Assembly (NCBI GenBank): GCA_030272155.1
Contig: CP126203.1
Span: 3,720,001 to 3,784,000, forward strand
Direction: 5' to 3'
Source: Tetradesmus obliquus
Lineage: Eukaryota > Chlorophyta > Chlorophyceae > Sphaeropleales > Scenedesmaceae
DNA: 64,000 nt
The notes under the pieces are model-generated. The model made no database searches. It had not been told where the DNA came from and was given only the letters and a program-made list of their open reading frames with translations. How positions within the stretch are numbered: the stretch's first letter is position 1; each line of letters opens with the position of its first letter. The position numbers and the translations under genes are program-made. Below, in pieces: positions 1-64,000 of the stretch.

Positions 1-241
1 GCTTGGCATTCTCACGCTCACATACATCCTTAAACACCGCAGTGCTGGTTGCACTTGTCTTTTCCTCACAGCAGCATGTGCGCTTCGCTTCACCAGCACC
101 AACACAACGCCCTGTACTTGAACTGGCCGTAGTGTGTTGAACACGGGCAGTAGTGTGTTTACCACAAACATGGTTGTGATGAGCTGACAATCATCTGCCT
201 CACGTCGCTGCGCAACTGTGCTGCTGTTTGTTTGCTGCCAG

Positions 242-858
242 CGCATGGCAGCCAGCAGGACTTCATGCAGCGGGACAACTGCATCATCGTGACAGAGGAT
301 GACGCAGTGACAGGCACAGCAAACAAATATGACAGCCACAGGTGAGTTAAACTGAAGCCTCAGCAGCAGCAGCAGCAGGGGCAGCAGCAGCGCAGTTGGC
401 AAATAACACAAAGTCACACCCAGTGTCTCTAGCACCAGCACTGGGCAACAGCACCAGCACCAGCGCAGCACGTGCGCCAGGGGCAGCATCTGCAGCAACC
501 TGTGCGGCTTCCTGCAGCTGTGCTCGTGAGTGCTGCAGTACGGCTGCACCTCTTCCTCAAAACGCGTTGCTGCTGCTGCTGTTGCTGCTGTAGGTTCCTG
601 CCTGAACAGCCGCGTGGGCTGCTGCACCGGGCCTTCAGCGTGTTCCTGTTCAACAGCGAAGGCAAGCTGCTGCTGCAGCAGCGGGCCACAGACAAGATCA
701 CCTTCCCTGGTAAGCCAGGCAGCAGCGGCAGCAGCAGCAGCAGCAAAGATTTTTCCGATGGACTAGATCACTCTCCCTGGTGCACAAGGCACCAGCGCCA
801 CCAGCAGCAGTGGCAGCAGCAGCAGCAGCGGCAGTGCGCAGCGCCTGTGGCATGTAGC

Positions 859-902
<44 letters not shown>

Positions 903-2955
903 ACAGCCACAGTCACCTTTCCTGTTGCACCTGCCTGCCTTACTTCTGCAGGCGTGTGGACCAACACGTGCAGGCAGCCACCCGCTGTACTGGCAGCAGC
1001 AACCAACATCTAAACTGCGGCAACGCCTGCTTGCCTGCCTGTTTCTTTCCTTCAGGCGTGTGGACCAACCCCTGCTGCAGCCACCCGCTCTACGGGCAGC
1101 AGCCAAACGAGCTGGACTGCTATTCCAATGCCTGTCTGCGTGCCTGTTCATGTTACCTGTGTTTGCAGGCGTGTGGACCAACACCTGCTGCAGCCACCCG
1201 CTCTACGGGCAGCAGCCAAACGAGCTGGACTGCTATTCCAATGCCTGTCTGCGTGCCTGTTCATGTAACCTGTGTTTGCAGGCGTGTGGACCAACACCTG
1301 CTGCAGCCACCCGCTCTACGGGCAGCAGCAAACCGAGCTGGACTGCTATTCCAATGCCTGTCTGCGTGCCTGTTCATGTTACCTGTGTTTGCAGGCGTGT
1401 GGACCAACACCTGCTGCAGCCACCCGCTCTACGGGCAGCAGCAAACCGAGCTGGACTGCTATTCCAACGCCTGCCTGCTTGCCTGTCCATGTTACCTGTC
1501 TTTGCAGGCGTGTGGACCAACACCTGCTGCAGCCACCCGCTCTATGGGCAGCAGCCAAACGAGCTGGATCCAGACGAAGCAATAGCAGACGCCAGCGTGC
1601 CTGGCGCCAAGGCAGCAGCAGTGCGCAAGCTGCAGCACGAGCTAGGCATCAGCCCGCAGCAGCTGCCGGCAGACAGGTTCAAGTTTCTGACGCGGCTGCA
1701 CTACTGCGCGGCTGACACGGACACGCACGGGCCGGATGCGGAGTGGGGCGAGCATGAGATCGATTACATCCTGCTCGCACAGGTGGGCTGCGGTTTTGGG
1801 GTTTGGCATGAATGGGGTTCGGTGTGGTTTTGTTTGTTATATCTGTTGTGCTGCGATCATCAGTCGCACCAGTGCCCGATGAGGAGTGGGGTGAGCATGA
1901 GATTGACTACAGGCAGCTGGCGCAGGTGGGGCTGTGTTGCAGTTTCAGTGTCTTCAAGTGTTGTTTGTGTGTGATGCGGTGTTGTGCTGGGACTATCTTA
2001 CCAGTTGCATGAGGTCGACTGTATTCTCTGATGGCGCAGGTGGGCTGCGGCTTGTGGTGTTGCTGTGTTGTGTGTGGTGTGGTGCGGTGCTGCAATGACT
2101 GTAGCAAGGTGCATGAGATTGACTACATTCTGCTGGCTCAGGTGGGCTGCACTTTTGGGGTTAGGGAGGTGTTGTTTGTGGTGCGGTGTGGTGCTTGGGT
2201 GATCATGCCGCGTGCGTGTCTACATCCTGCTGGCGCAAGTGGGCTGCAGTTTTACGCCGCTCTGTCCGTGGTGCAACACAGGCTGTCGTGAATCACCAGC
2301 CCAGCCCGCATCTATCATGCTCTGCCCTGCGCTGCATGTAAAAAACACATCCACGCACTTGTGCTCCATGTACTTGTGCTCTCACGCCACACGGAGGCTG
2401 ACGTAGACCAGCAGCCCAACCTGGAAACAAGTGAAAGCAGAGAAGTGCATAGGCAGCATCTGCCCTTTGCCCTGCGCCGCACTCACACGCGCTGTTGAGC
2501 ACTTGTGCTGCACTCACCTCACCAACTTGTGCTGCTCTCACCCCACCACACAGGCTGACGTGGACCTGCAGCCTAACTCTGACGAGGTAGCAGCAGTGAA
2601 GCACGTCAACCTTCAGGAGCTGCAAGCCACAATATTTTGCAACCAGGGCTGCCAAGCAATCGTATCAACATCTCATTTTATGTCCTGTGCTGTGCTTCTG
2701 GGACTGCACTCACCCCACACCACATCACAGGCTGATGTGGACCTGCAGCCCAACCCGGAAGAGGTAGCAGCGGTGAAGCACGTCGACTTGCAGGAGCTGC
2801 AAGCCATGATGGATCCTGCCAGCGGTTTGAAATGGTCGCCCTGGTTTCGAATCATCGCGCAGCATTTCCTGCCCACGTGGTGGGCAGAGCTGCAGACAAC
2901 GCTCAGCACGGACAAGCATGTGGAAGCGGGCACTATTCACCGGCTAGACTGCTGA
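242..2955 (+). CDS. IDI1: isopentenyl-diphosphate delta-isomerase (type I, Nudix fold), 5' partial, 4 exons seen
   Basis: Converts IPP to DMAPP for isoprenoid synthesis (carotenoids, chlorophyll tails, quinones). Exons: 242-341, 594-709, 1508-1782, 2731-2955 (TGA 2953-2955); all junctions are GT-AG and join in phase. Visible motifs: NKYDSH, LLHRAFSVFLFNS, the active-site segment TNTCCSHPLY with the catalytic Cys, the metal/active-site segment EWGEHEIDYI, and the C-terminal GLKSPWFR-like stretch followed by HFLPTWW. These match the eukaryotic type I family. About 239 codons are present. The first exon enters through an acceptor at 240-241, so a transit-peptide exon probably lies upstream; the ATG at 265 could serve a cytosolic form. 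Introns 2 and 3 are filled with copies of the flanking exon edges (separate entries). The exon model is strong; use of the final rather than an earlier acceptor copy is inferred from reading frame. Confidence 0.93.
952..1507 (+). repeat. IDI intron 2: five tandem copies of the 3' splice junction, 104/113-bp spacing
   Basis: The head of IDI exon 3 (starting GCGTGTGGACCAA) occurs at 952, 1056, 1169, 1282, 1395 and, intact, at 1508. Spacing is 104 then four times 113 bp. Each copy has about 45-60 bases of exon sequence preceded by a pyrimidine-rich stretch ending in CAG. Copies 2-5 stop after the codons for PNELD and run into intron sequence; only the 1508 copy continues into the rest of the exon. 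113 is not a multiple of 3, so using an earlier acceptor shifts frame. Confidence 0.95.
1864..2246 (+). repeat. IDI intron 3 start: about four degraded copies of exon tail plus 5' splice site
   Basis: The end of exon 3 (GEHEIDYILLAQ followed by GTGGGCTGC) ends at 1782. Diverged copies end near 1926, 2041, 2142 and 2240, each again followed by a potential GTGGG donor. They lie only downstream of the intact exon. Divergence differs between copies, which suggests successive events. Confidence 0.85.
2397..2640 (+). repeat. IDI intron 3 end: two partial copies of the last exon's head
   Basis: The last exon starts at 2731 with codons for ADVDLQPN. A copy with its own CACACAG acceptor starts at 2554 and stays recognisable to about 2632. 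A more decayed copy starts near 2397. Both lose similarity before the exon's end, so only the 2731 copy can encode the C-terminus. Confidence 0.88.
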
Positions 2956-5107
2956 CCAGCGCTGCAGGGTTAGGTGTGTAGTTGTTTGGTGGCTAGGGTT
3001 TTGTTTGTGTAGTGACAGGCCGCAGTGACAGGTGTGAGCAAGTCCTTGGAGTGGTTTGTCGCTTGTGTTGCCCGTGTCTGGCAACACGACTGTAGTGTCT
3101 GGCAACACGACTGGCAACACGACTGTGGAACTTCCGTTTGTTTTGTGCAGAAGAAGATTTGTTGCGAGTGAACGTGAGCGGTCTGGTTTGATTGTGTTGG
3201 TCTGCAGTGGCGAGCAACGAACTGGTGACCAGGCCGGCAGTGCAAGCAGTGCTGTCAGGCCTTGTGTAAAAGGACGTTCCCTGTGGCTCTTGGTGCAAGC
3301 AGTGTGCAGCAGTGTGCATCTGCCTATAAACACCTGCCGGGTTGGTTAACGGTTACCTGCTGGGTGATAGGCAGATGCACAGTGTGCACCATGTTCTACA
3401 GTGACGGCTGCTGCCCAGGAGGGTTGCATGCCAAAGCAGGGCTGTATGCATACGACATGTTTGTCCACTGGCACATTCTTTCTTGCATGCAACGTGCTGC
3501 AGTGTGGCTGATGGCGCAGCAGTTGAAGAAACGATGCTGAAATGTGGTGTGAGAGTGTAGCAACTGTGTGCACGCTGTGCTGGTTGCCATCATGCCATGA
3601 CTGGTGCCACTGGCCAGTGCCACTTGGCACTGTTATCATGGATTTTTTTAGAGTTTGTATTGGCATGGCTCTGTCCCAGAGGGCACAGGTACTGATGCCT
3701 TTTTTGTTCAGCTACACGCACGTGGAAAACTGTCGTTACATGGAGTTTTGCTACGTGCGTGCGGTAGTGCTGCGATGTAATGGCACAGGATGCCACCAAT
3801 GCTTGCGCGGTTGTGGTGCTACTGGCGCTACTAGTAGCAGCAGCTGTTGACAGAGAGTTTTCATATGGCATGTAAGCATGTAACAGTAACTTACTGTGAT
3901 AGTATCATGAGCACGCTCGATTGAAATGCTGTAAACATGGAGTTTGCAGATTCTTTTGTGGTAACAGCCTTTATGAAGATGAGTGAGCATTAGTGACATC
4001 CATAAGCTGCATCAGCTGACTGAAAGAGCTTGCGGCATCAGCCTGCACACGATTCTGCACCTCTGACAACAGCAGCAGCAGGCTGGCTAGGGTACAGTGC
4101 ATGACAAGGGTACAGCACGCAACACGACGCGCTCAGCGGGCTTTGCTGCCAGTACAGGGCTGCAAACAGTTTCCAAATCAGCTCTTCAGCCGTAATAATC
4201 ACCGACAGTGAAAAAGCACCCACTGGTGTCTTCAAGTGCTTCACCTGACTTGTCCTGCTGCTTTTGCACACAGAACGCTTGGCCCCTCAGAAGCAGGCCC
4301 TCAAACTTTCAACCCTTTGAACTTATAATATATGTGTTGTGAGCTGTGATCTTGCCTTCGGGTGCCGGCGCCAGGCAGCATGCAGGACACGCCACTGCCC
4401 GTCCGTGCTCAGTCATTCACATAAAAAAGTGGTGCAGTTACTTGTTAAACTTTAGAGACGCCATGCTACAAGCCCTAGGACTGGTGTGATGCCCAGCAAG
4501 GAGTTCATGTCTCGCAGCAAGGCAGCACAGCGCAAGCAAGCTGCTTCAGGGTATTTTTGCCTGTTACTGCTCGGGTTTGCAAGCAGGTGAGCAGCGATCG
4601 GGACAAGTTTGCTTGTGGGCGAAACATATATACTTCACCCAACCGTCCGTGTCCATTTAATAATTCCTGAACAGTTATAGTTAACAAATTGGTTGTGAAC
4701 GCGTCTGCCTACATACCTGTAGGATGCTGCTTCGTTGCACGGAACTCTGATGTGAATGGTGTCTCGTCGAGCAGGCATGCGCTGCGGCCAGCAGCATCAA
4801 GTTGAAATACAAAGCATGTACAGCATACAGTGCTCTTGCCGAATGTTCTTGTGGTCGTGTCACCCCAGCCCTGGCCTGGGGCCCAGTTGTCACCTCTGCT
4901 ACTGTGTGGACTCTCTGCAGCAGCAGCAGCAGCAGCAGCAGCAACGACGGTCTAGTGCAACTTGCATGCCATTCATACAGAAATCCTGCTAGCCATATAT
5001 GGCAGAAACCTACTCTGCAGCTTGCAGGCACCTTGATAGTGCATCTGCCCGCTCCTGTGTGCTGCTCAACCTGCTTTCTGCTGCCACTGCTGCTTGCTTT
5101 CCTGCAG
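2956..5107. other. no convincing gene; IDI 3' UTR and upstream part of the next gene
   Basis: I see no conserved protein segment. TGTAA motifs near 3874 and 3883 could be algal polyadenylation signals for IDI. The stretch 4700-5107 may hold an upstream coding or 5' UTR exon of the next gene, because that gene's first recognised exon enters through an acceptor at 5106-5107. A CAG tract lies at about 4918-4942. Confidence 0.4.
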
Positions 5108-5946
5108 CACCTCTGCCAGCACACATGCTACACGCACCAGCACAGGCAGCAGCAGTAAGCTGCAGCACTCACTGCCCAGGGTGCTTCTAAGCCGGCCGGG
5201 CAGCAGCAGCAGCAGGCGTCACTTGCAGGAAATCTCTGCAGGCCCTGGCCTGGCCGGCGTACCTGATTGGGCCCTCGGCACAACCACCAGCAGCAGCAGC
5301 AGCAGCAGCGCGCCTAGCTTTGGCACAACCTTCCTATCATCTCAGGAGTCTGCCGCACCAGAAAGCGAGTCAGCATGCCCGACAGCAAGCAAGCGCCTGG
5401 CAGCAGCAACTAGCCCCAGCAGCTTACGCACACCTGTTTCCCTATCATGGGATGGAAGTGCAATCGCATGGGGTGGTCCCTACGCCCCACACAAAGATGC
5501 TGCAGGAGGTTCAGTCGGCGCTGTGTTTTGGCTAGATGCAGAAGGTACATGCTCCTTCAACACCAGCAGCAAGCTGCCAAATCCACTGGCCCTGCTGCCG
5601 CTGAATTACAATATAGAGCCAGATAAGGACTCTGGAGCGCCCAGCATTGCACAGCTGGCTGTATCTGAGTCAGCAAATGTCGTGCTGGCAGCTACAACAC
5701 TACAGGCAGTGTACAACCCGCCAAAAAGCAGCCAGGCAGTTACAACCGAGTCAGCTGCAGCACCTGTGCCGTACGTTTTGGCCGCATTTTCGTACCGCAA
5801 GGTGCAGAAAGCGGCTGGCACCAGGCCCATGTTTGTACCTGCAGGAGTACTGCCGATTCCTGCAGTCGCAGCGCCCGTAGTGACTGTCACTGGACTGTCA
5901 GTATCAATCGATGGTAAGACAGCGCTCGTCTGCTTGATGCCCAAAT

Positions 5947-5981
<35 letters not shown>

Positions 5982-8068
5982 CCTTCTGCTTGTGGATCAG
6001 GGTGGGCGCATATCTTCAAGCTGGCAGCAACAGCAGCAGCCAACAACACAGATGCAGGGGGACACACTTGGAGCCTTGTGGCGCAGCTGCCATATGCAGG
6101 TGGGTGCGCTGCCAGCGAGAGTTGGGTTGGGTCAAGGGTTCTTGGATACTAAGTTTTGATTTTTGCCAAAACGATGAACACAGATGCAGGTGGGCACACT
6201 TGGAGCCTTGTGGCGCAGCTGCCCTATGCAGGTGGGTGCTTTCAGGGTTGGGTTTGGGGTTTTGGGTTGTAGCCTAAACACAGATGCAGGGGGGCACACT
6301 TGGAGCCTTGTGGCGCAGCTGCCACATGCAGGTGGGTGTGCTTGGGCACAGTTGAAAGGCTGGTGACAGGGCGCAGTTGTGTGGGATGTCATATTGCATT
6401 CATTGCTTGAGTTGTATCCTGCTACTGAAGGATATATGGCTGCGGAGTTGATGTAGTGTGCTGTACATGATGCTTGTTACCTGTACAACTGCCAGCTTGC
6501 TTGTGCATGCCTCTGATGCACTCTACCTTGCCTGCAGCAGCAGCAACAGCAGCAACAGCAGCCATACAGTGCGACTAAGCTTTCACTGATGTCGCTGAGC
6601 TCTGCTGCCTTGTGCCTTGTGACTGTGTTGTGCAAGCTACGGCACACCGGGCAGCCTTGCAGTAGTGTCAGCTGCCCTTTCAAATGCATCTCATGTATGG
6701 GCACCTCGACCTCACTGTGTGTTCAAAAGGGAGAGTTTTCTTTTCACAACATGTTCTGTTACACTGCGCACTGGTTTTCATATGCAGGCTACGGCACCCC
6801 GGGTGGCCATGGCGTTGCTTGCAGCCTGAGCCTAGATGGCAGCACTGCTGCTGTGCTGACAGCCTCCACAGTGACAGAAACTGTGCAGGTCCCTGTCAGC
6901 AGCAACAGCACAGACAGCAGCACGGATGCCGGCACGATCAGCAGCAGCAGCAGCACACGGCAGCGTCTGCGGGCCTTGTTACAGAGCATCCGCAGCAGCA
7001 GCAGCAGCAGAAGTGCTACCGCCAGCGCTGCGCAACACCGCCGCCAACGCCAGCGGCAGCTGCAGCAAACCAGCAGCAGCAGCAGCAGCGATGCACAGGC
7101 GCAGTTCAAGCCAATTACTACCACCACTCGCAGTGCTCACCTCCAAATGTATGCAGCTACTGCACCGGGCGGCCCTTGGGCTGCTGTAGGAACCCACCCC
7201 TTGGACGCAGCTGTTGCTGAATGCTTGCTGGGAGCAGCACCCTGCAGGCCGTTAGTTGACGTGTCAGATCGCTTTGCTGCTGTTGCGTATGTCAGTGGGC
7301 CGGAGCTAAAGGCAGATGTGGTGTTTCATAATGCGCCGGCAGCAGCAGCAGGCAGGAAGTGGGCGGAGTTTGTGAAGGTGTGCACGCTGAGCAAGCTGCT
7401 GGTGGCCATTGGCACGGATGGCAACAGCAAGGCGGCAGTGACAGTTCCAGGTGAGCTGCTGATGTTTGTATACCACGCACTAGTTGCAAAACTCCGTGAA
7501 TTGCATCGCTATCTGAATGCATGCGATGATTTTTCCTCTGTTGATTTGTATGTGTATGTACGCCGTGCAGCTGTCCATGGCTTGGGAAAAGAAGGAATTA
7601 GGGTTTCTGCTGTTTGCCCCTGTTTTTGCCCATTGTTTGCAGATCCCTCGTCAGACCAACTGGCTAACGTAACATGCGGCAGCCAACCGGCACTCTGTCA
7701 CTCGGTGTCCTCGTCACCACACACAACCCTTTCGTAATCTGCTGCCGCCTTCTGCTGTTTGCCTGCTTGCAGATCCCTCGGCAGACCAACTTGCCAACAT
7801 CGCCATCCGCCAGCCAACTGGCACGCTGTCACTGCGTGTTTTAGTCACCACACGCAACCCTGGGGCCTCATATGTGTGGACCCTCAGCCGAAGGGGCGAG
7901 CAGGCTTGCCCTACCAGCCCCAAAAACCTGCTGGAGAGCATAAACCCCAATTACAACGCGCTGCCGTTACTAACGGCTGATGTAACGGGTGACGGCTTGG
8001 TGACGGCTGTGAGCGGATTGCTTGATGCAGAGGGAAGCAACAAGCTGGCAGCTGTGGGCGGGTATTAG
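5108..8068 (+). CDS. FG-GAP-like beta-propeller protein of unknown function, 3 exons seen, 5' partial
   Basis: Exons 5108-6099, 6788-7450 and 7773-8068 (TAG) join in phase and give about 650 residues. The sequence holds repeats of the type 'S-DG-a/A-hydrophobic': SLSWDGSAIAWGGPYAP, LSVSIDGKTALVCL, SLSLDGSTAAVLT, and near the end ADVTGDGLVTAV. Each is followed by a strand such as GAVFWLD or GWAHIFKL. This resembles FG-GAP/integrin-alpha-type propeller repeats (family resemblance, not proven). Poly-Ser and poly-Gln runs lie between repeats. The first exon needs two upstream bases, so an N-terminal exon (perhaps a signal peptide) is missing from this model. A surface or secreted role would fit but is inferred. 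A generic algal low-complexity protein is the alternative. Confidence 0.6.
6182..6331 (+). repeat. two copies of exon 1 tail plus donor in the FG-GAP-like gene
   Basis: The end of exon 1 (GGHTWSLVAQLPYAG, then GTGGGTGC) at about 6050-6099 is repeated at 6182-6232 and 6280-6331, each with the same following donor. The copies are over 90% alike by eye. Confidence 0.92.
7640..7738 (+). repeat. decayed copy of the last exon head in the FG-GAP-like gene
   Basis: A TTTGCAG acceptor and the start of exon 3 (DPSADQLAN) occur at 7773. A copy starting at about 7640 (DPSSDQLAN) carries single-base changes and a TAA. A shorter echo of exon 2's head (CTACGGCACACCGGGC) lies at about 6633-6660. Confidence 0.85.
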
Positions 8069-9845
8069 CTGCCTGGGTTTGGTGAATTCTGCAGTCTGAA
8101 CATTGTGCTGATGTTGTGTCACAATGTGCCTTCACATGGATGTGTGCAGCAGAGTTCTATCAACAGCATTACACAGCTGTGGGTGGCTAGTAGCTGCCAG
8201 CGTTTGCAGTCCAAAGATCGTCCAAAGCGTGGGTGGGGAATGACACAGTGTGCCCCACGTTGAAATGTGGCACAGTTCAACCTGCAGCATTACACAGCAT
8301 GCAGCTGCATGTCTGTTGCATTGCGGCACCTGGTTGTGTTTGGCTGAAGCGCGGCCTGCTGGCCGCACGTCTGCACACGGGTTGCTGTTGTTGGGGATCA
8401 AATGTTGAAAGCAAGCAACTGATGTTGTGGGCCGCCCATTGCTGCATGCTCAACTGGTTGAACAGCCAGGGCACTACTTGGCTGGCTGTTGAGCATGCTG
8501 CATAGGGTCCACTGCACCACAAAAGGAACAGTGCCGGCCAGTGTCACTACATAGTTATGTACAGCAGTTGGCGGGGCTTTCAGTAGTCAAATGAAGCATG
8601 CATTCCTTTCACATTGGGCTGCTTGGTAGCTGTGGATAGCATGTTGGATGTTTGTTGTTGCAGTGGCTTCTCTACAGCAGCAACATACGGACACGTACCT
8701 TCTGTGTAGTGCATGGTTTGAGTTTCAGGCAGCTGCAAGCTGCCACAGTTGTGCACAGCTGCATGTTGTACAGGCTTGTACATGCATACGCTCGCAAATG
8801 ACAAGCAGCGGTAGGCATTGACCTCTGCACTGCCCGTTCTGAGCTATGCTTGCAATGATTGACCTGCATGCACGTTATAACCCTTGAATACCGTTCTGAG
8901 CAGCTACATGCGCAGATGAATCTATTTTGGGTGAATTGTGGGTGGGTGTTTGCTGCTGGGTGAGATGCCTTGGCAGCAAAGAAGTGCATAGCAACTGTGA
9001 TGGCCTGTTTTCAATCAGCATTAGGTCAACACACTAACAGAGGTCTTCAGGAGATGTGGTGTTGCATGGCTGCGGAGGCTGCTTTTATGTATCGTCAAAA
9101 TGGTATGCTTTATCAATGCCAGCAGCGTACTGTTCCTGGTATGGTCAGAGTGTAGATGCTCAATCATACCTGTTAACACCTATCTGTATCCTGGCCTTGT
9201 ATGTGCTGTACCATCGCCTTCGACAGAGGAACAGGGAGGCAGGACGGGTCCTGCCTGTCTTCAAGATGCAGCTGCTGTACCTGCTCTGGATCTGAGTCCT
9301 TGGCGATGCTAGAATACGTTTTGCGAAACACACAGCTTACCAAAATCAAGCAAGTGTTTATAGAAGGGCTGCTCCATCGTAATCACCCAGCTCCACCGGA
9401 CCAAGCTTACGCTTGACCTGTCAGCTGTGAACCTACATGCTGAAACCTAAGAGACGTGTTGGCGCGTGTACATCTCAAAAGAGCGTCGCTCGTGCGTGAT
9501 TTTCGTGACCGGTATGATATTGTTATTGAAGCTCCGACCTTTCAGGTTGGAAAAATCGCACGAGTAACCTCAGAGCGACCGAGGCGTCTGTCATCTGTCA
9601 TTTGATTATGCCGCGATTGTACACCTCCCGCCTGTCATACTACAGCTGCACTGCTGAGTTGCGTGATTGTTGTGTATGTCAGCATTTTGTGAGTTCGCAG
9701 TGTCGTGGCACAACAGGAACCGAGCTGCACAGCACCTTGCAGGTACAGCCTGTGCTGGCACTGCTGCCGAGCCTCTGGCACCCGCATCATCATTGTGTTT
9801 AACCCACCTGAGTTCTTCGTGGACACAAGTTTTGAAACCCTGCCG
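8069..9845. other. intergenic; inverted repeats, no gene seen
   Basis: No protein with recognisable motifs. A decayed copy of the preceding gene's 3' end lies near 8173-8200. A short inverted repeat lies at 8444-8499 (arms beginning GCATGCTCAAC, with a 9-base insertion in one arm). A structured element lies at 9485-9579 (separate entry). The last 150 bases probably hold the 5' UTR of the next gene. Confidence 0.4.
9485..9579. other. 95-base multi-stem inverted repeat (possible structured RNA or MITE remnant)
   Basis: Outer arms GTCGCT (9485-9490) and AGCGAC (9574-9579) pair. Inside them CTCGTGCG (9489-9496) pairs with CGCACGAG, with neighbouring ATTTT/AAAAAT. A central hairpin TCCGACC-TTTCA-GGTTGGA sits at about 9533-9551. 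Composition is less CAG-rich than the surroundings. I do not recognise an RNA family. Confidence 0.4.
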
Positions 9846-9892
9846 ATGGATGCTACAGCAAGCAGCCTGGTGGCAGCACATCCTGCAGATGC

Positions 9893-9955
<63 letters not shown>

Positions 9956-10831
9956 GCAAGCACGTGCAGCAGCAGCGCTGGACGTCTGCATGCAGCACCA
10001 CCTGACTGCAGAAGATGCTGCCCGCCTATGGGCCAGCAGCCGATTGCTGCAGCAGCTGGTCAGCTCTCGGCTGAGCAGTGCGCTGCTGGTGCGCAGCGTG
10101 GCAGCAGCAGCGCAGGCAGCAGCAGCAGCACAGGCAGCAGCGGAAGCAGGAGCAGAGGCTGTCGCAGCAGCACATGCAGCACCATCGATCTCAACAGCAG
10201 CAGTTATGGCACTAGGCTTGATGTCATTTGCAGCAGCAGCAGCTGTTGAAGACACCAGCTTGGAGGCCTTGCGCTGGCTGCTGCGCCAGCCAGCAGTAAC
10301 AGCAGCCATGATCAACCAGAGCAGCCAGCAGCTGCTAGCGATCCCTGGTGTGCCGTTCCCTGCTGCAAAGGCACTTGTCAGGGCAGGCTTACGAATGCAG
10401 ATCACTCTGCAGCAGCTGGCGGCGCGTGCAAACGCATGTTTAGAGGGTTTTGAGGTGTGGGTGCAAGCCTTTGTAGCTGATGATGCGCTGCTGGAGGAGT
10501 GGGCTGCTGACCTTCCCGCAGAGCTGCGGGCTCTGTGCTGCTGCAGGCATTTGGGAGCGTGGTGTCCAGCTGAGCTGGTAAGCCTTAGGCTGCTGCTCTG
10601 TTTCAAAACCTCAGGCTGCTGCCGTTTCTCTTCCTCGCGCGCTGTGTAGTCTGACTTCTCTCAACTGCGCTTGCTTGTACACATGCACTGCCTGGCTGCC
10701 TTGGAAAGATCAAGACGAATAGCCTTCGCACACAACTGATGGAATCTGCTGTGGTGCTGCTGACTTTCAGCAATTTTATGAGAGAGCATGCTGCTGGGTG
10801 CTGTTGTCAACTGCAGTGCTGCTGCTGCCGC

Positions 10832-10912
<81 letters not shown>

Positions 10913-11592
10913 AGCTGGCGCCACAGCTATCCGCACACCGCACAGCAGACCTGTTTCCTGTTGCGCTGCACATCGCAGCACGCGGCTGCAGGAACCTGTC
11001 ACATGGCTACCCGTTTGATGACGACAGCCAAGAAGCGCCCGCCGACAACATATACTATATGCTCACGGCGCACAAGTTTGGCTCCGTAGCACAGCTGCCA
11101 GCGTCAGCAATCGGAGCCTTGCTGCGGCTGGCCATGCGCTTGCACAGCAGGATCAACAACCTAAACACGGCATAGACATGGAACCACTTCATGACAGAGT
11201 TTTGCCAGCTGCCGGCGGCTGTGCAGGTGCCGACAGCAAAACTCGTGGAGCTGGTGCAGCAAGTACTGCAGAAACCTGTTGGGCCTCTCATGCTGAGAGC
11301 CAACCCCTTCTTGGATCTGCTGGCTAAAAAGGAGCTCACAGCTGAGCAGGTGCAGCAGCTGCTGTCACTGCTGCAGGGTCCGACAGCGAGGCTAGCAGCA
11401 GCAGCTTTCGGCAGGCAGTGTGGAGGGCACAAATTCATGGAGTGGCTAGCAAGCCAGCCGGGGGCAGCAGCAGCTGCAGCAGACCTTGGACTGACTGCTG
11501 CTGATGTGCGGGATGATGCGGCTGCTGTACTGCTGTTTGGAGATGAAGTGGTAGTCCTGGAAGAATTTGAGCAGGAGGAGCAGCGCATCTGA
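9846..11592 (+). CDS. unrecognised alpha-helical Ala/Leu/Gln-rich protein with an in-frame TAG
   Basis: Exon 1 is 9846-10577 from an ATG (MDATASSLVAAHP), with donor GTAAGC. A (CTG)n tract ends in an acceptor, and exon 2 runs 10915-11592 (TGA). The two join in phase. After a long poly-Gln run the protein has helical segments such as LTAEDAARLWASSRLLQQLV, EALRWLLRQPAVT and ACLEGFEVWVQAF, then LTAEQVQQLLSLLQG near the end. I do not recognise a family. A TAG at 11173-11175 interrupts exon 2 after INNLNTA, yet the frame stays coding-like on both sides and no GT-AG intron can remove it. It may be a nonsense mutation, a sequencing error, or a real stop giving a truncated product of about 330 residues. 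Confidence 0.6.
9894..9958 (+). repeat. CAG/CAA tract encoding poly-Gln
   Basis: About 22 triplets, CAG with a few CAA, in frame with the gene starting at 9846. Confidence 0.95.
10831..10914 (+). repeat. CTG tract forming an intron 3' end
   Basis: About 26 CTG triplets run directly into the acceptor (GCTGCAG) before exon 2 at 10915. It seems to take the place of a polypyrimidine tract. Confidence 0.93.
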
Positions 11593-11740
11593 ACATTAAA
11601 TGTTCAAGCAGCCATGATGGTGGGGGGGCGGCTTTTAGCGAGCTGATTGTGCATTGTGTTGCATTGATGATAGCAACGTATGGTCTCTGCAACTTTTGAT
11701 CAACAGCGCAGCATACCCCACTCATTTTGGTGCCAACCAC

Positions 11741-11808
11741 ACTGACTGACTGCTGCTGATGTGCGGGATGATGCGGCTGCTGTGCTGCTGTTTGGAGATG
11801 CAGGCGCT
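11741..11808 (+). repeat. copy of the last exon's interior placed after the stop codon
   Basis: Bases at about 11491-11551 of the preceding gene (codons for TAADVRDDAAAVLLFGD) recur at 11746-11808 with few changes, 150 bases beyond the TGA. Confidence 0.85.
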
Positions 11809-13600
11809 GGGGTTGGCACGGCGCACAGCACTGACGTTAGTGACCAGCAGCTCTGAGTAATGCAACGGGTCACAGCTATGGCCAGATTGGTGTTATGTTG
11901 ATGCGGATGACTCATGCAGCAGATGTCAATGGTGCTGATGCAGCTAGTTTGATCTGTGCGTTGTGGCAGGCCCTGCGGCGGCTGCGCTGCTGTTTGGTCC
12001 AGGCAGCAGGTGCTGCGGACGGCTGTGAATGCAGTATCCTCAACAGTGTTTCAGGTGCAACAAGTTGGCAGCTGTGGGTGGCTACTAGCTGCCAGTTGTT
12101 GCTGAATTCTGATGTGGTATCACAATATGCCTTCGCATGCATGTGTGCGGCGAAGTTCCATCAACAGCATTACGCAGCAAAGCACATCATATGAGTTGCA
12201 GGGATGTAATCTTGTAGTTACACGACAGCAGCACGCCCACATCCGATGTCCACATGCATGTGCGAGCCAACATTGGCCCCGCGCCCCACTGGAGCGGAAG
12301 GAGGGGGCAAAGCTCCGTTCTACAAATTTCACACACACCAGGATCACGTGCACAGTCACAAACTGTACAGCCGGCTGCAGCTACAACGGCAAGGGCTGGA
12401 GCTCCTTGCGTATACGCGTTACTGGGATGCTGTTTGGCACAGGCACAGAACCGCCTTGCTGGGGGCATCTCACCGGCAAAACAGCACTGCAGGTTGCCCA
12501 GCAGACAAACAAGCCAACCAGTCACGATTTGAAGCACCGCACCTATGCAGGAGTGGCCTGGACCCAAACGTTGGCAGCTTCACGCCAAACGAAAGGACCC
12601 ATCCGCTCATGCAGCAAAGATATAAGCAGCACGTGCTGCTGCCACCAACGCATCACCAACAGATTTTCAGATATTCAAGGAGGAGCCTCAACAGCAACAA
12701 GCTTCAAGATATGCGCGACTCTCGCGACTCGACGTAACGCCATTGCAAGCATCACAACTGCTTGCCAAGACGCACCAGTGTAGTAGTGTACAGGGCTGCT
12801 GCATATGCATGAGCAGGGCACGCGTCATGCTGACTGGTCGTGCCAGATATCTCGGATAAGAGAGCATGCGCGCTAGACACTATGCAGCTGCCACTGGCGT
12901 GCATTCAAGTGGATGCACCCCAGCAAAACACACACCCATCCGAGCCTCAGCAAGGCAAATCATACGGTCAAGCCCAACGATCTAGGGTGGTGCCTCTTTC
13001 AAGGGACCAAGGTCCGGCCACCTGTGCCAAATGTCGCTGCAATCACATGTCCATTTTCAGGCACAGTGACCAGCCGCTCTGCGGATTGCACAACTTGCAA
13101 GCCGCTTCATACCCCGCACACCAGGCGGCAAGCAACAGCAGCATACCTCAGCCGAGCTATCAAACAGCTTGTCAAGCAAGCTACTGCCAACATCGCTCTA
13201 ATGGCATGCAAACACACCAAAAACAAACACCACACACAACGACGACCACACATAACACATCAGCATCAACATACGTGGGTTGCGCAGCACGCTGGCATGT
13301 GCTGCTAGCCGCGCTGCACTGCCGGGAGCCAAAGCGTAACAAGTGTCAACATACATGTCACAGGTACAGGCATAACACGCAGCTGATTGCCAAACACCCT
13401 GCTCGGTAGTGTTGGCTGCAGCTACACCACATCAGCCTCTGAGGCTGTACAGCTGAGCTGTATAGATGGCCAAGTACAAACGACGACAGCTGTTTGTGTT
13501 TGTCTGGATGCATGTCTCATTATGTGAGGCAGCCATTCCTATAGCTGGTCAGCTGCCGACAAGCAGCTTCACATGGCCTGCAGACATCCTGTTCGTAGAT

Positions 13601-13720
13601 GCTTGCAGGAAAGTGCGCTAGCTTGCAGGGAAGTGCGCCAGCTTGCAGGGAAGTGCGCCAGCTTGCAGGGAAGTGCGCCAGCTTGCAGGAACGCTCGCCA
13701 GCTTGCAGGAAACTGTTCCT
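13601..13720. repeat. 20-bp tandem repeat, 6 units
   Basis: The unit GCTTGCAGGGAAGTGCGCCA occurs at 13601, 13621, 13641, 13661, 13681 and 13701. The middle three are nearly identical; the first and last two differ. No coding or structural role is evident. Confidence 0.95.
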
Positions 13721-16168
13721 GCAGCCCGGCAAGCTCACTGCAAGCAGTTCCTGCAGCTACTGCGTCCAAGGCAAAGCACTTACAGCTGCTGTGTGAGAGT
13801 GTGCAGTGCATCAAGCACGCCACGTGGCCGTGCAAGTGTGCAAAGCTGCCACAGACCGGCTCAGTGTGCTTGTCACGAAGTCAAAGCATGCAGGCGATGC
13901 CACCACTGAGTGCACAGCGTCTAGCAGCTGCAGCTGTTTGCACGTGCATGCTGAAAGCCTGGCATCCACTAGATCCACTGGACCCATAGGGAATGTGTCC
14001 TGTGGCACCCAGCGGCACCAGTGGCCACATCAGACAGGCGCATACACCTGAGACAGCAGGCCACCAAGCGCTTCATACCCACGCACACACATACAGGACA
14101 GCATGACATCCACATGAGTATCATGCCAGGTCCAAGCTTGCCGTTGTTAGGCAACACATTGCAACAAGCTGGGTTTGAGTTTCAAGGCTAAACCTGAGTG
14201 GCCGGCCTGATGCCAGGTTGCGGCCTCCAAGAGAAGGGTTGACTATGTTTGACCATACAGTTGACCATGCAGCTGAAGCAGTTTGCTGCTTAAAGCAGCC
14301 GCCTGCAGCACATGACTGCAAGCACACACACACAAGATGACAAGCCATGCAGTAACATACCAACGCGCTTGCGCGCGCACTGCACCAGCACAAGATTATG
14401 CAGCAGTGAGACACACTCATAGGGCAAGTGTGCTTCTGCAGAAAACAACTGGCAAATGCCTGGAAGCACACTTACAGACAGGGGATCCACACAAGATGAA
14501 TATAACACAAACACGTTTTGACACAGGCAGGGCGACAGCCTGCACGCAAGAACGGCAGTCAAACCAAACCAACAAACACAGTAGCACACATACTCGAAAC
14601 ACGTCAGCCGACCATACTGGCAGGTGGCTCCACAAGCAGCAGCATCTGCTGCTGCAGCCGCACTTTCTGCCCCGCGGTTGCCGCAGCGGGATGTTTGGCT
14701 GGCATAATAGAGCTATCTAAACAACGGCACCAGCACTATAGGGCAAACACCACAAGATTCAGCCAGCTCGTTCAAGCAAGCAAGCAGCCATCTTCAAGTC
14801 CTCTCAAAAGCATAAAGGACAGCCGCTGGTCACTGAAACATCTCTGCAGCTCCTCAGAAGTACATAAAGACAAACTCACCCCTACCACTAGAGGACAAAG
14901 TAACACACAAACTCACAACCCACACCATACGAGTTGCATGCAATAGAACGTCACAAACAACGCGGGCCGTCATCACACAGCGCAGCAATAACAGCCACAC
15001 ACTGCTGTCACGTGCAGGGCACTTTGCAGGAGTATCACAGGTGCTTGAAGGAAACATCCTGCTCACAACATGCCTCACATAAGCCACACCACGTGCCAGT
15101 ATAGCTTCCTGCAAAGCAGTACAGCTGGCTTTCCTACCTCTGCTTTCACTGCCGCGCTGTTGCAAACCCCAGTCGCGTGTTGCAGCTGCAGCCAGCATGC
15201 ACATTTCCCTGCCACGTCACTCCTCGCACTTTGCGCAGCACACATACAGGACACTAAAAGGTCCAATTGTAGCTGGCAGCCCTGTTGGCACACAACCATG
15301 CATCACCACACCTCTGAACCCGACGCTTCAAGCCTCTCTGTCACAGCAAGCTACATGCCAAACATGATGCAACAAACGCACAGGCATGCCAGCTGCGCAC
15401 AAGCATATCGTTCCATCAGAGCCTGTGCTTCGCCTCACTGCGCTCGTCCCCTGCATGCTTTCTTCATACTACAGTCCTCTTGCGAACTCCCAGTCCCCCT
15501 CTGAGCACTTCCCTGCTAGTCAACAACACACATCACAGCACGCACTCAGTCCTTCTCGTCCTCACAACCAACGTCGACCCGTAGATTGCATTGAATCGCT
15601 GGTGACGTACACCACTTCACCACTCCCACTCCCATTCGCCGCTGCCTCCACCAACGCCTGGCCCTGGCCCTGCCTCCCGCACTGCAGCAACAGCAGCGGC
15701 TGCCTCGGCTGCCTCTGCTGCTGCAAGCGCCTTGGCGCGCTGCCGGCCTGCAGAAGATGCAGCAGCGCCTGAGCTGCCATTGCCTGATCCTGAGCAGGCA
15801 GCCATCACCTGCGCAACAGCAGCAGAAGCAGCAGCAGAGCGAAGCAGAGGGAGCGGTCAAGGAGTTAGTGGGCTGGCAGCATTAACACGCTGCAGGACTA
15901 TCACTTCAAGCATGCTTGGCAATTGAATGATGAACACGTGCAGGACGAAGCATGGCGCTCTGTGACTCCATTAGTCCCTCGTTGCCCCAACAGCTCAACT
16001 CAACTACCTGCTGCATGCAGCACACGACTCGTGAAGTACAAGAGAGCGATGTGCCCCAAGGCTGCGGCCCAAAACATCACCCTCAACAGTGCCTTCACCA
16101 GTCGCCCAGCGAACAGACAGCAAACTACAGCAACTTCTTTGTGACGCACTATGTATCATTGCACCCAC

Positions 16169-19100
16169 CTGCGGCCTCGACTGCACCACAGCAAAGCGCC
16201 CGCCCAGCCACACTCCCTCAATGTCCTGAGGTGTATCATTGAATGCTGACTCGACTGCATACCCCAGCTCCACGAGGCCGTCCAGCAGCTGCTGCCTGAA
16301 TGCTGCATCCCACATGAGGGGCTCGGTTGCATAGTTAGGGAAGCGCGGTTCCAGCGGGGTCACAGGGATGCTGCAGCAGCAGAAACGTGCGAAGCAGGCC
16401 AGAGCAAAGACCGGTTGTTGACTGTGTGATTGATGAAACGTGGGTCGAGCAGGACGACAGGGACATAGCAGCAGCGACTGCAAACAGCAGGGCAGCAGCA
16501 ACGCATGATGCATATGTCAGCAGCGTACACTGCTGCAACAAGCGCTGCTGCGCAGCAGGACTAGTGCACATCACAACATCAAGCAGCATCAAAGCCTTGC
16601 CATTCTCACCTGTCATACAGCCCTGCCCCTGCATATCCTGCCAGGTCCTCTCCATTTGTGTCACTCCTGGCAATCAGCGTGCCTCCTGCAGGCACAAACA
16701 GCCCCTGCCGCTTGCTGGGCAGTGCCAGCAGCTGCATCTCTGAGCCATCTGGCTTGTCTGAGAATGCCAGAGGCCTGCCTGGGTGGTTGCCCACAAGCGT
16801 TTCACCGAGGCCGCAGACCATCTCTCCATACATCTCGCCGCGTGCGCCGCTGAAAGGCGACGCTGTGTGCAGCACAAACGCATACTCTCCAGGGAGCACC
16901 TGCGCATGCCAGGTCCGGTCAAACAAGCAGCAGGGTGAAATGTCAACGACAGCAGCAGCAGCAGCAGAACCACTAGAAGCCGAAATTGGCAGCAGCAGCA
17001 GCAATGGCAATACGTCGGCAGGTCAACCAAAGCCAGCCAGCTGCAGCAGCGGATCATATAACAGCTCTTGGTCAAACTCTTGGTCAAAGTCCTGGTCAAA
17101 CGCTGGTCAAACCCACCTGCTGCATCAGCACTGACACCGCCAGCTGCTCCTCTGGCAGCCCAGCGCTGCGCCTGCTGAGCCACGCCCTGCAAGCAGAACC
17201 AAACCACAGCACAAAAACAATGTCGATCAATGTCACCAATCCAATGGGATACGGCCTGCACCTGTGGGGCTGATGGCAATGTAAATGTGGCTTACATGGT
17301 GGCACAGTGTCACTGACACCATGATGGTGATGAGCACAACATGCATCAAGGCCCTACAGCAGCAGTGCTTCGTTGGAACAGCTCACGCTTATGGCACCAC
17401 AGCAAGACCCCCAGAAACGCTGCCTCTTCCTCATGGGGGTGTCAGTAGGCACACGGCAACAGTATGCGCACGGCAACACACATGGTAGCACATGCTGACA
17501 GCAGCGCACCTGTGGTTCCACTTTGAGGCCCACACGCCGCAGATTGCAGACCAGCAAGCAGTCCATGCTGGGCAGGCAGGGTCGGCCACATCCCAGGCAG
17601 GCCCTGACTCAACGTGGATGGGCAGCGCCAGCTGCTGCTGGTGCTGGTCGCGGCCGTTGCTGCTGATGTCGCTGCTGCTGCTTGGGGAGGTGCCGTTTGT
17701 GGGGAGGGTGGACAAAGCGCTGTCCATGCTTTGAATGCTGCTGCTGCTGCCTGCGTCGCCTTGCAGGAGGCCTGCTTTGCAGAGACCTTGATGCACCAGC
17801 TGCAGGTTTGAAAGAAAACAGCACAAACAGAAACAGCAGCAGCATGTTCAATCAAGCCAAGCCACACAGCTAAAAAACAATTGCACGCAGTTGTTGTGCG
17901 CGCAGAAGGCTGGCTGGAGCTCCGTTATCCCAGCTGCTTTGCGCGAAACAGCATGCCAGGCACTTCCTGACATGCAAGCTGCACAAACACCAGACAGCTA
18001 CCGCACGTGCTGATCAGCACCAAGCATGGCAGACAAAACAATCGGCTGTTTTCCTACCTGCTGCATGCCTGCAGGAGGCTTCAGCTGATTTTCCACAAGC
18101 TCCCTTGCCCTTGCAAGCAGCGCCACAGCAGACACTGCTCCTCCATCCACACCCGCTGCTGCCCCATTGCTGCCACCATTCGCAGCAGCAGCAGCTGCTG
18201 CGCTGCCCTTGGCCTTGCTGCCTGCGATTCCTGCAAGCTGTGCGTCGATTGCTGCCAGCTGCTGAGCCACGTCAGCGTTGACTGGATCAGCAAGCACTGT
18301 TTCAAAGGTTCCAAAGGGCAGTGCTACACTGTGGGGCACCAGGATCCACTCTGGAAGGCGCTCCCGCAGCTTAGCGAGGTTGCAGGCCTTTGCTCCCACC
18401 ACATCTGACTGAAACTCATGCTCCTGCAAGCAGATGCAAGCAGGCATGAGGCGGTTAGCAAGGTAGATATGTATGTTCTGGTTCAGCAAGTGTTGAAACA
18501 GCACGTGCGTGTGTCAAATAATGTTCAGGGCACCAGCAGTTGCGTGTTGGCAGGACAGCATAACACCTCTCATCCTGCAGGCAACATTGATAGATAAACC
18601 ACTTGATTCGCCACCAACATGAAGCAGAGCACTGCAGCTCTTGCAGGGCGTTGGTCCTGCACACATGCATGCTGCTTAGCTATTGACCAGCAGTCCACCC
18701 TGCTCACCTGCAGCACTCGCAGGAAAGCAGGGCCCATCTGTGCTGCCTGCTCCCTCCAACCAGCCCCGGCCAGCTGATAAGCTGCTGCTGCACCGCCAGC
18801 AGCAGAGCCGGAAGGCGCCTCACTGTCGTTGCTGCTGCTTGCATCCGTGCTGGGCGCTGCTGCGCTTGCAGCAGCTGCGGTGCTGTCTGGAGGCGCTGCG
18901 ATGACGTCACCCGAGCTTGCGACTGACAGGCTCATCTGCTGGCCCTGCAAGATTGATTGAAACCGAAGCATAGCACAGCAAGGCACAGCACAGCGCACAC
19001 CAGTTTTGAGTCGACAGCAGGGGGCCACACTGCACCACACAGCGCTGCAGACTGCTGTGCTTCATACATGAGCTACAATGGCACCATTGCAACCCCCAAA

Positions 19101-22100
19101 TGCAGACGCTGCAATGTTGTGCGCGCCAGGCGCACATCCCAACCAGTCCACCCACCCACATCTCACACGCATACACAAATAAGCAGCACACTCTTTCATA
19201 TTTTTGTTCGCGCACCTCCAGCTCCACCAGGTGGCTCCACTCCTCCTCATCTGAGCACCCTGCAAGCAGTACTCCCTGCGTCCTTGCTCGAATCGCCACG
19301 TGGCTTAACACATCCGTGCTGCTGCGCGTCAGCACTGCCACCACACCATCTGGGATGTCTTCCATGCCGCCTAGGGCCTGTGCCAGCACCACTGTAGGCT
19401 GGTCAAACGCTACACCCTGCACCCCCAGCAGGTCTGGCAGCAGCACCACCTTGCCTGTGGCAACCTGCACTTGGCTCACCACCTGCAGGCAACGCAGCAG
19501 GAGTCCGGCAGCAGCACAAAGTACAGCATGAATAACTCACAGGATGCAATATACCACACCCCATGATGCAGCACACACGCTAATTAGGTGATCACACGCA
19601 CAATAAAAAGCCTCACAGCATGTTCCAGAAGCTAGATGCTACAACACATCAGCTCTAAATGGCAGCAACACTGCACGAGACAGCTGGCACAAGCCGCCGC
19701 ACCTGCCAGCTGCTGGCGCCCGCAGCAGTCCGCAGCCGCGGCTCCAGCTCAGCCGCCAGCAGGCTGCCAACAAACAGCGCCTGGTCCCGCACCACCTCCT
19801 CAGAAAAGTTCAGAGTAAAGGCGGCAGGGATGCCACAGCGCAGCCCAAACAGCTCCGCATACGGCTGCAGCACACAGCAGTTGCAGAAAGCGTTAGCCAC
19901 ATACTAAAATTCAGCGTGTTGCGAAAATGCCGCATCGCAGCCTGAAGAGCTCCGCGTCAGTTTGTGCATCAGGGGTAAAACATCGGATGGCTCTGTGTTG
20001 CTAACTTCTCAGTGCACCAGACTGCAGATTGCATCTGCCAAATCCCATAGCTGCAGATCTCACCTGCACCAGGCTGCAGATCTCATCTGCGAAGGCACTC
20101 AGCGCCAGCGTGACGCGCCCCAGGGCTGCGCTGGCTGCCAGGCACCACGCACGGCTCCACCTGCAGGCAGCAGCAGCAGCAGCGACAGCAGCAGGATCAG
20201 GGCAGGAGCAGGCGGGTGTGGCGACAGCAGGAATGTACATGCATCGAAGCACCCATCCAAGCACAGACTGCCGCATGCCACAGAGTACATTGCGCAGTAC
20301 AGCTGCTGAACTGGTGGTGCTATTGTATAAGTATGTATTCACCTGTCTGGGCAGGTCCTGACAGCCTCCCATTGCGCTGAGACCAGCTCCAGCTCAGATG
20401 AGGTGCCCTGCAGGCGGGGCAGGCAACGGAAATGAACAAAGCTCAGTTGCCCAACATAGTAAGCGGTGTGTGAGCACAAAAGCGCAACAATGACTGGCAG
20501 GGAGAACAACTAAACAGCAGCTGCAGCCATTGGCCACACATCCGCCACAGGGTAAGGTAAGCGCTCTGAAAGGGCAGAGATTGCAGTGAGCAGCAACCGG
20601 CATGCAGCAACACCCCGCCGCCTAATTGCTGCAACTTGATTGAAAGTGAAACTTTGGTAATATGTTACAGTTTGAAAGAATGACGCACCGTCAGCGCCGC
20701 GTTGCCCAGCACCAGCCCCATCAGCTCCAGCAGGTCATCGCCTGACAGCGCTCTCAAACATGCCAGAAAGTCGACCAAAGGTATTTGGAATATGAGAATG
20801 GAATTAGAAAATGGATTTTGAAAATGCCATTCGAGAATAACAGTGTTATCACACGCACCGTCAGCGCCGCGTTGCCCAGCACCAGGCCCATCAGCTCCAC
20901 CAGATCATCGCCTGACAGTGCCCGCTTGTCCTGCCGCTCCACCAGCAGCCGCAGCCAGCTCTCCAGCGCAATGTCCAGCAGCAGCAGATCACGGCTGCTG
21001 CCGGGCGCCTGCGACAATCACAAAAAAAGCAGTGTAATGTGATGTTAGGTGCTTTTGAGCAGTGCTGAAAAGCAGCAGCCGCAGCCAGCTCTCTAGTGCA
21101 ATGTCCAGCAGCAGCAGATCACGACTGCTGCCGGGAGCCTGCGGCAACAAGTTCGTGCGGCAAGCAGTGCAGTGATCAGTGCTGACAGGCGGCAGGTGCT
21201 GCACAAACAAACGGTGCTGCACACCGCCCCAGCTACGTCGCATCAGGGCATCATGACTACCACCGCTGCTGCCGCTGCTGCTGCTGCTGCTGCGCCGCAT
21301 GCAATCCTCAGCGCTGCAAAAACGCTATAGCAACCACAAACAAAAAGCAGCCCCTACCTCGCAGTAGGGCTTCAGCCGGCGCCGCAGCTCCAGCGTCTTG
21401 CCGGGCGCCCACCAGGCATTGCGGTTGCCCAGCAGGTCATGCAGGTGCCACCTGCAGCAGCAAGCACCACAGAACAGGTATACTTCAACACCAACATCAA
21501 CACAGAAGCGTTGCGGTTGCCCAGCAGGTCGTGCAGGTGCCACCTGCACGCAGCAAAAGTGACAATACAGGGTTGCTAACATGGCAGTGCCGGTGGCGCC
21601 GTGCATTCTGACACAGCGTCACAATCGGCCAGCAAGCCGCACATGAACCACTTGGCAGCTAGAGGGCATGAACGGCCATGGGTGCAAGTGAGTGTGAGTG
21701 CTGTTGAGGGACGAAAAGTAACACAGCAAAGACATGACGTAACACACGCACCTGAGGTCAGGGTCCACAAAGCCCTGAGCACATGTCAGCGCGGTGTCCA
21801 GCTCAGCGCCGGAGTGGCAGGTCTTTAGCACCCAGTGGTAGTGCGAGATGGGAGGGATCAGCTGCGGCAGGTGCATCGGCAGCGCTGCAGCAACAAGCAG
21901 CAGCAGCAGCAGAAGAAGAAGAAGCAGATGAGGATGAGTGGAGGTGGTGGCAGTAGGATGGGAGGCACAGCAGCAGCAGCAGCAGCAGCACGGAATAGCG
22001 CAGAGCTGGGGAGTCCACATAGACTGCTGCAGCGCGTGCTGGTGTGTAATTGTGATGAATGGTGATGTAGAGAGTGTGGGGTGTATGGAAGCGCCCAGCT

Positions 22101-25100
22101 GGGGTCAGGAGTGTGACATGACCCGGTGGGTGATACGCTGACGTGGCAGCCTGTTACAAACTGCGACAAGACGTCAAAAATAACACATGCGGTTGGCAGT
22201 ACTTATACCCCCTGCGTGCCACCTGCCACTTCATACTTTCCACAATTTATCAAGAGCAGTTGAAAGACCCTGCATTGGCTTGTCCCAAGCCTCACACAAT
22301 TCAATCATAAATAGCATGTTACTGCACAACGTCCTGGTGACAGCTGCTGTGTTTGCTGCTGTCCTGGGATGACACTGTTCACGTGCGGTTGGCCTTCCAT
22401 GCAGATGCCATGGCGATCCGTTCCATTTATGATTGAAATCAAGGGCACCCTGTGAGCATCGCAACACATTGCTGCCTGCACTGCCCCACACTGTCACATA
22501 GGTTTTTCTTCACAGCAAGCACCTGTCTGCAAGACTGCAGCATCCATGAGCATGGATCATGCACTGCTCTCTGCAAATCACACTGCCCTCCACACAAAAA
22601 CGCACCTGTGATGGGGAGCAGCCCAAATCACACCTGTGATGGGCTGCTCCCAGCTTCCAGCTGCACACACAATCAACCCCCCCCTGCCCCGTTCTCACCT
22701 GTGATGGGCTGCTCCCAGCTCTCGATCTGCTCCTTGCTGAGGCCCTTCTCAGCCAGCACGCGCCACCTGCAGCAGCAGCAGCAGACAGCAGCAACGGCAG
22801 CAGGAGCATCAGCAGCGGCAGGAAGCGTGCTCTGTGAAGCAGCAGCATTGCGCAGCATGCATTTGACACAAAAGCAGCAAACACAGTAGCAAGCGCTGGG
22901 ACCTAACCGCCAAACCCCAACGCTACCCTCACCAGTCCTCATGGTCGGCGGAGCGCAGGAAGGCTAGGTAAGCCTCCGCGATGATAACACCACTCTCCCC
23001 TGAATCCCCAACCCCCTAAACTACAACCAAACCCTTCTCACCAGTCCTCATGGTTGGCGGAGTGCAGGAAGGCGAGGTAGGCCTCTGCAATGATGACGTC
23101 CTCTGGGCTGGTGGCCTGGTGCAGCTTCTGGTGCCACTGCTCCAGGAAGGGCTCATCCAGGCCCTGCAGCAGCCGGCAGCAGATGTAACGCGTTAACTGA
23201 CATAAGATAACATAACACAGCATTAGTCAATGATGGGGACACCGGAGAATAGATGTGAGTCAAGAGAGCGCGAGATACAGCCAAGTCTACAGAAAATCAT
23301 TGCATGCTGCCAGGAGAAACCCACAATGCAACATGTAACAACATTTGTAACGAACTCCACGATATGCTCACCCCGCGGTTGCCCTCCTTGATGCCGTGGT
23401 CCCTCATGATGTTCAAGATGCCCATGCGGATCTCATCCCCATTGCCGCCGCCCCTGCTGAGCTTGCCCAGCGTCATGCGCGCATACATGCGCACCGCAGG
23501 GTCGCTGCTGCTGCGGGCCTTCTCTGTGATGCGCTCCGCAACCTGCAGCAGCAGCAGCAGCGGCAGCAAGGACCAGTCAGGGGCAGGTAAGACACCGAGC
23601 ATACATGCGGCCCGCAGGATTGCTGCCGCTGGGAGCCTTTTCAAGTTCTGCTCCGCAATTTGCTGCAGGGCATACGATGCGGCAACTTGTCACACAACAA
23701 TTTGCCACCAGCCACAACACAAGCTGTGAATGCACCTCAAACTGCTGCCACCGACACCTGCAACCCTCCCGCACATGAAATGCATGTGCTGCCTGTCATC
23801 AAAGAAGTCCCACAAGTGCTGACAAACAACATTGCTGACCCCCCAACCAACCTGCTGCTGCAACCATGTGATATCCAGTGGCTGCTGGCTGGCAGTGCTG
23901 CCAGTCCCAGATCAAAACACACTTGACATCCTCAAAATATATTCTGATGTATTGATGGGATTATCAGCCCACCTGCTGCTGCGCCCATGTGATGTCGCGC
24001 GGCTGGTAGCTGAAGCAGCGCTGCCAGTCCAGCAGCCTGTTGCTGCTCAGGCGCAGCCAGGTGAACATAAATGACATGCCCGCGGCACCTGCAACAAAGA
24101 CAGCAAATGCTTTGTCAGTAAACAGGGTTCCAGAATTTCAGAGCAGGATAGCCACAGGAGAATGACCGCACAAGCAACACCAGCAGCACCGAACCATAAA
24201 AGCCTACCTGCTGCTTCCACATTACCCAGAAGCTCTGGCACTCGCTGCAGCCAATGCAGCACCCCACACCAGCAAGCCCAAACATACAAACAACAGCAGC
24301 ACCACACACAACTTACCCCACCTGCTGCCTCCGCATTGTCCAGCAGCTCCAGCACGCGCTGCAGCCTTTGCAGCAGGCCCCAGTGCTCAAAACCTCCCTC
24401 GACAGCCAGCACCCCTTCCACCAGGTCACCCAGGCAGCAAAGACACATGTGCTGCATCACAACCAGTTTCATAACAGGGTAGCCACAGGCGCACAAGCAC
24501 ACAGGCAACAGCATCACCACCCACACAGCAACACCCACCTGCGGCCTCTGCATTGTCCAGCAGCTCCAGCACCCGCTGCAGCCTGTGCAGCAGGCCCCAG
24601 TGCTCGTAGCCTCCCTCAGCAGCAAGCACCCCTTCCACCAAGTCACCCAGGCAGCAAAGACACACATGCAGCATTGCAGCAAAAACAACAGCAGCAACAC
24701 CCACCTGCTGCTTCTGCGATATCCAGCACCCGCTGCAGCCCGTGCAGCACATCACAGCAGCAAGCCCAAACATAACAATAGCACCAAACCATTAAGCCCA
24801 CCTGCTGCCTCTGCGTTATCCAGCAGCTCCAGCACCCGCTGCAACCTGTGCAGCAGTCCCCAGTGCTCATAGCCGCCCTCAGCTGCCAGCACCCCTTCCA
24901 CCAGGTCCCCCAGGCAGGGGCTACGCAGCTGCAGGCTGAAGTTGGCCCCGTGGTCCCGCACCCAGGCATCACTCTCAAGCTGATGCACCACAAAGACCAG
25001 CCTCTCGGGGCAAATCGGCTCTGGGAAGACCAGGGTGACACACCAGGGGGTGCCTGCTGCCACGCCTGGATACAGCTCTACTGCTGCTGCTGCTGCTGCT

Positions 25101-26381
25101 GCTGCTGTTGATGAGGCGTCGTGTGGTGTGTCAGTGGCTGTGGCTGTGGGAGCCGCGGTCTGCTGCTGCTGCTGCTGCTGCTCTGGTGCGTCTGGTAGTA
25201 CTGGCATAAAGCCCAGGGGGCTGAAGGGTGTGCGCACTGCACGCTCGCCATGCTGTAGGGAAGCACAGAGGCAGGCCGAGGCACAGAGATACACAGATGT
25301 GTGGGTGGTGGATCTGGCGGCTGTGCAGTCTTCTGAACTGAGACACGTTGCAGGTACCGCAATCATGTACAGAGCAAGTATGAATGTACATCAAACTGCC
25401 AAACAGTCGACTGTGCTGAACTGTTCTGCATCACCTATCACTGCTTAACACAACGACCGTCAGGGGCAGCCACCCAAGCAGGCAAATGTGCAAGCAATGC
25501 TTGCACATTATGACCGGAGCATGTACAGCTGTGAACTTCAGCAGGAAACTGCAAGATTCATCGCACCTGCTCGCTGTGAGGCGGCTGGCATGCCTTGTGA
25601 GGCATCAGCCAGTTCTCCACTCCCCAGTGCAGTACGCAGTCGCTGCCAAAGTGGTCCGGCACCTCAACACGAACGTAGTAACAGCCGCCGTTGCTGCTGC
25701 TGCTGGTGCTGGCAGCAACGTCAGCAGCGTCCATGCTGCTTTCGGTGTCACTGTCTGCCTCGCTGCTGCTGCTGCTGCTGGGCTCGGGGGCCTCCCTGCT
25801 GATTGTAACTGTTACGCCGCAGTCAAACGTGGTGGCGCTCAGCTGCTGACCTGGCAGCGTTTGACTGCTGGCGCAAGCCTGCCAGGCTGCAGCAGCCAAG
25901 TCCGCAGCTGCAGCAGCTACTGCAGCCGCATCTAGCCGGGCAGCAGCCGCTAGTGCTGGCACATCAACCTCTGCAGGATTGCTGCTGGCTTCAGTGCTGG
26001 CAGCTGCAGCAGCAGCCGGCTTGCCGTTGCTGTGGCCGTTGCCGTTGCTGCGGCCGTTTGTGGCTGCTGCATGGCCGTTGCTGCTGCCGTTGGTGCTAAT
26101 GGTATGGTACGAGTGGCCGTTGCTGCCAGCCGGCGCGTGTGCTGTGCCGCCGCTGCTGTTGCGGATGTCAAGTGGTGCTGCTGCTGCTTCGGCTGCCTCT
26201 TGCGCCAGCTGCTCGGCTGTGAAAGTAACAACCTGGTTCTCTGAGAACGCTGCGCTCACATCCCGCTTGCTGCCACTGCTGCGGCAGATGCCAACAGCAC
26301 CGCGCTGTGTGCGGGATGCTGGCAAGCGCAGGGCGCTGCGGGCAGGCTGGCTGCTGCTGTATGTGCTGCGTTGCAGCGTGC
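16169..26381 (-). CDS. GWD: alpha-glucan water dikinase (starch phosphorylation), 19 exons
   Basis: Uses ATP to phosphorylate glucosyl residues of starch in the plastid, opening granules to degradation. Minus-strand exons: 26381-25567, 25252-24802, 24088-23973, 23542-23372, 23163-23042, 22766-22699, 21884-21752, 21451-21358, 21008-20859, 20407-20343, 20160-20064, 19864-19703, 19482-19216, 18944-18708, 18423-18058, 17799-17510, 17186-17117, 16899-16610, 16370-16169. All join in phase, about 1,389 residues, close to plant GWD. Diagnostic segments: EQWHQKLHQATSPEDVI, IPDGVVAVLTRSSTDVLSHV with the phosphohistidine His near residue 876, VVGAKACNLAKLRERLPEW, GVWASKWNHR, GLGETLVGNHPGRPL, RSDTNGEDLAGYAGAGLYD, DIEGVWLGGRFAVVQSRPQ. 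The N-terminal 270 residues are low-complexity; a weak carbohydrate-binding-like HWGVENW is present. The first exon is not fixed: an ATG at 26569 is a candidate. After SRPQ the frame either reads to a stop at 16004 or splices to a short last exon. Confidence 0.93.
20690..23890 (-). repeat. further GWD splice-junction copies in introns 3 to 9
   Basis: Exon-head copies upstream of the intact exon: 23666-23583 (for 23542), 21545-21509 (for 21451), 21145-21065 (for 21008). Exon-tail copies downstream of the intact exon: 23890-23839 (for 23973), 22976-22930 (for 23042), 20755-20690 (for 20859). A further tail copy lies at 20040-20014 (for 20064). Sequence identity ranges by eye from about 70% to over 95%. 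Confidence 0.88.
24100..24801 (-). repeat. GWD intron 2: four to five copies of exon 2 tail plus donor
   Basis: The end of exon 2 (GDLVEGVLAAEGGYEHWGLL through LLDNAEAAG, ending at 24802 before GTGGGC) recurs at about 24647-24537 and 24425-24325. Shorter copies lie at 24735-24705 and 24245-24207. All are downstream in the sense direction, and each ends in a possible donor. Confidence 0.93.
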
Positions 26382-26569
26382 CTGTAGCAAGAGGGCGGGC
26401 ACAGCAGTGCAGGATGCTCAGTGCAGCCGGTGAGAATAGAGCCAAGGTTGCAGGGCTGCAAGGACAGCATGCAGGATGCTTGCAGAAGAGCAGCACTGCA
26501 GCGGCTCGTTGTCACTGCATCAAGATTTGCTTGTCGCTTCGACATTTGCAGGGCCCTGAGTCGGTACAT

Positions 26570-27836
26570 GGCGAATATCCTGCCCCCATGGTGCCTTTGA
26601 CAGTTGGGTGGCGTTTTGAACGCAGAATCAAGCTGCGCACGCCAAGGTCTTCATGCAAGCATCAACGACGATGTAAAACACATAATGATAACAAACTTTG
26701 AGCATTCTGGTGAATCAGGTAGGCTATCACACACTCGGTGCCCGCCCTCATAGAGGCGTTCACTGACCGGGAAGTCCAAGAATGATGTGGCGTTCAGAAG
26801 CCGTTGAATAGAACATAGTCGCACCTTTAAGGCCATGATCAGGCCTCAAGAAGGCGCGCTGCATCTTTCAGCAAGGCGCTGCCGTCCCTGGATCGTGTGC
26901 TTGCCTCGGCTGATATTGCGCTTTCGCTAGACACCAGTAAAGTGTACGCTTTGAGCCGCAAACACTGGCGCACCGTGCCCACCGAGGCAGTTGTTGCTGG
27001 TGAGTCCTCAGTTGCCTTCTGTCGGAACAAGGAAGAAGTATGTGATTGAATTACTTGTTTGTAAGATGTAATATTCTCGAAAGAGGACACGTTGCAAGGG
27101 GTGGCGAGATCGACAGAAACGGGTCAGGCGCGCAAGATGAGTCCCTCTGCCGAGCAGGAGAATAAGATAATGCCAGCGCCTCCCTGAACAAGAAGGTACA
27201 ACAGTCGCGGCCAACACCTACATCGTTGTGCTAGACACTCGAGCAAATATCTGATGGGTTCTTGACGAGGGTTTCAAAGCCCATCGAGCGCTCAACGGGA
27301 GCAAATAACGCGTTTGGAACCCAAGTAAACACTTTTCTTCAACAAATGCGCCAGGAAACACCTGTTCTGCAGCCTGTGAATGTGTAGTCGTCAGGCAAAT
27401 CGTATCCCTGTTGCAGTGCCTCCTCACAGACACGCCGTGTGCTTACTACGTAGTGGCGACAGCAGCCCTTACTTGCAAAAATGCCAGATTTACAACTTCA
27501 AGAGCCACACACAAGCAGGTGTACAGTAGTGGACTCTCTTTTCCAAGGAGCAAGCATCAACATTGGCTGCAGCCTGCACCTGGTTGCTGGCCGCTGCTGC
27601 ACACGCTTGATTGAGCTGCTGTGCAGCGTCGTTGATAGTTGAACAAAACATTGAGTAATAATCAAGCTTGCTTCCAAAGGAAAACCAAGCTGCAGCAAGT
27701 TCTGTTATGGCAGTGTAGGGTAGGTCTTTGGACAGGACGTGCAGTACAGCAGTACTAGACCAATGGAGCCTGCAGGCAGCTCACACACGGCCATGCGGTC
27801 TGGTGTTATGCTTTGATTTCAGTTCCTGCTGCAACC
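26570..27836. other. composition island with coding-like patches, no gene assigned
   Basis: From about 26560 to 27430 CAG/CTG triplets nearly vanish and composition is more balanced than in the flanks. Plus-strand patches read like decayed protein: VPALIEAFTDREVQ (26730s) and LDRVLASADIALSLDTSKVY then SRKHWRTVPTE (26880s-26990), the latter ending at a good donor (GTGAGT at about 27000). A later patch, FLTRVSKPIERSTG, ends at a stop near 27388. Stops separate the patches. I do not recognise a family; an old inserted gene or transposon remnant is possible. Confidence 0.35.
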
Positions 27837-30800
27837 ATGCGTGCCACAACTCTGCAGAAGGCAGGGCCAGGAAAAGATGGAGCACATGAAGAGGGCCTGT
27901 GGGCAGTATCATGGCTTCCAGGCCACAGCCAGCTGATCACAGGTTCTGTCGACGAAACGGTCAAACTGTGGTCAACAGCAGACGACGAGCTGAAGTGCAG
28001 CCACACCTATACGGGCCAAGCACTCGGCGTCGTGAGCTTGGACGTCGATCCCACCGGGCGATACGCAGTGTCCAGCTCGCTAGACAGCACTGTACGTGTC
28101 TTCGGACTAGACGAAGACAAGAGCGTGAAGCACTTGATAGAGCGCCAACCCACGGAGACCTGGGGCACTGCCTTTGGCACAGTCACGCCAGACAGTACAC
28201 AGATCGCTGTTGCGGGAGGCAGCAAAGGCCAGGCCTTTGTGTATAAAGGCAGCGGCGAGGAACCTGCTCAGGAGCTGGCGCTGGATCTGCCTCAGGTGAG
28301 CAGCAGGCTATGCAGCAGCAGCTACTACTGCTGCTGCTGTTGTCCTGCAAGCAGCAGCAGCAGTTGAGGTGAAGTCAGCCTTGACTGGGCTGTATGGTCA
28401 TGCAGCGGGACAGTAAGCTTGTGCAGGGGCGGCCGTAGCTTTGGTTATGAGTGTGCAACAGGAATGCCAGGGCTCGTGCACATTGAGCGCTCGCATGCAG
28501 GCAACACTGGCTGCACAACCGCAAGCAGCAGCCCCAGCAGATGCAGCTAAATTCTTTGTGGCCTTCATTTTGATGTTTTGATGCACGCGGAAGGTAGCCA
28601 TGCATCAGCAACAACTAAAAACAGCTGTGCCCCATCATGCACCTGTTGCATTGTGCACTGGTGTGCAACAGCTGCAGCACGTGCATTCTGGTTGTACATC
28701 ACCCTAGGAACAGGATGCAGACACCACACTGCATGCCTATCACCCATGGATCATGCAGGCATATTTTTCGCAGTCATGTACGGTACCGCATGCACCTGCT
28801 CAATGTGCGTTGAATCGTACCTGAGCATTAGCCCCAGCAGCAGGAGATTGAAAATCAGGCATCCACTCGACTATTTGGAACCTTGAACGCACGTACATGC
28901 ACACAAGCAGGCAGCCCCACTCTACTCACTCACACTTCCACCAGCAGCTGTTTGTTTGTGTCAGCGTTGCATGGTCACGCCTGTGTTGCTCCTTCCGCCA
29001 GTCATGCAGCGGAGGGCTTGGAGCGCAAGCAGCGCTGCGTGCTGTGTGCGAATAGCACCTCCCTTGTACTCCTGCCTGCCCTGAGTGGTATCTACTTTAT
29101 AACTGCCATTTCAAATCACAGGCCGAGGCCTCAGGGCCGCGCAAGGAGCGCTTTGTGCTGTGTGTCACATTCTCTCCAGACCGCCAGCTGCTGGCAGCAG
29201 GGGCAATGGACGGCAGCGTGGCGGTGTGGGACCTGCTCACATTTTTCTGCATCCCTCCTCTCTTGTTTTGTCACTGTTCTTGCAGAGCCGGAGGTGCAGC
29301 AAGCATGGAGTTGCTCTGTCTGCAACTTCTGCGCATTTGTTTGCCGCTTTGCAGGCGGAGGCCTCAGGCGCGCGCAAAGAGCGCTTTGTCTTATGTGTGG
29401 CTTTCAGCCCGGACCGCCAGCTGCTGGCAGCGGGGGCCATGGACGGCAGCGTGGCGGTGTGGGACCTGGCGGCTGGCGGGCAGCTGCTGCACATAGGCGG
29501 GCTCAAGGGGCACCACAAGCCCGTGCGCAGCCTGGCCTTCACCCCAGGTTGGTGTTTGTCGGTTTTTTTATGGGGGTGTTTGGTAATGCATCCCAAGTAA
29601 TCTGCCCTCAACTCAAGGATATGTGAGCTGAAGGGGCACACAAGCCGGTGCGCAGCCTGGCGTTCACGCGTGGTGCGTGCGGTGTCAGGTCTTTCATGTT
29701 GGAAAGCCACACAGCTGTGCCCCAAGTACCACATAGCCGGGCTCAAGGGGCACCACAAGCCCGTGCGCAGCCTGGCCTTCACCCCAGGTGCGTGGTGGGT
29801 TTTTTGAATCTGAATAAATGGAATGATATATCCCAGGTGCGTGGGTTGAACATCTTTTGGCCTATAACAGCAGTGTGCCTCAAGTGCACGTGAGTCACAG
29901 GGTTGATGGTGATGAACTCGAAGCCGTGCAGGAAGTATCTGGTGACTGCAGCGGTGCACAAAGAAAGGGGTTTAGCAATGAGTGCGGCACACGCCGTGTG
30001 GCACACGGGTGGCTGCGATGAGGTGCTGCTGCTGCTGCTGCGGCTGCTGTGGCCGCTGTGGCCGCAACTCGAGGGTTTTGGCGTCGATGCTGCTTGCACT
30101 TGCTGGATGATGCTGTGCCTGTGGAGTAGCATTGCAGTCCTGCACATGGCAACAGGGGCAGCAGTCCATACGCAAGATACATGCAGGCAATGCTGTGAAT
30201 GTTACCTGCTGCTGCTGACCGCCAAGATGACATGCAGGCAGTGATCAGTATGTCGCATGCTGCTGCCGTTACCGGACTTCAAGCTTCTGCTGACCCCCTC
30301 TGATGGCATTCAGGCAAGGCTGAGTATGACAACTGCTGCCGCCGCTGCTGCTGCTGCTGCTGCTGCCGCCGCCACCGCAGACTCCAAGCTGCTGCTGACC
30401 GCATGTGACGACATGCACGCCAACCTCTACGACGTGCACCAGGGCGCGCTCATAGACGCATTCTCAGGTGCGTGTGGCTTATGCAAGTGATTCTCAGGTG
30501 CGCAAGTGAGATTCCTGCAAGTGAGATCCTGCAAGTGAGATTCCTGCAAGTGAGATTTCTGCAGTGAGATTCCTGCAAGTGAGATTATCAGGTGCGTGTG
30601 GCTTATGCAAGTGCATTCTCAGGTGCGTGTGGCTTATGCAAATGAGATTCGGTCTGGCTGATAAGGGCATGTTTACTAAAGTATGTGTGTGCGTCAGGGC
30701 TTGCTAGCCGCTAGCACAACACCACCAAGTGCACAGCCAGGCTAGGTGGTGTCATGCTCCTGTTTTAAGCTCTTGCTCAGCGACACGGCTGTTGTATGGC

Positions 30801-31607
30801 TCGCATGCAGTCTATGTATACCTATGGCTGCTGCTGCTGCTGCTGCTGCTGCTGCAGGGCACGAGTCCTGGGTGCTGGATGTAGCGGTGCACCCGGAGGG
30901 GGCAGTGTTCGCCACAGCCAGCAGCGACGCCAAGGTGTGTGGCAGCCTACAGCACAAACATCAGCAGCAGATTCAGTGCTGGCAGCTGGAGAGCCAGCTT
31001 CATCATGTTGTGTGGTCCCCTGCAGCAGCAATTTCAGTGCTTCAGGCTCTGCAACTGCTGGCAGCAAAGCCTGTTTGTAGCATCTGGTATTGCGTGCAGC
31101 AGCATGTAGCCACAGCCTGTGGCAGACCAGCATCGACCTCTCAATGCTGCACACTGACTGCTGCTGCTGCTGCTGCTCCTGCTGCTCCAGGTCAAGCTGT
31201 GGGAGCTGTCCAGTCGCAGCCTGGTGCAGACCATCAGCGAGCACACAGACCAGGTGTGTGTGGGGGGGGGGGGGGCTGGGCCTTCAGCAGCTCTGCTGCT
31301 ACTGCTGTTCATCCTGCCGATGCTGCTGTTGTGTTACACATGAAGAAGTGGTGCTTCTTGACGTATTGCAGGTCACTGGCTGCTGGCTGATAGCCTTGCT
31401 TGCTTGCTCCCTGTTAGCTGGCTGAGTAGCATGTGTATCACAAAGTTGTCATGGTACTTCCAGCAGTTTGTGGTGTCAGCGCTGCTGTGTTGCTGCTGCT
31501 GATGCTGCTGCCACTGCCAGGTGTGGAGCTGTGCTTTCAGCAGCGACGGCAGCAGGCTGGCCAGTGTGGGAGATGACAAGCAGCTGGTGGTGTACAGTGT
31601 GGCTTAA
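27837..31607 (+). CDS. WD40 protein of the WDR61/SKI8/VIP3 type, 6 exons, 321 aa
   Basis: WDR61/SKI8 proteins are seven-bladed WD40 propellers acting in the cytosolic SKI mRNA-decay complex and the nuclear PAF1 transcription complex. Exons 27837-28295, 29355-29547, 30381-30467, 30858-30934, 31191-31253 and 31521-31607 (TAA) join in phase to 321 residues, near the family's 300-320. Start ATG follows GCAACC. Blade motifs in order: HEEGLWAVSWLPGH, GSVDETVKLW, SSSLDSTVRVFGLDED, GAMDGSVAVWDL, KGHHKPVRSLAFTPDSKLLL, SGHESWVLDVAVHPEG, SSDAKVKLWELSSRS, EHTDQVWSCAFSSDGSRLAS, VGDDKQLVVYSVA. Family assignment rests on order, length and the SWVLDVAVHP and HTDQVW segments. Head copies of exon 2 (29122) and tail copies follow the echo pattern. 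Confidence 0.9.
29122..29788 (+). repeat. WDR61-like gene: copies of exon 2 head and tail
   Basis: 29122-29232 repeats the exon 2 head (AEASGPRKERFVLCV to VAVWDL) with its acceptor, upstream of the intact exon at 29355. The tail (KGHHKPVRSLAFTPG and donor) is repeated at about 29629-29672 and 29739-29788, downstream. The first copy has no donor after VAVWDL and could not stand alone. Confidence 0.93.
30281..30645 (+). repeat. WDR61-like gene: exon 3 head echo and donor-side microduplications
   Basis: 30281-30315 is a decayed copy of the exon 3 head (compare 30377-30425). After the donor at 30468 the segment ATTCTCAGGTGCGTGTGGCT recurs near 30592 and 30604-30630, and GATTCCTGCAAGTGA-type units repeat about six times between 30500 and 30590. 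Confidence 0.8.
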
Positions 31608-31930
31608 ACCCTTGGCAGCCAGCCTAAACCCTGGTGTTGTGCAGCCTGGCTAAACCCCTTGGCAGCACGCCTGAATCTTGGCGAGCACAGCCTGGCTGAA
31701 ATCCTTGGCAGCAGGCTCAAACCCTGGTGCTGTGCAGCCTGGCTTAAACCCCTTGACAGCAGGCTAGCAAGTGGTGGTGACAAACAGCAACCTTTGGTAG
31801 ACAGCGTGGCGTAGGGTTTGCTTGAAGAGGCATAGGGTCCAGTGCAGCATTGCTGCTAGTGCTTGCTGTTGCAGGCTGGCCAGTATGGAAGGAAGACAAG
31901 CAGCTGGCGGTGACTAGCGTGGCGTATAAT
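31608..31930 (+). repeat. repeated segments in the WDR61-like 3' UTR
   Basis: Units of the form CTTGGCAGCANGCT-AAACCCTGG recur about five times between 31600 and 31760. 31873-31925 is a decayed copy of the last coding segment (GCAGGCTGGCCAGT to GTGGCG). Confidence 0.75.
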
Positions 31931-31936
31931 CCAGAC

Positions 31937-31941
31937 TGTAA
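31937..31941 (+). terminator. candidate polyadenylation signal TGTAA for the WDR61-like gene
   Basis: TGTAA is the usual chlorophyte polyadenylation signal. This one lies 330 bases after the stop, beyond the 3' UTR repeats. Position only; no transcript evidence. Confidence 0.3.
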
Positions 31942-32111
31942 TCGCTGCTGCTGCCGCTGCCGATCCATGCAGCTGTGATGTAGATGCTTCTTGATCAGTG
32001 TTGGATCTATGTTGTGAGTGGTCAGCTGCAGATTCGATGGTGTCGGCATCATTGCATTGCTGCAAGTACTACATCATTGAGTAGTTGCGATGATGCTTTG
32101 GTGAGTGGGGG

Positions 32112-32641
32112 CCGTGCTGTCACTGCCGTGGTGTCACTGCCGTGGTGTCACTGTTGCGGTGTCACTGCCACGTTGTCACTGCCATGGTGTCACCGCAGTG
32201 GTGTGACTGCCATGGTGCCACCGAAGTAGTGTGACTGCCATGGTGTCACCGCCGTGGTGTCACGGCAGTGGTGCCACCGCCAATATGTCACCGCAGTGGT
32301 GTGACTGCCATGGTGACACCGCAGTGGTGTCACCGCCGTGGTGTGACTGCCATGGTGTCACCGCCGTGGTGTCACCGCCGTGGTGTCACCGCAATGGTGT
32401 CACCGCAGTGGTGTCGCCGCCATGGTGTCACCGCCATGGTGTCACCGCAGTGGTGTGACTGCCATGGTGTCACCGCATTGGTGTGACTGCCATGGTGTCA
32501 CTGCAGTGGTGTGGCTGCCATGGTGTCACCGCAGTGGTGTCGCCGCCGTGGTGTCACCGCAATGATTTCACCGCAGTGGTGTCGCCGCCATGGTGTCACC
32601 GCAGTGGTGTGACTGCCATGGTGTCACCGCAGTGGTGTCGG
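32112..32641. repeat. 15-bp minisatellite, about 35 units
   Basis: The unit is close to GTGGTGTCACCGCCA, with variation at a few positions (CACTGC/CACCGC, CCATGG/CAGTGG/CCGTGG). Because 15 is a multiple of 3, long open frames appear on the plus strand with pentapeptide repeats of the type VSPPW-C-H; I treat these as by-products. Edges: about 32112 and 32641. Confidence 0.97.
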
Positions 32642-34157
32642 GGCAGCTGGCATTATAGATGCGATGTTGTCAGGTTGCCCCGGCGCAGCTGCCAGTTGCT
32701 GTGCTGTGACATGCTATATCGTAGTGTGACATGGTGTGATTTGAGATATGTCACCAGTGGCACGGTACCATGCATGGTGCAGGGCTATGTGAGCATGTTG
32801 ACACCATTGATGGCCTTGTGAGTACGCATTAGGTTGCTTGTTATGTATGACCTGCATGCATGTTGTAACCCGTGAAACATGTTGAGCCGTTGGATGATGA
32901 TATTGTTGATGCTCACTGAGATGGTGTCTCTAGTTACACAAGGGACATCGTGCTAGCCTCTGTTGCGTCCGTTGGGCACGTGCACGCTCATCAGGTCCCT
33001 TGCCCTCCTAGGAGGTCACTGGTCAAACCTGGTCAAAAACCCTATGTGGCCAAGGTACACACCAACCCCTGCCAACGTTGGGGCGTTAATGCACTTGCAA
33101 CTCCTGTCTGCAGGTGCGCCGCGCGCATGCCTCAACCGTTGGCCGTGTGCAAACAGAACACACCGCACACCGCAGTGCCCCATGGACATGCTGTTGCACT
33201 GCTCGGACGTCCGAGTAATGGGTAGGGTTCAGGCGTGGCAGGCGCCTCAACACTAACCACCCTAAGCCTTAGGGTTTGAAACCCCAACCTCTGTTCTCTT
33301 CGCCCGTTCATACTCGTCTCCTGCTTTCAGCAGTGCCACTATCAAAAGATACGATGTGGGTGATCACGAAGCCATATCGCTGCATTCAGCGCATCACAAT
33401 GCATGTTGTTGCCTGACACCTCGCCTGGCATGCATCAAAGCAGTTCAAAGCTAGTCAAAGCAGTTCAGACAGGCATAGATCACAGCAAACTGTATCGGAA
33501 GCAAGCACGCCGGCCGCACTGCTGGCATGCATGGTTCATCCAAAAGCATGTGTTCATGTAACGCCTGCATCAGGCATATGCTGTGACGTGCTGGTGCACG
33601 TGACACATGCCATGTGTCTCGCTATGTACCTTAGCATAGCATAGTGTAACAAGTTCATGAGTTCAACTACGCAAATGGCACGTGCACCAGCAAGGCCATG
33701 CAGCACCCCATGCGAGGACACTTCCCGCAGCACATGCAAATCCGTATGCACATAATCACACACCAGCAGGAAGGCCGCCCGTTCAATTCTTATGCACGAG
33801 CTATATTTTTAACAGTTATTATCAACTGTTTTATCAACTGTAGCATCAATTGCAACCTACACATGCGGGTGTTCAAAACAAGCGGACCCCACAACCACAG
33901 GTACACCCTGCCAAGCTGTGGCTCCTGTGCAAGCAGCACCTGCTTTTGCACCCCTTCACCCGGAGCAGCACGTTCACACCATCACATCACTAAGTTGATA
34001 CTGCAGACCAACCAAAACCAAAACAAACACACCAGCAGCAGCAGAGCATGACAGGCCATGCCCACGCCAGGTCTGATGACTCAGCCTCTCCTTTACGGTG
34101 AACTCTTGAGGGATTTATTTTGAAAGGGATTTATTTTTGTTGCGGCTGCATGCTGGC
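32642..34157. other. no gene seen
   Basis: Short open frames only, none with conserved motifs. Moderately AT-richer than the flanks. It separates the minisatellite from the 3' end of the minus-strand gene at 34158. Confidence 0.4.
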
Positions 34158-34285
34158 TTACTTTGGGAACGCACTGCCGCCCTGGGCTGCATAGCAGTGC
34201 CTGTTGGGAATGTGCAGCTTGGCTGTAGCAGTGCCCACGCCGCTTATAATCTCAGTTGTCAAGGTGCCTGAGGCCCCCGCAAACT

Positions 34286-34321
<36 letters not shown>

Positions 34322-35743
34322 GCAGCAGCAGCAGCGGCAGCAGCAGCAGCAGCATATGTAAATCTTAGTCGTCAAGGTGCCAGAGGCGCCTGCAAACTGC
34401 AGCAGCAGCAGCGGCAGCAGCAGCATATGTAAATCTCAGTCGTCAAGGTGCCAGAGGCCCCTGCGAACTGCAGCAGCAGGCAGGGCAGGGCATGTGAGAA
34501 TACACATGGGGGGCTTCTGGTCCAGGATTGCTTGCAGGATTGCTTCCAGGTGCGTTGTTGTGCATTTACCATGCCTAAAACTGTCATTTTTTTACATGTG
34601 CTGTACATTTTATGAGTGGTGTCGTCGTATGATGCGTGAAGCCTCGTGTGTTGCGCCAAAAGTAAAAATGTCTTGAGCTGCCAAAACAGCTGAATCTGCT
34701 GGCCAGCTGTAGCTGGTGGTGCCAAACTGTGAGACTGAAACATACATTCAAGCAGGTATGCATCTAGAAGGCTGCTGTCTGCTGTAGGCTGCTATGGAGA
34801 GGGGAAGTTTGCATGTGGGTCTGACACCACCTTAGATGCCATTATGGTAAACCCTAAACCCTGATCCTACACCCAAACCCTAGAGCCACACCAGGGTCAA
34901 CACATTGTTCTGAGACTGAGAAGCTGCTGTGCTGCTGAGTGACTCAGGAGCCAGACAAGGTTCATGGGGTCCAGCAAGAACCCAAATCAATGAAGAAATT
35001 ATTCAAATTATATTACATCAAGAAGCTGCTGTGCTGCTCAGTGACTCACCGAGCCAGAGCCGCCAGTGACGGTGGCATCGCCTCGGACCGCAGCAGCCTG
35101 TGCAGCACATGAACACACACACAGAGCATTGTCCGGCCGCCAATGCTGTCACAGTATATGCAGCAAAGCAGCTTCCATAAGCAAGAACAACTGCAAATCC
35201 CAGGGACTCAAGTTGAATGAATCCAACATAACTCAGCAGAGCATCCAGCACTGCTGGCCTACTATTGCAGCACACATGAGCACTGCAATGATGATGTTGC
35301 AGCCTGGACCTCCGCTAAACTGGCTTGAGCTGCGGATGAAGTTGCAATACTGTGCCTCGAACAAAGCGGCTCATCATTGCTGCTGCCGTAATCGCTGGCT
35401 GGTGGTAAACAGGGAGGAACAGCCTCAATGCAAGGGAGTTGATAGGATATTTGGGTAGATGCTGACAAGATACTACAGCACACTGCGGAGGTGCATGCGC
35501 AAGCAGCGCCACGTGGCACTAACAACAGTGTGGTCGCCCCTCATTACGGCAACAACTTGATCCACCATGGCACCTGTCATCGATTCCCCAAAAACAGCGA
35601 GGTTACCGGTATGTAGCCTCCAACATCTGAAATGCGAAATGTGGATGCCGCATCAACACTCACCGGTTCTGAGAAGTCGTAGATCAGGTTGCCAGAGCTG
35701 ATGAGCCAGCCATTGTACTTGTCACCAGCAAACTGCAGCAGCA

Positions 35744-35775
<32 letters not shown>

Positions 35776-36389
35776 GGCAGCAGCAGCAAGACAGATGAGT
35801 CAGCCGTTGTACTTGCCACCAGCAAACTGCAGTGCGTGCATGTGGGTAGTTGTCAGCACAGTACAGTGTAGTGCAAGCAGGTACATGTATGCAGCAGCAG
35901 CAGCGGCAGCAGCGGCAGGAAGGGCACAGCAGCAGCACCAGCGGCAGCAGCAGCAGCACCACCACCACCACCACCACCACCAGCTGCAGCATGCTGCTGC
36001 TGCTAGCAGCAGCAGCAGCAGCAGCAGCCATTTGCACATCTGGTCCAACGTCACAGCAAACAACACTGGTGCAGCGGCCAGCAATGCCAGGCTCTGCACA
36101 CTCTGTATGTGATAGTAGCTCAGTGCCGTGCTGCGAGCCGAGCGCAGCAGCACAGCAGAGCAAACAGAAGGGCGAGGTACACAGCACGCTCAGCACACAG
36201 AGATCTCTGTGTAGATCTTGATCTACTAGCGGTTACTGTGCAGCGGCTGTCGCAGATGTTCCACTCACTTTGTTGTGGATGAAGACGTTTGCGATGCGGA
36301 TGTCACCGCCAGGCTGGTCCATGATGATGGCGTTGGTGGTGGCGGCGCCTGCGATGACATCAGGCTGGCCATCGAGGTGGATGTTGAAG
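34158..36389 (-). CDS. small protein with a dirigent-like C-terminal pattern, 4 exons seen, 5' end open
   Basis: Minus-strand exons 36389-36269, 35732-35664, 35097-35050 and 34283-34158 (TAA) join in phase and give about 121 residues: NIHLDGQPDVIAG, GGDIRIANVFIHNK, GDKYNGWLISSGNLIYDFSE, VRGDATVTGGSGSFAGASGT, then LTTEIISGVGTATAKLHI. The GGSGSFAGASGTLTTE run followed by alternating strand residues recalls the last strands of dirigent or allene-oxide-cyclase-like barrels (weak resemblance). The start is unresolved. An ATG (36397-36395) lies in the palindrome TGCATGCA, overlapping a plus-strand ATG; alternatively earlier exons lie beyond the CAG tract, inside the kinase gene. Its introns end in CTG-rich tracts and carry head echoes. 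Confidence 0.6.
34370..35827 (-). repeat. exon-head echoes in the dirigent-like gene
   Basis: The head of the last exon (TTTGCGGGGGCCTCAGGCAC, intact at 34283) recurs at about 34472-34440 and 34402-34370. The head of the second exon (TTTGCTGGTGACAAGTAC, intact at 35732) recurs at 35827-35795. A decayed copy of the third exon lies at about 35556-35527. All lie upstream in the sense direction. Confidence 0.88.
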
Positions 36390-36395
36390 CTGTGC

Positions 36396-36397
36396 AT

Positions 36398-36459
<62 letters not shown>

Positions 36460-37462
36460 GGCCTAGCTTGGCTGACTTTGGCGAGTTGTTCATGGACTAC
36501 TATGCTCAGTGGGATACCTCATGGCTCAGGCAGGCAGCTACAACACCAGGTGCACCGCCTGAGGACAGCTTCCTGGAGGAAGAGCAATCGGCTGCAAATA
36601 CCGCCGACGCCGCTGCTGCTGCAGCAGCAGCTGCTTCTGTGCCTCAGCTTGCACGTGGCCTGTTGCAGCAGGAGTCTGTAGGCCCATCGCCTTTTATGGC
36701 GCAGCAGCACTCAGAGCAGCAGCAGCAGCCGCAGGGCAGCAGGCAGCCAGCAGCTAGTGCACGCATAGCTGCAAGGCTGCAGATGCCCCTGCATGTCATC
36801 ACAGGGGAGAAATTCCACAAACTTGAGCCCCTGGGGAAGGGTCATTTGGCAGTGTATACCGCGGCACCTGGGAGAGTGCAGAGGTGGCAATCAAGGTGCT
36901 GGACAGCAGCAGCAGCAGCAGCAGCAGCAGCTCCTGGGCAGCTGGCAGTGGAGCATATGACAGGCTCAGGCAGCTCATGGAGAAGGAGGTCCTGCTACAG
37001 GTAAGCACCTTCAGCTGTTGCTTGGCAGCCAGCTGCCCATGCTCTTACAAAGAGATATGGAAAGGCTATTGCAGAACAGTTGAAAGCGGCACTTGCATGA
37101 GAGTACATAGCTGCAGATGGTGTGCCTATCGTTCGCAGCTCACTGCTTGATATACACAACAAAGCATAACTTGCAGGCCAAGCCTTTTAAGTAGCCCTTT
37201 AATTTGCACAATCTTTACGTATGTTGCCGTTTATGCATGTGGAGTATGCGCCAACTACTTAGTACACCTGCACCAACTGTGATTCATGCATTGTGCTTGC
37301 ATGTATTGCTGCTTGCAGGCAAAGTGCAGCCACCCCAATGTCGTCAAGTTCTACGCCATGTGCTACGACCCGCCAGCAATAGTGATGGAGCTGTGCTCAG
37401 GGGGCAGATCCCTGTTCAAAGCTCTGCAGGGAGCGAGGGACACACTCGACCTGCTGCAGCGG

Positions 37463-37506
<44 letters not shown>

Positions 37507-39134
37507 GCACGAGGCGCAGGTGGAGCCGCTTACCAGTGGCTGCAGGCAGCTGCTGGACTGGCAGACGCGCATTGAGCTGCTGCGGCAGGCTGCGAGCGTG
37601 TTGGCATTCATGCACCAAATGCCGCCGCGGCCGCTGCTGCACAACGATGTCAAGGGCAGACAACATGCTGCTGCAGGATGTCAAGCGCAACGGCTGGGTG
37701 CTCAAGGTGATATGGACAGATAGCCTGCTTGCATTTCCTCTGGGGGCATGTGTGCCCGCTGCAGGCTGTGCCCGAGCCAGCTATGCTGTCACAGCTGCCG
37801 AAACATCCCATTGCTGCAGCATGACCAATAGATTGCGCGCTGTTTGCAACCAGACACCTTGCTGTGCCCAAAATTGCTGCTACCACGTTTGCCTGCCGTG
37901 TCTGGGTCCCAGTGATATTTGAGAGAGGATAGTTACATGTGGGTCCTGGCACCATCTGATATGAATGCAACTACTGTATGATGCTGCGACAGTACTGCTA
38001 TGCATGATCTCGAGGGTGGCCTGAGAGTGTTGTCAGCCGCAGCATAGTCACTATGCTATTACGGTTATATCTTCAACCTACAACTCACGGTGTCTACACC
38101 CTGCTGTGTGGTCTGCTGGTGTGCTCAGGTAGCTGACTTTGGATTTGCACAGGAGGTTGCAGAGCCTGATGGCTGCGCAGCAGTTGAGCAGCACACCAAT
38201 GCACTCTGGGTGGCTCCCGAGGTGTTGAGAAGCCACAAGCACAGCAACTGCGGGCACTACACAGTTACCAAGGCGTCAGATGTGTACTCGTTTGCCGCGG
38301 TGATGTCAGAGGTGCTGGTGGGGCTGCCACCATTCGCGGAACCTGATGAAAATGGCTGCGTGAACCCCATGCAGGTGAGCTTGTGGTCGCGCCAGCAGCA
38401 CACTGTCCTGATGAAGACAGGTGCCGTTGCGAAGTTTGGTGTTTCCACAGGCTGCAATTCTTTGAATTCAGCCAGCTTGTGCGTTGGCAGTTGCTTGAAC
38501 TCACCAAGCACCAGGTCATGACAACACCCAATGTGTTTGTGTAGTGTCAATCTAAGCATTGCCGCATTTTGCAAGGCAGCAATGGCTTGTGAACCGCACA
38601 CATATCGCATTTCAATGTCAAAGATATGTGTTGGCATTCGGTCATAATCTCCAGGTTGCATGTGCAATTTGGGGATCTGATCTATTCTGGTGCTTGCTGT
38701 GCACGTTGCCCCGAACCCTGCAGCACCAGATGCAGGTGTGGCGTGTTATTTATGCAGCGGATACAGAGGAGCCAATACAATTGGCTTTCCCAGCAGCAGA
38801 GCTCCATTTGCCATGTCACAATGGAAGCAGCTGCCCTCAGAAACTAGTGGCCAAGCTGCGCAGCCTTTTTGAGCGCTGCTGCCACAGGGACCCCCAGCAG
38901 CGGCCGACAGCACAGCAGGTAGCGCAGCAGCTCGACAGCATCCACAAGCTGTCCAAGCAAGCGGCTGTAGCAGCTACGTCAAGCAGCAGCAGTGACAGGC
39001 TTGCCACGACGTGTGCCCAGGCAGCAGCAACGGCAGGGACAAGCGTGTGTAATATGACAGTTTTAGTGTGTGTCTGTGTGGCTGGCGCTTGCAGCTGTGC
39101 AGCCGCCCACACCCCTGTTGCTGTATGGCCGTGA
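36396..39134 (+). pseudogene. protein kinase with two single-base frame breaks
   Basis: Exons about 36396-37000, 37319-37706, 38129-38374 and 38736-39134 (TGA). Kinase landmarks: LEPLGKG then, one frame over, SFGSVYRGTWESAEVAIKVL with the VAIK lysine; LLHNDVK then, after another shift, ADNMLLQ (HRD-type loop as HND); VADFGFAQ (DFG); WVAPEVL (APE); ASDVYSFAAVMSEVLVG; C-lobe DPQQRPTAQQVA. One base is missing after AAGGG at about 36840 in the glycine loop, and one G is extra at about 37655. Exon 2 is 388 bases, which fits one extra base. Either the copy is a recent pseudogene or both are sequence errors in an active gene; splice sites and all catalytic motifs are intact, so error is quite possible. 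Group: TKL-like (inferred). The start is uncertain because the N-terminus is poly-Gln and overlaps the neighbour. Confidence 0.8.
36399..36456. repeat. CAG/CTG tract, about 19 triplets
   Basis: Pure CAG on the plus strand between the dirigent-like gene (minus) and the kinase gene (plus). On plus it reads poly-Gln in frame with the kinase ORF; on minus it is a CTG tract just before the first recognised exon. Confidence 0.97.
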
Positions 39135-39160
39135 CTGCTGCAGCTGTCACAAGTTGCAAG

Positions 39161-39207
39161 TGGCTCAAAAACGGGCTGCGTTCTCGCCGTGTAACACATA
39201 AGTCGTG
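39161..39207. repeat. dispersed 47-bp repeat, copy 1
   Basis: TGGCTCAAAAACGGGCTGCG continuing to GTCGTG at 39207 is matched at 48643-48689 with about 7 differences. It contains CGTGTAACACA, including a TGTAA motif at 39190-39194 that lies 56 bases after the kinase stop. Probably a transposon remnant. Confidence 0.85.
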
Positions 39208-40212
39208 CGATTTCTATAGCATTCACAGCAGTCACAGAAATTTGCATAAGTTACATTCATGCAAGCATGAGACTGAAGCTGCACATGTCGCTTGTTATGC
39301 CAAATTACGTGCCATATGCCTGCAGCTCCAGAGGGCATTTGCAGCGCCCACCATATATGCGCTGCATGCAGGACCCCTTGTACACCCCGACTGTACATGC
39401 CCTGTATGGGAGTCCCATGGGAGTCCCATGATGGGAAACAGGTGTAACATCACTGATGTGGCACAGGCTATCACGCAAGTTGAGCAGCATCCAATGAAAG
39501 GCTACAGATAACAGATCTGTTTAGTCTAGACCGTCAGAACCATCAACCAGGACGACATATGCAGCTGCCCATGAACAGCAAGCTGCCGCAGATCAGCATG
39601 CCAATAGACAGCAAACAAGCACAGCTTGACAGAAGCTAGCAGGCTGCACATATGCACATGGCTGCACATGTGCACATATATGGCTGCACATATGCACATA
39701 TGAACATCTCACTGAGCACCCAGTGGGTGCTGCCTTGTGGACAGCACTGCACGACACCTGGTGATGGTCCCGGACCGCTCTTTATTAACATGGCACTGCA
39801 GGAAGCTCCACAAGTTTGCCACATTGCAGGCTAGCAATGCAATTGCAATCGCACACACAATGTACAGATAGGTTCTGCTGTTGCATGAATCCGCGCATGT
39901 GCCTTCAAAGCAATGTTGCAGTTATACAGAGCCACAAAGCAGAGTGACATGCATCCGGATCATGCATCGGCCAAAGTGGTATGGTTGCAACCATTAAAGC
40001 AAGGTGAAAGGAACCGTGCCCCTGTTTCACAGGCAACAGATCTGCATTGCCATTGCGTCACAGCAATTAGATGCACATCAAAGGTGCATCCAGTAAGTTG
40101 TATGTGTGTCATGCGGAAATGGGGCAAGGTTCAGGCGCACTGGATTGGACGCAGCGGCCTCCTTGGTACTCAACACAATCCTAGCAGCAGTGAGGGATAT
40201 GCAGGCAGAATG
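39208..40212. other. no gene seen
   Basis: Short frames without motifs. A small direct repeat of GGCTGCACATATGCACAT type lies at about 39643-39700. Confidence 0.4.
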
Positions 40213-41553
40213 CATTACATTACATTACATTACATGCTCCAGTCAACGAGGAGTGGGAACCCCAGTCAGGAGCCAACAAGAGGCTCATAGGGGGAGGAAA
40301 CATCGAAGAACAACTCATCATCATCCAAACCGTCAGAAGAGAACGCAGAAAAAAACTCATCAGCATCATCAATAACTTGAGCAATAGCCTGACAGGACAG
40401 AAGGACCTCAGGATCAGTGTCCGGGTGACACCGCAACACAATGCAGCAATGCAGCAATGCAGGACACAATGCAGCAATGCAGGATTGCACTGGCTGGTTA
40501 GTAACAGAATAACATAACACACAGACAAGACAGGACAAGGAGCTACACCGTAGACAAGAACAAGAGGTAGAGACTGCCAGATTCACGTAACAAGCTGACA
40601 GTACAGCAGCAGACACAGCAGCTGTACTCTACCAGCAAACAGCGCAGATCAAGCGGAGCTGCGCTGCACACTGGGGCAGGGTCATAAACAAGCAGTAAAA
40701 TGCAGGGGCTCTGACTGCACGATACCACTCTAGCAAGGTGACACACTGCAGCAGATCGACTGTAGAGATCTGCCGCAGTACCTGACACTGACAATGACAC
40801 TGAAGAACAAACAAGACTGACGCAGCACTGTCACACCAACCGTGGAGAGAACCAGACAAGAAGAACCAGTAGATCGAAGGACCAGAAGACTCGACAAGCC
40901 AGACACCACTGAGCACTGCGTGCAGCAGACAACAGTGATGTCAGTAACACACAGAGGGAGAGATCTACTAAGCACAGCACAGAACAGGCTGCGCGCAGCA
41001 CAGCCGAAGGTAATCTGCTGCACTCAAGACAAGACAATACAACTAAGCAGGTTTAGACGGTGCTGTGCTTGCAAGCTGGCCTACACAGGGAATTTTTACG
41101 AGCAACTTGTGTGGCAGAAAGATGGTGTAAAGATCTGACAGTGCTGGGTCTGGATCAGCCCAAATTGAGAGAGAGAAGTTGAGAAACAACAGCTGTGCAC
41201 TCGCTGACCAAACAGTACGGATAGAAGCGTCTGCTGGCTGGCAGTCTGGCTCAGAATAGGCCTTTTGACAGGGAGGTATTACGAATAACCTGCTGACTGC
41301 CGATACAGCTGATGCGAGAGAAATCAAGCTGCACAGCAAGGGCTGTCGAGCTGCTGGGCACTGACGGAATGGACCAGTGGGGCTAAAGTCGCGGGCCGGG
41401 CCTTGTTTGTAGGACGTTACACTGCTGATGAAGAAGGCAATGTGTCACAACCATACTAGAGCACACGAGCATGAACGCGAGCCAGCGACAAACGGGGCTC
41501 GCACGCCATTTGAGCAGTCGGCAAACCACCAACAGGACCAACAGGTCCGTCGG
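40213..41553 (-). mobile_element. retroelement-like copy with (TGTAA)n tail, coding on the minus strand
   Basis: On the minus strand the sequence ends with coding-like text (VIDDADEFFSAFSSDG, then ELFFDVSSPYEPLVGS and a stop near 40283), a short 3' UTR, and a (TGTAA)n tail at about 40213-40232. Two short copies of the same end (46379-46474 and 49353-49421) are truncated at the far side, as expected for target-primed non-LTR retrotransposons. The span 40213-41553 lacks the CAG triplets typical of the window. A possible 6-base target duplication AGAATG (40207-40212 and 41554-41559) sets the tentative right edge. No reverse transcriptase motif is visible, so this copy is decayed, truncated or non-autonomous. 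Confidence 0.55.
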
Positions 41554-41559
41554 AGAATG

Positions 41560-42315
41560 GGACTGCTTTCTGAAAACAAGGCACGACGGCAGCAAACCAG
41601 GCTCAATCTACTAACAACCAACTAATAATTCTGCCCGGACAAAGCAATAGACCAATTCTCGCCTGCGTGATGGTGTCAACCACGCAACCCGCCTTGCATC
41701 TTGCATAGATGGCGGCAAATGGCGACCTGACCAACAAGCAGGATGATACATGCCATATCAAGAGCAAAAGTGCACGAGAAGATAGCACGTAGCATTTAAA
41801 CACTTGCTGAGCACTTGAGACAGCTGCTTGGCTGTGCACGGTGCTGCAACACGCAATTGTAAAGCAGAAGCAGGCAATTACAAGCAGCGAGGTGATAAAA
41901 ATCCCTCGTGCATTTATTTAATACAAACAACGTTCTCTTGCAGGCATACGGCTGGATGCAGCTGCCAACACAGCGAACCACTGCAGGTGCATAGTTCACA
42001 CTTCACAGCTGCCTAGCTGCAGCTGCGCAGTTTGATTTCAGCGCATAACCGGCCGTTGCTTTTACACACAGCTGATTGCAGAAACAACACATGTTCGGCA
42101 AACCACTCATGTTCGGCATGACATGTGGTTCAGTCGTCTCTGCAGTGCTGGCCACATGCGGTAGCCATCAACGCCCATTGCCTCGCAGACAACAAAACTC
42201 AGCGGTATCTGCTGCTCAGTCCCTGCTCTGTCCAGGCCATCACTTCCAGGTTCATTGTCCAATGCCTTGCCACATCCACAGCCGCGCTTCAATCTAGCTT
42301 GGTGTTGTAACCCCT
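41560..42315. other. no gene seen
   Basis: Intergenic stretch between the retroelement-like copy and the 3' end of the FAS1 gene. No conserved motif found in six frames. Confidence 0.4.
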
Positions 42316-42320
42316 TTACA
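42316..42320 (-). terminator. candidate polyadenylation signal TGTAA of the FAS1 gene
   Basis: TGTAA on the minus strand starts 5 bases after the stop codon (42327-42325). This matches the chlorophyte signal but would give an extremely short 3' UTR. Confidence 0.35.
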
Positions 42321-42324
42321 TTGT

Positions 42325-43033
42325 TCAGTCGTCGCTCTGACCAGGCCCATCGCTGCCTGCGTCATTGTCCATGAGTTGGGTGGAGGCGTCAACCACGCCA
42401 TTGGCATATGTAGGGTTGACGGGGAACCTGCAAACACAAGGGTGGCAGAAGCATGAGCACAGGCCGGTGCCAAGAAAAGAGGTGCCATGCAGGCTGTGGC
42501 TACCCAAACATGCTCTGCAGCGACTGCAACTGTGCAGTTCCTTGAAGCATTGTGACAATCTTTCATATGCAGAATCACAAGAGATGCAAAGCATCTGACA
42601 CGGCAAACAATGATGAGACCTTGCTTGATCAAGTACCTGTTGGCTTCATGCACATTGTCCACTGCATCCAGGCCTGCAGCAGACACGGCACCTGGCGCGC
42701 CGTTTGAGTTGACGGCCACAGATACTGCTTGCTCCTCAGCATTAAGCTCCAGGGACTGTACATAGTCAAACCTGCACAGCATTCCATCGGCACACATGCA
42801 CGTCAGAGGCTGTGGCTGAGATCCAGCATGCTGTTTGACAGCCGTATAACGTGCAGAGTGTCCTGTGGCCAAGGGACTGCACATAGTCAAACCTGGACAG
42901 AAACCAATGAGCAGAGTTAGGTGACATCATATAAAACCTTTTGTGGGCTTGAGTACACACGCGGCGTCTGACAGCTGCACATTCTGAGCTGTTGCTATCA
43001 TCAAAAGGCAGGTAATGTAATGTTATGTAACAA

Positions 43034-43073
<40 letters not shown>

Positions 43074-44213
43074 GCCTGCCGCAGTATGACCTGGAAGCAC
43101 ACACCAGAGCATGCTTTCTGGTGAGTTTCTCACAGCACATCCGGCGGCCCCGCTTGCAGCCGGCCGCCAGATGCCGTTTCAATAGCAGTAGCTCACTCGT
43201 CATGCTCCTCCGCGCCATGTCCATCACCTAAGCTGCCATCTTTCACTTTGTCTGCAGGCACGCCACAGTTAAGTATGGTATCCAACATGTTACACATGTT
43301 ACTCACTCGTCACGCTCGTCCGCGCCGTGTCCATCACCCAAGCTACCATCATTGACTTTGTCCGCAGGTGCACCACTGTAATATAACATGTTATTCTACA
43401 TGTTACACATGTTGCTCACTCGTCACGCTCCTCTGCGCCGTGTCCATCACCCAAGCTACCATCATTGACTTTGTCCGCAGGTGCACCACTGCAACATGAC
43501 ATGTTATTTTACATGATACACATGCTGCTCACTCGTCACGCTCCTCTGCGCCGTGCCCATCGCCCAGGCCGCCGTCATCGACTTTGCCCTCAGGCGCACC
43601 ACCGGGGCGGCTCAGCAGTTTCCTCCCTGCACCAACCTGCACCAGGCATCAACACATACAATGCACATCAAGTGATGACGTAGTGGCGCTGCTGCTGCTG
43701 CTGCTGCTGTTGTTGTTGCTTGTGCTCCAGCAGCCTCCTGCCTGCACTGACCTGCACAGGCAGCGTGGGGTGCAGCGCAACGCAGTGTCAGAAATTGTGA
43801 TTACCACCTGCCTGCCGCTGCTCCTGATGGTGCACCATCGGGGCGGCTCAGCAGCTTCCTGCCGGCACCAACCTGCACAAGTATTGCGGGGTGCAGTGCA
43901 ATGCAGTGTCAGCGCAACAGCGTTTTCCTGGCTTTCACGGCTCCTGTTGCGCATCCTGCAGGGTGGATCAACAGCCTCCAATTCACACCAACCTGCAAAA
44001 GCCGCGCAGCGCATTCTGTAGTGCCAGCGAGGAATATTCCAAACTGCTGCTGCTGCCGCTACTGCTGCTACTGCTGCTGTTTGTACTGCTGTAAACATCC
44101 AGGTCTCTAGCAACGGCCTGTGGCATGACCCTCAAGCAAAGCGTGTAGAGTTTCACGTGGTCTGCGGACGTATGCTTGTAGCAAGCGTATGTCTGCTTCC
44201 AGCTTTTTCCGGA

Positions 44214-44254
<41 letters not shown>

Positions 44255-45890
44255 GTTCATCACTGATGCTGCAGCTGTTAGTGAGCATGTTGCCTCTGCT
44301 TTTGCATACGCTGCCAACAAGCGCGTGCTATGAGTAGTACATACGGACAAACGTGTTCACACAAGGTGCTGATGCTTCACATGTAACCGTCAGCTTGCAT
44401 CACCCGTCAACAGCCAGGCGCTGCAGCAAAGTACACAGCTGCTTTCTTGTGACACAGCACTCACAGTAGCAGGCGGCATCGCAACTGGTGCTGTGGTAAG
44501 CGCTGGCAGGGTGAACGTCAAAGTGAAGAATGGCTTCGAAGTGAAAAATGGCTTGCTGATTGTGATGGTCTGTGATTCCCAGGTTGGCCTATTGTGGTCA
44601 ACAGTGGCGGCCCCAGCAGGTGCTGCTGTTGCTGCAGCAGCAGCCGGTGCAGGCGCACCAGCAGCAGCTACTGCAGACTGCTTCAAGGGCTTCAGCACAT
44701 TGTCAATCACGTGTATCTCAGCCTGCAATCATTGGTGGCAGCAGCACACATTGGCAGCGGCACATGTTGGCAGCAGCAGACATTGGCATCAGCAGATGTG
44801 CTGCAGGTAGCAGTGCCAATTTAGCAAAGGCCTGAGCACGCTGTTTGGCACTTGCACCTCAGCCTGCATGTTTTGTGGGACATGTGATTGGCAGCAGCAA
44901 CAGCTGTATACAAGAGGAAAGGGGAGTGAAGGCGGCTGAGCAGTGGCACACTGGACAAAGACATGCACTGTGTTCAAGCAGATGAGGTAGAATTGAGCAG
45001 TGGCACACTGGACAAAGACATGCACTGTGTTCAAGCAGATGAGGTAGAATTGAGCAGTGGCACACTGGACAAAGACATGCACTGTGTTCAAGCAGATGAG
45101 GTAGAATTCAGCAGTGGCACACTGGACAAAGACATGCACTGTGTTCAAGCAGATGAGGTAGAATTGCTGGATTACATTGACAATCACGGACTACTTGAAT
45201 TCAAGTAAGGTGCATATAACCAGCACAGTGCAATGGTTGAACGAAATGATGGCGAAGCGTCTCCTGGCAGTGACAAAGCCGCTGCACTGCTCATTGGTCT
45301 CACCTTACTGACAAACATGTTCGGGCTGAGCACCTTGGCTGCTGAGCCGCCGCTCAGGGTCACATATGCCGCATAGTTTTGCAGTCCTGAGGCCTTGTGT
45401 ACCCCACCCTCCCTGCGGACACACAAGAATGCTTTTGCAGCTTCATGCTGTGCATCTGACAATTGTATGCATTCCGGTTCATGTTTCAAGGTTTGCGTGT
45501 GATCTAGTAAGCACAGCTGTCTGCAGTTCCAAAACTGGATCACTCTCTGTTTGTAGATGACGCTAAGGCCTGGCCCTCCGACACTGGACAGCTCAGCGCC
45601 ATAGATGATGAGGGAAACCGAGCCTCCCTCAAAACCCAAACAAAGACCGTGTAGAATAGATGAATTATGCTGTGTTGAGGGGCGTGACATATCCCTTGCA
45701 GGTGCATTGTGGTCTATACATGTCATGTGCATGTTGTAGCAAGCAGCCACCTGCAGTGCAGAAGGCATGAAAAAAGCTCACGGTTTGTAGGTGATGCTCA
45801 GCCCTGGCCCTCCCGCGCTGGCCAGCTCAGCGCCCTGCTTGAAGCCAGCAGGAATGCTCAGGTCCCTGCCAGCAATCACATGGTTCCTGT

Positions 45891-45921
<31 letters not shown>

Positions 45922-48132
45922 CTCGCTGGAGCGACACAGTATCTATGCAGGCATGCAACCAGCACTCCCTGACAGGCTGAGCTGCCGCTGGTGGTTTGCG
46001 CCATGGAGTTGTTGATGCAACTGCGAAAATGTGGATTTTGCAAAGGTACTCACTTAAGTAGCGCGGCAATGTCCGCCGCAGGTGCAGCCAGTGACACGCC
46101 AGCTTGCTTGAAGGCAGCATCAGTCGGCAGGAACAGCGTGTTGCTTGCACCCTCAGCTACTAAGGCAGCTGCTGCAGGGCCTGCTGCTGTGATGGCGGCT
46201 GCTGCTGTGGAGAAGGTTTTTGGCAGGGTGGTGAAGAGCTTTTTGAAGCTGGGCCAGTAGGCACCTGCAGCAAAGAGTCAACAAGCAGTCAAAGCAATTG
46301 ATCATGATGGTAGTAACTTGTGCTGTGGGGAATGTTTTGGGCAGGGTGCTGAACATTTTCTGGAAGCTATGCCAATAGCATTACATTACATTACATGCTC
46401 CACTCAACGAGGAGTGGGAACCCCAGTCAGGAGCCAACGAGAGGCTCATAGGGGGAGGAAACATCGAAGAAAAACAATAGGCACCTGCAGCAAGTAAACG
46501 TACATGAGCAGAGTATGTAAGGCAGTCTGCTGATTCCTGTATATGCCTTGACACAATTCGGTGTTAGCGGATTTAACATGGTGCCTGCAGCGCATGCCCT
46601 TTTTGGCTGCTGGACTGCAACATTTACTGCTGTCAAAGTGCACTGCAAGCAGTCTGGTGACCAAATTGCAAATGGTCACTGGCAAAAACAAAACAAGTGA
46701 CAAGAAGTGTAACATTTAATAAGCGCTTTCAAAGCGCGTGCAAGTTGCACGCACCTGAGTACAGCACCCTGTCAATGACATGGACTCTGTGGCCACCCTC
46801 TCCAAGGTCTGCTGCTGTCACGTGTGCAATGTTGCCTTGCACGTCCCGCACCAGCCACTGCTGCGGCTTGCCTGCCTTGCTGGCCTGCAGCATCAAATAT
46901 TGTGTTGCTGTCTCAGTTAGGACTGCTACTTGGACCAACACTTCAGTTGCGAGGGTGCAAGCCACCAAGAGAGGTTGACCAGCTGAGAAAGCAGCCACAT
47001 GACAGTACGCCGGCAGCAATGGTGTTAGCAACAGCTACGCCGCAGCAGCCGTTGCTGCTGCTGCTGCTACAGCACACACAGCTGCTGTGTGCGCTGCAGC
47101 AACATCTTGCACTGCTGCTGAAGCGCTACATGTCCCAGATGTGTGCAGTGCACAACACGGCAAACAGAACCCAGCGCTGACACTTTCTAGTTACATGGTG
47201 ACAGATGCAAGCACACACACCTCCTTCATTGTGACACTGTAGGGCTCTGCTGCTGTCATAACCCTAAGTCCCTTTCCGTTCTTCTTCTGTGCGAGTTTCG
47301 CTGTGAAGTTGCTGCTGCTGGCCGTGACACCCAGCAGCAGATGGTAGCCCAAAATGGCATCTGCAAGCGCCTCGTCTTGCTGCAGGTAGTCCCATGTGAT
47401 ACCCATGTCTTTCAGAAACATGTTGAAAGCCTTTGGGCACAAGGCAACGACGAGCAGCCTTTGAGTGTTTAGTGCAGTTGGAAGTCCCAGCAAGCAGCAG
47501 GCTACTAGTAGCTGCAGCTGTGAAGGCTTGGATCAGACTTGAACCGTTGCACAGCTAATGGCATTCGCATGTAGTTATCGTGAACAGGTGAGGAATCTGC
47601 TCCAAGACACTTTCGTTATCTCTGACCCAGGATTTGGGCGAGCTGCTGCGGCAGTCAACTGACTGCCAGACGCTTGGCTGCAGTGACTCACTGAGCACGT
47701 GCTTCATTGCATAATCGGCCCTGAATGACGCACATCTCCAGCACGCCCGCTCCTACCTGATCCGTGGGCGCCAAAATAGTGATGCGAACGTTTGGTTTGG
47801 AAAGGGCATCGTGCGCCCCCGCAAACCTTGCCAGCTGCTCGAAGCGCGTCAGGCTATTGTCTTGCACTGTCTGCATCGGGTGCTTTGTCACCGGCGACGC
47901 CGCGGCCTGCGACATGATCATATACAGATCACTGCATTTCAGTGCAGTCAACGGTGACGCGAGAGCCAGGACCAGGCAGCACGAGTCACCACTGCTCAGA
48001 GTCTCGTGCACAATCGTTGCAATGCCCATCAGGCATGCCAAAAAGCGATATTAAAGTAGTGTAAGGTATTTGCTAGCTCACCTGGCAGGATAGCAGAAAC
48101 ATCAGGGCGAACATCTTGGCGTAGATCTCCAT
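42325..48132 (-). CDS. secreted protein with two fasciclin (FAS1) domains, 11 exons
   Basis: FAS1 proteins act in adhesion at the cell surface or wall. Minus-strand exons: 48132-48082, 47906-47757, 47430-47221, 46884-46755, 46264-46054, 45886-45782, 45412-45304, 44722 to about 44600, 43636-43533, 42771-42637, 42427-42325 (TGA). The first exon (MEIYAKMFALMFLLSC) is a short hydrophobic leader. Domain 1: VRITILAPTDQ-AFNMFLKDMG, LADAILGYHLLLGV, HVTAADLG, RVHVIDRVLYSG. Domain 2: ASNTLFLPTDAAFKQAGV, IAALLKNHVIAGRDLS, AAKVLSPNMFVSK, AEIHVIDNVLKPL. The H-V-I-D ends are the family's H2-like motif. The tail is Ala/Pro-rich, then GAGRKLLSRPGGAP and an acidic end (MDNDAGSDGPGQSDD). Phases agree except at the exon ending near 44600, whose donor I could not fix. 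A truncated retroelement sits in the intron at 46379-46474. Confidence 0.88.
43195..44000 (-). repeat. FAS1 gene: three head echoes and three tail echoes of one exon
   Basis: The exon at 43636-43533 (VGAGRKLLSRPGG to GAEERD) is flanked on both sides. Its head plus acceptor (GTTGGTGC) recurs at about 43993, 43872 and 43755 (upstream in sense). Its tail plus donor (GATGGGCACGGCGCAGAGGA type, then GTGAGC) recurs ending near 43415, 43300 and 43195 (downstream). This gives up to four acceptors and four donors for one exon. Confidence 0.92.
44810..45655 (-). repeat. FAS1 gene: further exon echoes
   Basis: 45655-45550 is a diverged copy of the tail of exon 45886-45782 (GAELASAGGPGLSITYK becomes GAELSSVGGPGLSVIYK). 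44875-44820 is a diverged head copy of exon 44722 (AEIHVIDNVLKPL becomes AEVQVPNSVLRPL). Confidence 0.85.
44939..45166. repeat. 57-bp tandem repeat, 4 units
   Basis: Units start at 44939, 44996, 45053 and 45110 and are almost identical. 57 is 19 codons, so all frames that are open in one unit stay open; the plus strand reads MHCVQADEVELSSGTLDKD per unit. It lies in an intron of the minus-strand FAS1 gene, so coding is unlikely. Confidence 0.97.
46379..46474 (-). mobile_element. 5'-truncated retroelement copy (96 bp) with 6-bp target duplication
   Basis: Identical in its 3' part to the element end at 40213: (TTACA)n, then GCTCCACTCAACGAGGAGTG and on to the codons for FFDVSSPYEPLVGS (minus strand). 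It is flanked by CAATAG at 46373-46378 and 46475-46480. It inserted inside an older echo of the FAS1 exon 46264-46054: the host sequence GAAGCTATGCCAATAG/GCACCTGCAG is a copy of GAAGCTGGGCCAGTAGGCACCTGCAG. Confidence 0.88.
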
Positions 48133-48642
48133 GTGGCCAATTTTTTTTGCATGCAACTGGTCAAGTTTAAGCCACCATTAAAACCGTTCATCCACGGGTT
48201 TCCAAAGGTCCAGGTCGTCGCGGCCGAGGCGAGTGACAGCACCTATTGTGGGTTTGATATACACCTGTAGTCGCACAAAGTGTATCAAGTTCAGGCTGTA
48301 AGCTCCAGTAAACAACCGGCGATTCTTATACTCGCCTTTTTGAGTTTACTGTCCAGCTGCAAGTGTTTGCCAGTCGGTTCGCTGTGAAAATCACGTACAG
48401 GTACAGACACGTGCATAGTCCACTTGCCATGTGTATTCAAACCACCTCACAAGTACTGCAAGGCATGCTGCATACCCTGAAACAACAGTGCCAAAAATCT
48501 ATGTTTGCAAGAACATTAGGTCTGTCGCGCCGTGTACGGCATGCTACTGTAGCTGTGCAGCTGTTGCACTGTACTACACTGGCAGTGCACATGCGGCTGG
48601 CCCATTGGGATGAGCTTGGTGGTTGCCCAATGAGCCTGTAAC

Positions 48643-48689
48643 TGGCTCGAAAACGGGCTATGTTCCCGTCGTGTAACACACAAATCGTG
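48643..48689. repeat. dispersed 47-bp repeat, copy 2
   Basis: Matches 39161-39207: TGGCTCGAAAACGGGCTATG through CGTGTAACACAC to TCGTG. Both copies share orientation. Flanks do not match. Confidence 0.85.
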
Positions 48690-48990
48690 GGGCCCATCAT
48701 GGGGCTATGCTAGTAGCATGGGAAGGCACCTGGCCTCTGAGGCAGTCGGTTTGCTCCATGCTTGCGCTGGTTTGAAAAAGTAATGCGCTTCCTTAGCATC
48801 TGAGACTTCGCTTTGCTGCAGCTGCAGGTGCCGTCACGCTGCCTGCTGTGCCCCGCAGTGCGGCACAGAATAAAAGCTTACAAGCCTGCAGTGTACCTTG
48901 CAGGCAGCACAGCGGTGGCAGATGCAGCTGATGATGCCCTGGGCTGTGCAGCTGCCGTAGCAGCACTGTCACAGTGTGGCGGTCATTGAG

Positions 48991-49057
<67 letters not shown>
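48991..49057. repeat. CAG tract, about 22 triplets, intergenic
   Basis: Pure CAG repeat between the FAS1 and COQ8 genes. No linked exon recognised. Confidence 0.95.
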
Positions 49058-49058
<1 letters not shown>

Positions 49059-49352
49059 TAGCACTGAGGCAGCAGTGTCTAGGAGGTCAACTTTCTGCAG
49101 AGGTGAAGCCCCCCTGGTGCACTCTGCCGGCAACGCTGCATGCAGAATAAGACTCCAATACAGAGATTGAAATTGGCTTGGATGGCAGCATCATCCTGCC
49201 ACAGGGTCACCTAGTACCTAGTACCTAGTAGTACCTAGTGGTGCGCGCGCCGCTGCGGGCAACACAGCGACAGTCCCGCCATTGATGTTTACCACAAAAG
49301 CTCCGAGCTCGACAGTCACATTCTGCACACTGCATTGCTGGTGCCTGGTTTG

Positions 49353-49421
49353 CATTACATTACATTACATTACATGCTCCACTCAACGAGGAGTGGGAAC
49401 CCCAGTCAGGAGCCAACGAGA
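49353..49421 (-). mobile_element. 5'-truncated retroelement copy (69 bp) with 6-bp target duplication
   Basis: Starts with five TTACA-type units, then the same GCTCCACTCAACGAGGAGTG end as the other two copies, cut off after AACGAGA. Flanked by GGTTTG at 49347-49352 and 49422-49427. Confidence 0.85.
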
Positions 49422-49427
49422 GGTTTG

Positions 49428-49917
49428 CATGCTTGCACAGTAACGGCCTCAGGGCGTTGAGGCTCCGAGCCCTGGCAGCGGTCAACTTCAACACACAGTG
49501 CAGTCGTGTTTCCTGTCAAACCCGTAGCTTCAAGCGTTCAAGATGGTTTTGTCTGCACCAATACGTGACTCTGGATAACTACCTATTCATTGGCATGGCA
49601 TGCAGCACATTTAAACATGTGGTGCAGGTCTTAGGCTGACACGTGACGGTCACATGTGGGCATCTGCTGCTACCAGCACATACAGTGCTGCTGTAACAGC
49701 CTACACCTGTGCAAACTACGGCTGTCAGTTTCTTAATTGCGAGTGTACATGCTTTAGCACAACACATCAGCAGTGTTGTTGCCATGTCTTGGCTCACTCC
49801 CAAGCACTTGGAGGATGCCTCTCAGATACTGCGGGGAGTGGCACTGGTGCTGGCTAGAGCAGCAGTAGACAGGTAAACTCAAACGTTTGAATTAAATTGG
49901 TCAACGCGACCTCAGAC
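49428..49917. other. intergenic, COQ8 upstream region
   Basis: No gene or clear promoter element recognised between the short retroelement copy and the COQ8 start. Confidence 0.35.
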
Positions 49918-50533
49918 ATGACGAGCTGCGTGCGTTCCTGCAAGGCTATCAGTCACCACGCGCTCACCCTGGAACGTATGCACTGCACGGCATCTCCTTT
50001 AGAACTCAATAGCATTTCAATTGGTTTTTTTGTGTTTGTATCTTGTAGTGCGTCGAACCGAGCAGCTGTCAGCCAGGCGCATGCTGCCATCACAGCAGCA
50101 GCGGAGCTTGTGGCTGCACAAGCCCGCAGGGCTGCTGCATCCTCAGCAGCAGCAGACGAGCAACTATTCAATGATGCTGTACCCAGAAACCATTTGGTGG
50201 GATACATCTACCCAGAAACCCTCCAGGTGCTTCAGCAGCAGCAGCATGCTGCAGCCTGGCAAAGCAGCAGCAGCAGCAACAGCAGCTGGCAGCATGAGCC
50301 CAGGCATGTGCCACAGCAGCAACAAAAGCAGCAGCATGAGGTGCCTGAGGTGCAGCAGCTTGCACAGCAGCAGCAACCGATGCAGCAAATGCATCACCAG
50401 CAGGTGTTGCCTGCCAGCGGCAGCTTTGCTGCATCAGCTTTGGTGGAGGAGTTGCAGCAGCAGCAGCAGCTGAATAGCCTACCCTCAGCTGCAAGCCTTC
50501 AGGGTGCAGCTGCTGACATTCAGCAAAGCAGCA

Positions 50534-50571
<38 letters not shown>

Positions 50572-50894
50572 TGGCACACCAGCCAGCCAGAAGCACTTTC
50601 TGCAGCGTTCCTGCCATCAGCAGCAGCTGCAGAAGCTGCGGAAGCAGAGGCAGCGGCTGCAGCAACAGCTGCTGCAAGAGCAGAGGCAGCAGCAGCTGCA
50701 GAAGCTGCAGAGGCAGCAGCAGCAGCAGCAGCTGCTGCAGAAGCTGAGGCAGCGGCAGCTGCTGCTGCTTCCGCAGAAGCACAGGCCGCAGAAGCAGCTG
50801 CAAAAGCCGCAGAGTCAGAGGCAGCGGCTGCAGCAGCAGTCACTTCTCCACGGACAGAACAGGCGCTGCAAGAAGCAGCACTGCAGCAGCCTCT

Positions 50895-50927
<33 letters not shown>

Positions 50928-51029
50928 AGAGGTTGTTGAGAGCTGGATGTCAGGCCACGAGAGCGTCACAACACAAGCAGAGGCAGCCGGCCCGCGCAGC
51001 GCTGCAGGAGCAGCAGCGGCCGCAGCCGC

Positions 51030-51061
<32 letters not shown>

Positions 51062-53971
51062 TGCCCTTGCAACAGCAGCCCAAGAAGCAGCTGAGGGAGC
51101 GTAGGTGGGTTGGCTGTGTGTTGTGCATTGCAGGAAGCTGTTGCAACTACACGGCCCCTGTTGGTCTACTGTCAGCAGGGGACGCGGCATTTGCACAGAA
51201 GTTGCAGTGTCTTGTTGGTGCAGTAACTGAAACCTTATACCTGCAGCAGCTGCTAGTACAGCCTTGACTTCTGTGACTGGCTGTTCTGTTGCACAGCCTC
51301 CTAGTTGTCTGGCAAGCTGTCTGAATGGTGTTCACCGCCTGACATTGCTGCTCTGCCCTATGTCATAAACAAACACCTACCTTGATGCCGCACAGGGTGC
51401 CATCCACACAGATCGGCAGGGCCTTTGGATTTGCAAGCATGGGGGCCAGCCTCATTCTCGGCTCATTCACAGACAGCATCGCCAGATCCCTTGGCGGCGG
51501 CAGCAGCAGCAGCAGCACTGGCAGCAGCAGCAGCGGCGGCAGCGGCGCGTTATATAACAACTTCATAACGGAGTCAAACGCTGAGCGGCTGGCGAATGCG
51601 CTGTGCCGCATGCGCGGCGCTGCGCTGAAGATCGGGCAGATGCTGAGCATACAGGACGAGACCGTGCTGCCGCCGCAGGTGCAGCTTGTTGCGGCTTCCC
51701 TGGATTCTTCTGAGTGACTTTATTTCTTTATTTTTTATGTATTTCTTCTCTTTTCTTGCGAATTCATGCCCTGCAGCCTGCTCCAGGGTTAGCTGCAATG
51801 CAATGTAGTCCTGGATGTTGACCACCTCAAAAATTACAATATTCGTGCAAGTTGCAGGTGCATGTTGGTGCGCACGTGGCGTGCATGTCACGTGGATTGC
51901 ACACATCTGCACAAGCTTGTTTTAAACTGCAGATTCAGGCAGCGCTGGAGCGCGTGCGCGCAGGCGCAGATGTGATGCCCCGCAGCCAGCTTAAGCAGTG
52001 AACTGATGGTGCATGCTCTGCTGCTGCGCTATACCCCGCTTTGTACTGCAGATCTAGGCAGCTCTGGAGTGCGTGCGCGCAGGCGCTGATGTGATGCCCT
52101 GCAGCCAGCTGACAAGGCAGGCATGTGCCCAGGCACCAACCCCACTCATCATGCTCTTTTGTTGTGTGCTCTACTGTCTGCTGCAGATCCAGGCGGCACT
52201 CGAGCGTGTGCGCGCAGGCGCTGATGTGATGCCCCGCAGCCAATTGGAAGGGCAGCTGCGCAGCGAGCTGGGTAGGGACTGGGAGGCACGTGTGGCAGAG
52301 TTTGATGCTGAGCCAAGGGCTGCCGCCAGCATTGGGCAGGTTCACGCGGCGCTGCTGCATGACGGGCGCCAGGTTGCGATGAAGATCCAGTACCCAGGTG
52401 GGCTATCTTTCTTTTGGTTTATGTTGAGATTATTGTTTCAGCTGCGATTTATGAGGTTGTGTCGCATGCCGGGCGGCAGCCAGCTTGATGGACAGCTAAA
52501 CAATGAGCTAGGTAGGGACTGGGAGGCACGCGTGGCAGAGTTTGATGCTGAGCCGAGGGCAGCCGCCAGCATCGGGCAGGTGCACGCGGCGCTGCTGCAT
52601 GACGGGCGGCAGGTGGCGATGAAGATCCAGTACCCAGGTAGGCTGTCCTATGGATGCCATGCACTTTTTAGTCCTTTTTGTGCTGATGATAAGGCTATTA
52701 TGACTGCTGCCACTGCTGCTGTCGTTGCAGGTGTTGCGCGCAGCATCGAGTCTGACGTGGACAACCTGATGCGGCTGATCAGCATCGCCAACATCCTGCC
52801 CAAGGGCATGTACGTGGAGAGCGCTGTCAAGGTGGGCGCAGCTGGATCTATTTCTTTAGGTGGTTGTGGATGTTTGGATCATATGTGGATCTTGGATCAT
52901 ATGTGGATCTTGATGTGCTGCATCTTGACCACATATTGAGCCTGATTGTATCTGGATTCTGCCCAAGGGCATGTACGTGGAGAGCGCCGTCAAGGTGCGC
53001 ACGTACACCATGATCTGTGTTATGTGTATATCTAGGGCTCAAATGAACCCTATAAGTTCTATATGCTGCCAACCCTGCCCAAGAGCATGTACGAGGATGG
53101 TGCTGTCAAGGTGGGTGGGATGTACATGGCGGTGCTTTCTTGGCCTTGTAAAGTGAGCTTTGGTCATTGAACTCGCCAGTGCAAGCCATGGTGCAGGCAA
53201 CCTTTTATCGCCCTTTATCTGCATCTTCATTGCCAGCTGTGGTGCCTCCTGCCATCTTCAGTGCAAGCCGTGGTCCATCCTGCTGCTTCGTCGTTACTTA
53301 AACCGTGCTGCAGCCAACCACTCAACGCCCTTTGAGCAGGCATGATCTGTGTCTTGTGTGGCATACATGCTGCTGCATACTGCTGCAGGTGGCCAAGCGC
53401 GAGCTGGCGCTGGAGTGCAACTACACGTACGAGGCCGCAGCGCAGCAGCGCTTCAGGCAGCTGGTGGCAGCAGATGCTGAGCTGTCACGGGTGTTCTATG
53501 TGCCGGAGGTTATTCCGGAGCTGTCGAGTCAACAGGTGCTGACGACAGAGTGGGTCAACGGCGTCACCATTGACAAGGTGCGGCTAGGGCATATGGTTTA
53601 GGGTTGAGGGTTCAAGATCAGTGGTTCTTCAGGGTCAAAGTTTCACTCCGTGCGTCTAACGTCATCCATGTCTAAGGTCATTCATGAGATTTCCAACCAG
53701 CAACGACTGTCCTGCCAGCTTCAAGTTACAATGCAACACAACAGGATGCAACACAACAGGAACTATCTGTGCTGTGTTGCAGCGCTGGCTACTAGTCAAG
53801 ATACCTACATCATAAAGCTCCGCTGCTGTCGCTGCCGCCGCTGCTGCTGCTGCTGCTGCTGCTACAGGTGGCGCAGTTGGACCAGGCCACGCGTGACCTG
53901 GTGGGCACGTGGCTGCTGCGGCTGACGCTCAAGGAGCTGTACGACTGGCGCTTCATGCAGGTGGGTTTTAG

Positions 53972-54022
<51 letters not shown>

Positions 54023-54164
54023 CCTGTGCTGCTGCTGCCATGGACAGCCGCCCTTGACTGCCAGGTTGGACTGCTTGCGCTCTGCAGGGCTGTGTCGTGT
54101 GGTCACTGTACACTGGTGGCTCAAGCATCCGGACTACGTTACTCAAGCATCTGGACTGTGTGGT

Positions 54165-54226
<62 letters not shown>

Positions 54227-55742
54227 GCTGCCGCTTCTGTCGCAGACCGACCCCAACTGGGGCAACTTCCTGTATGACCAGCAGGCCGGGGTGCTCAACC
54301 TCATCGACTTTGGCGCAGCAAAGGAATACCCCCGCGCGTAAGTAATTTGGCTGCTCGATTGCTGCGCAGCAAACAGCAGGACATGTTTCATGTTCTTGTA
54401 AGCCTGTTGTGGACTTGTGCTAGCGATTGACCTCATCGATTTTGGTGCAGCACAGGAGTACTTGCGCTGGTGAGTGCACAGCACAAACTGTACCAGCCTG
54501 TAAATGAGCCTGCAGATGCGTGAGGGCTTGTTGAGGCAGCTTTAAGATGTGCCTTGGTTATCAAGAGGAGCCTGCTCAGAAGCTGCACCATGGCCACGTA
54601 AGGTTTGTGTCGTGATCGCACGCATGATTGCTAACAATGCTGTCACTGCCGTGGCTTGTGCGTGCTGCTGCCGCCTGCTGCTGCGGCTGCCGCGGTTTGT
54701 GGACAAATTACCTGCAAATGTTGCCTAAAGTGTCATAACACCGTATATAACTCTGTGTTGTACTGCTCGGGCTGCTGTTGCTGCTGCTGCGCAGGTTTGT
54801 GGACAACTACCTTCGCATGGTGCATGCGTGTGCTGAGCGCAACAGGCAGCAGGTGGTGGACATGAGCGTGCAGCTGGGCTTTCTCACAGGTGCGGGGCAA
54901 TCGTGGGCTTATGTTGATGTTTGGATATACTTATACATCTAACCAGGCACAGGATTGGAATCAGACTCATTGCTGCATCTTGTCCTGATGCATTTTTGCA
55001 CTGCTGTAATCATTCCAAGATCACACCCCCTGACCTTTGAAGCGCTGCCTGCGATAGGACGATATCAGGGCACATGACTTCTTGTCTTGTCCGCCTGTGC
55101 AGGTGATGAGAGTGCAGTGATGCTGGAGGCTCATACAGAAGCAGGCTTTGTTGTCGGGCTGCCTTTTTCTACGCCTGGCATCTACGACTTTGGCGCGCAC
55201 AGCGGCATGACGCCCCGGGTTGCCGAGCTGGGCAGTGTGATGCTGAAGCACCGGCTGACACCACCACCGGAAGAAAGCTACAGCCTGCACAGGTGCGTTG
55301 GAAATAGTTGGGTTTGCTGTGGACTTCGCTTCGTATCGCAGCAATTGATGCGTATCGCAGCAACTGAGTCAGCGTGTTGCTTTTTGTTGGACACCCCGTG
55401 TGGCTGAGCTGGGCAGTGTGATGCTGAAGCACCGGCTGACGCCGCCACCAGAAGAAAGCTACAGACCTGCATCAAGCATGACCTGCATCAAGCTGCCTAA
55501 TTTTAACGCCACCCACTTGCTACACCCGATATTTCGTTATTTGATCTATCAACTCAATGATTCGTGTACTTCCTGCAACTGCGTGCAGAAAGCTGTCTGG
55601 CGCGTTCCTGGCCTGCATGAAGCTGCGGGCGCGCGTGCCCTGCAGGGACATGTTCATGCAGGTCTACAACAACTACAGCTTCGGCGCCAGCGATGAAGAG
55701 GAGCAGCAGCAGCAGCAGCAGCAGCGGTCCGCCACGGCTTGA
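49918..55742 (+). CDS. COQ8: COQ8/ABC1K atypical kinase for ubiquinone synthesis, 10 exons, 864 aa
   Basis: COQ8 (ADCK3/4 type) is an atypical kinase/ATPase of the mitochondrial inner membrane that supports the coenzyme Q biosynthesis complex. Exons 49918-51104, 51396-51678, 52187-52397, 52731-52831, 53389-53577, 53868-53960, 54246-54337, 54795-54889, 55103-55292 and 55589-55742 sum to exactly 865 codons. Landmarks: [19 protein letters not shown], the KxGQ motif KIGQMLS near residue 474, Ala-rich loop [20 protein letters not shown] lysine, [12 protein letters not shown] (usual ECDY has Asn here), [30 protein letters not shown]. The ATG at 49918 gives a basic, Ser/Arg-rich start ([15 protein letters not shown]) that could target mitochondria. 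About 350 residues of poly-Gln/Ala/Ser sequence precede the conserved part, far longer than in typical COQ8. The start is likely but unproven. Confidence 0.93.
51934..52638 (+). repeat. COQ8: head echoes and a 165-bp tail echo of exon 3
   Basis: The exon 3 head ([16 protein letters not shown], intact at 52187) has copies at about 51934-52000 and 52051-52110, each with CTGCAG acceptors. Downstream, 52473-52638 repeats the exon tail (SQLDGQL... to KIQYPG and GTAGGC donor) almost perfectly, including the Ala-rich loop and the VAMK lysine. Confidence 0.94.
52960..55475 (+). repeat. COQ8: further junction echoes in later introns
   Basis: Tail copies of exon 4 ([11 protein letters not shown] + GT) at 52960-52995 and 53073-53111. 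Tail copy of exon 7 (LIDFGAA-EY) at 54430-54475. Head copy of exon 8 (CGGTTTGTGGACAA) at about 54690-54710. Tail copy of exon 9 ([20 protein letters not shown]) at 55397-55475. Heads lie upstream and tails downstream of the intact exon in every case. Confidence 0.9.
54165..54245 (+). repeat. CTG tract forming the 3' end of COQ8 intron 6
   Basis: About 18 CTG triplets followed by CCGCTGCCGCTTCTGTCGCAG and the exon at 54246. A second CTG tract (about 53970-54020) lies right after the upstream donor, so both ends of this intron are triplet tracts. Confidence 0.93.
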
Positions 55743-55969
55743 TGCGGCTGGTGTGGCGGCGAAAATCCAGCAGTAGTCGCTACACGCGCGTGTACGGTGT
55801 CGACTGCATGCTGGGGACAAGCCTCTGAAGCAGTTAGGCAGGCACATGAGATAGCATGCACTGCTGAGCACTGCCTGGTTTGGCATGTCTGCTCGCCCAG
55901 GTGTGTGCGCGTTGGCTGCACAGGCATGGCTTGGGGTCTGGTGGGTTGAAGGAGTGACAACCGTTGTCA

Positions 55970-55974
55970 TGTAA
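55970..55974 (+). terminator. candidate polyadenylation signal TGTAA for COQ8
   Basis: First TGTAA after the COQ8 stop, 228 bases downstream. Position-based only. Confidence 0.35.
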
Positions 55975-56233
55975 CATGTCATGTCGGCCAGTCAAGGTTT
56001 ACGTTTTCATAATTGCTACAGTGTTTTTCTGGAGGCTATCAATCGGTTGCTTTTGCGAACAGACAGCTGGCCGCACGTTGTCGACTAGGGCTGCAACTTG
56101 CCCACTGGCCTTGGCGCTGTCACTCTACCTCTGCCTCTATTTGACATAAAATTACTATCATCAAAGCAAAATCATTTGAGTCTCTGCTCAAACTGGTAGC
56201 AGCAGCACCGACACTGGCAGCAGCAGCAGCAGC

Positions 56234-57735
56234 ATGAAGAAGAAAAGCAGCAAGGCGCCCAAGGGGCGCTCGCACCTGGATGAGCTCGCCATGACTGACT
56301 CAGATAACGAAATAGAAGACGGGTTTGCAGCAGGCAGCGACCGTATAGCTTTGGAGAAGGGAGCAGCAGCAGGCTCGGACGATATCGATGAGGAGGCCGT
56401 GTACGATTTAGATGATGAGGTAAGCAGATTCCGCCGAACTTTGGTAATGCAGCTCTACGTGGTTGAGCTGCTGTTGTATCGAGAAAGGTTACCCTGCCAT
56501 ACAGCACTGCAAGCAGCACTGCAGCAGCCAGCAGCCAGGCTGTGCAGTGCACTTCATCCCAGCAACGCTGACACCCTCATGCTATAGCAACATCATGCCT
56601 TCTACTTCTTTAAACGGCCAGCTTGCGCAGCAGGGCATGCATGGCTGTGCAGAGCGCTGTTGTGCTTGTTGTAGTGCATTGCTTTTGCACAGCCGTAATC
56701 CTTGTACACCCACGGAGTGCTGGCGCACCCTGTGAGAGCAGCTCTCAGCAGGCAAAGTAGGCACAGTGCCATCGGCTGCAGCCAGGAGAGCTACAGCAGG
56801 TGCAGTGCTGTAACAGCAGGCACATCCACAGCAGGCGCTGTGCTGTCACTGTCAATATTCTTGGCAGTCTCCTGGTACAGGACGAGGACTGCAGCAGCAA
56901 TGGAGGTGGTGATGGCCTGTGCGGCCAGCCCCTGTGTATGTCAGCAACAACCAATGTGCAGTGGATACTCTTCTTCCGCCTAAAAAACTCAAATCGCCTG
57001 TTGATTTGCTTGCAGGATGAGGATGACAGTGATGATGATGACATTGATGATGATGAGGCTCTGGAGGAGGCGCTGCTGCAGGGCGGGCAGATGGCGCAGC
57101 GTGAGTGATTCAGTTTGCGCCTGCATTGCAGCTGTTGTGGTTTCTGCTTTGGTTAGCTACTGCCTCTAAGGTGGGGGCGCTGCTGCAGGGCGGGCAGATG
57201 GCACAGCGTGAGTGCCTTTGCTTTGCACCTGAATAACAGCTGCACCTGTTGGTGTGCTTCGTGGGGTACTGCATTAAAGCTCGCATGCGTGCATGTAGAG
57301 GAGGCGCGCTGCAGGGCGGGCAGATGGCGCAGCGCGAGCGGCCTCAATCTGCACTTCATTTGCAGCTGCACCTAGTTACTGCTACGGTAGCTAAGCTGGC
57401 ATGCATGTACAGGAGGCCCTGCTGCAGGGCAGGCAGATGGCACAGCGTGAGTGCCTTGTACTTGCACTCGTATTGCAGCTGCGACTTGTGGTTGTTACAG
57501 AGTTGAGCTGGCATGCATGTACAGGAGGTCCTGCTGCAAGGCGGGCAGATGGCACAGCGTGAGTGGCCTTATCAGTTTGCGGCACCTGTCTGGCTGCTGG
57601 CGTGTATCTGCGCTGCATGCAACCAGCGGCGTGGTGGTTATTCCCAGCTGCCGGTTATGTCTGCGCGTGCAGCAAAAGTGGACAACGAACGTGCATGCTT
57701 GGGTGATGCGTGGCAGCTGTGCAACAACACTGACT

Positions 57736-57769
<34 letters not shown>

Positions 57770-60700
57770 AGTGGCAAAGCAGGCTCGCTACCTCGAGCAG
57801 AAGCTGAAGATCCAGCGGGGCGAGGCAGATGAGGATGGTGAGGAGCAGGAGGAGCAGCAGCAGCAGCCGGGGCTGAGGGACAAGCTGTGGGGGGCCAACA
57901 AGCGCGCATACTACCAGGAGGAGGAGCAGGTGGGCTTGTAAATTATTCACAGTTATCTTCATTTCATTTCATCATTCAAATTAGTTTGGCGCCAGTGGCA
58001 GTTGCTCGTATTTGTAAAGCACAAGCGTGCTGACCGCCAGGAGGAAGAGCAGGTGGGGTATGGTCGTGCTGTTTTTGTTTGCGGTTGACTGTGTTCGTAA
58101 GTGCAGCTGTATGCAGCATGTGAAGCTGTGTGTTTCTGTCGAGTCGCCGCATGCAGCCTTTTAGCGATGACCGATTTCCTGTGTGGGCTGCGTGACAAGC
58201 TGTGGGGGGCCAGCAAGCGCGCTTTCTATTAGCGCGCTTACTATTAGGAGGAAGAGCAGGTGGGGACAGGTTACTCGGCAGAACATACATTGATGGAATC
58301 GACTATCATGCACTACAGCTCATGATGATAATTGCCACCACATGGCCTCATCACGCATGCTGTGTGGTTTCCCACTGCTGCTGCTGCCGCTGCTGCTGCT
58401 GCCGCTGCTGCTGCTGCTGCTGTCACAGGAGCCGTCAGACGATGAGGCCTTGCAGGAAGAGGAGCAGGAGGTGCGGCGGCTGCAGCAGCAGCAGGCAGCA
58501 GCACTGGATGACGATGACTACGGCCTACCCAGCAGCAGCAAGCAGCAGCAGCAGCAAGGGGAGCCCCTGATGGGTGACCTGGCAGCAGCAGGGGCGGCTG
58601 GTGCTGCTGGCGTGGAGGTTGAGACAGTAGCAAAGGACCTGGGCGCTCTGACTGCAGGTGCGTTGGGGTAGAGAGAAACGATTGCGGTTGTCAGCTTGAG
58701 ATTGCTGTGCAGGTGTGGGGCGCTGCAAGGCAGCAGTGCTGCAACAGCTGAATGGTGTAAGGGCAGGGGCAGCAGCATTCGCATTTGCAGCAGCGCTGGT
58801 GCCGGCCTGCTTGCTGCCTGTCAACAAGTGTGGCGGTCAGCAGCAGCTCTAAACCACGGCAGCACCTATCCCCTGAGTCAGCATCACTTCTGTCCAGCTA
58901 CAATCACTGCAGCACTCACGCCGCTACTTGTCTTGCCTCTTGTGCGTTTTTGGCCGCTGCTGCGCCCAACGCCATAAATAACAAAATGACAACACTCAAA
59001 CACAGAGGAGCAGCTGGCAGTGGTGATGGCAGACGCCCCGGAGCTGCTGTCACTGCTTGAGGAGCTGAAGGCCTGCCTGGCAGAAGTACGCAGCAGAGTG
59101 GGGCCGCTGCTGCGTGAAGTTTCAGCAGGAGGCCTGGCCACATCAGCAGGGCTGAGCTATCTGGAGGCCAAGCACCTGCTGCTGCTGCAGTACTGCATGT
59201 GCATCGTGGCCTACCTGATGCTCAAGGCTGAGGGGCGTAGCGTGAAGGATCACCCTGTGATCGGCAGGTGAGGCACTGCAGTTGGTGTCTTGCTGCTAGG
59301 AGTAATTTGTTTTTCTGTGCACCCTGGACCTACATGCAGCATGCTTGCAGAGTACGCGAGGAGTGATGCGTGCTGTTGGTCACCTGGTGCAAAGGTCTGC
59401 AATGCATGCATCAAAAGGGTGAAACATGCTGCTATGTTAAGGTTGCGTCATTTGGGTGGTTGCTCAAGGCTGAGGGGCGCAGCGTGAAGGACCACCCGGT
59501 GATCTGCAGCTGAGTCGCTGCAGTTGTCGCTGATAAGACTTTAAATATATGGGCACCCTGGCCCTGCATGCAAAGCTTTGCAAAAGACATGAGGTGTGTT
59601 GGGTGCTGTTGATCTGCACAAATGGTTGTGTGCTGCATCTTCATGTTGTGCATGCACAGGCTGGTGCAGCTGCGCGCACATCGAGATGCTCTGGCCCATC
59701 TGCTGCAACACTCTCAGTCACCATCCAATCACCTGATTACTTTGCATGTGCTTCTCATGTTGTGGCTGCAGGCTGGTGCAGCTGCGTGCGTACATCGAAA
59801 AGATCTGGCCCATCAACAAGCAGCTGTCTCGTTGCATTTGAAAATTGCCTGACAAAAGTGTGTTCCTCTGTTGTGGCTGCAGGCTGGTGCAGCTGCGCGC
59901 GTACATTGAATAGACCAGCCCCGTCTTTTCAACACTCTCAGTATAATTGATCATGTTCTTAAACGTTGGATGTGTGTGTTTGTATCCTGCCTGGCTGCAG
60001 GCTGGTGCAGCTGCGGGCGTACATTGAAAAGATCCGGCCCATCGACAAGCAGCTGTCCTACCAGATTGACAAGCTGCTGCGGGCCACCAGCGTAGCACAA
60101 GCACAGGCAGCAGCCGACGCAGGGGCAGGGGCAGCAGATGAAGCAGAGGCTGGTGCTGCTGCTGCTGCTGCTGGTGGTGATGACGCGCTGCGCTACAGGC
60201 CCAACCCTGGGGCGCTGATTGCCAAGGCGCCCTTGCTGGGAGATGCAGCGGGTGAGCAGCAGCAGCAGCAGAACGGCTGTGTATATTTGTTTGCAGGCTG
60301 TTGGGTATTGGTGCTGGAAAGGAGCAAGACAGGGCCGCTCTCTTTGATTTTGATGCAACGAACTGCTGGCCTTGGCATCTGCTGTTGGCTGCTGTCCTGC
60401 AACTTCATTGTGCTGTGCTTGCATTGTGCCTTGTGCACTGTGCAGGTATTGAAGGTACTGCTACGGTACCACGCAAGCAGGAATCAACTGCCTCTCACTG
60501 TCTTGCCCAATGTGTCTCTCTTTCTTGTGCTGCAGGCATGGAGGCTGCTGGTGGTGGTGTGTACCGCCCACCAAAGCTCAACCCTGTTGCCATGGAGGCA
60601 GGAACTTTGTGCACCTGTTTATATATTGTCCTGCGTTTTTTTTGCGCCGCAGGCATGGAGGCTGGTGCGGCGTGTACCGCCCACCAAAGCTCAACCCTGT

Positions 60701-63700
60701 TGCCACGCAAGCAGGAATCAACTGCCACTCACCTTCTTGCGCAATTCATCTCTGTTTCTTGTGCAGCGCAGTATAACATGGAGCGCAGTATAACATCTGT
60801 GTCTTGTTCTGTCTTTGATTTCCGCGCCGCAGGCATGGAGGCTGCTGGTGGTGGCGTGTATCGCCCGCCAAAGCTCAACCCTATTGCCACGCAAGCAGGA
60901 ATCAACTGCCGCCCACTATCTTGCCCAATGTGTCTCTGTTTCTTGTGCTGCAGGCATGGAGGCTGCTGGTGGTGGCATGTATCGCCCACCAAAGCTCAAC
61001 TTTGTTGCCACCAAGCAGGAAACACTGCCACTCACTATCTTGCCCAATGTATCTCTGTTTCTTGTGCTGCAGGCACGGAGGCTGCTGGTGGTGGCGTGTA
61101 CCGCCCACCGAAGCTCAACTTTGTTGCCACCAAGCAGGAAACACTGCCACTCACTATCTTACCCAATGTATCTCTGTTTCTTGTGCTGCAGGCATGGAGG
61201 CTGCTGGTGGTGGCGTGTACCGCCCACCAAAGCTCAACTTTGTTGCCACCAAGCAGGAAACACTGCCACTCACTATCTTGCCCAATGTATCTCTGTTTCT
61301 TGTGCTGCAGGCACGGAGGCTGCTGGTGGTGGCGTGTACCGCCCACCGAAGCTCAACTTTGTTGCCACCAAGCAGGAAACACTGCCACTCACTATCTTAC
61401 CCAATGTATCTCTGTTTCTTGTGCTGCAGGCATGGAGGCTGCTGGTGGTGGCGTGTACCGCCCACCGAAGCTCAACTTTGTTGCCACCAAGCAGGAAACA
61501 CTGCCACTCACTATCTTGCCCAATGTATCTCTGTTTCTTGTGCTGCAGGCATGGAGGCTGCTGGTGGTGGCGTGTACCGCCCACCAAAGCTCAACCCTGT
61601 GGCCATGGAGGAGGACAGGGCGCTGTCAGCCAAGGAGCGGCGAAAGCTGCTGGAGGCGCAGCGCCGCGCGCAGCGCAGGTATGCCGCAGGCTGAGCAGCA
61701 ATCGGCAGCCTGAGCAGCAACCGGCAGCCTGCGCACTGATTGGCAGCCTGAGCAGCAGTAGGCAGCTGCAACGGGTTGAGTAGACAGGCAAATGTTGCAG
61801 CGCTGCTGCAGATGCGCTCGTTGACCTGTCTCATATCCCTGCAAGGTGGATGTGATGCGGAAGAGCAGCTTGCTGGTGCGCTCAAATGAGGTTTGTGCAG
61901 ACACGCCGGCACATGCACTCGCACTCACACACCTGCTTGTATGTTTCCGTACTGCTGCTCTGTTTGTGATGCAGCTTCGTCATGCGCGGAATGGCCGAGG
62001 AGCTTGCTGGCGCACCCCAAGTTGGGTTCACACAAGTCTGCAGGCACTTCCTGTCACTCATGACCTTGCTGCTTATGTACGCTTCTGCTGGTGTGCTGCA
62101 GTTCTGTTATGCGCGAGATGGCCGAAGAATTGGCAGGCGCACCCGAGGAGGTCCGTGCCGAAATCGCAGGCATGGAGTCTGCTGCGGCAGTGGCCACGCG
62201 GCAGCGGCTGGAGGCGCGCAGCGCTGCAGAGGAGGAGCTGATGCTGCGCGTGCCGCTGAGCAAGCAGGAGGCGAAGAAACTGAAGATGCAGCGCAGGTGG
62301 GCAAGGTTGGGGCCAGTATGGGTGGTTTAGGGCGGTTGGAGGAGCAGCTTTTTGGTGGCGAGTGTGGAAAGTGTAATCGGAGGGTATGTGTGGTATCTGG
62401 TATGTGACTTGCCGGTTCAGCAGCGCCAGTGACGCGGCAGCGGCTGAAGGCTTGAAAAGCAGCAGAGGAGGAGCTGATGCTGCGTGTGCCGCTGAGCAAG
62501 CAGGAGGCAAAGAAGCTCAAGATGCAGCGCACGTTGGTGTTGTGTTTGGGCGAGAATATGGGTGGTTTAGGGCGGTTGGAGAAGCAGTTTATTTGATGGC
62601 GAGTGTGGTAAGGTGAGCGGAGGGTATGTGTGGTGTCTGGTATGTGAATTGGCGGTTCAGCGGCGGCAGTGACCGCGCGGCAGCCCCTGAATGCTTGAAA
62701 TGCACAGAGGAGGAGCTGATGCTGCGCGTGCCGCTGAGCAAGCAGGAGGCAAAGAAGCTCAAGATGCAGCGCAGGTGAGTGGCTTTGAATTGGGGCAGGG
62801 AGTGCAAGGGCTCGTGATGGGCACGTGTAGGGCAGGAGAAGATGGATGCTGCGCGTGCCGCTGGGCAGTCAGGAAGCAAAGAAGCAAATGTTAAATATCT
62901 TGATATCTCTTGTTTGCCCATCTTCCACTGCCTGTTGCTGCCGGCGTCACAGACTTTGCAGATGACGTGGCAGACCTGGTGGCTGCATCAGGGGAGGGCG
63001 GTGACAAAGCGCCTGTCTGGCACTGCTGCGCTCACAAACAGTGTGTTGTGTTGTGTGCCGCAGGGCTGGGCTGTCTGGTGCTGCTGGGCTCACAGACTTT
63101 GCTGATGACGTGGCAGACCTGGTGGCTGCATCAGGGGAGGGCGGTGACAAGGGCGGCAGCCTGGCTGCGCTGTACGGCAAGAAGCAGCTGTCACAGAGAT
63201 ACGGCGCTGACCTGGCAACGCAGCAGTCCAAGGTGTGTGCAGCGCAGCTCATTCCACTGCATGTGATCAGTGCCGACATTGTGGGCACTTGCACTCTTGC
63301 GTGTGGCTTCGTCAGCGCCCACATCCATGTCTATGCTTCATCTATGCTGCCGACTGCTGCGGATGTGGTGCGAGATGCTGACGTGCTGCCCCTCACGCCG
63401 CTGCACGAGAGCAGCAGGGTGTGCTTGTTCAAGCTTGTTTTTGTGGCCCCATATCTGATTATTTGATTCCTGTGCCTCTCGTGTGCTGCTGCTCTGCAGA
63501 TGCGTTCCGGAGATGCTGATGTGCTGCCGCAGAAGCCTCTGCACGAGCGCCGCGCGGCCTTCGACGCAGTCGCCGCGCGCCGCGAAGCAGCCGCAGCTGA
63601 CTCCGACGGTTTTGAAGACGCAGCGGACATGGGCGGCAAGCAGCGCAAGCGCAAGCAGAGTGCAGCTGACTTTGGTGGGGAAGAGGATGAGCTGTATGCA

Positions 63701-64000
63701 GCCACAAAAGCGGCAAAGGCGTCGCTTAAAGCAGAGAAGCGACGTAAGCAGGAGCAGCAGCAGCAGCTGGAGGTGCCGCTTGCTGAGCCTGAGGCTGTGG
63801 GGCAGCGCAAGATCAGCTACGAGATCGAGAAGAACAGGGGCCTCACGCCACACAGGTGCGGCTTTTTGCGGTTATGGTTGTGTTTGTTGTGATTGGTTTC
63901 ATGTGTGTCTGTCTCGTTGGCAGCGACTGTGCCTGATCCGGAGCCGGTGGGGCAGCGCAAGATCAGTTACGAGATAGAAAAGATCAGAGGCATCGCACCA
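56234..64000 (+). CDS. UTP3: Sas10/UTP3 small-subunit processome protein, 11 exons seen, 3' partial
   Basis: Sas10/UTP3 is a nucleolar U3 snoRNP-associated factor for 18S rRNA maturation. Exons: 56234-56419, 57016-57100, 57772-57929, 58429-58657, 59006-59267, 60001-60251, 61549-61678, 62102-62296, 63064-63232, 63500-63855, then beyond; phases agree throughout. Features in order: basic start MKKKSSKAPKGRSHLDELAM, acidic tracts (EDDSDDDDIDDDEALEE), coil LAKQARYLEQKLKIQRG, the Sas10/Utp3 domain LLSLLEELKACLAEVRSRVG to YLEAKHLLLLQYCMCIVAYL and LVQLRAYIEKIRPIDKQLSY, YRPPKLNPVAMEEDRALSAK, SKQEAKKLKMQRR, and the C-terminal signature RKISYEIEKNRGLTPHR. The signature plus the internal domain separates it from neuroguidin/LCP5. 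The basic C-terminal end lies past the window. The last 70 bases are an echo of the preceding exon's tail. Introns here hold the densest echo arrays. Confidence 0.92.
57177..57560 (+). repeat. Sas10 intron 2: four copies of exon 2 tail plus donor
   Basis: The exon 2 end (CTGCTGCAGGGCGGGCAGAT, then GGCGCAGC before GTGAGT at 57101) recurs with donors at about 57208, 57338, 57448 and 57560. All keep the sequence CAGC/GTGAG or CAGC/GCGAG, giving up to five competing 5' splice sites. Confidence 0.95.
58030..58261 (+). repeat. Sas10 intron 3: two copies of exon 3 tail plus donor
   Basis: The end YYQEEEQ before GTGGGC at 57930 recurs at about 58034-58053 and 58197-58261. The second copy extends back to DKLWGA and contains an inner partial repeat (GCGCGCTT-CTATTA twice). 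Confidence 0.85.
59467..59925 (+). repeat. Sas10: exon 5 tail echo and three exon 6 head echoes
   Basis: 59467-59512 copies the exon 5 tail (KAEGRSVKDHPVI). Head copies of exon 6 (CAG then GCTGGTGCAGCTGCG) start at about 59660, 59770 and 59881; the intact exon starts at 60001. Spacing is 110-120 bases. Confidence 0.93.
60536..61548 (+). repeat. Sas10 intron 6: eight tandem copies of an exon head with acceptor, mostly 119-bp
   Basis: The exon 7 head (GCATGGAGGCTGCTGGTGG, then codons for YRPPKLN) starts at 60536, 60653, 60833, 60954, 61073, 61192, 61311, 61430 and, intact, at 61549. Spacing: 117, 180, 121, then five times 119 bp. The last five units are nearly identical, including the stretch CACTATCTTGCCCAATGTAT before TGCTGCAG. 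Two sub-types alternate (GCATGGAGG and GCACGGAGG), so higher-order duplication of pairs is likely. 119 is not a multiple of 3, so choice of acceptor changes frame. Long open frames cross the whole array in all three plus-strand frames. Confidence 0.97.
61974..63420 (+). repeat. Sas10: echoes around exons 8 to 10
   Basis: Head copy of exon 8 at 61974-62035 (FVMRGMAEELAGAP). Tail copies of exon 8 (EEELMLRVPLSKQEAKKLKM) at about 62466-62532 and 62706-62776, plus a decayed one at 62845-62885. Head-region copy of exon 9 (DFADDVADLVAASGEGGDK) at 62951-63006. Head copy of exon 10 (GDADVLP) at about 63357-63420. Confidence 0.92.
63930..64000 (+). repeat. Sas10: tail echo of exon 10 at the window edge
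   Basis: Repeats the segment for PEAVGQRKISYEIEKNRG with changes (IEKIRGIAP). Cut by the window end. Confidence 0.85.

Follow-up and report, generated by a model that had tools for sequence, protein, structure and literature searches.

Introns of six Tetradesmus obliquus genes carry partial copies of their own flanking exons (exon echoes), which probably arise by frequent short tandem duplication combined with use of the intact exon. The genes lie in a 64-kb stretch of DNA (the window) and comprise IDI, a SKI8/WDR61-type WD40 gene, ABC1K, and SAS10 on the forward strand and a GWD-like and a FAS1-type gene on the reverse strand. None of the literature matches listed is a published account of exon-edge echoes. 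Compared with the sequence-only reading that had described them, new elements are unit sizes of ∼120 and ∼240 b, a fast loss of similarity in intron parts, and annotation errors.

Inventory and placement of exon echoes

Gene models were built with phase-consistent exons, with the exception of one SAS10 exon; our own gene finder, trained on hand-placed exons, over-predicted (48 genes and 1694 exons in its last round) and was used only as an aid to exon placement. Exons of the six genes gave 77 matches to DNA within 3 kb, and we kept as echoes the 62 that were direct, had E ≤ 0.01, lay no more than 20 b from an exon end, and did not overlap another exon (excluded, 6 with E > 0.01, 6 inverted, and 3 away from an exon end); a stricter limit of 5 b to the exon end leaves 55. 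The 62 echoes divide equally into head and tail copies (31 each) and group into 35 families, 16 of them head and 19 tail. A head family is present at 16 of 45 acceptors, and 17 of the 19 tail families are at the 45 counted donors; of the other two, one follows the last WD40 exon, where there is no donor, and one is at the donor of SAS10 exon 10, not counted among the 45. At least one echo is found in 27 of 45 introns. The earlier estimate of roughly 45 partial exon copies in eight genes on both strands is thus borne out by 62 copies in six genes (four forward, two reverse), and its figure of eight agrees with these six plus two further window regions where self-BLAST found similar repeats (∼5.2 to 8.07 kb and ∼34.2 to 36.4 kb).

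In IDI, intact exon 3 (1508-1782, +) is preceded by five head echoes (952-1000, 1056-1116, 1169-1229, 1282-1342, and 1395-1455; spacing, 113 b in the last four) and followed by tail echoes at 1874-1925 and 2111-2141, with weaker ones seen by eye near 2020 and 2225, and exon 4 (2731-2955) has two head echoes at 2397-2629 (+). WD40 exon 2 (29355-29547, +) has a head echo at 29122-29235 (spacing, 233 b) and two tail echoes at 29619-29667 and 29730-29787. On the reverse strand, GWD-like exon 24802-25252 has four tail echoes (24208-24749), intact GWD-like exon 20859-21008 lies between a head echo (21073-21138) and a tail echo (20689-20751), and FAS1 exon 43533-43626 has three tail echoes (43197-43489) and a head echo (43829-43860). 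The remaining arrays are on the forward strand. ABC1K exon 52187-52397 has two head echoes (51933-52120), one interrupted by a stop codon when read in the frame of the exon, and a 162-b tail echo (52476-52637; spacing, 240 b), while exon 52731-52831 has two tail echoes (52956-53110). In SAS10, tail echoes of exon 57016-57100 lie at 57170-57333, an array that a tandem-repeat finder extends to ∼57570; exon 60001-60251 has three head echoes (59660-59921), exon 61549-61678 has eight (60536-61486; spacing, mostly 119 b), exon 62102-62296 has three tail echoes (62417-62883), and exon 63064-63232 has one head echo (62928-63021).

That head copies occur only upstream and tail copies only downstream of the intact exon, as had been claimed, holds for all 62 echoes in the six genes (31/31 heads, 31/31 tails), none of which is on the wrong side and none of which is a whole-exon copy. 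This one-sidedness is what tandem duplication yields when the intact exon is the one used, and no junction-directed machine is needed. T. obliquus would undergo frequent short tandem duplications, mostly of 90 to 150 b with a second class near 240 b. Where a unit crosses a splice junction, the copy adjoining the rest of the exon would stay in use and the inner copy would turn intronic, leaving the protein the same and the intron longer by one unit. Units within exons or over whole exons would mostly break the protein and be lost, stranded copies would decay free of coding constraint, and arrays would probably enlarge by unequal exchange between copies. The mutational step could be break repair or replication slippage, with fixation presumably by drift. 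Paired-nick work in plants has reportedly dealt with small tandem duplications. A single in-frame exon array (L028) departs from the expected loss of exon-internal units.

Genome-wide repeats and the content of the unit

We sampled 25 loci of 10 kb (250 kb) from the T. obliquus genome and found 94 clusters of local direct repeats, of which echoes are only a part; such repeats occur in 20 of the 25 loci and are missing from 5. Repeats of the echo kind are therefore genome-wide and no local peculiarity of the window. Across sample and window, local matches are almost all adjacent direct copies, as tandem duplication produces (335 direct versus 9 inverted). Their spacings fall into two classes, ∼120 and ∼240 b. 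A hidden middle copy was rejected as the general source of the latter (z > 4 in only 1 of 14 cases), and the ∼240-b class is left unaccounted for by tandem duplication, which counts against that explanation. An assembly artefact, with two haplotypes or repeats placed side by side, is very improbable: joined haplotypes would also give exon-only similarity with third-position changes, but the 62 copies show a gradation of identity to their exons (76 to 98%), spacing does not vary within an array, and the head/tail rule is strict, and the repeats recur in most sampled loci. That the copies were inserted by an introner or another mobile element is scarcely credible. Introners create introns in many eukaryotes (PMC9860276), but each echo matches its own neighboring exon, and in the window self-comparison the 10 listed matches >5 kb apart include 6 triplet repeats and 2 of one dispersed ATTAC element.

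Units can contain intron as well as exon sequence. Full tandem units with an intron part are present at IDI exon 3, SAS10 exon 7, and FAS1 exon 7, and of 32 full-length units classed by eye, 19 contain the junction, 1 is intron-only, 1 is exon-only and in frame, 3 are unclear, and 8 are satellite, intergenic, or beyond a stop. The junction score is ≥8 in 15 of these 19, and a junction is scored in the first copies of 20, 17, and 13 of 31 full-length units at thresholds of 6, 8, and 10 (fraction of random stretches, 0.557, 0.428, and 0.284). As an automatic classifier the score was discarded as unspecific, with 6.5 to 7.3 sites per kb at threshold 8.

We counted exon contact in the six genes with a single self-BLAST, used for exon-touching and intron-only units alike. 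Contact of at least 15 b was found in 33 of 35 clusters (including 2 where the last WD40 exon ends); of the other two, one touches an exon by 10 b and one has no contact. The six genes yielded a single intron-only cluster, at 44937-45166 (−; 57 b × 4). Geometry predicts 41 to 59% junction units, and intron-only units are thus far rarer than expected, which counts against plain tandem duplication. The excess is partly a detection effect, since old intron-only duplications fade from view sooner, and numbers among units ≥90% alike are too small to judge junction against intron-only units. This count is the test proposed in the sequence-only reading, and it returned a large excess of units at exons.

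Intron flanks are recognizable (z > 3) in 26 of 62 intact-echo pairs. Among 23 two-copy pairs ≥90% alike, flank similarity reaches z ≥ 4 in 5 (control, 1), a loss that counts against plain duplication because equal neutral decay does not predict it. That exon parts are often ≥90% alike after the intron part has become unrecognizable hints at exon-anchored recopying, in which the constrained exon overwrites or re-duplicates its echo by gene conversion or template switching, junctions being standing copy sources while intron parts drift; we regard this as a tentative possibility. Identity tracts against older flanks fit the 18 of 23 pairs whose exon parts are 90 to 98% alike without flank similarity of z ≥ 4, such as L018 591-755 (98% over 55 b of exon, with one difference, and no flank similarity). 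For WD40 exon 2, identity to the exon is 98% in the far echo and 86% in the near one, in the SAS10 exon 7 array 2 of 8 echoes retain the exon part but differ in upstream intron sequence, and the excess of exon-touching units points the same way. However, fast intron indel turnover could give the same pattern, the flank is still homologous at L019 5475 (z 9.7), and exon and intron parts diverge equally in the homogenized part of the SAS10 array. L014 210-708 was ruled out as a case of exon identity with unrelated introns, since its flanks are weakly similar (z 4.4). A hybrid or haplotype origin was likewise dismissed: the L018 pair is not expected of diverged haplotypes. It is doubtful that exon edges are standing templates that refresh and multiply echoes, with junctions as hot spots of size-quantized copying in ∼120- and ∼240-b steps; if true, such templates would drive intron growth and supply ready in-frame exon duplicates.

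Coding constraint, proteins, and annotation

Change in echoes is near-neutral, and intact exons are under constraint. Polarized single changes fall 25:25:39 on codon positions 1:2:3 in echoes (34 synonymous, 55 not) and 6:3:24 in intact exons (26 synonymous, 7 not). In 36 coding-like pairs of the independent sample, differences are 103:99:177, with third positions making up 47%. Window pairs are somewhat high at third positions (93:71:255), which counts against the duplication explanation. A function of the echoes as alternative exons subject to coding constraint is improbable. Differences are confined to third positions in the ABC1K exon 8 tail (7/7), the GWD exon 9 head (4/4), and L021 6882 (6/6), seven high-identity partial pairs of the sample give 7:7:28, and an echo is used as an exon in both deposited models of the assembly that were looked at. 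Against this stand the near-neutral polarized changes, the presence of stops (4 in the 62 window pairs, 6 in the 36 sample pairs) and of indels (35 columns in the window pairs), and three proteins free of echoes. Constraint as a general rule, hinted at by single pairs, was overturned by the polarized counts and the sample.

The three proteins are P0002 (IDI), P0121 (SAS10), and P0202 (WD40). P0002 is identical to the phase-consistent intact-exon model over its 230 aa and represents 10 sequences clustered at 90% identity, whose contigs are ≤1963 b; as these are shorter than the gene span from the start codon of the P0002 model to the stop (2691 b, 265-2955), the echoes can be skipped, and the contigs probably derive from spliced RNA. 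P0121 and P0202 belong to other T. obliquus records and agree to 99% with the intact-exon models. All three lack insertions and join intact exons directly, so that in these genes the echoes appear only to lengthen introns. The two deposited models, which lie on the contig of the window, take echoes as exons: OEZ86_009316 has an in-frame exon of IDI echo plus intron (1169-1264, +), and OEZ86_009320 has an exon at 29689-29787 (+) that holds the second WD40 tail echo. Gene predictors read echoes as exons, a warning for annotation. Random tandem duplication filtered by splicing and selection, as first proposed, accounts for the layout, and the near-neutral echoes and the echo-free proteins agree with it; one-sidedness adds no separate evidence for it.

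Intron growth and related systems

Tandem duplications that alter exon-intron structure are known elsewhere. In the potato RdRp gene, a tandem genomic duplication likewise crosses an intron-exon boundary and leaves the upstream exon copy partly intronic (PMC4974935); there a single event created a new intron whose donor came from exon sequence, whereas in T. obliquus many events apparently extend introns already present, and the exon joints are unaltered in three proteins. Intron gain through tandem duplication of an AGGT-containing exon segment (PMC3443670) also keeps the protein the same by local duplication and splice-site choice, but an echo unit spans an existing junction and carries its native donor or acceptor. 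Drosophila introns arising by sliding or tandem duplication (PMC2891723) share the altered exon-intron layout and, unlike echoes, concern novel positions. Small duplications formed on repair of breaks with 43- to 50-b overhangs are similarly direct and local but mostly <100 b (PMC8355091), against echo classes of ∼120 and ∼240 b, and a shared mechanism is only putative.

In the six genes, echo units account for as much as 38% of intron length, and taking them out lowers the mean intron from 473 to 292 b. The published mean is 462 b in T. obliquus and 230 to 302 b in four other green algae (PMC5966456), so that removal of echoes puts mean intron length within the range of the latter. The proposal that echo duplication is a main source of intron growth here is supported to the extent of this large share.

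Intron growth is usually assigned to transposons or slow indel drift. The echoes of T. obliquus make it a countable process of short tandem duplication across splice junctions and offer a natural system for studying splice choice among near-identical sites ∼120 b apart. Copying of exon edges could contribute a large part of intron growth in this alga.

Echo inventory in the six modeled genes

The assembly comprises 17 contigs (104.7 Mb), the contig containing the window has 5,023,913 bases, and T. obliquus belongs to the Chlorophyceae (Sphaeropleales, Scenedesmaceae). Exon models were built by hand for six genes and then checked for reading phase, which is consistent in all modeled exons but one (SAS10 exon 3, whose start should lie 1 base beyond the tabulated one). 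The names IDI, SAS10, and WD40 (WDR61/VIP3) are in line with named database hits; the other three genes we take, from the appearance of their sequences, to be ABC1K, GWD, and FAS1.

Searching every exon of these genes against the surrounding DNA returned 77 matches, of which 62 were kept by our filters and 15 dropped. These 62 echoes (partial exon copies in neighboring DNA) form 35 families, each the set of echoes at one exon end, and none of the 62 is a whole-exon copy. All 31 head echoes (copies of an exon start) lie upstream of the intact exon and all 31 tail echoes (copies of an exon end) lie downstream, as the sequence-only reading had claimed. The largest array places eight head echoes 5′ of SAS10 exon 7, another large one places five 5′ of IDI exon 3, and the last WD40 exon is trailed by one tail family, hence a family without a donor. 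If a unit of intron end plus exon head were duplicated in tandem, the downstream copy would run on into the remaining exon, and use of its acceptor would keep the protein and leave the other copy stranded upstream; tail units would be the mirror image. Because the direction rule is a consequence of tandem duplication plus selection for an intact protein, it is no additional evidence. The cases of tandem duplication across an intron-exon boundary described in PMC4974935 and PMC3443670 are single events, whereas T. obliquus seems to have many.

Local repeats and spacing classes

Across the genome, 25 stretches of 10 kb at fixed positions on the 17 contigs contain 94 clusters of local direct repeats (5 of the 25 have none), and the 64-kb window contains 43; matches are direct in 335 cases versus inverted in 9. 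The smallest spacing per cluster is 75 to 180 b in 93 clusters (median, 120; SD, 22) and 223 to 264 b in 14 (median, 241), with single clusters at 192 to 222 b and 40 to 74 b. Among the 35 curated families, six are spaced at 233 to 242 b and none at 182 to 232 b. A decayed middle copy behind the long spacing finds support in 1 of the 14 long-spaced clusters. Small tandem duplications arise from repair of breaks with 43- to 50-b overhangs, according to PMC8355091. In the literature searched, no genome is described with junction-spanning tandem duplication as a main route of intron growth together with two preferred unit sizes.

Other repeats were also seen. At a locus outside the window (L028, 7844-8399), a 114-b unit (38 codons) forms almost five in-frame repeats within an apparent exon; its size resembles echo spacings, and it is tolerated in coding sequence. 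Satellite-like arrays occupy sampled loci L024 (1-3959 and 4086-6042), L032, and L012 (1-1135), with units of 274, 351, 297, and 191 b. CAG/GCA or CTG/TGC triplet runs are very common in window exons and introns on both strands (e.g., 10817-10917, 48992-49057). A dispersed element of ∼70 to 100 b, with ATTACATTACATTACATGCTCC close to its start, occurs at 40211-40314, 46379-46475, and 49351-49423 (copies 97 to 100% alike); the copy at 46379 adjoins a FAS1 head echo.

Junction excess, coding constraint, and loss of intron likeness

According to one and the same self-BLAST, the six genes contain 35 of the 43 window clusters (counting FAS1 cluster 43188-43602, although it extends beyond the model end). 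Contact with an exon is at least 15 b in 33, including two where the last WD40 exon ends, 10 b in one, and absent in one. If units of the observed sizes fell at random in these genes, junction units would make up 41% (with introns as they are now) to 59% (with echo-free introns) of the tolerated ones, and the excess over this expectation is large. By eye, 19 of 32 full-length units from window and sample are junction units; one is intron-only, one is exon-only and in frame, three are unclear, and eight are satellite or intergenic or lie beyond a stop. The earlier suggestion was that such an excess would support a junction-directed mechanism. The excess at exons is there, but junction units also stay visible longer, one side being constrained, which inflates it in part, and young units are too few to decide (genic full-length units ∼90% or more alike: five at junctions and one each of the intron-only, exon-only, and unclear types). 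A junction-directed step is therefore possible rather than shown.

Single changes were polarized to intact exon or echo in families with at least two echoes. Intact exons changed 6:3:24 at codon positions 1:2:3 (26 synonymous, 7 nonsynonymous) and echoes 25:25:39 (34 synonymous, 55 nonsynonymous); echo evolution is therefore nearly free of coding constraint. Pairwise differences were 93:71:255 in the window (62 pairs) and 103:99:177 in the independent sample (36 coding-like pairs), and pairs differing at third positions only were few and exceptional in both.

Next to the junction, the intron stretch can be recognized (z > 3) in 26 of the 62 pairs of an intact exon and its echo and in 29 of the 60 pairs of two echoes. 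Equal neutral rates would be expected to leave the intron part alignable, so plain decay does not appear to fit; either very rapid intron turnover through insertion and deletion or refreshing of the exon part through conversion or template switching could be the cause. Matching parts at least 90% alike and covering less than three-quarters of the spacing occurred in 37 pairs, 23 after removal of within-array pairs; among these 23, likeness between spacer and flank reached z ≥ 4 in 5, versus 1 in a left-right control. Recopying of the exon part into echoes is possible given the other 18, but fast intron indel turnover could give the same picture. High-identity matches lacking flank likeness at z ≥ 4 include GWD exon 9 and, outside the window, L018 591-755 (98% over 55 b). 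Among the young copies at SAS10 exon 7, exon and intron parts diverge to a like degree; two older copies in that array have the exon part alone in common, which agrees with exchange between copies. Separately, at sampled locus L014 (210-708), two adjacent putative exons open with a common ∼95-b stretch right after their acceptors and then differ, their intron flanks being weakly alike (z 4.4).

Intron growth and protein models

Together the six genes hold 45 introns with a summed length of 21,264 b, and echo-unit spans account for 8161 b, or 38%; this percentage is a ceiling for the detected echoes, since it assumes every whole spacing to be duplicated sequence. To that extent, and for these six genes, the proposal that echoes are a main source of intron growth is supported. 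Without these spans, mean intron length would be 292 instead of 473 b. In a published table (PMC5966456), the figure is 462 b in T. obliquus, and four other green algae have 230, 302, 284, and 270 b, a striking agreement of the echo-free mean with the latter, for six genes only.

Protein P0002 (230 amino acids; source tag lgn) has exactly the sequence encoded by the intact IDI exons. It represents 10 sequences clustered at 90% identity, which come from 6 contigs, none longer than 1963 b. Since the IDI gene spans 2691 b from the P0002 start codon to stop (265-2955), we infer that these contigs derive from spliced RNA. P0121 (SAS10) and P0202 (WD40), which belong to other T. obliquus records, likewise match the intact-exon models at 99% with no insertions. 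In both deposited models of this assembly that we inspected, an echo is read as exon: adding 1169-1264 to our model reproduces the 32 extra residues of OEZ86_009316 (IDI), and adding 29689-29787 reproduces the 33 of OEZ86_009320 (WD40), both segments being stop-free and in frame. The internal repeats of these two proteins, as translated echoes, are probably false, and public T. obliquus protein sets thus contain at least two such probably false repeats.
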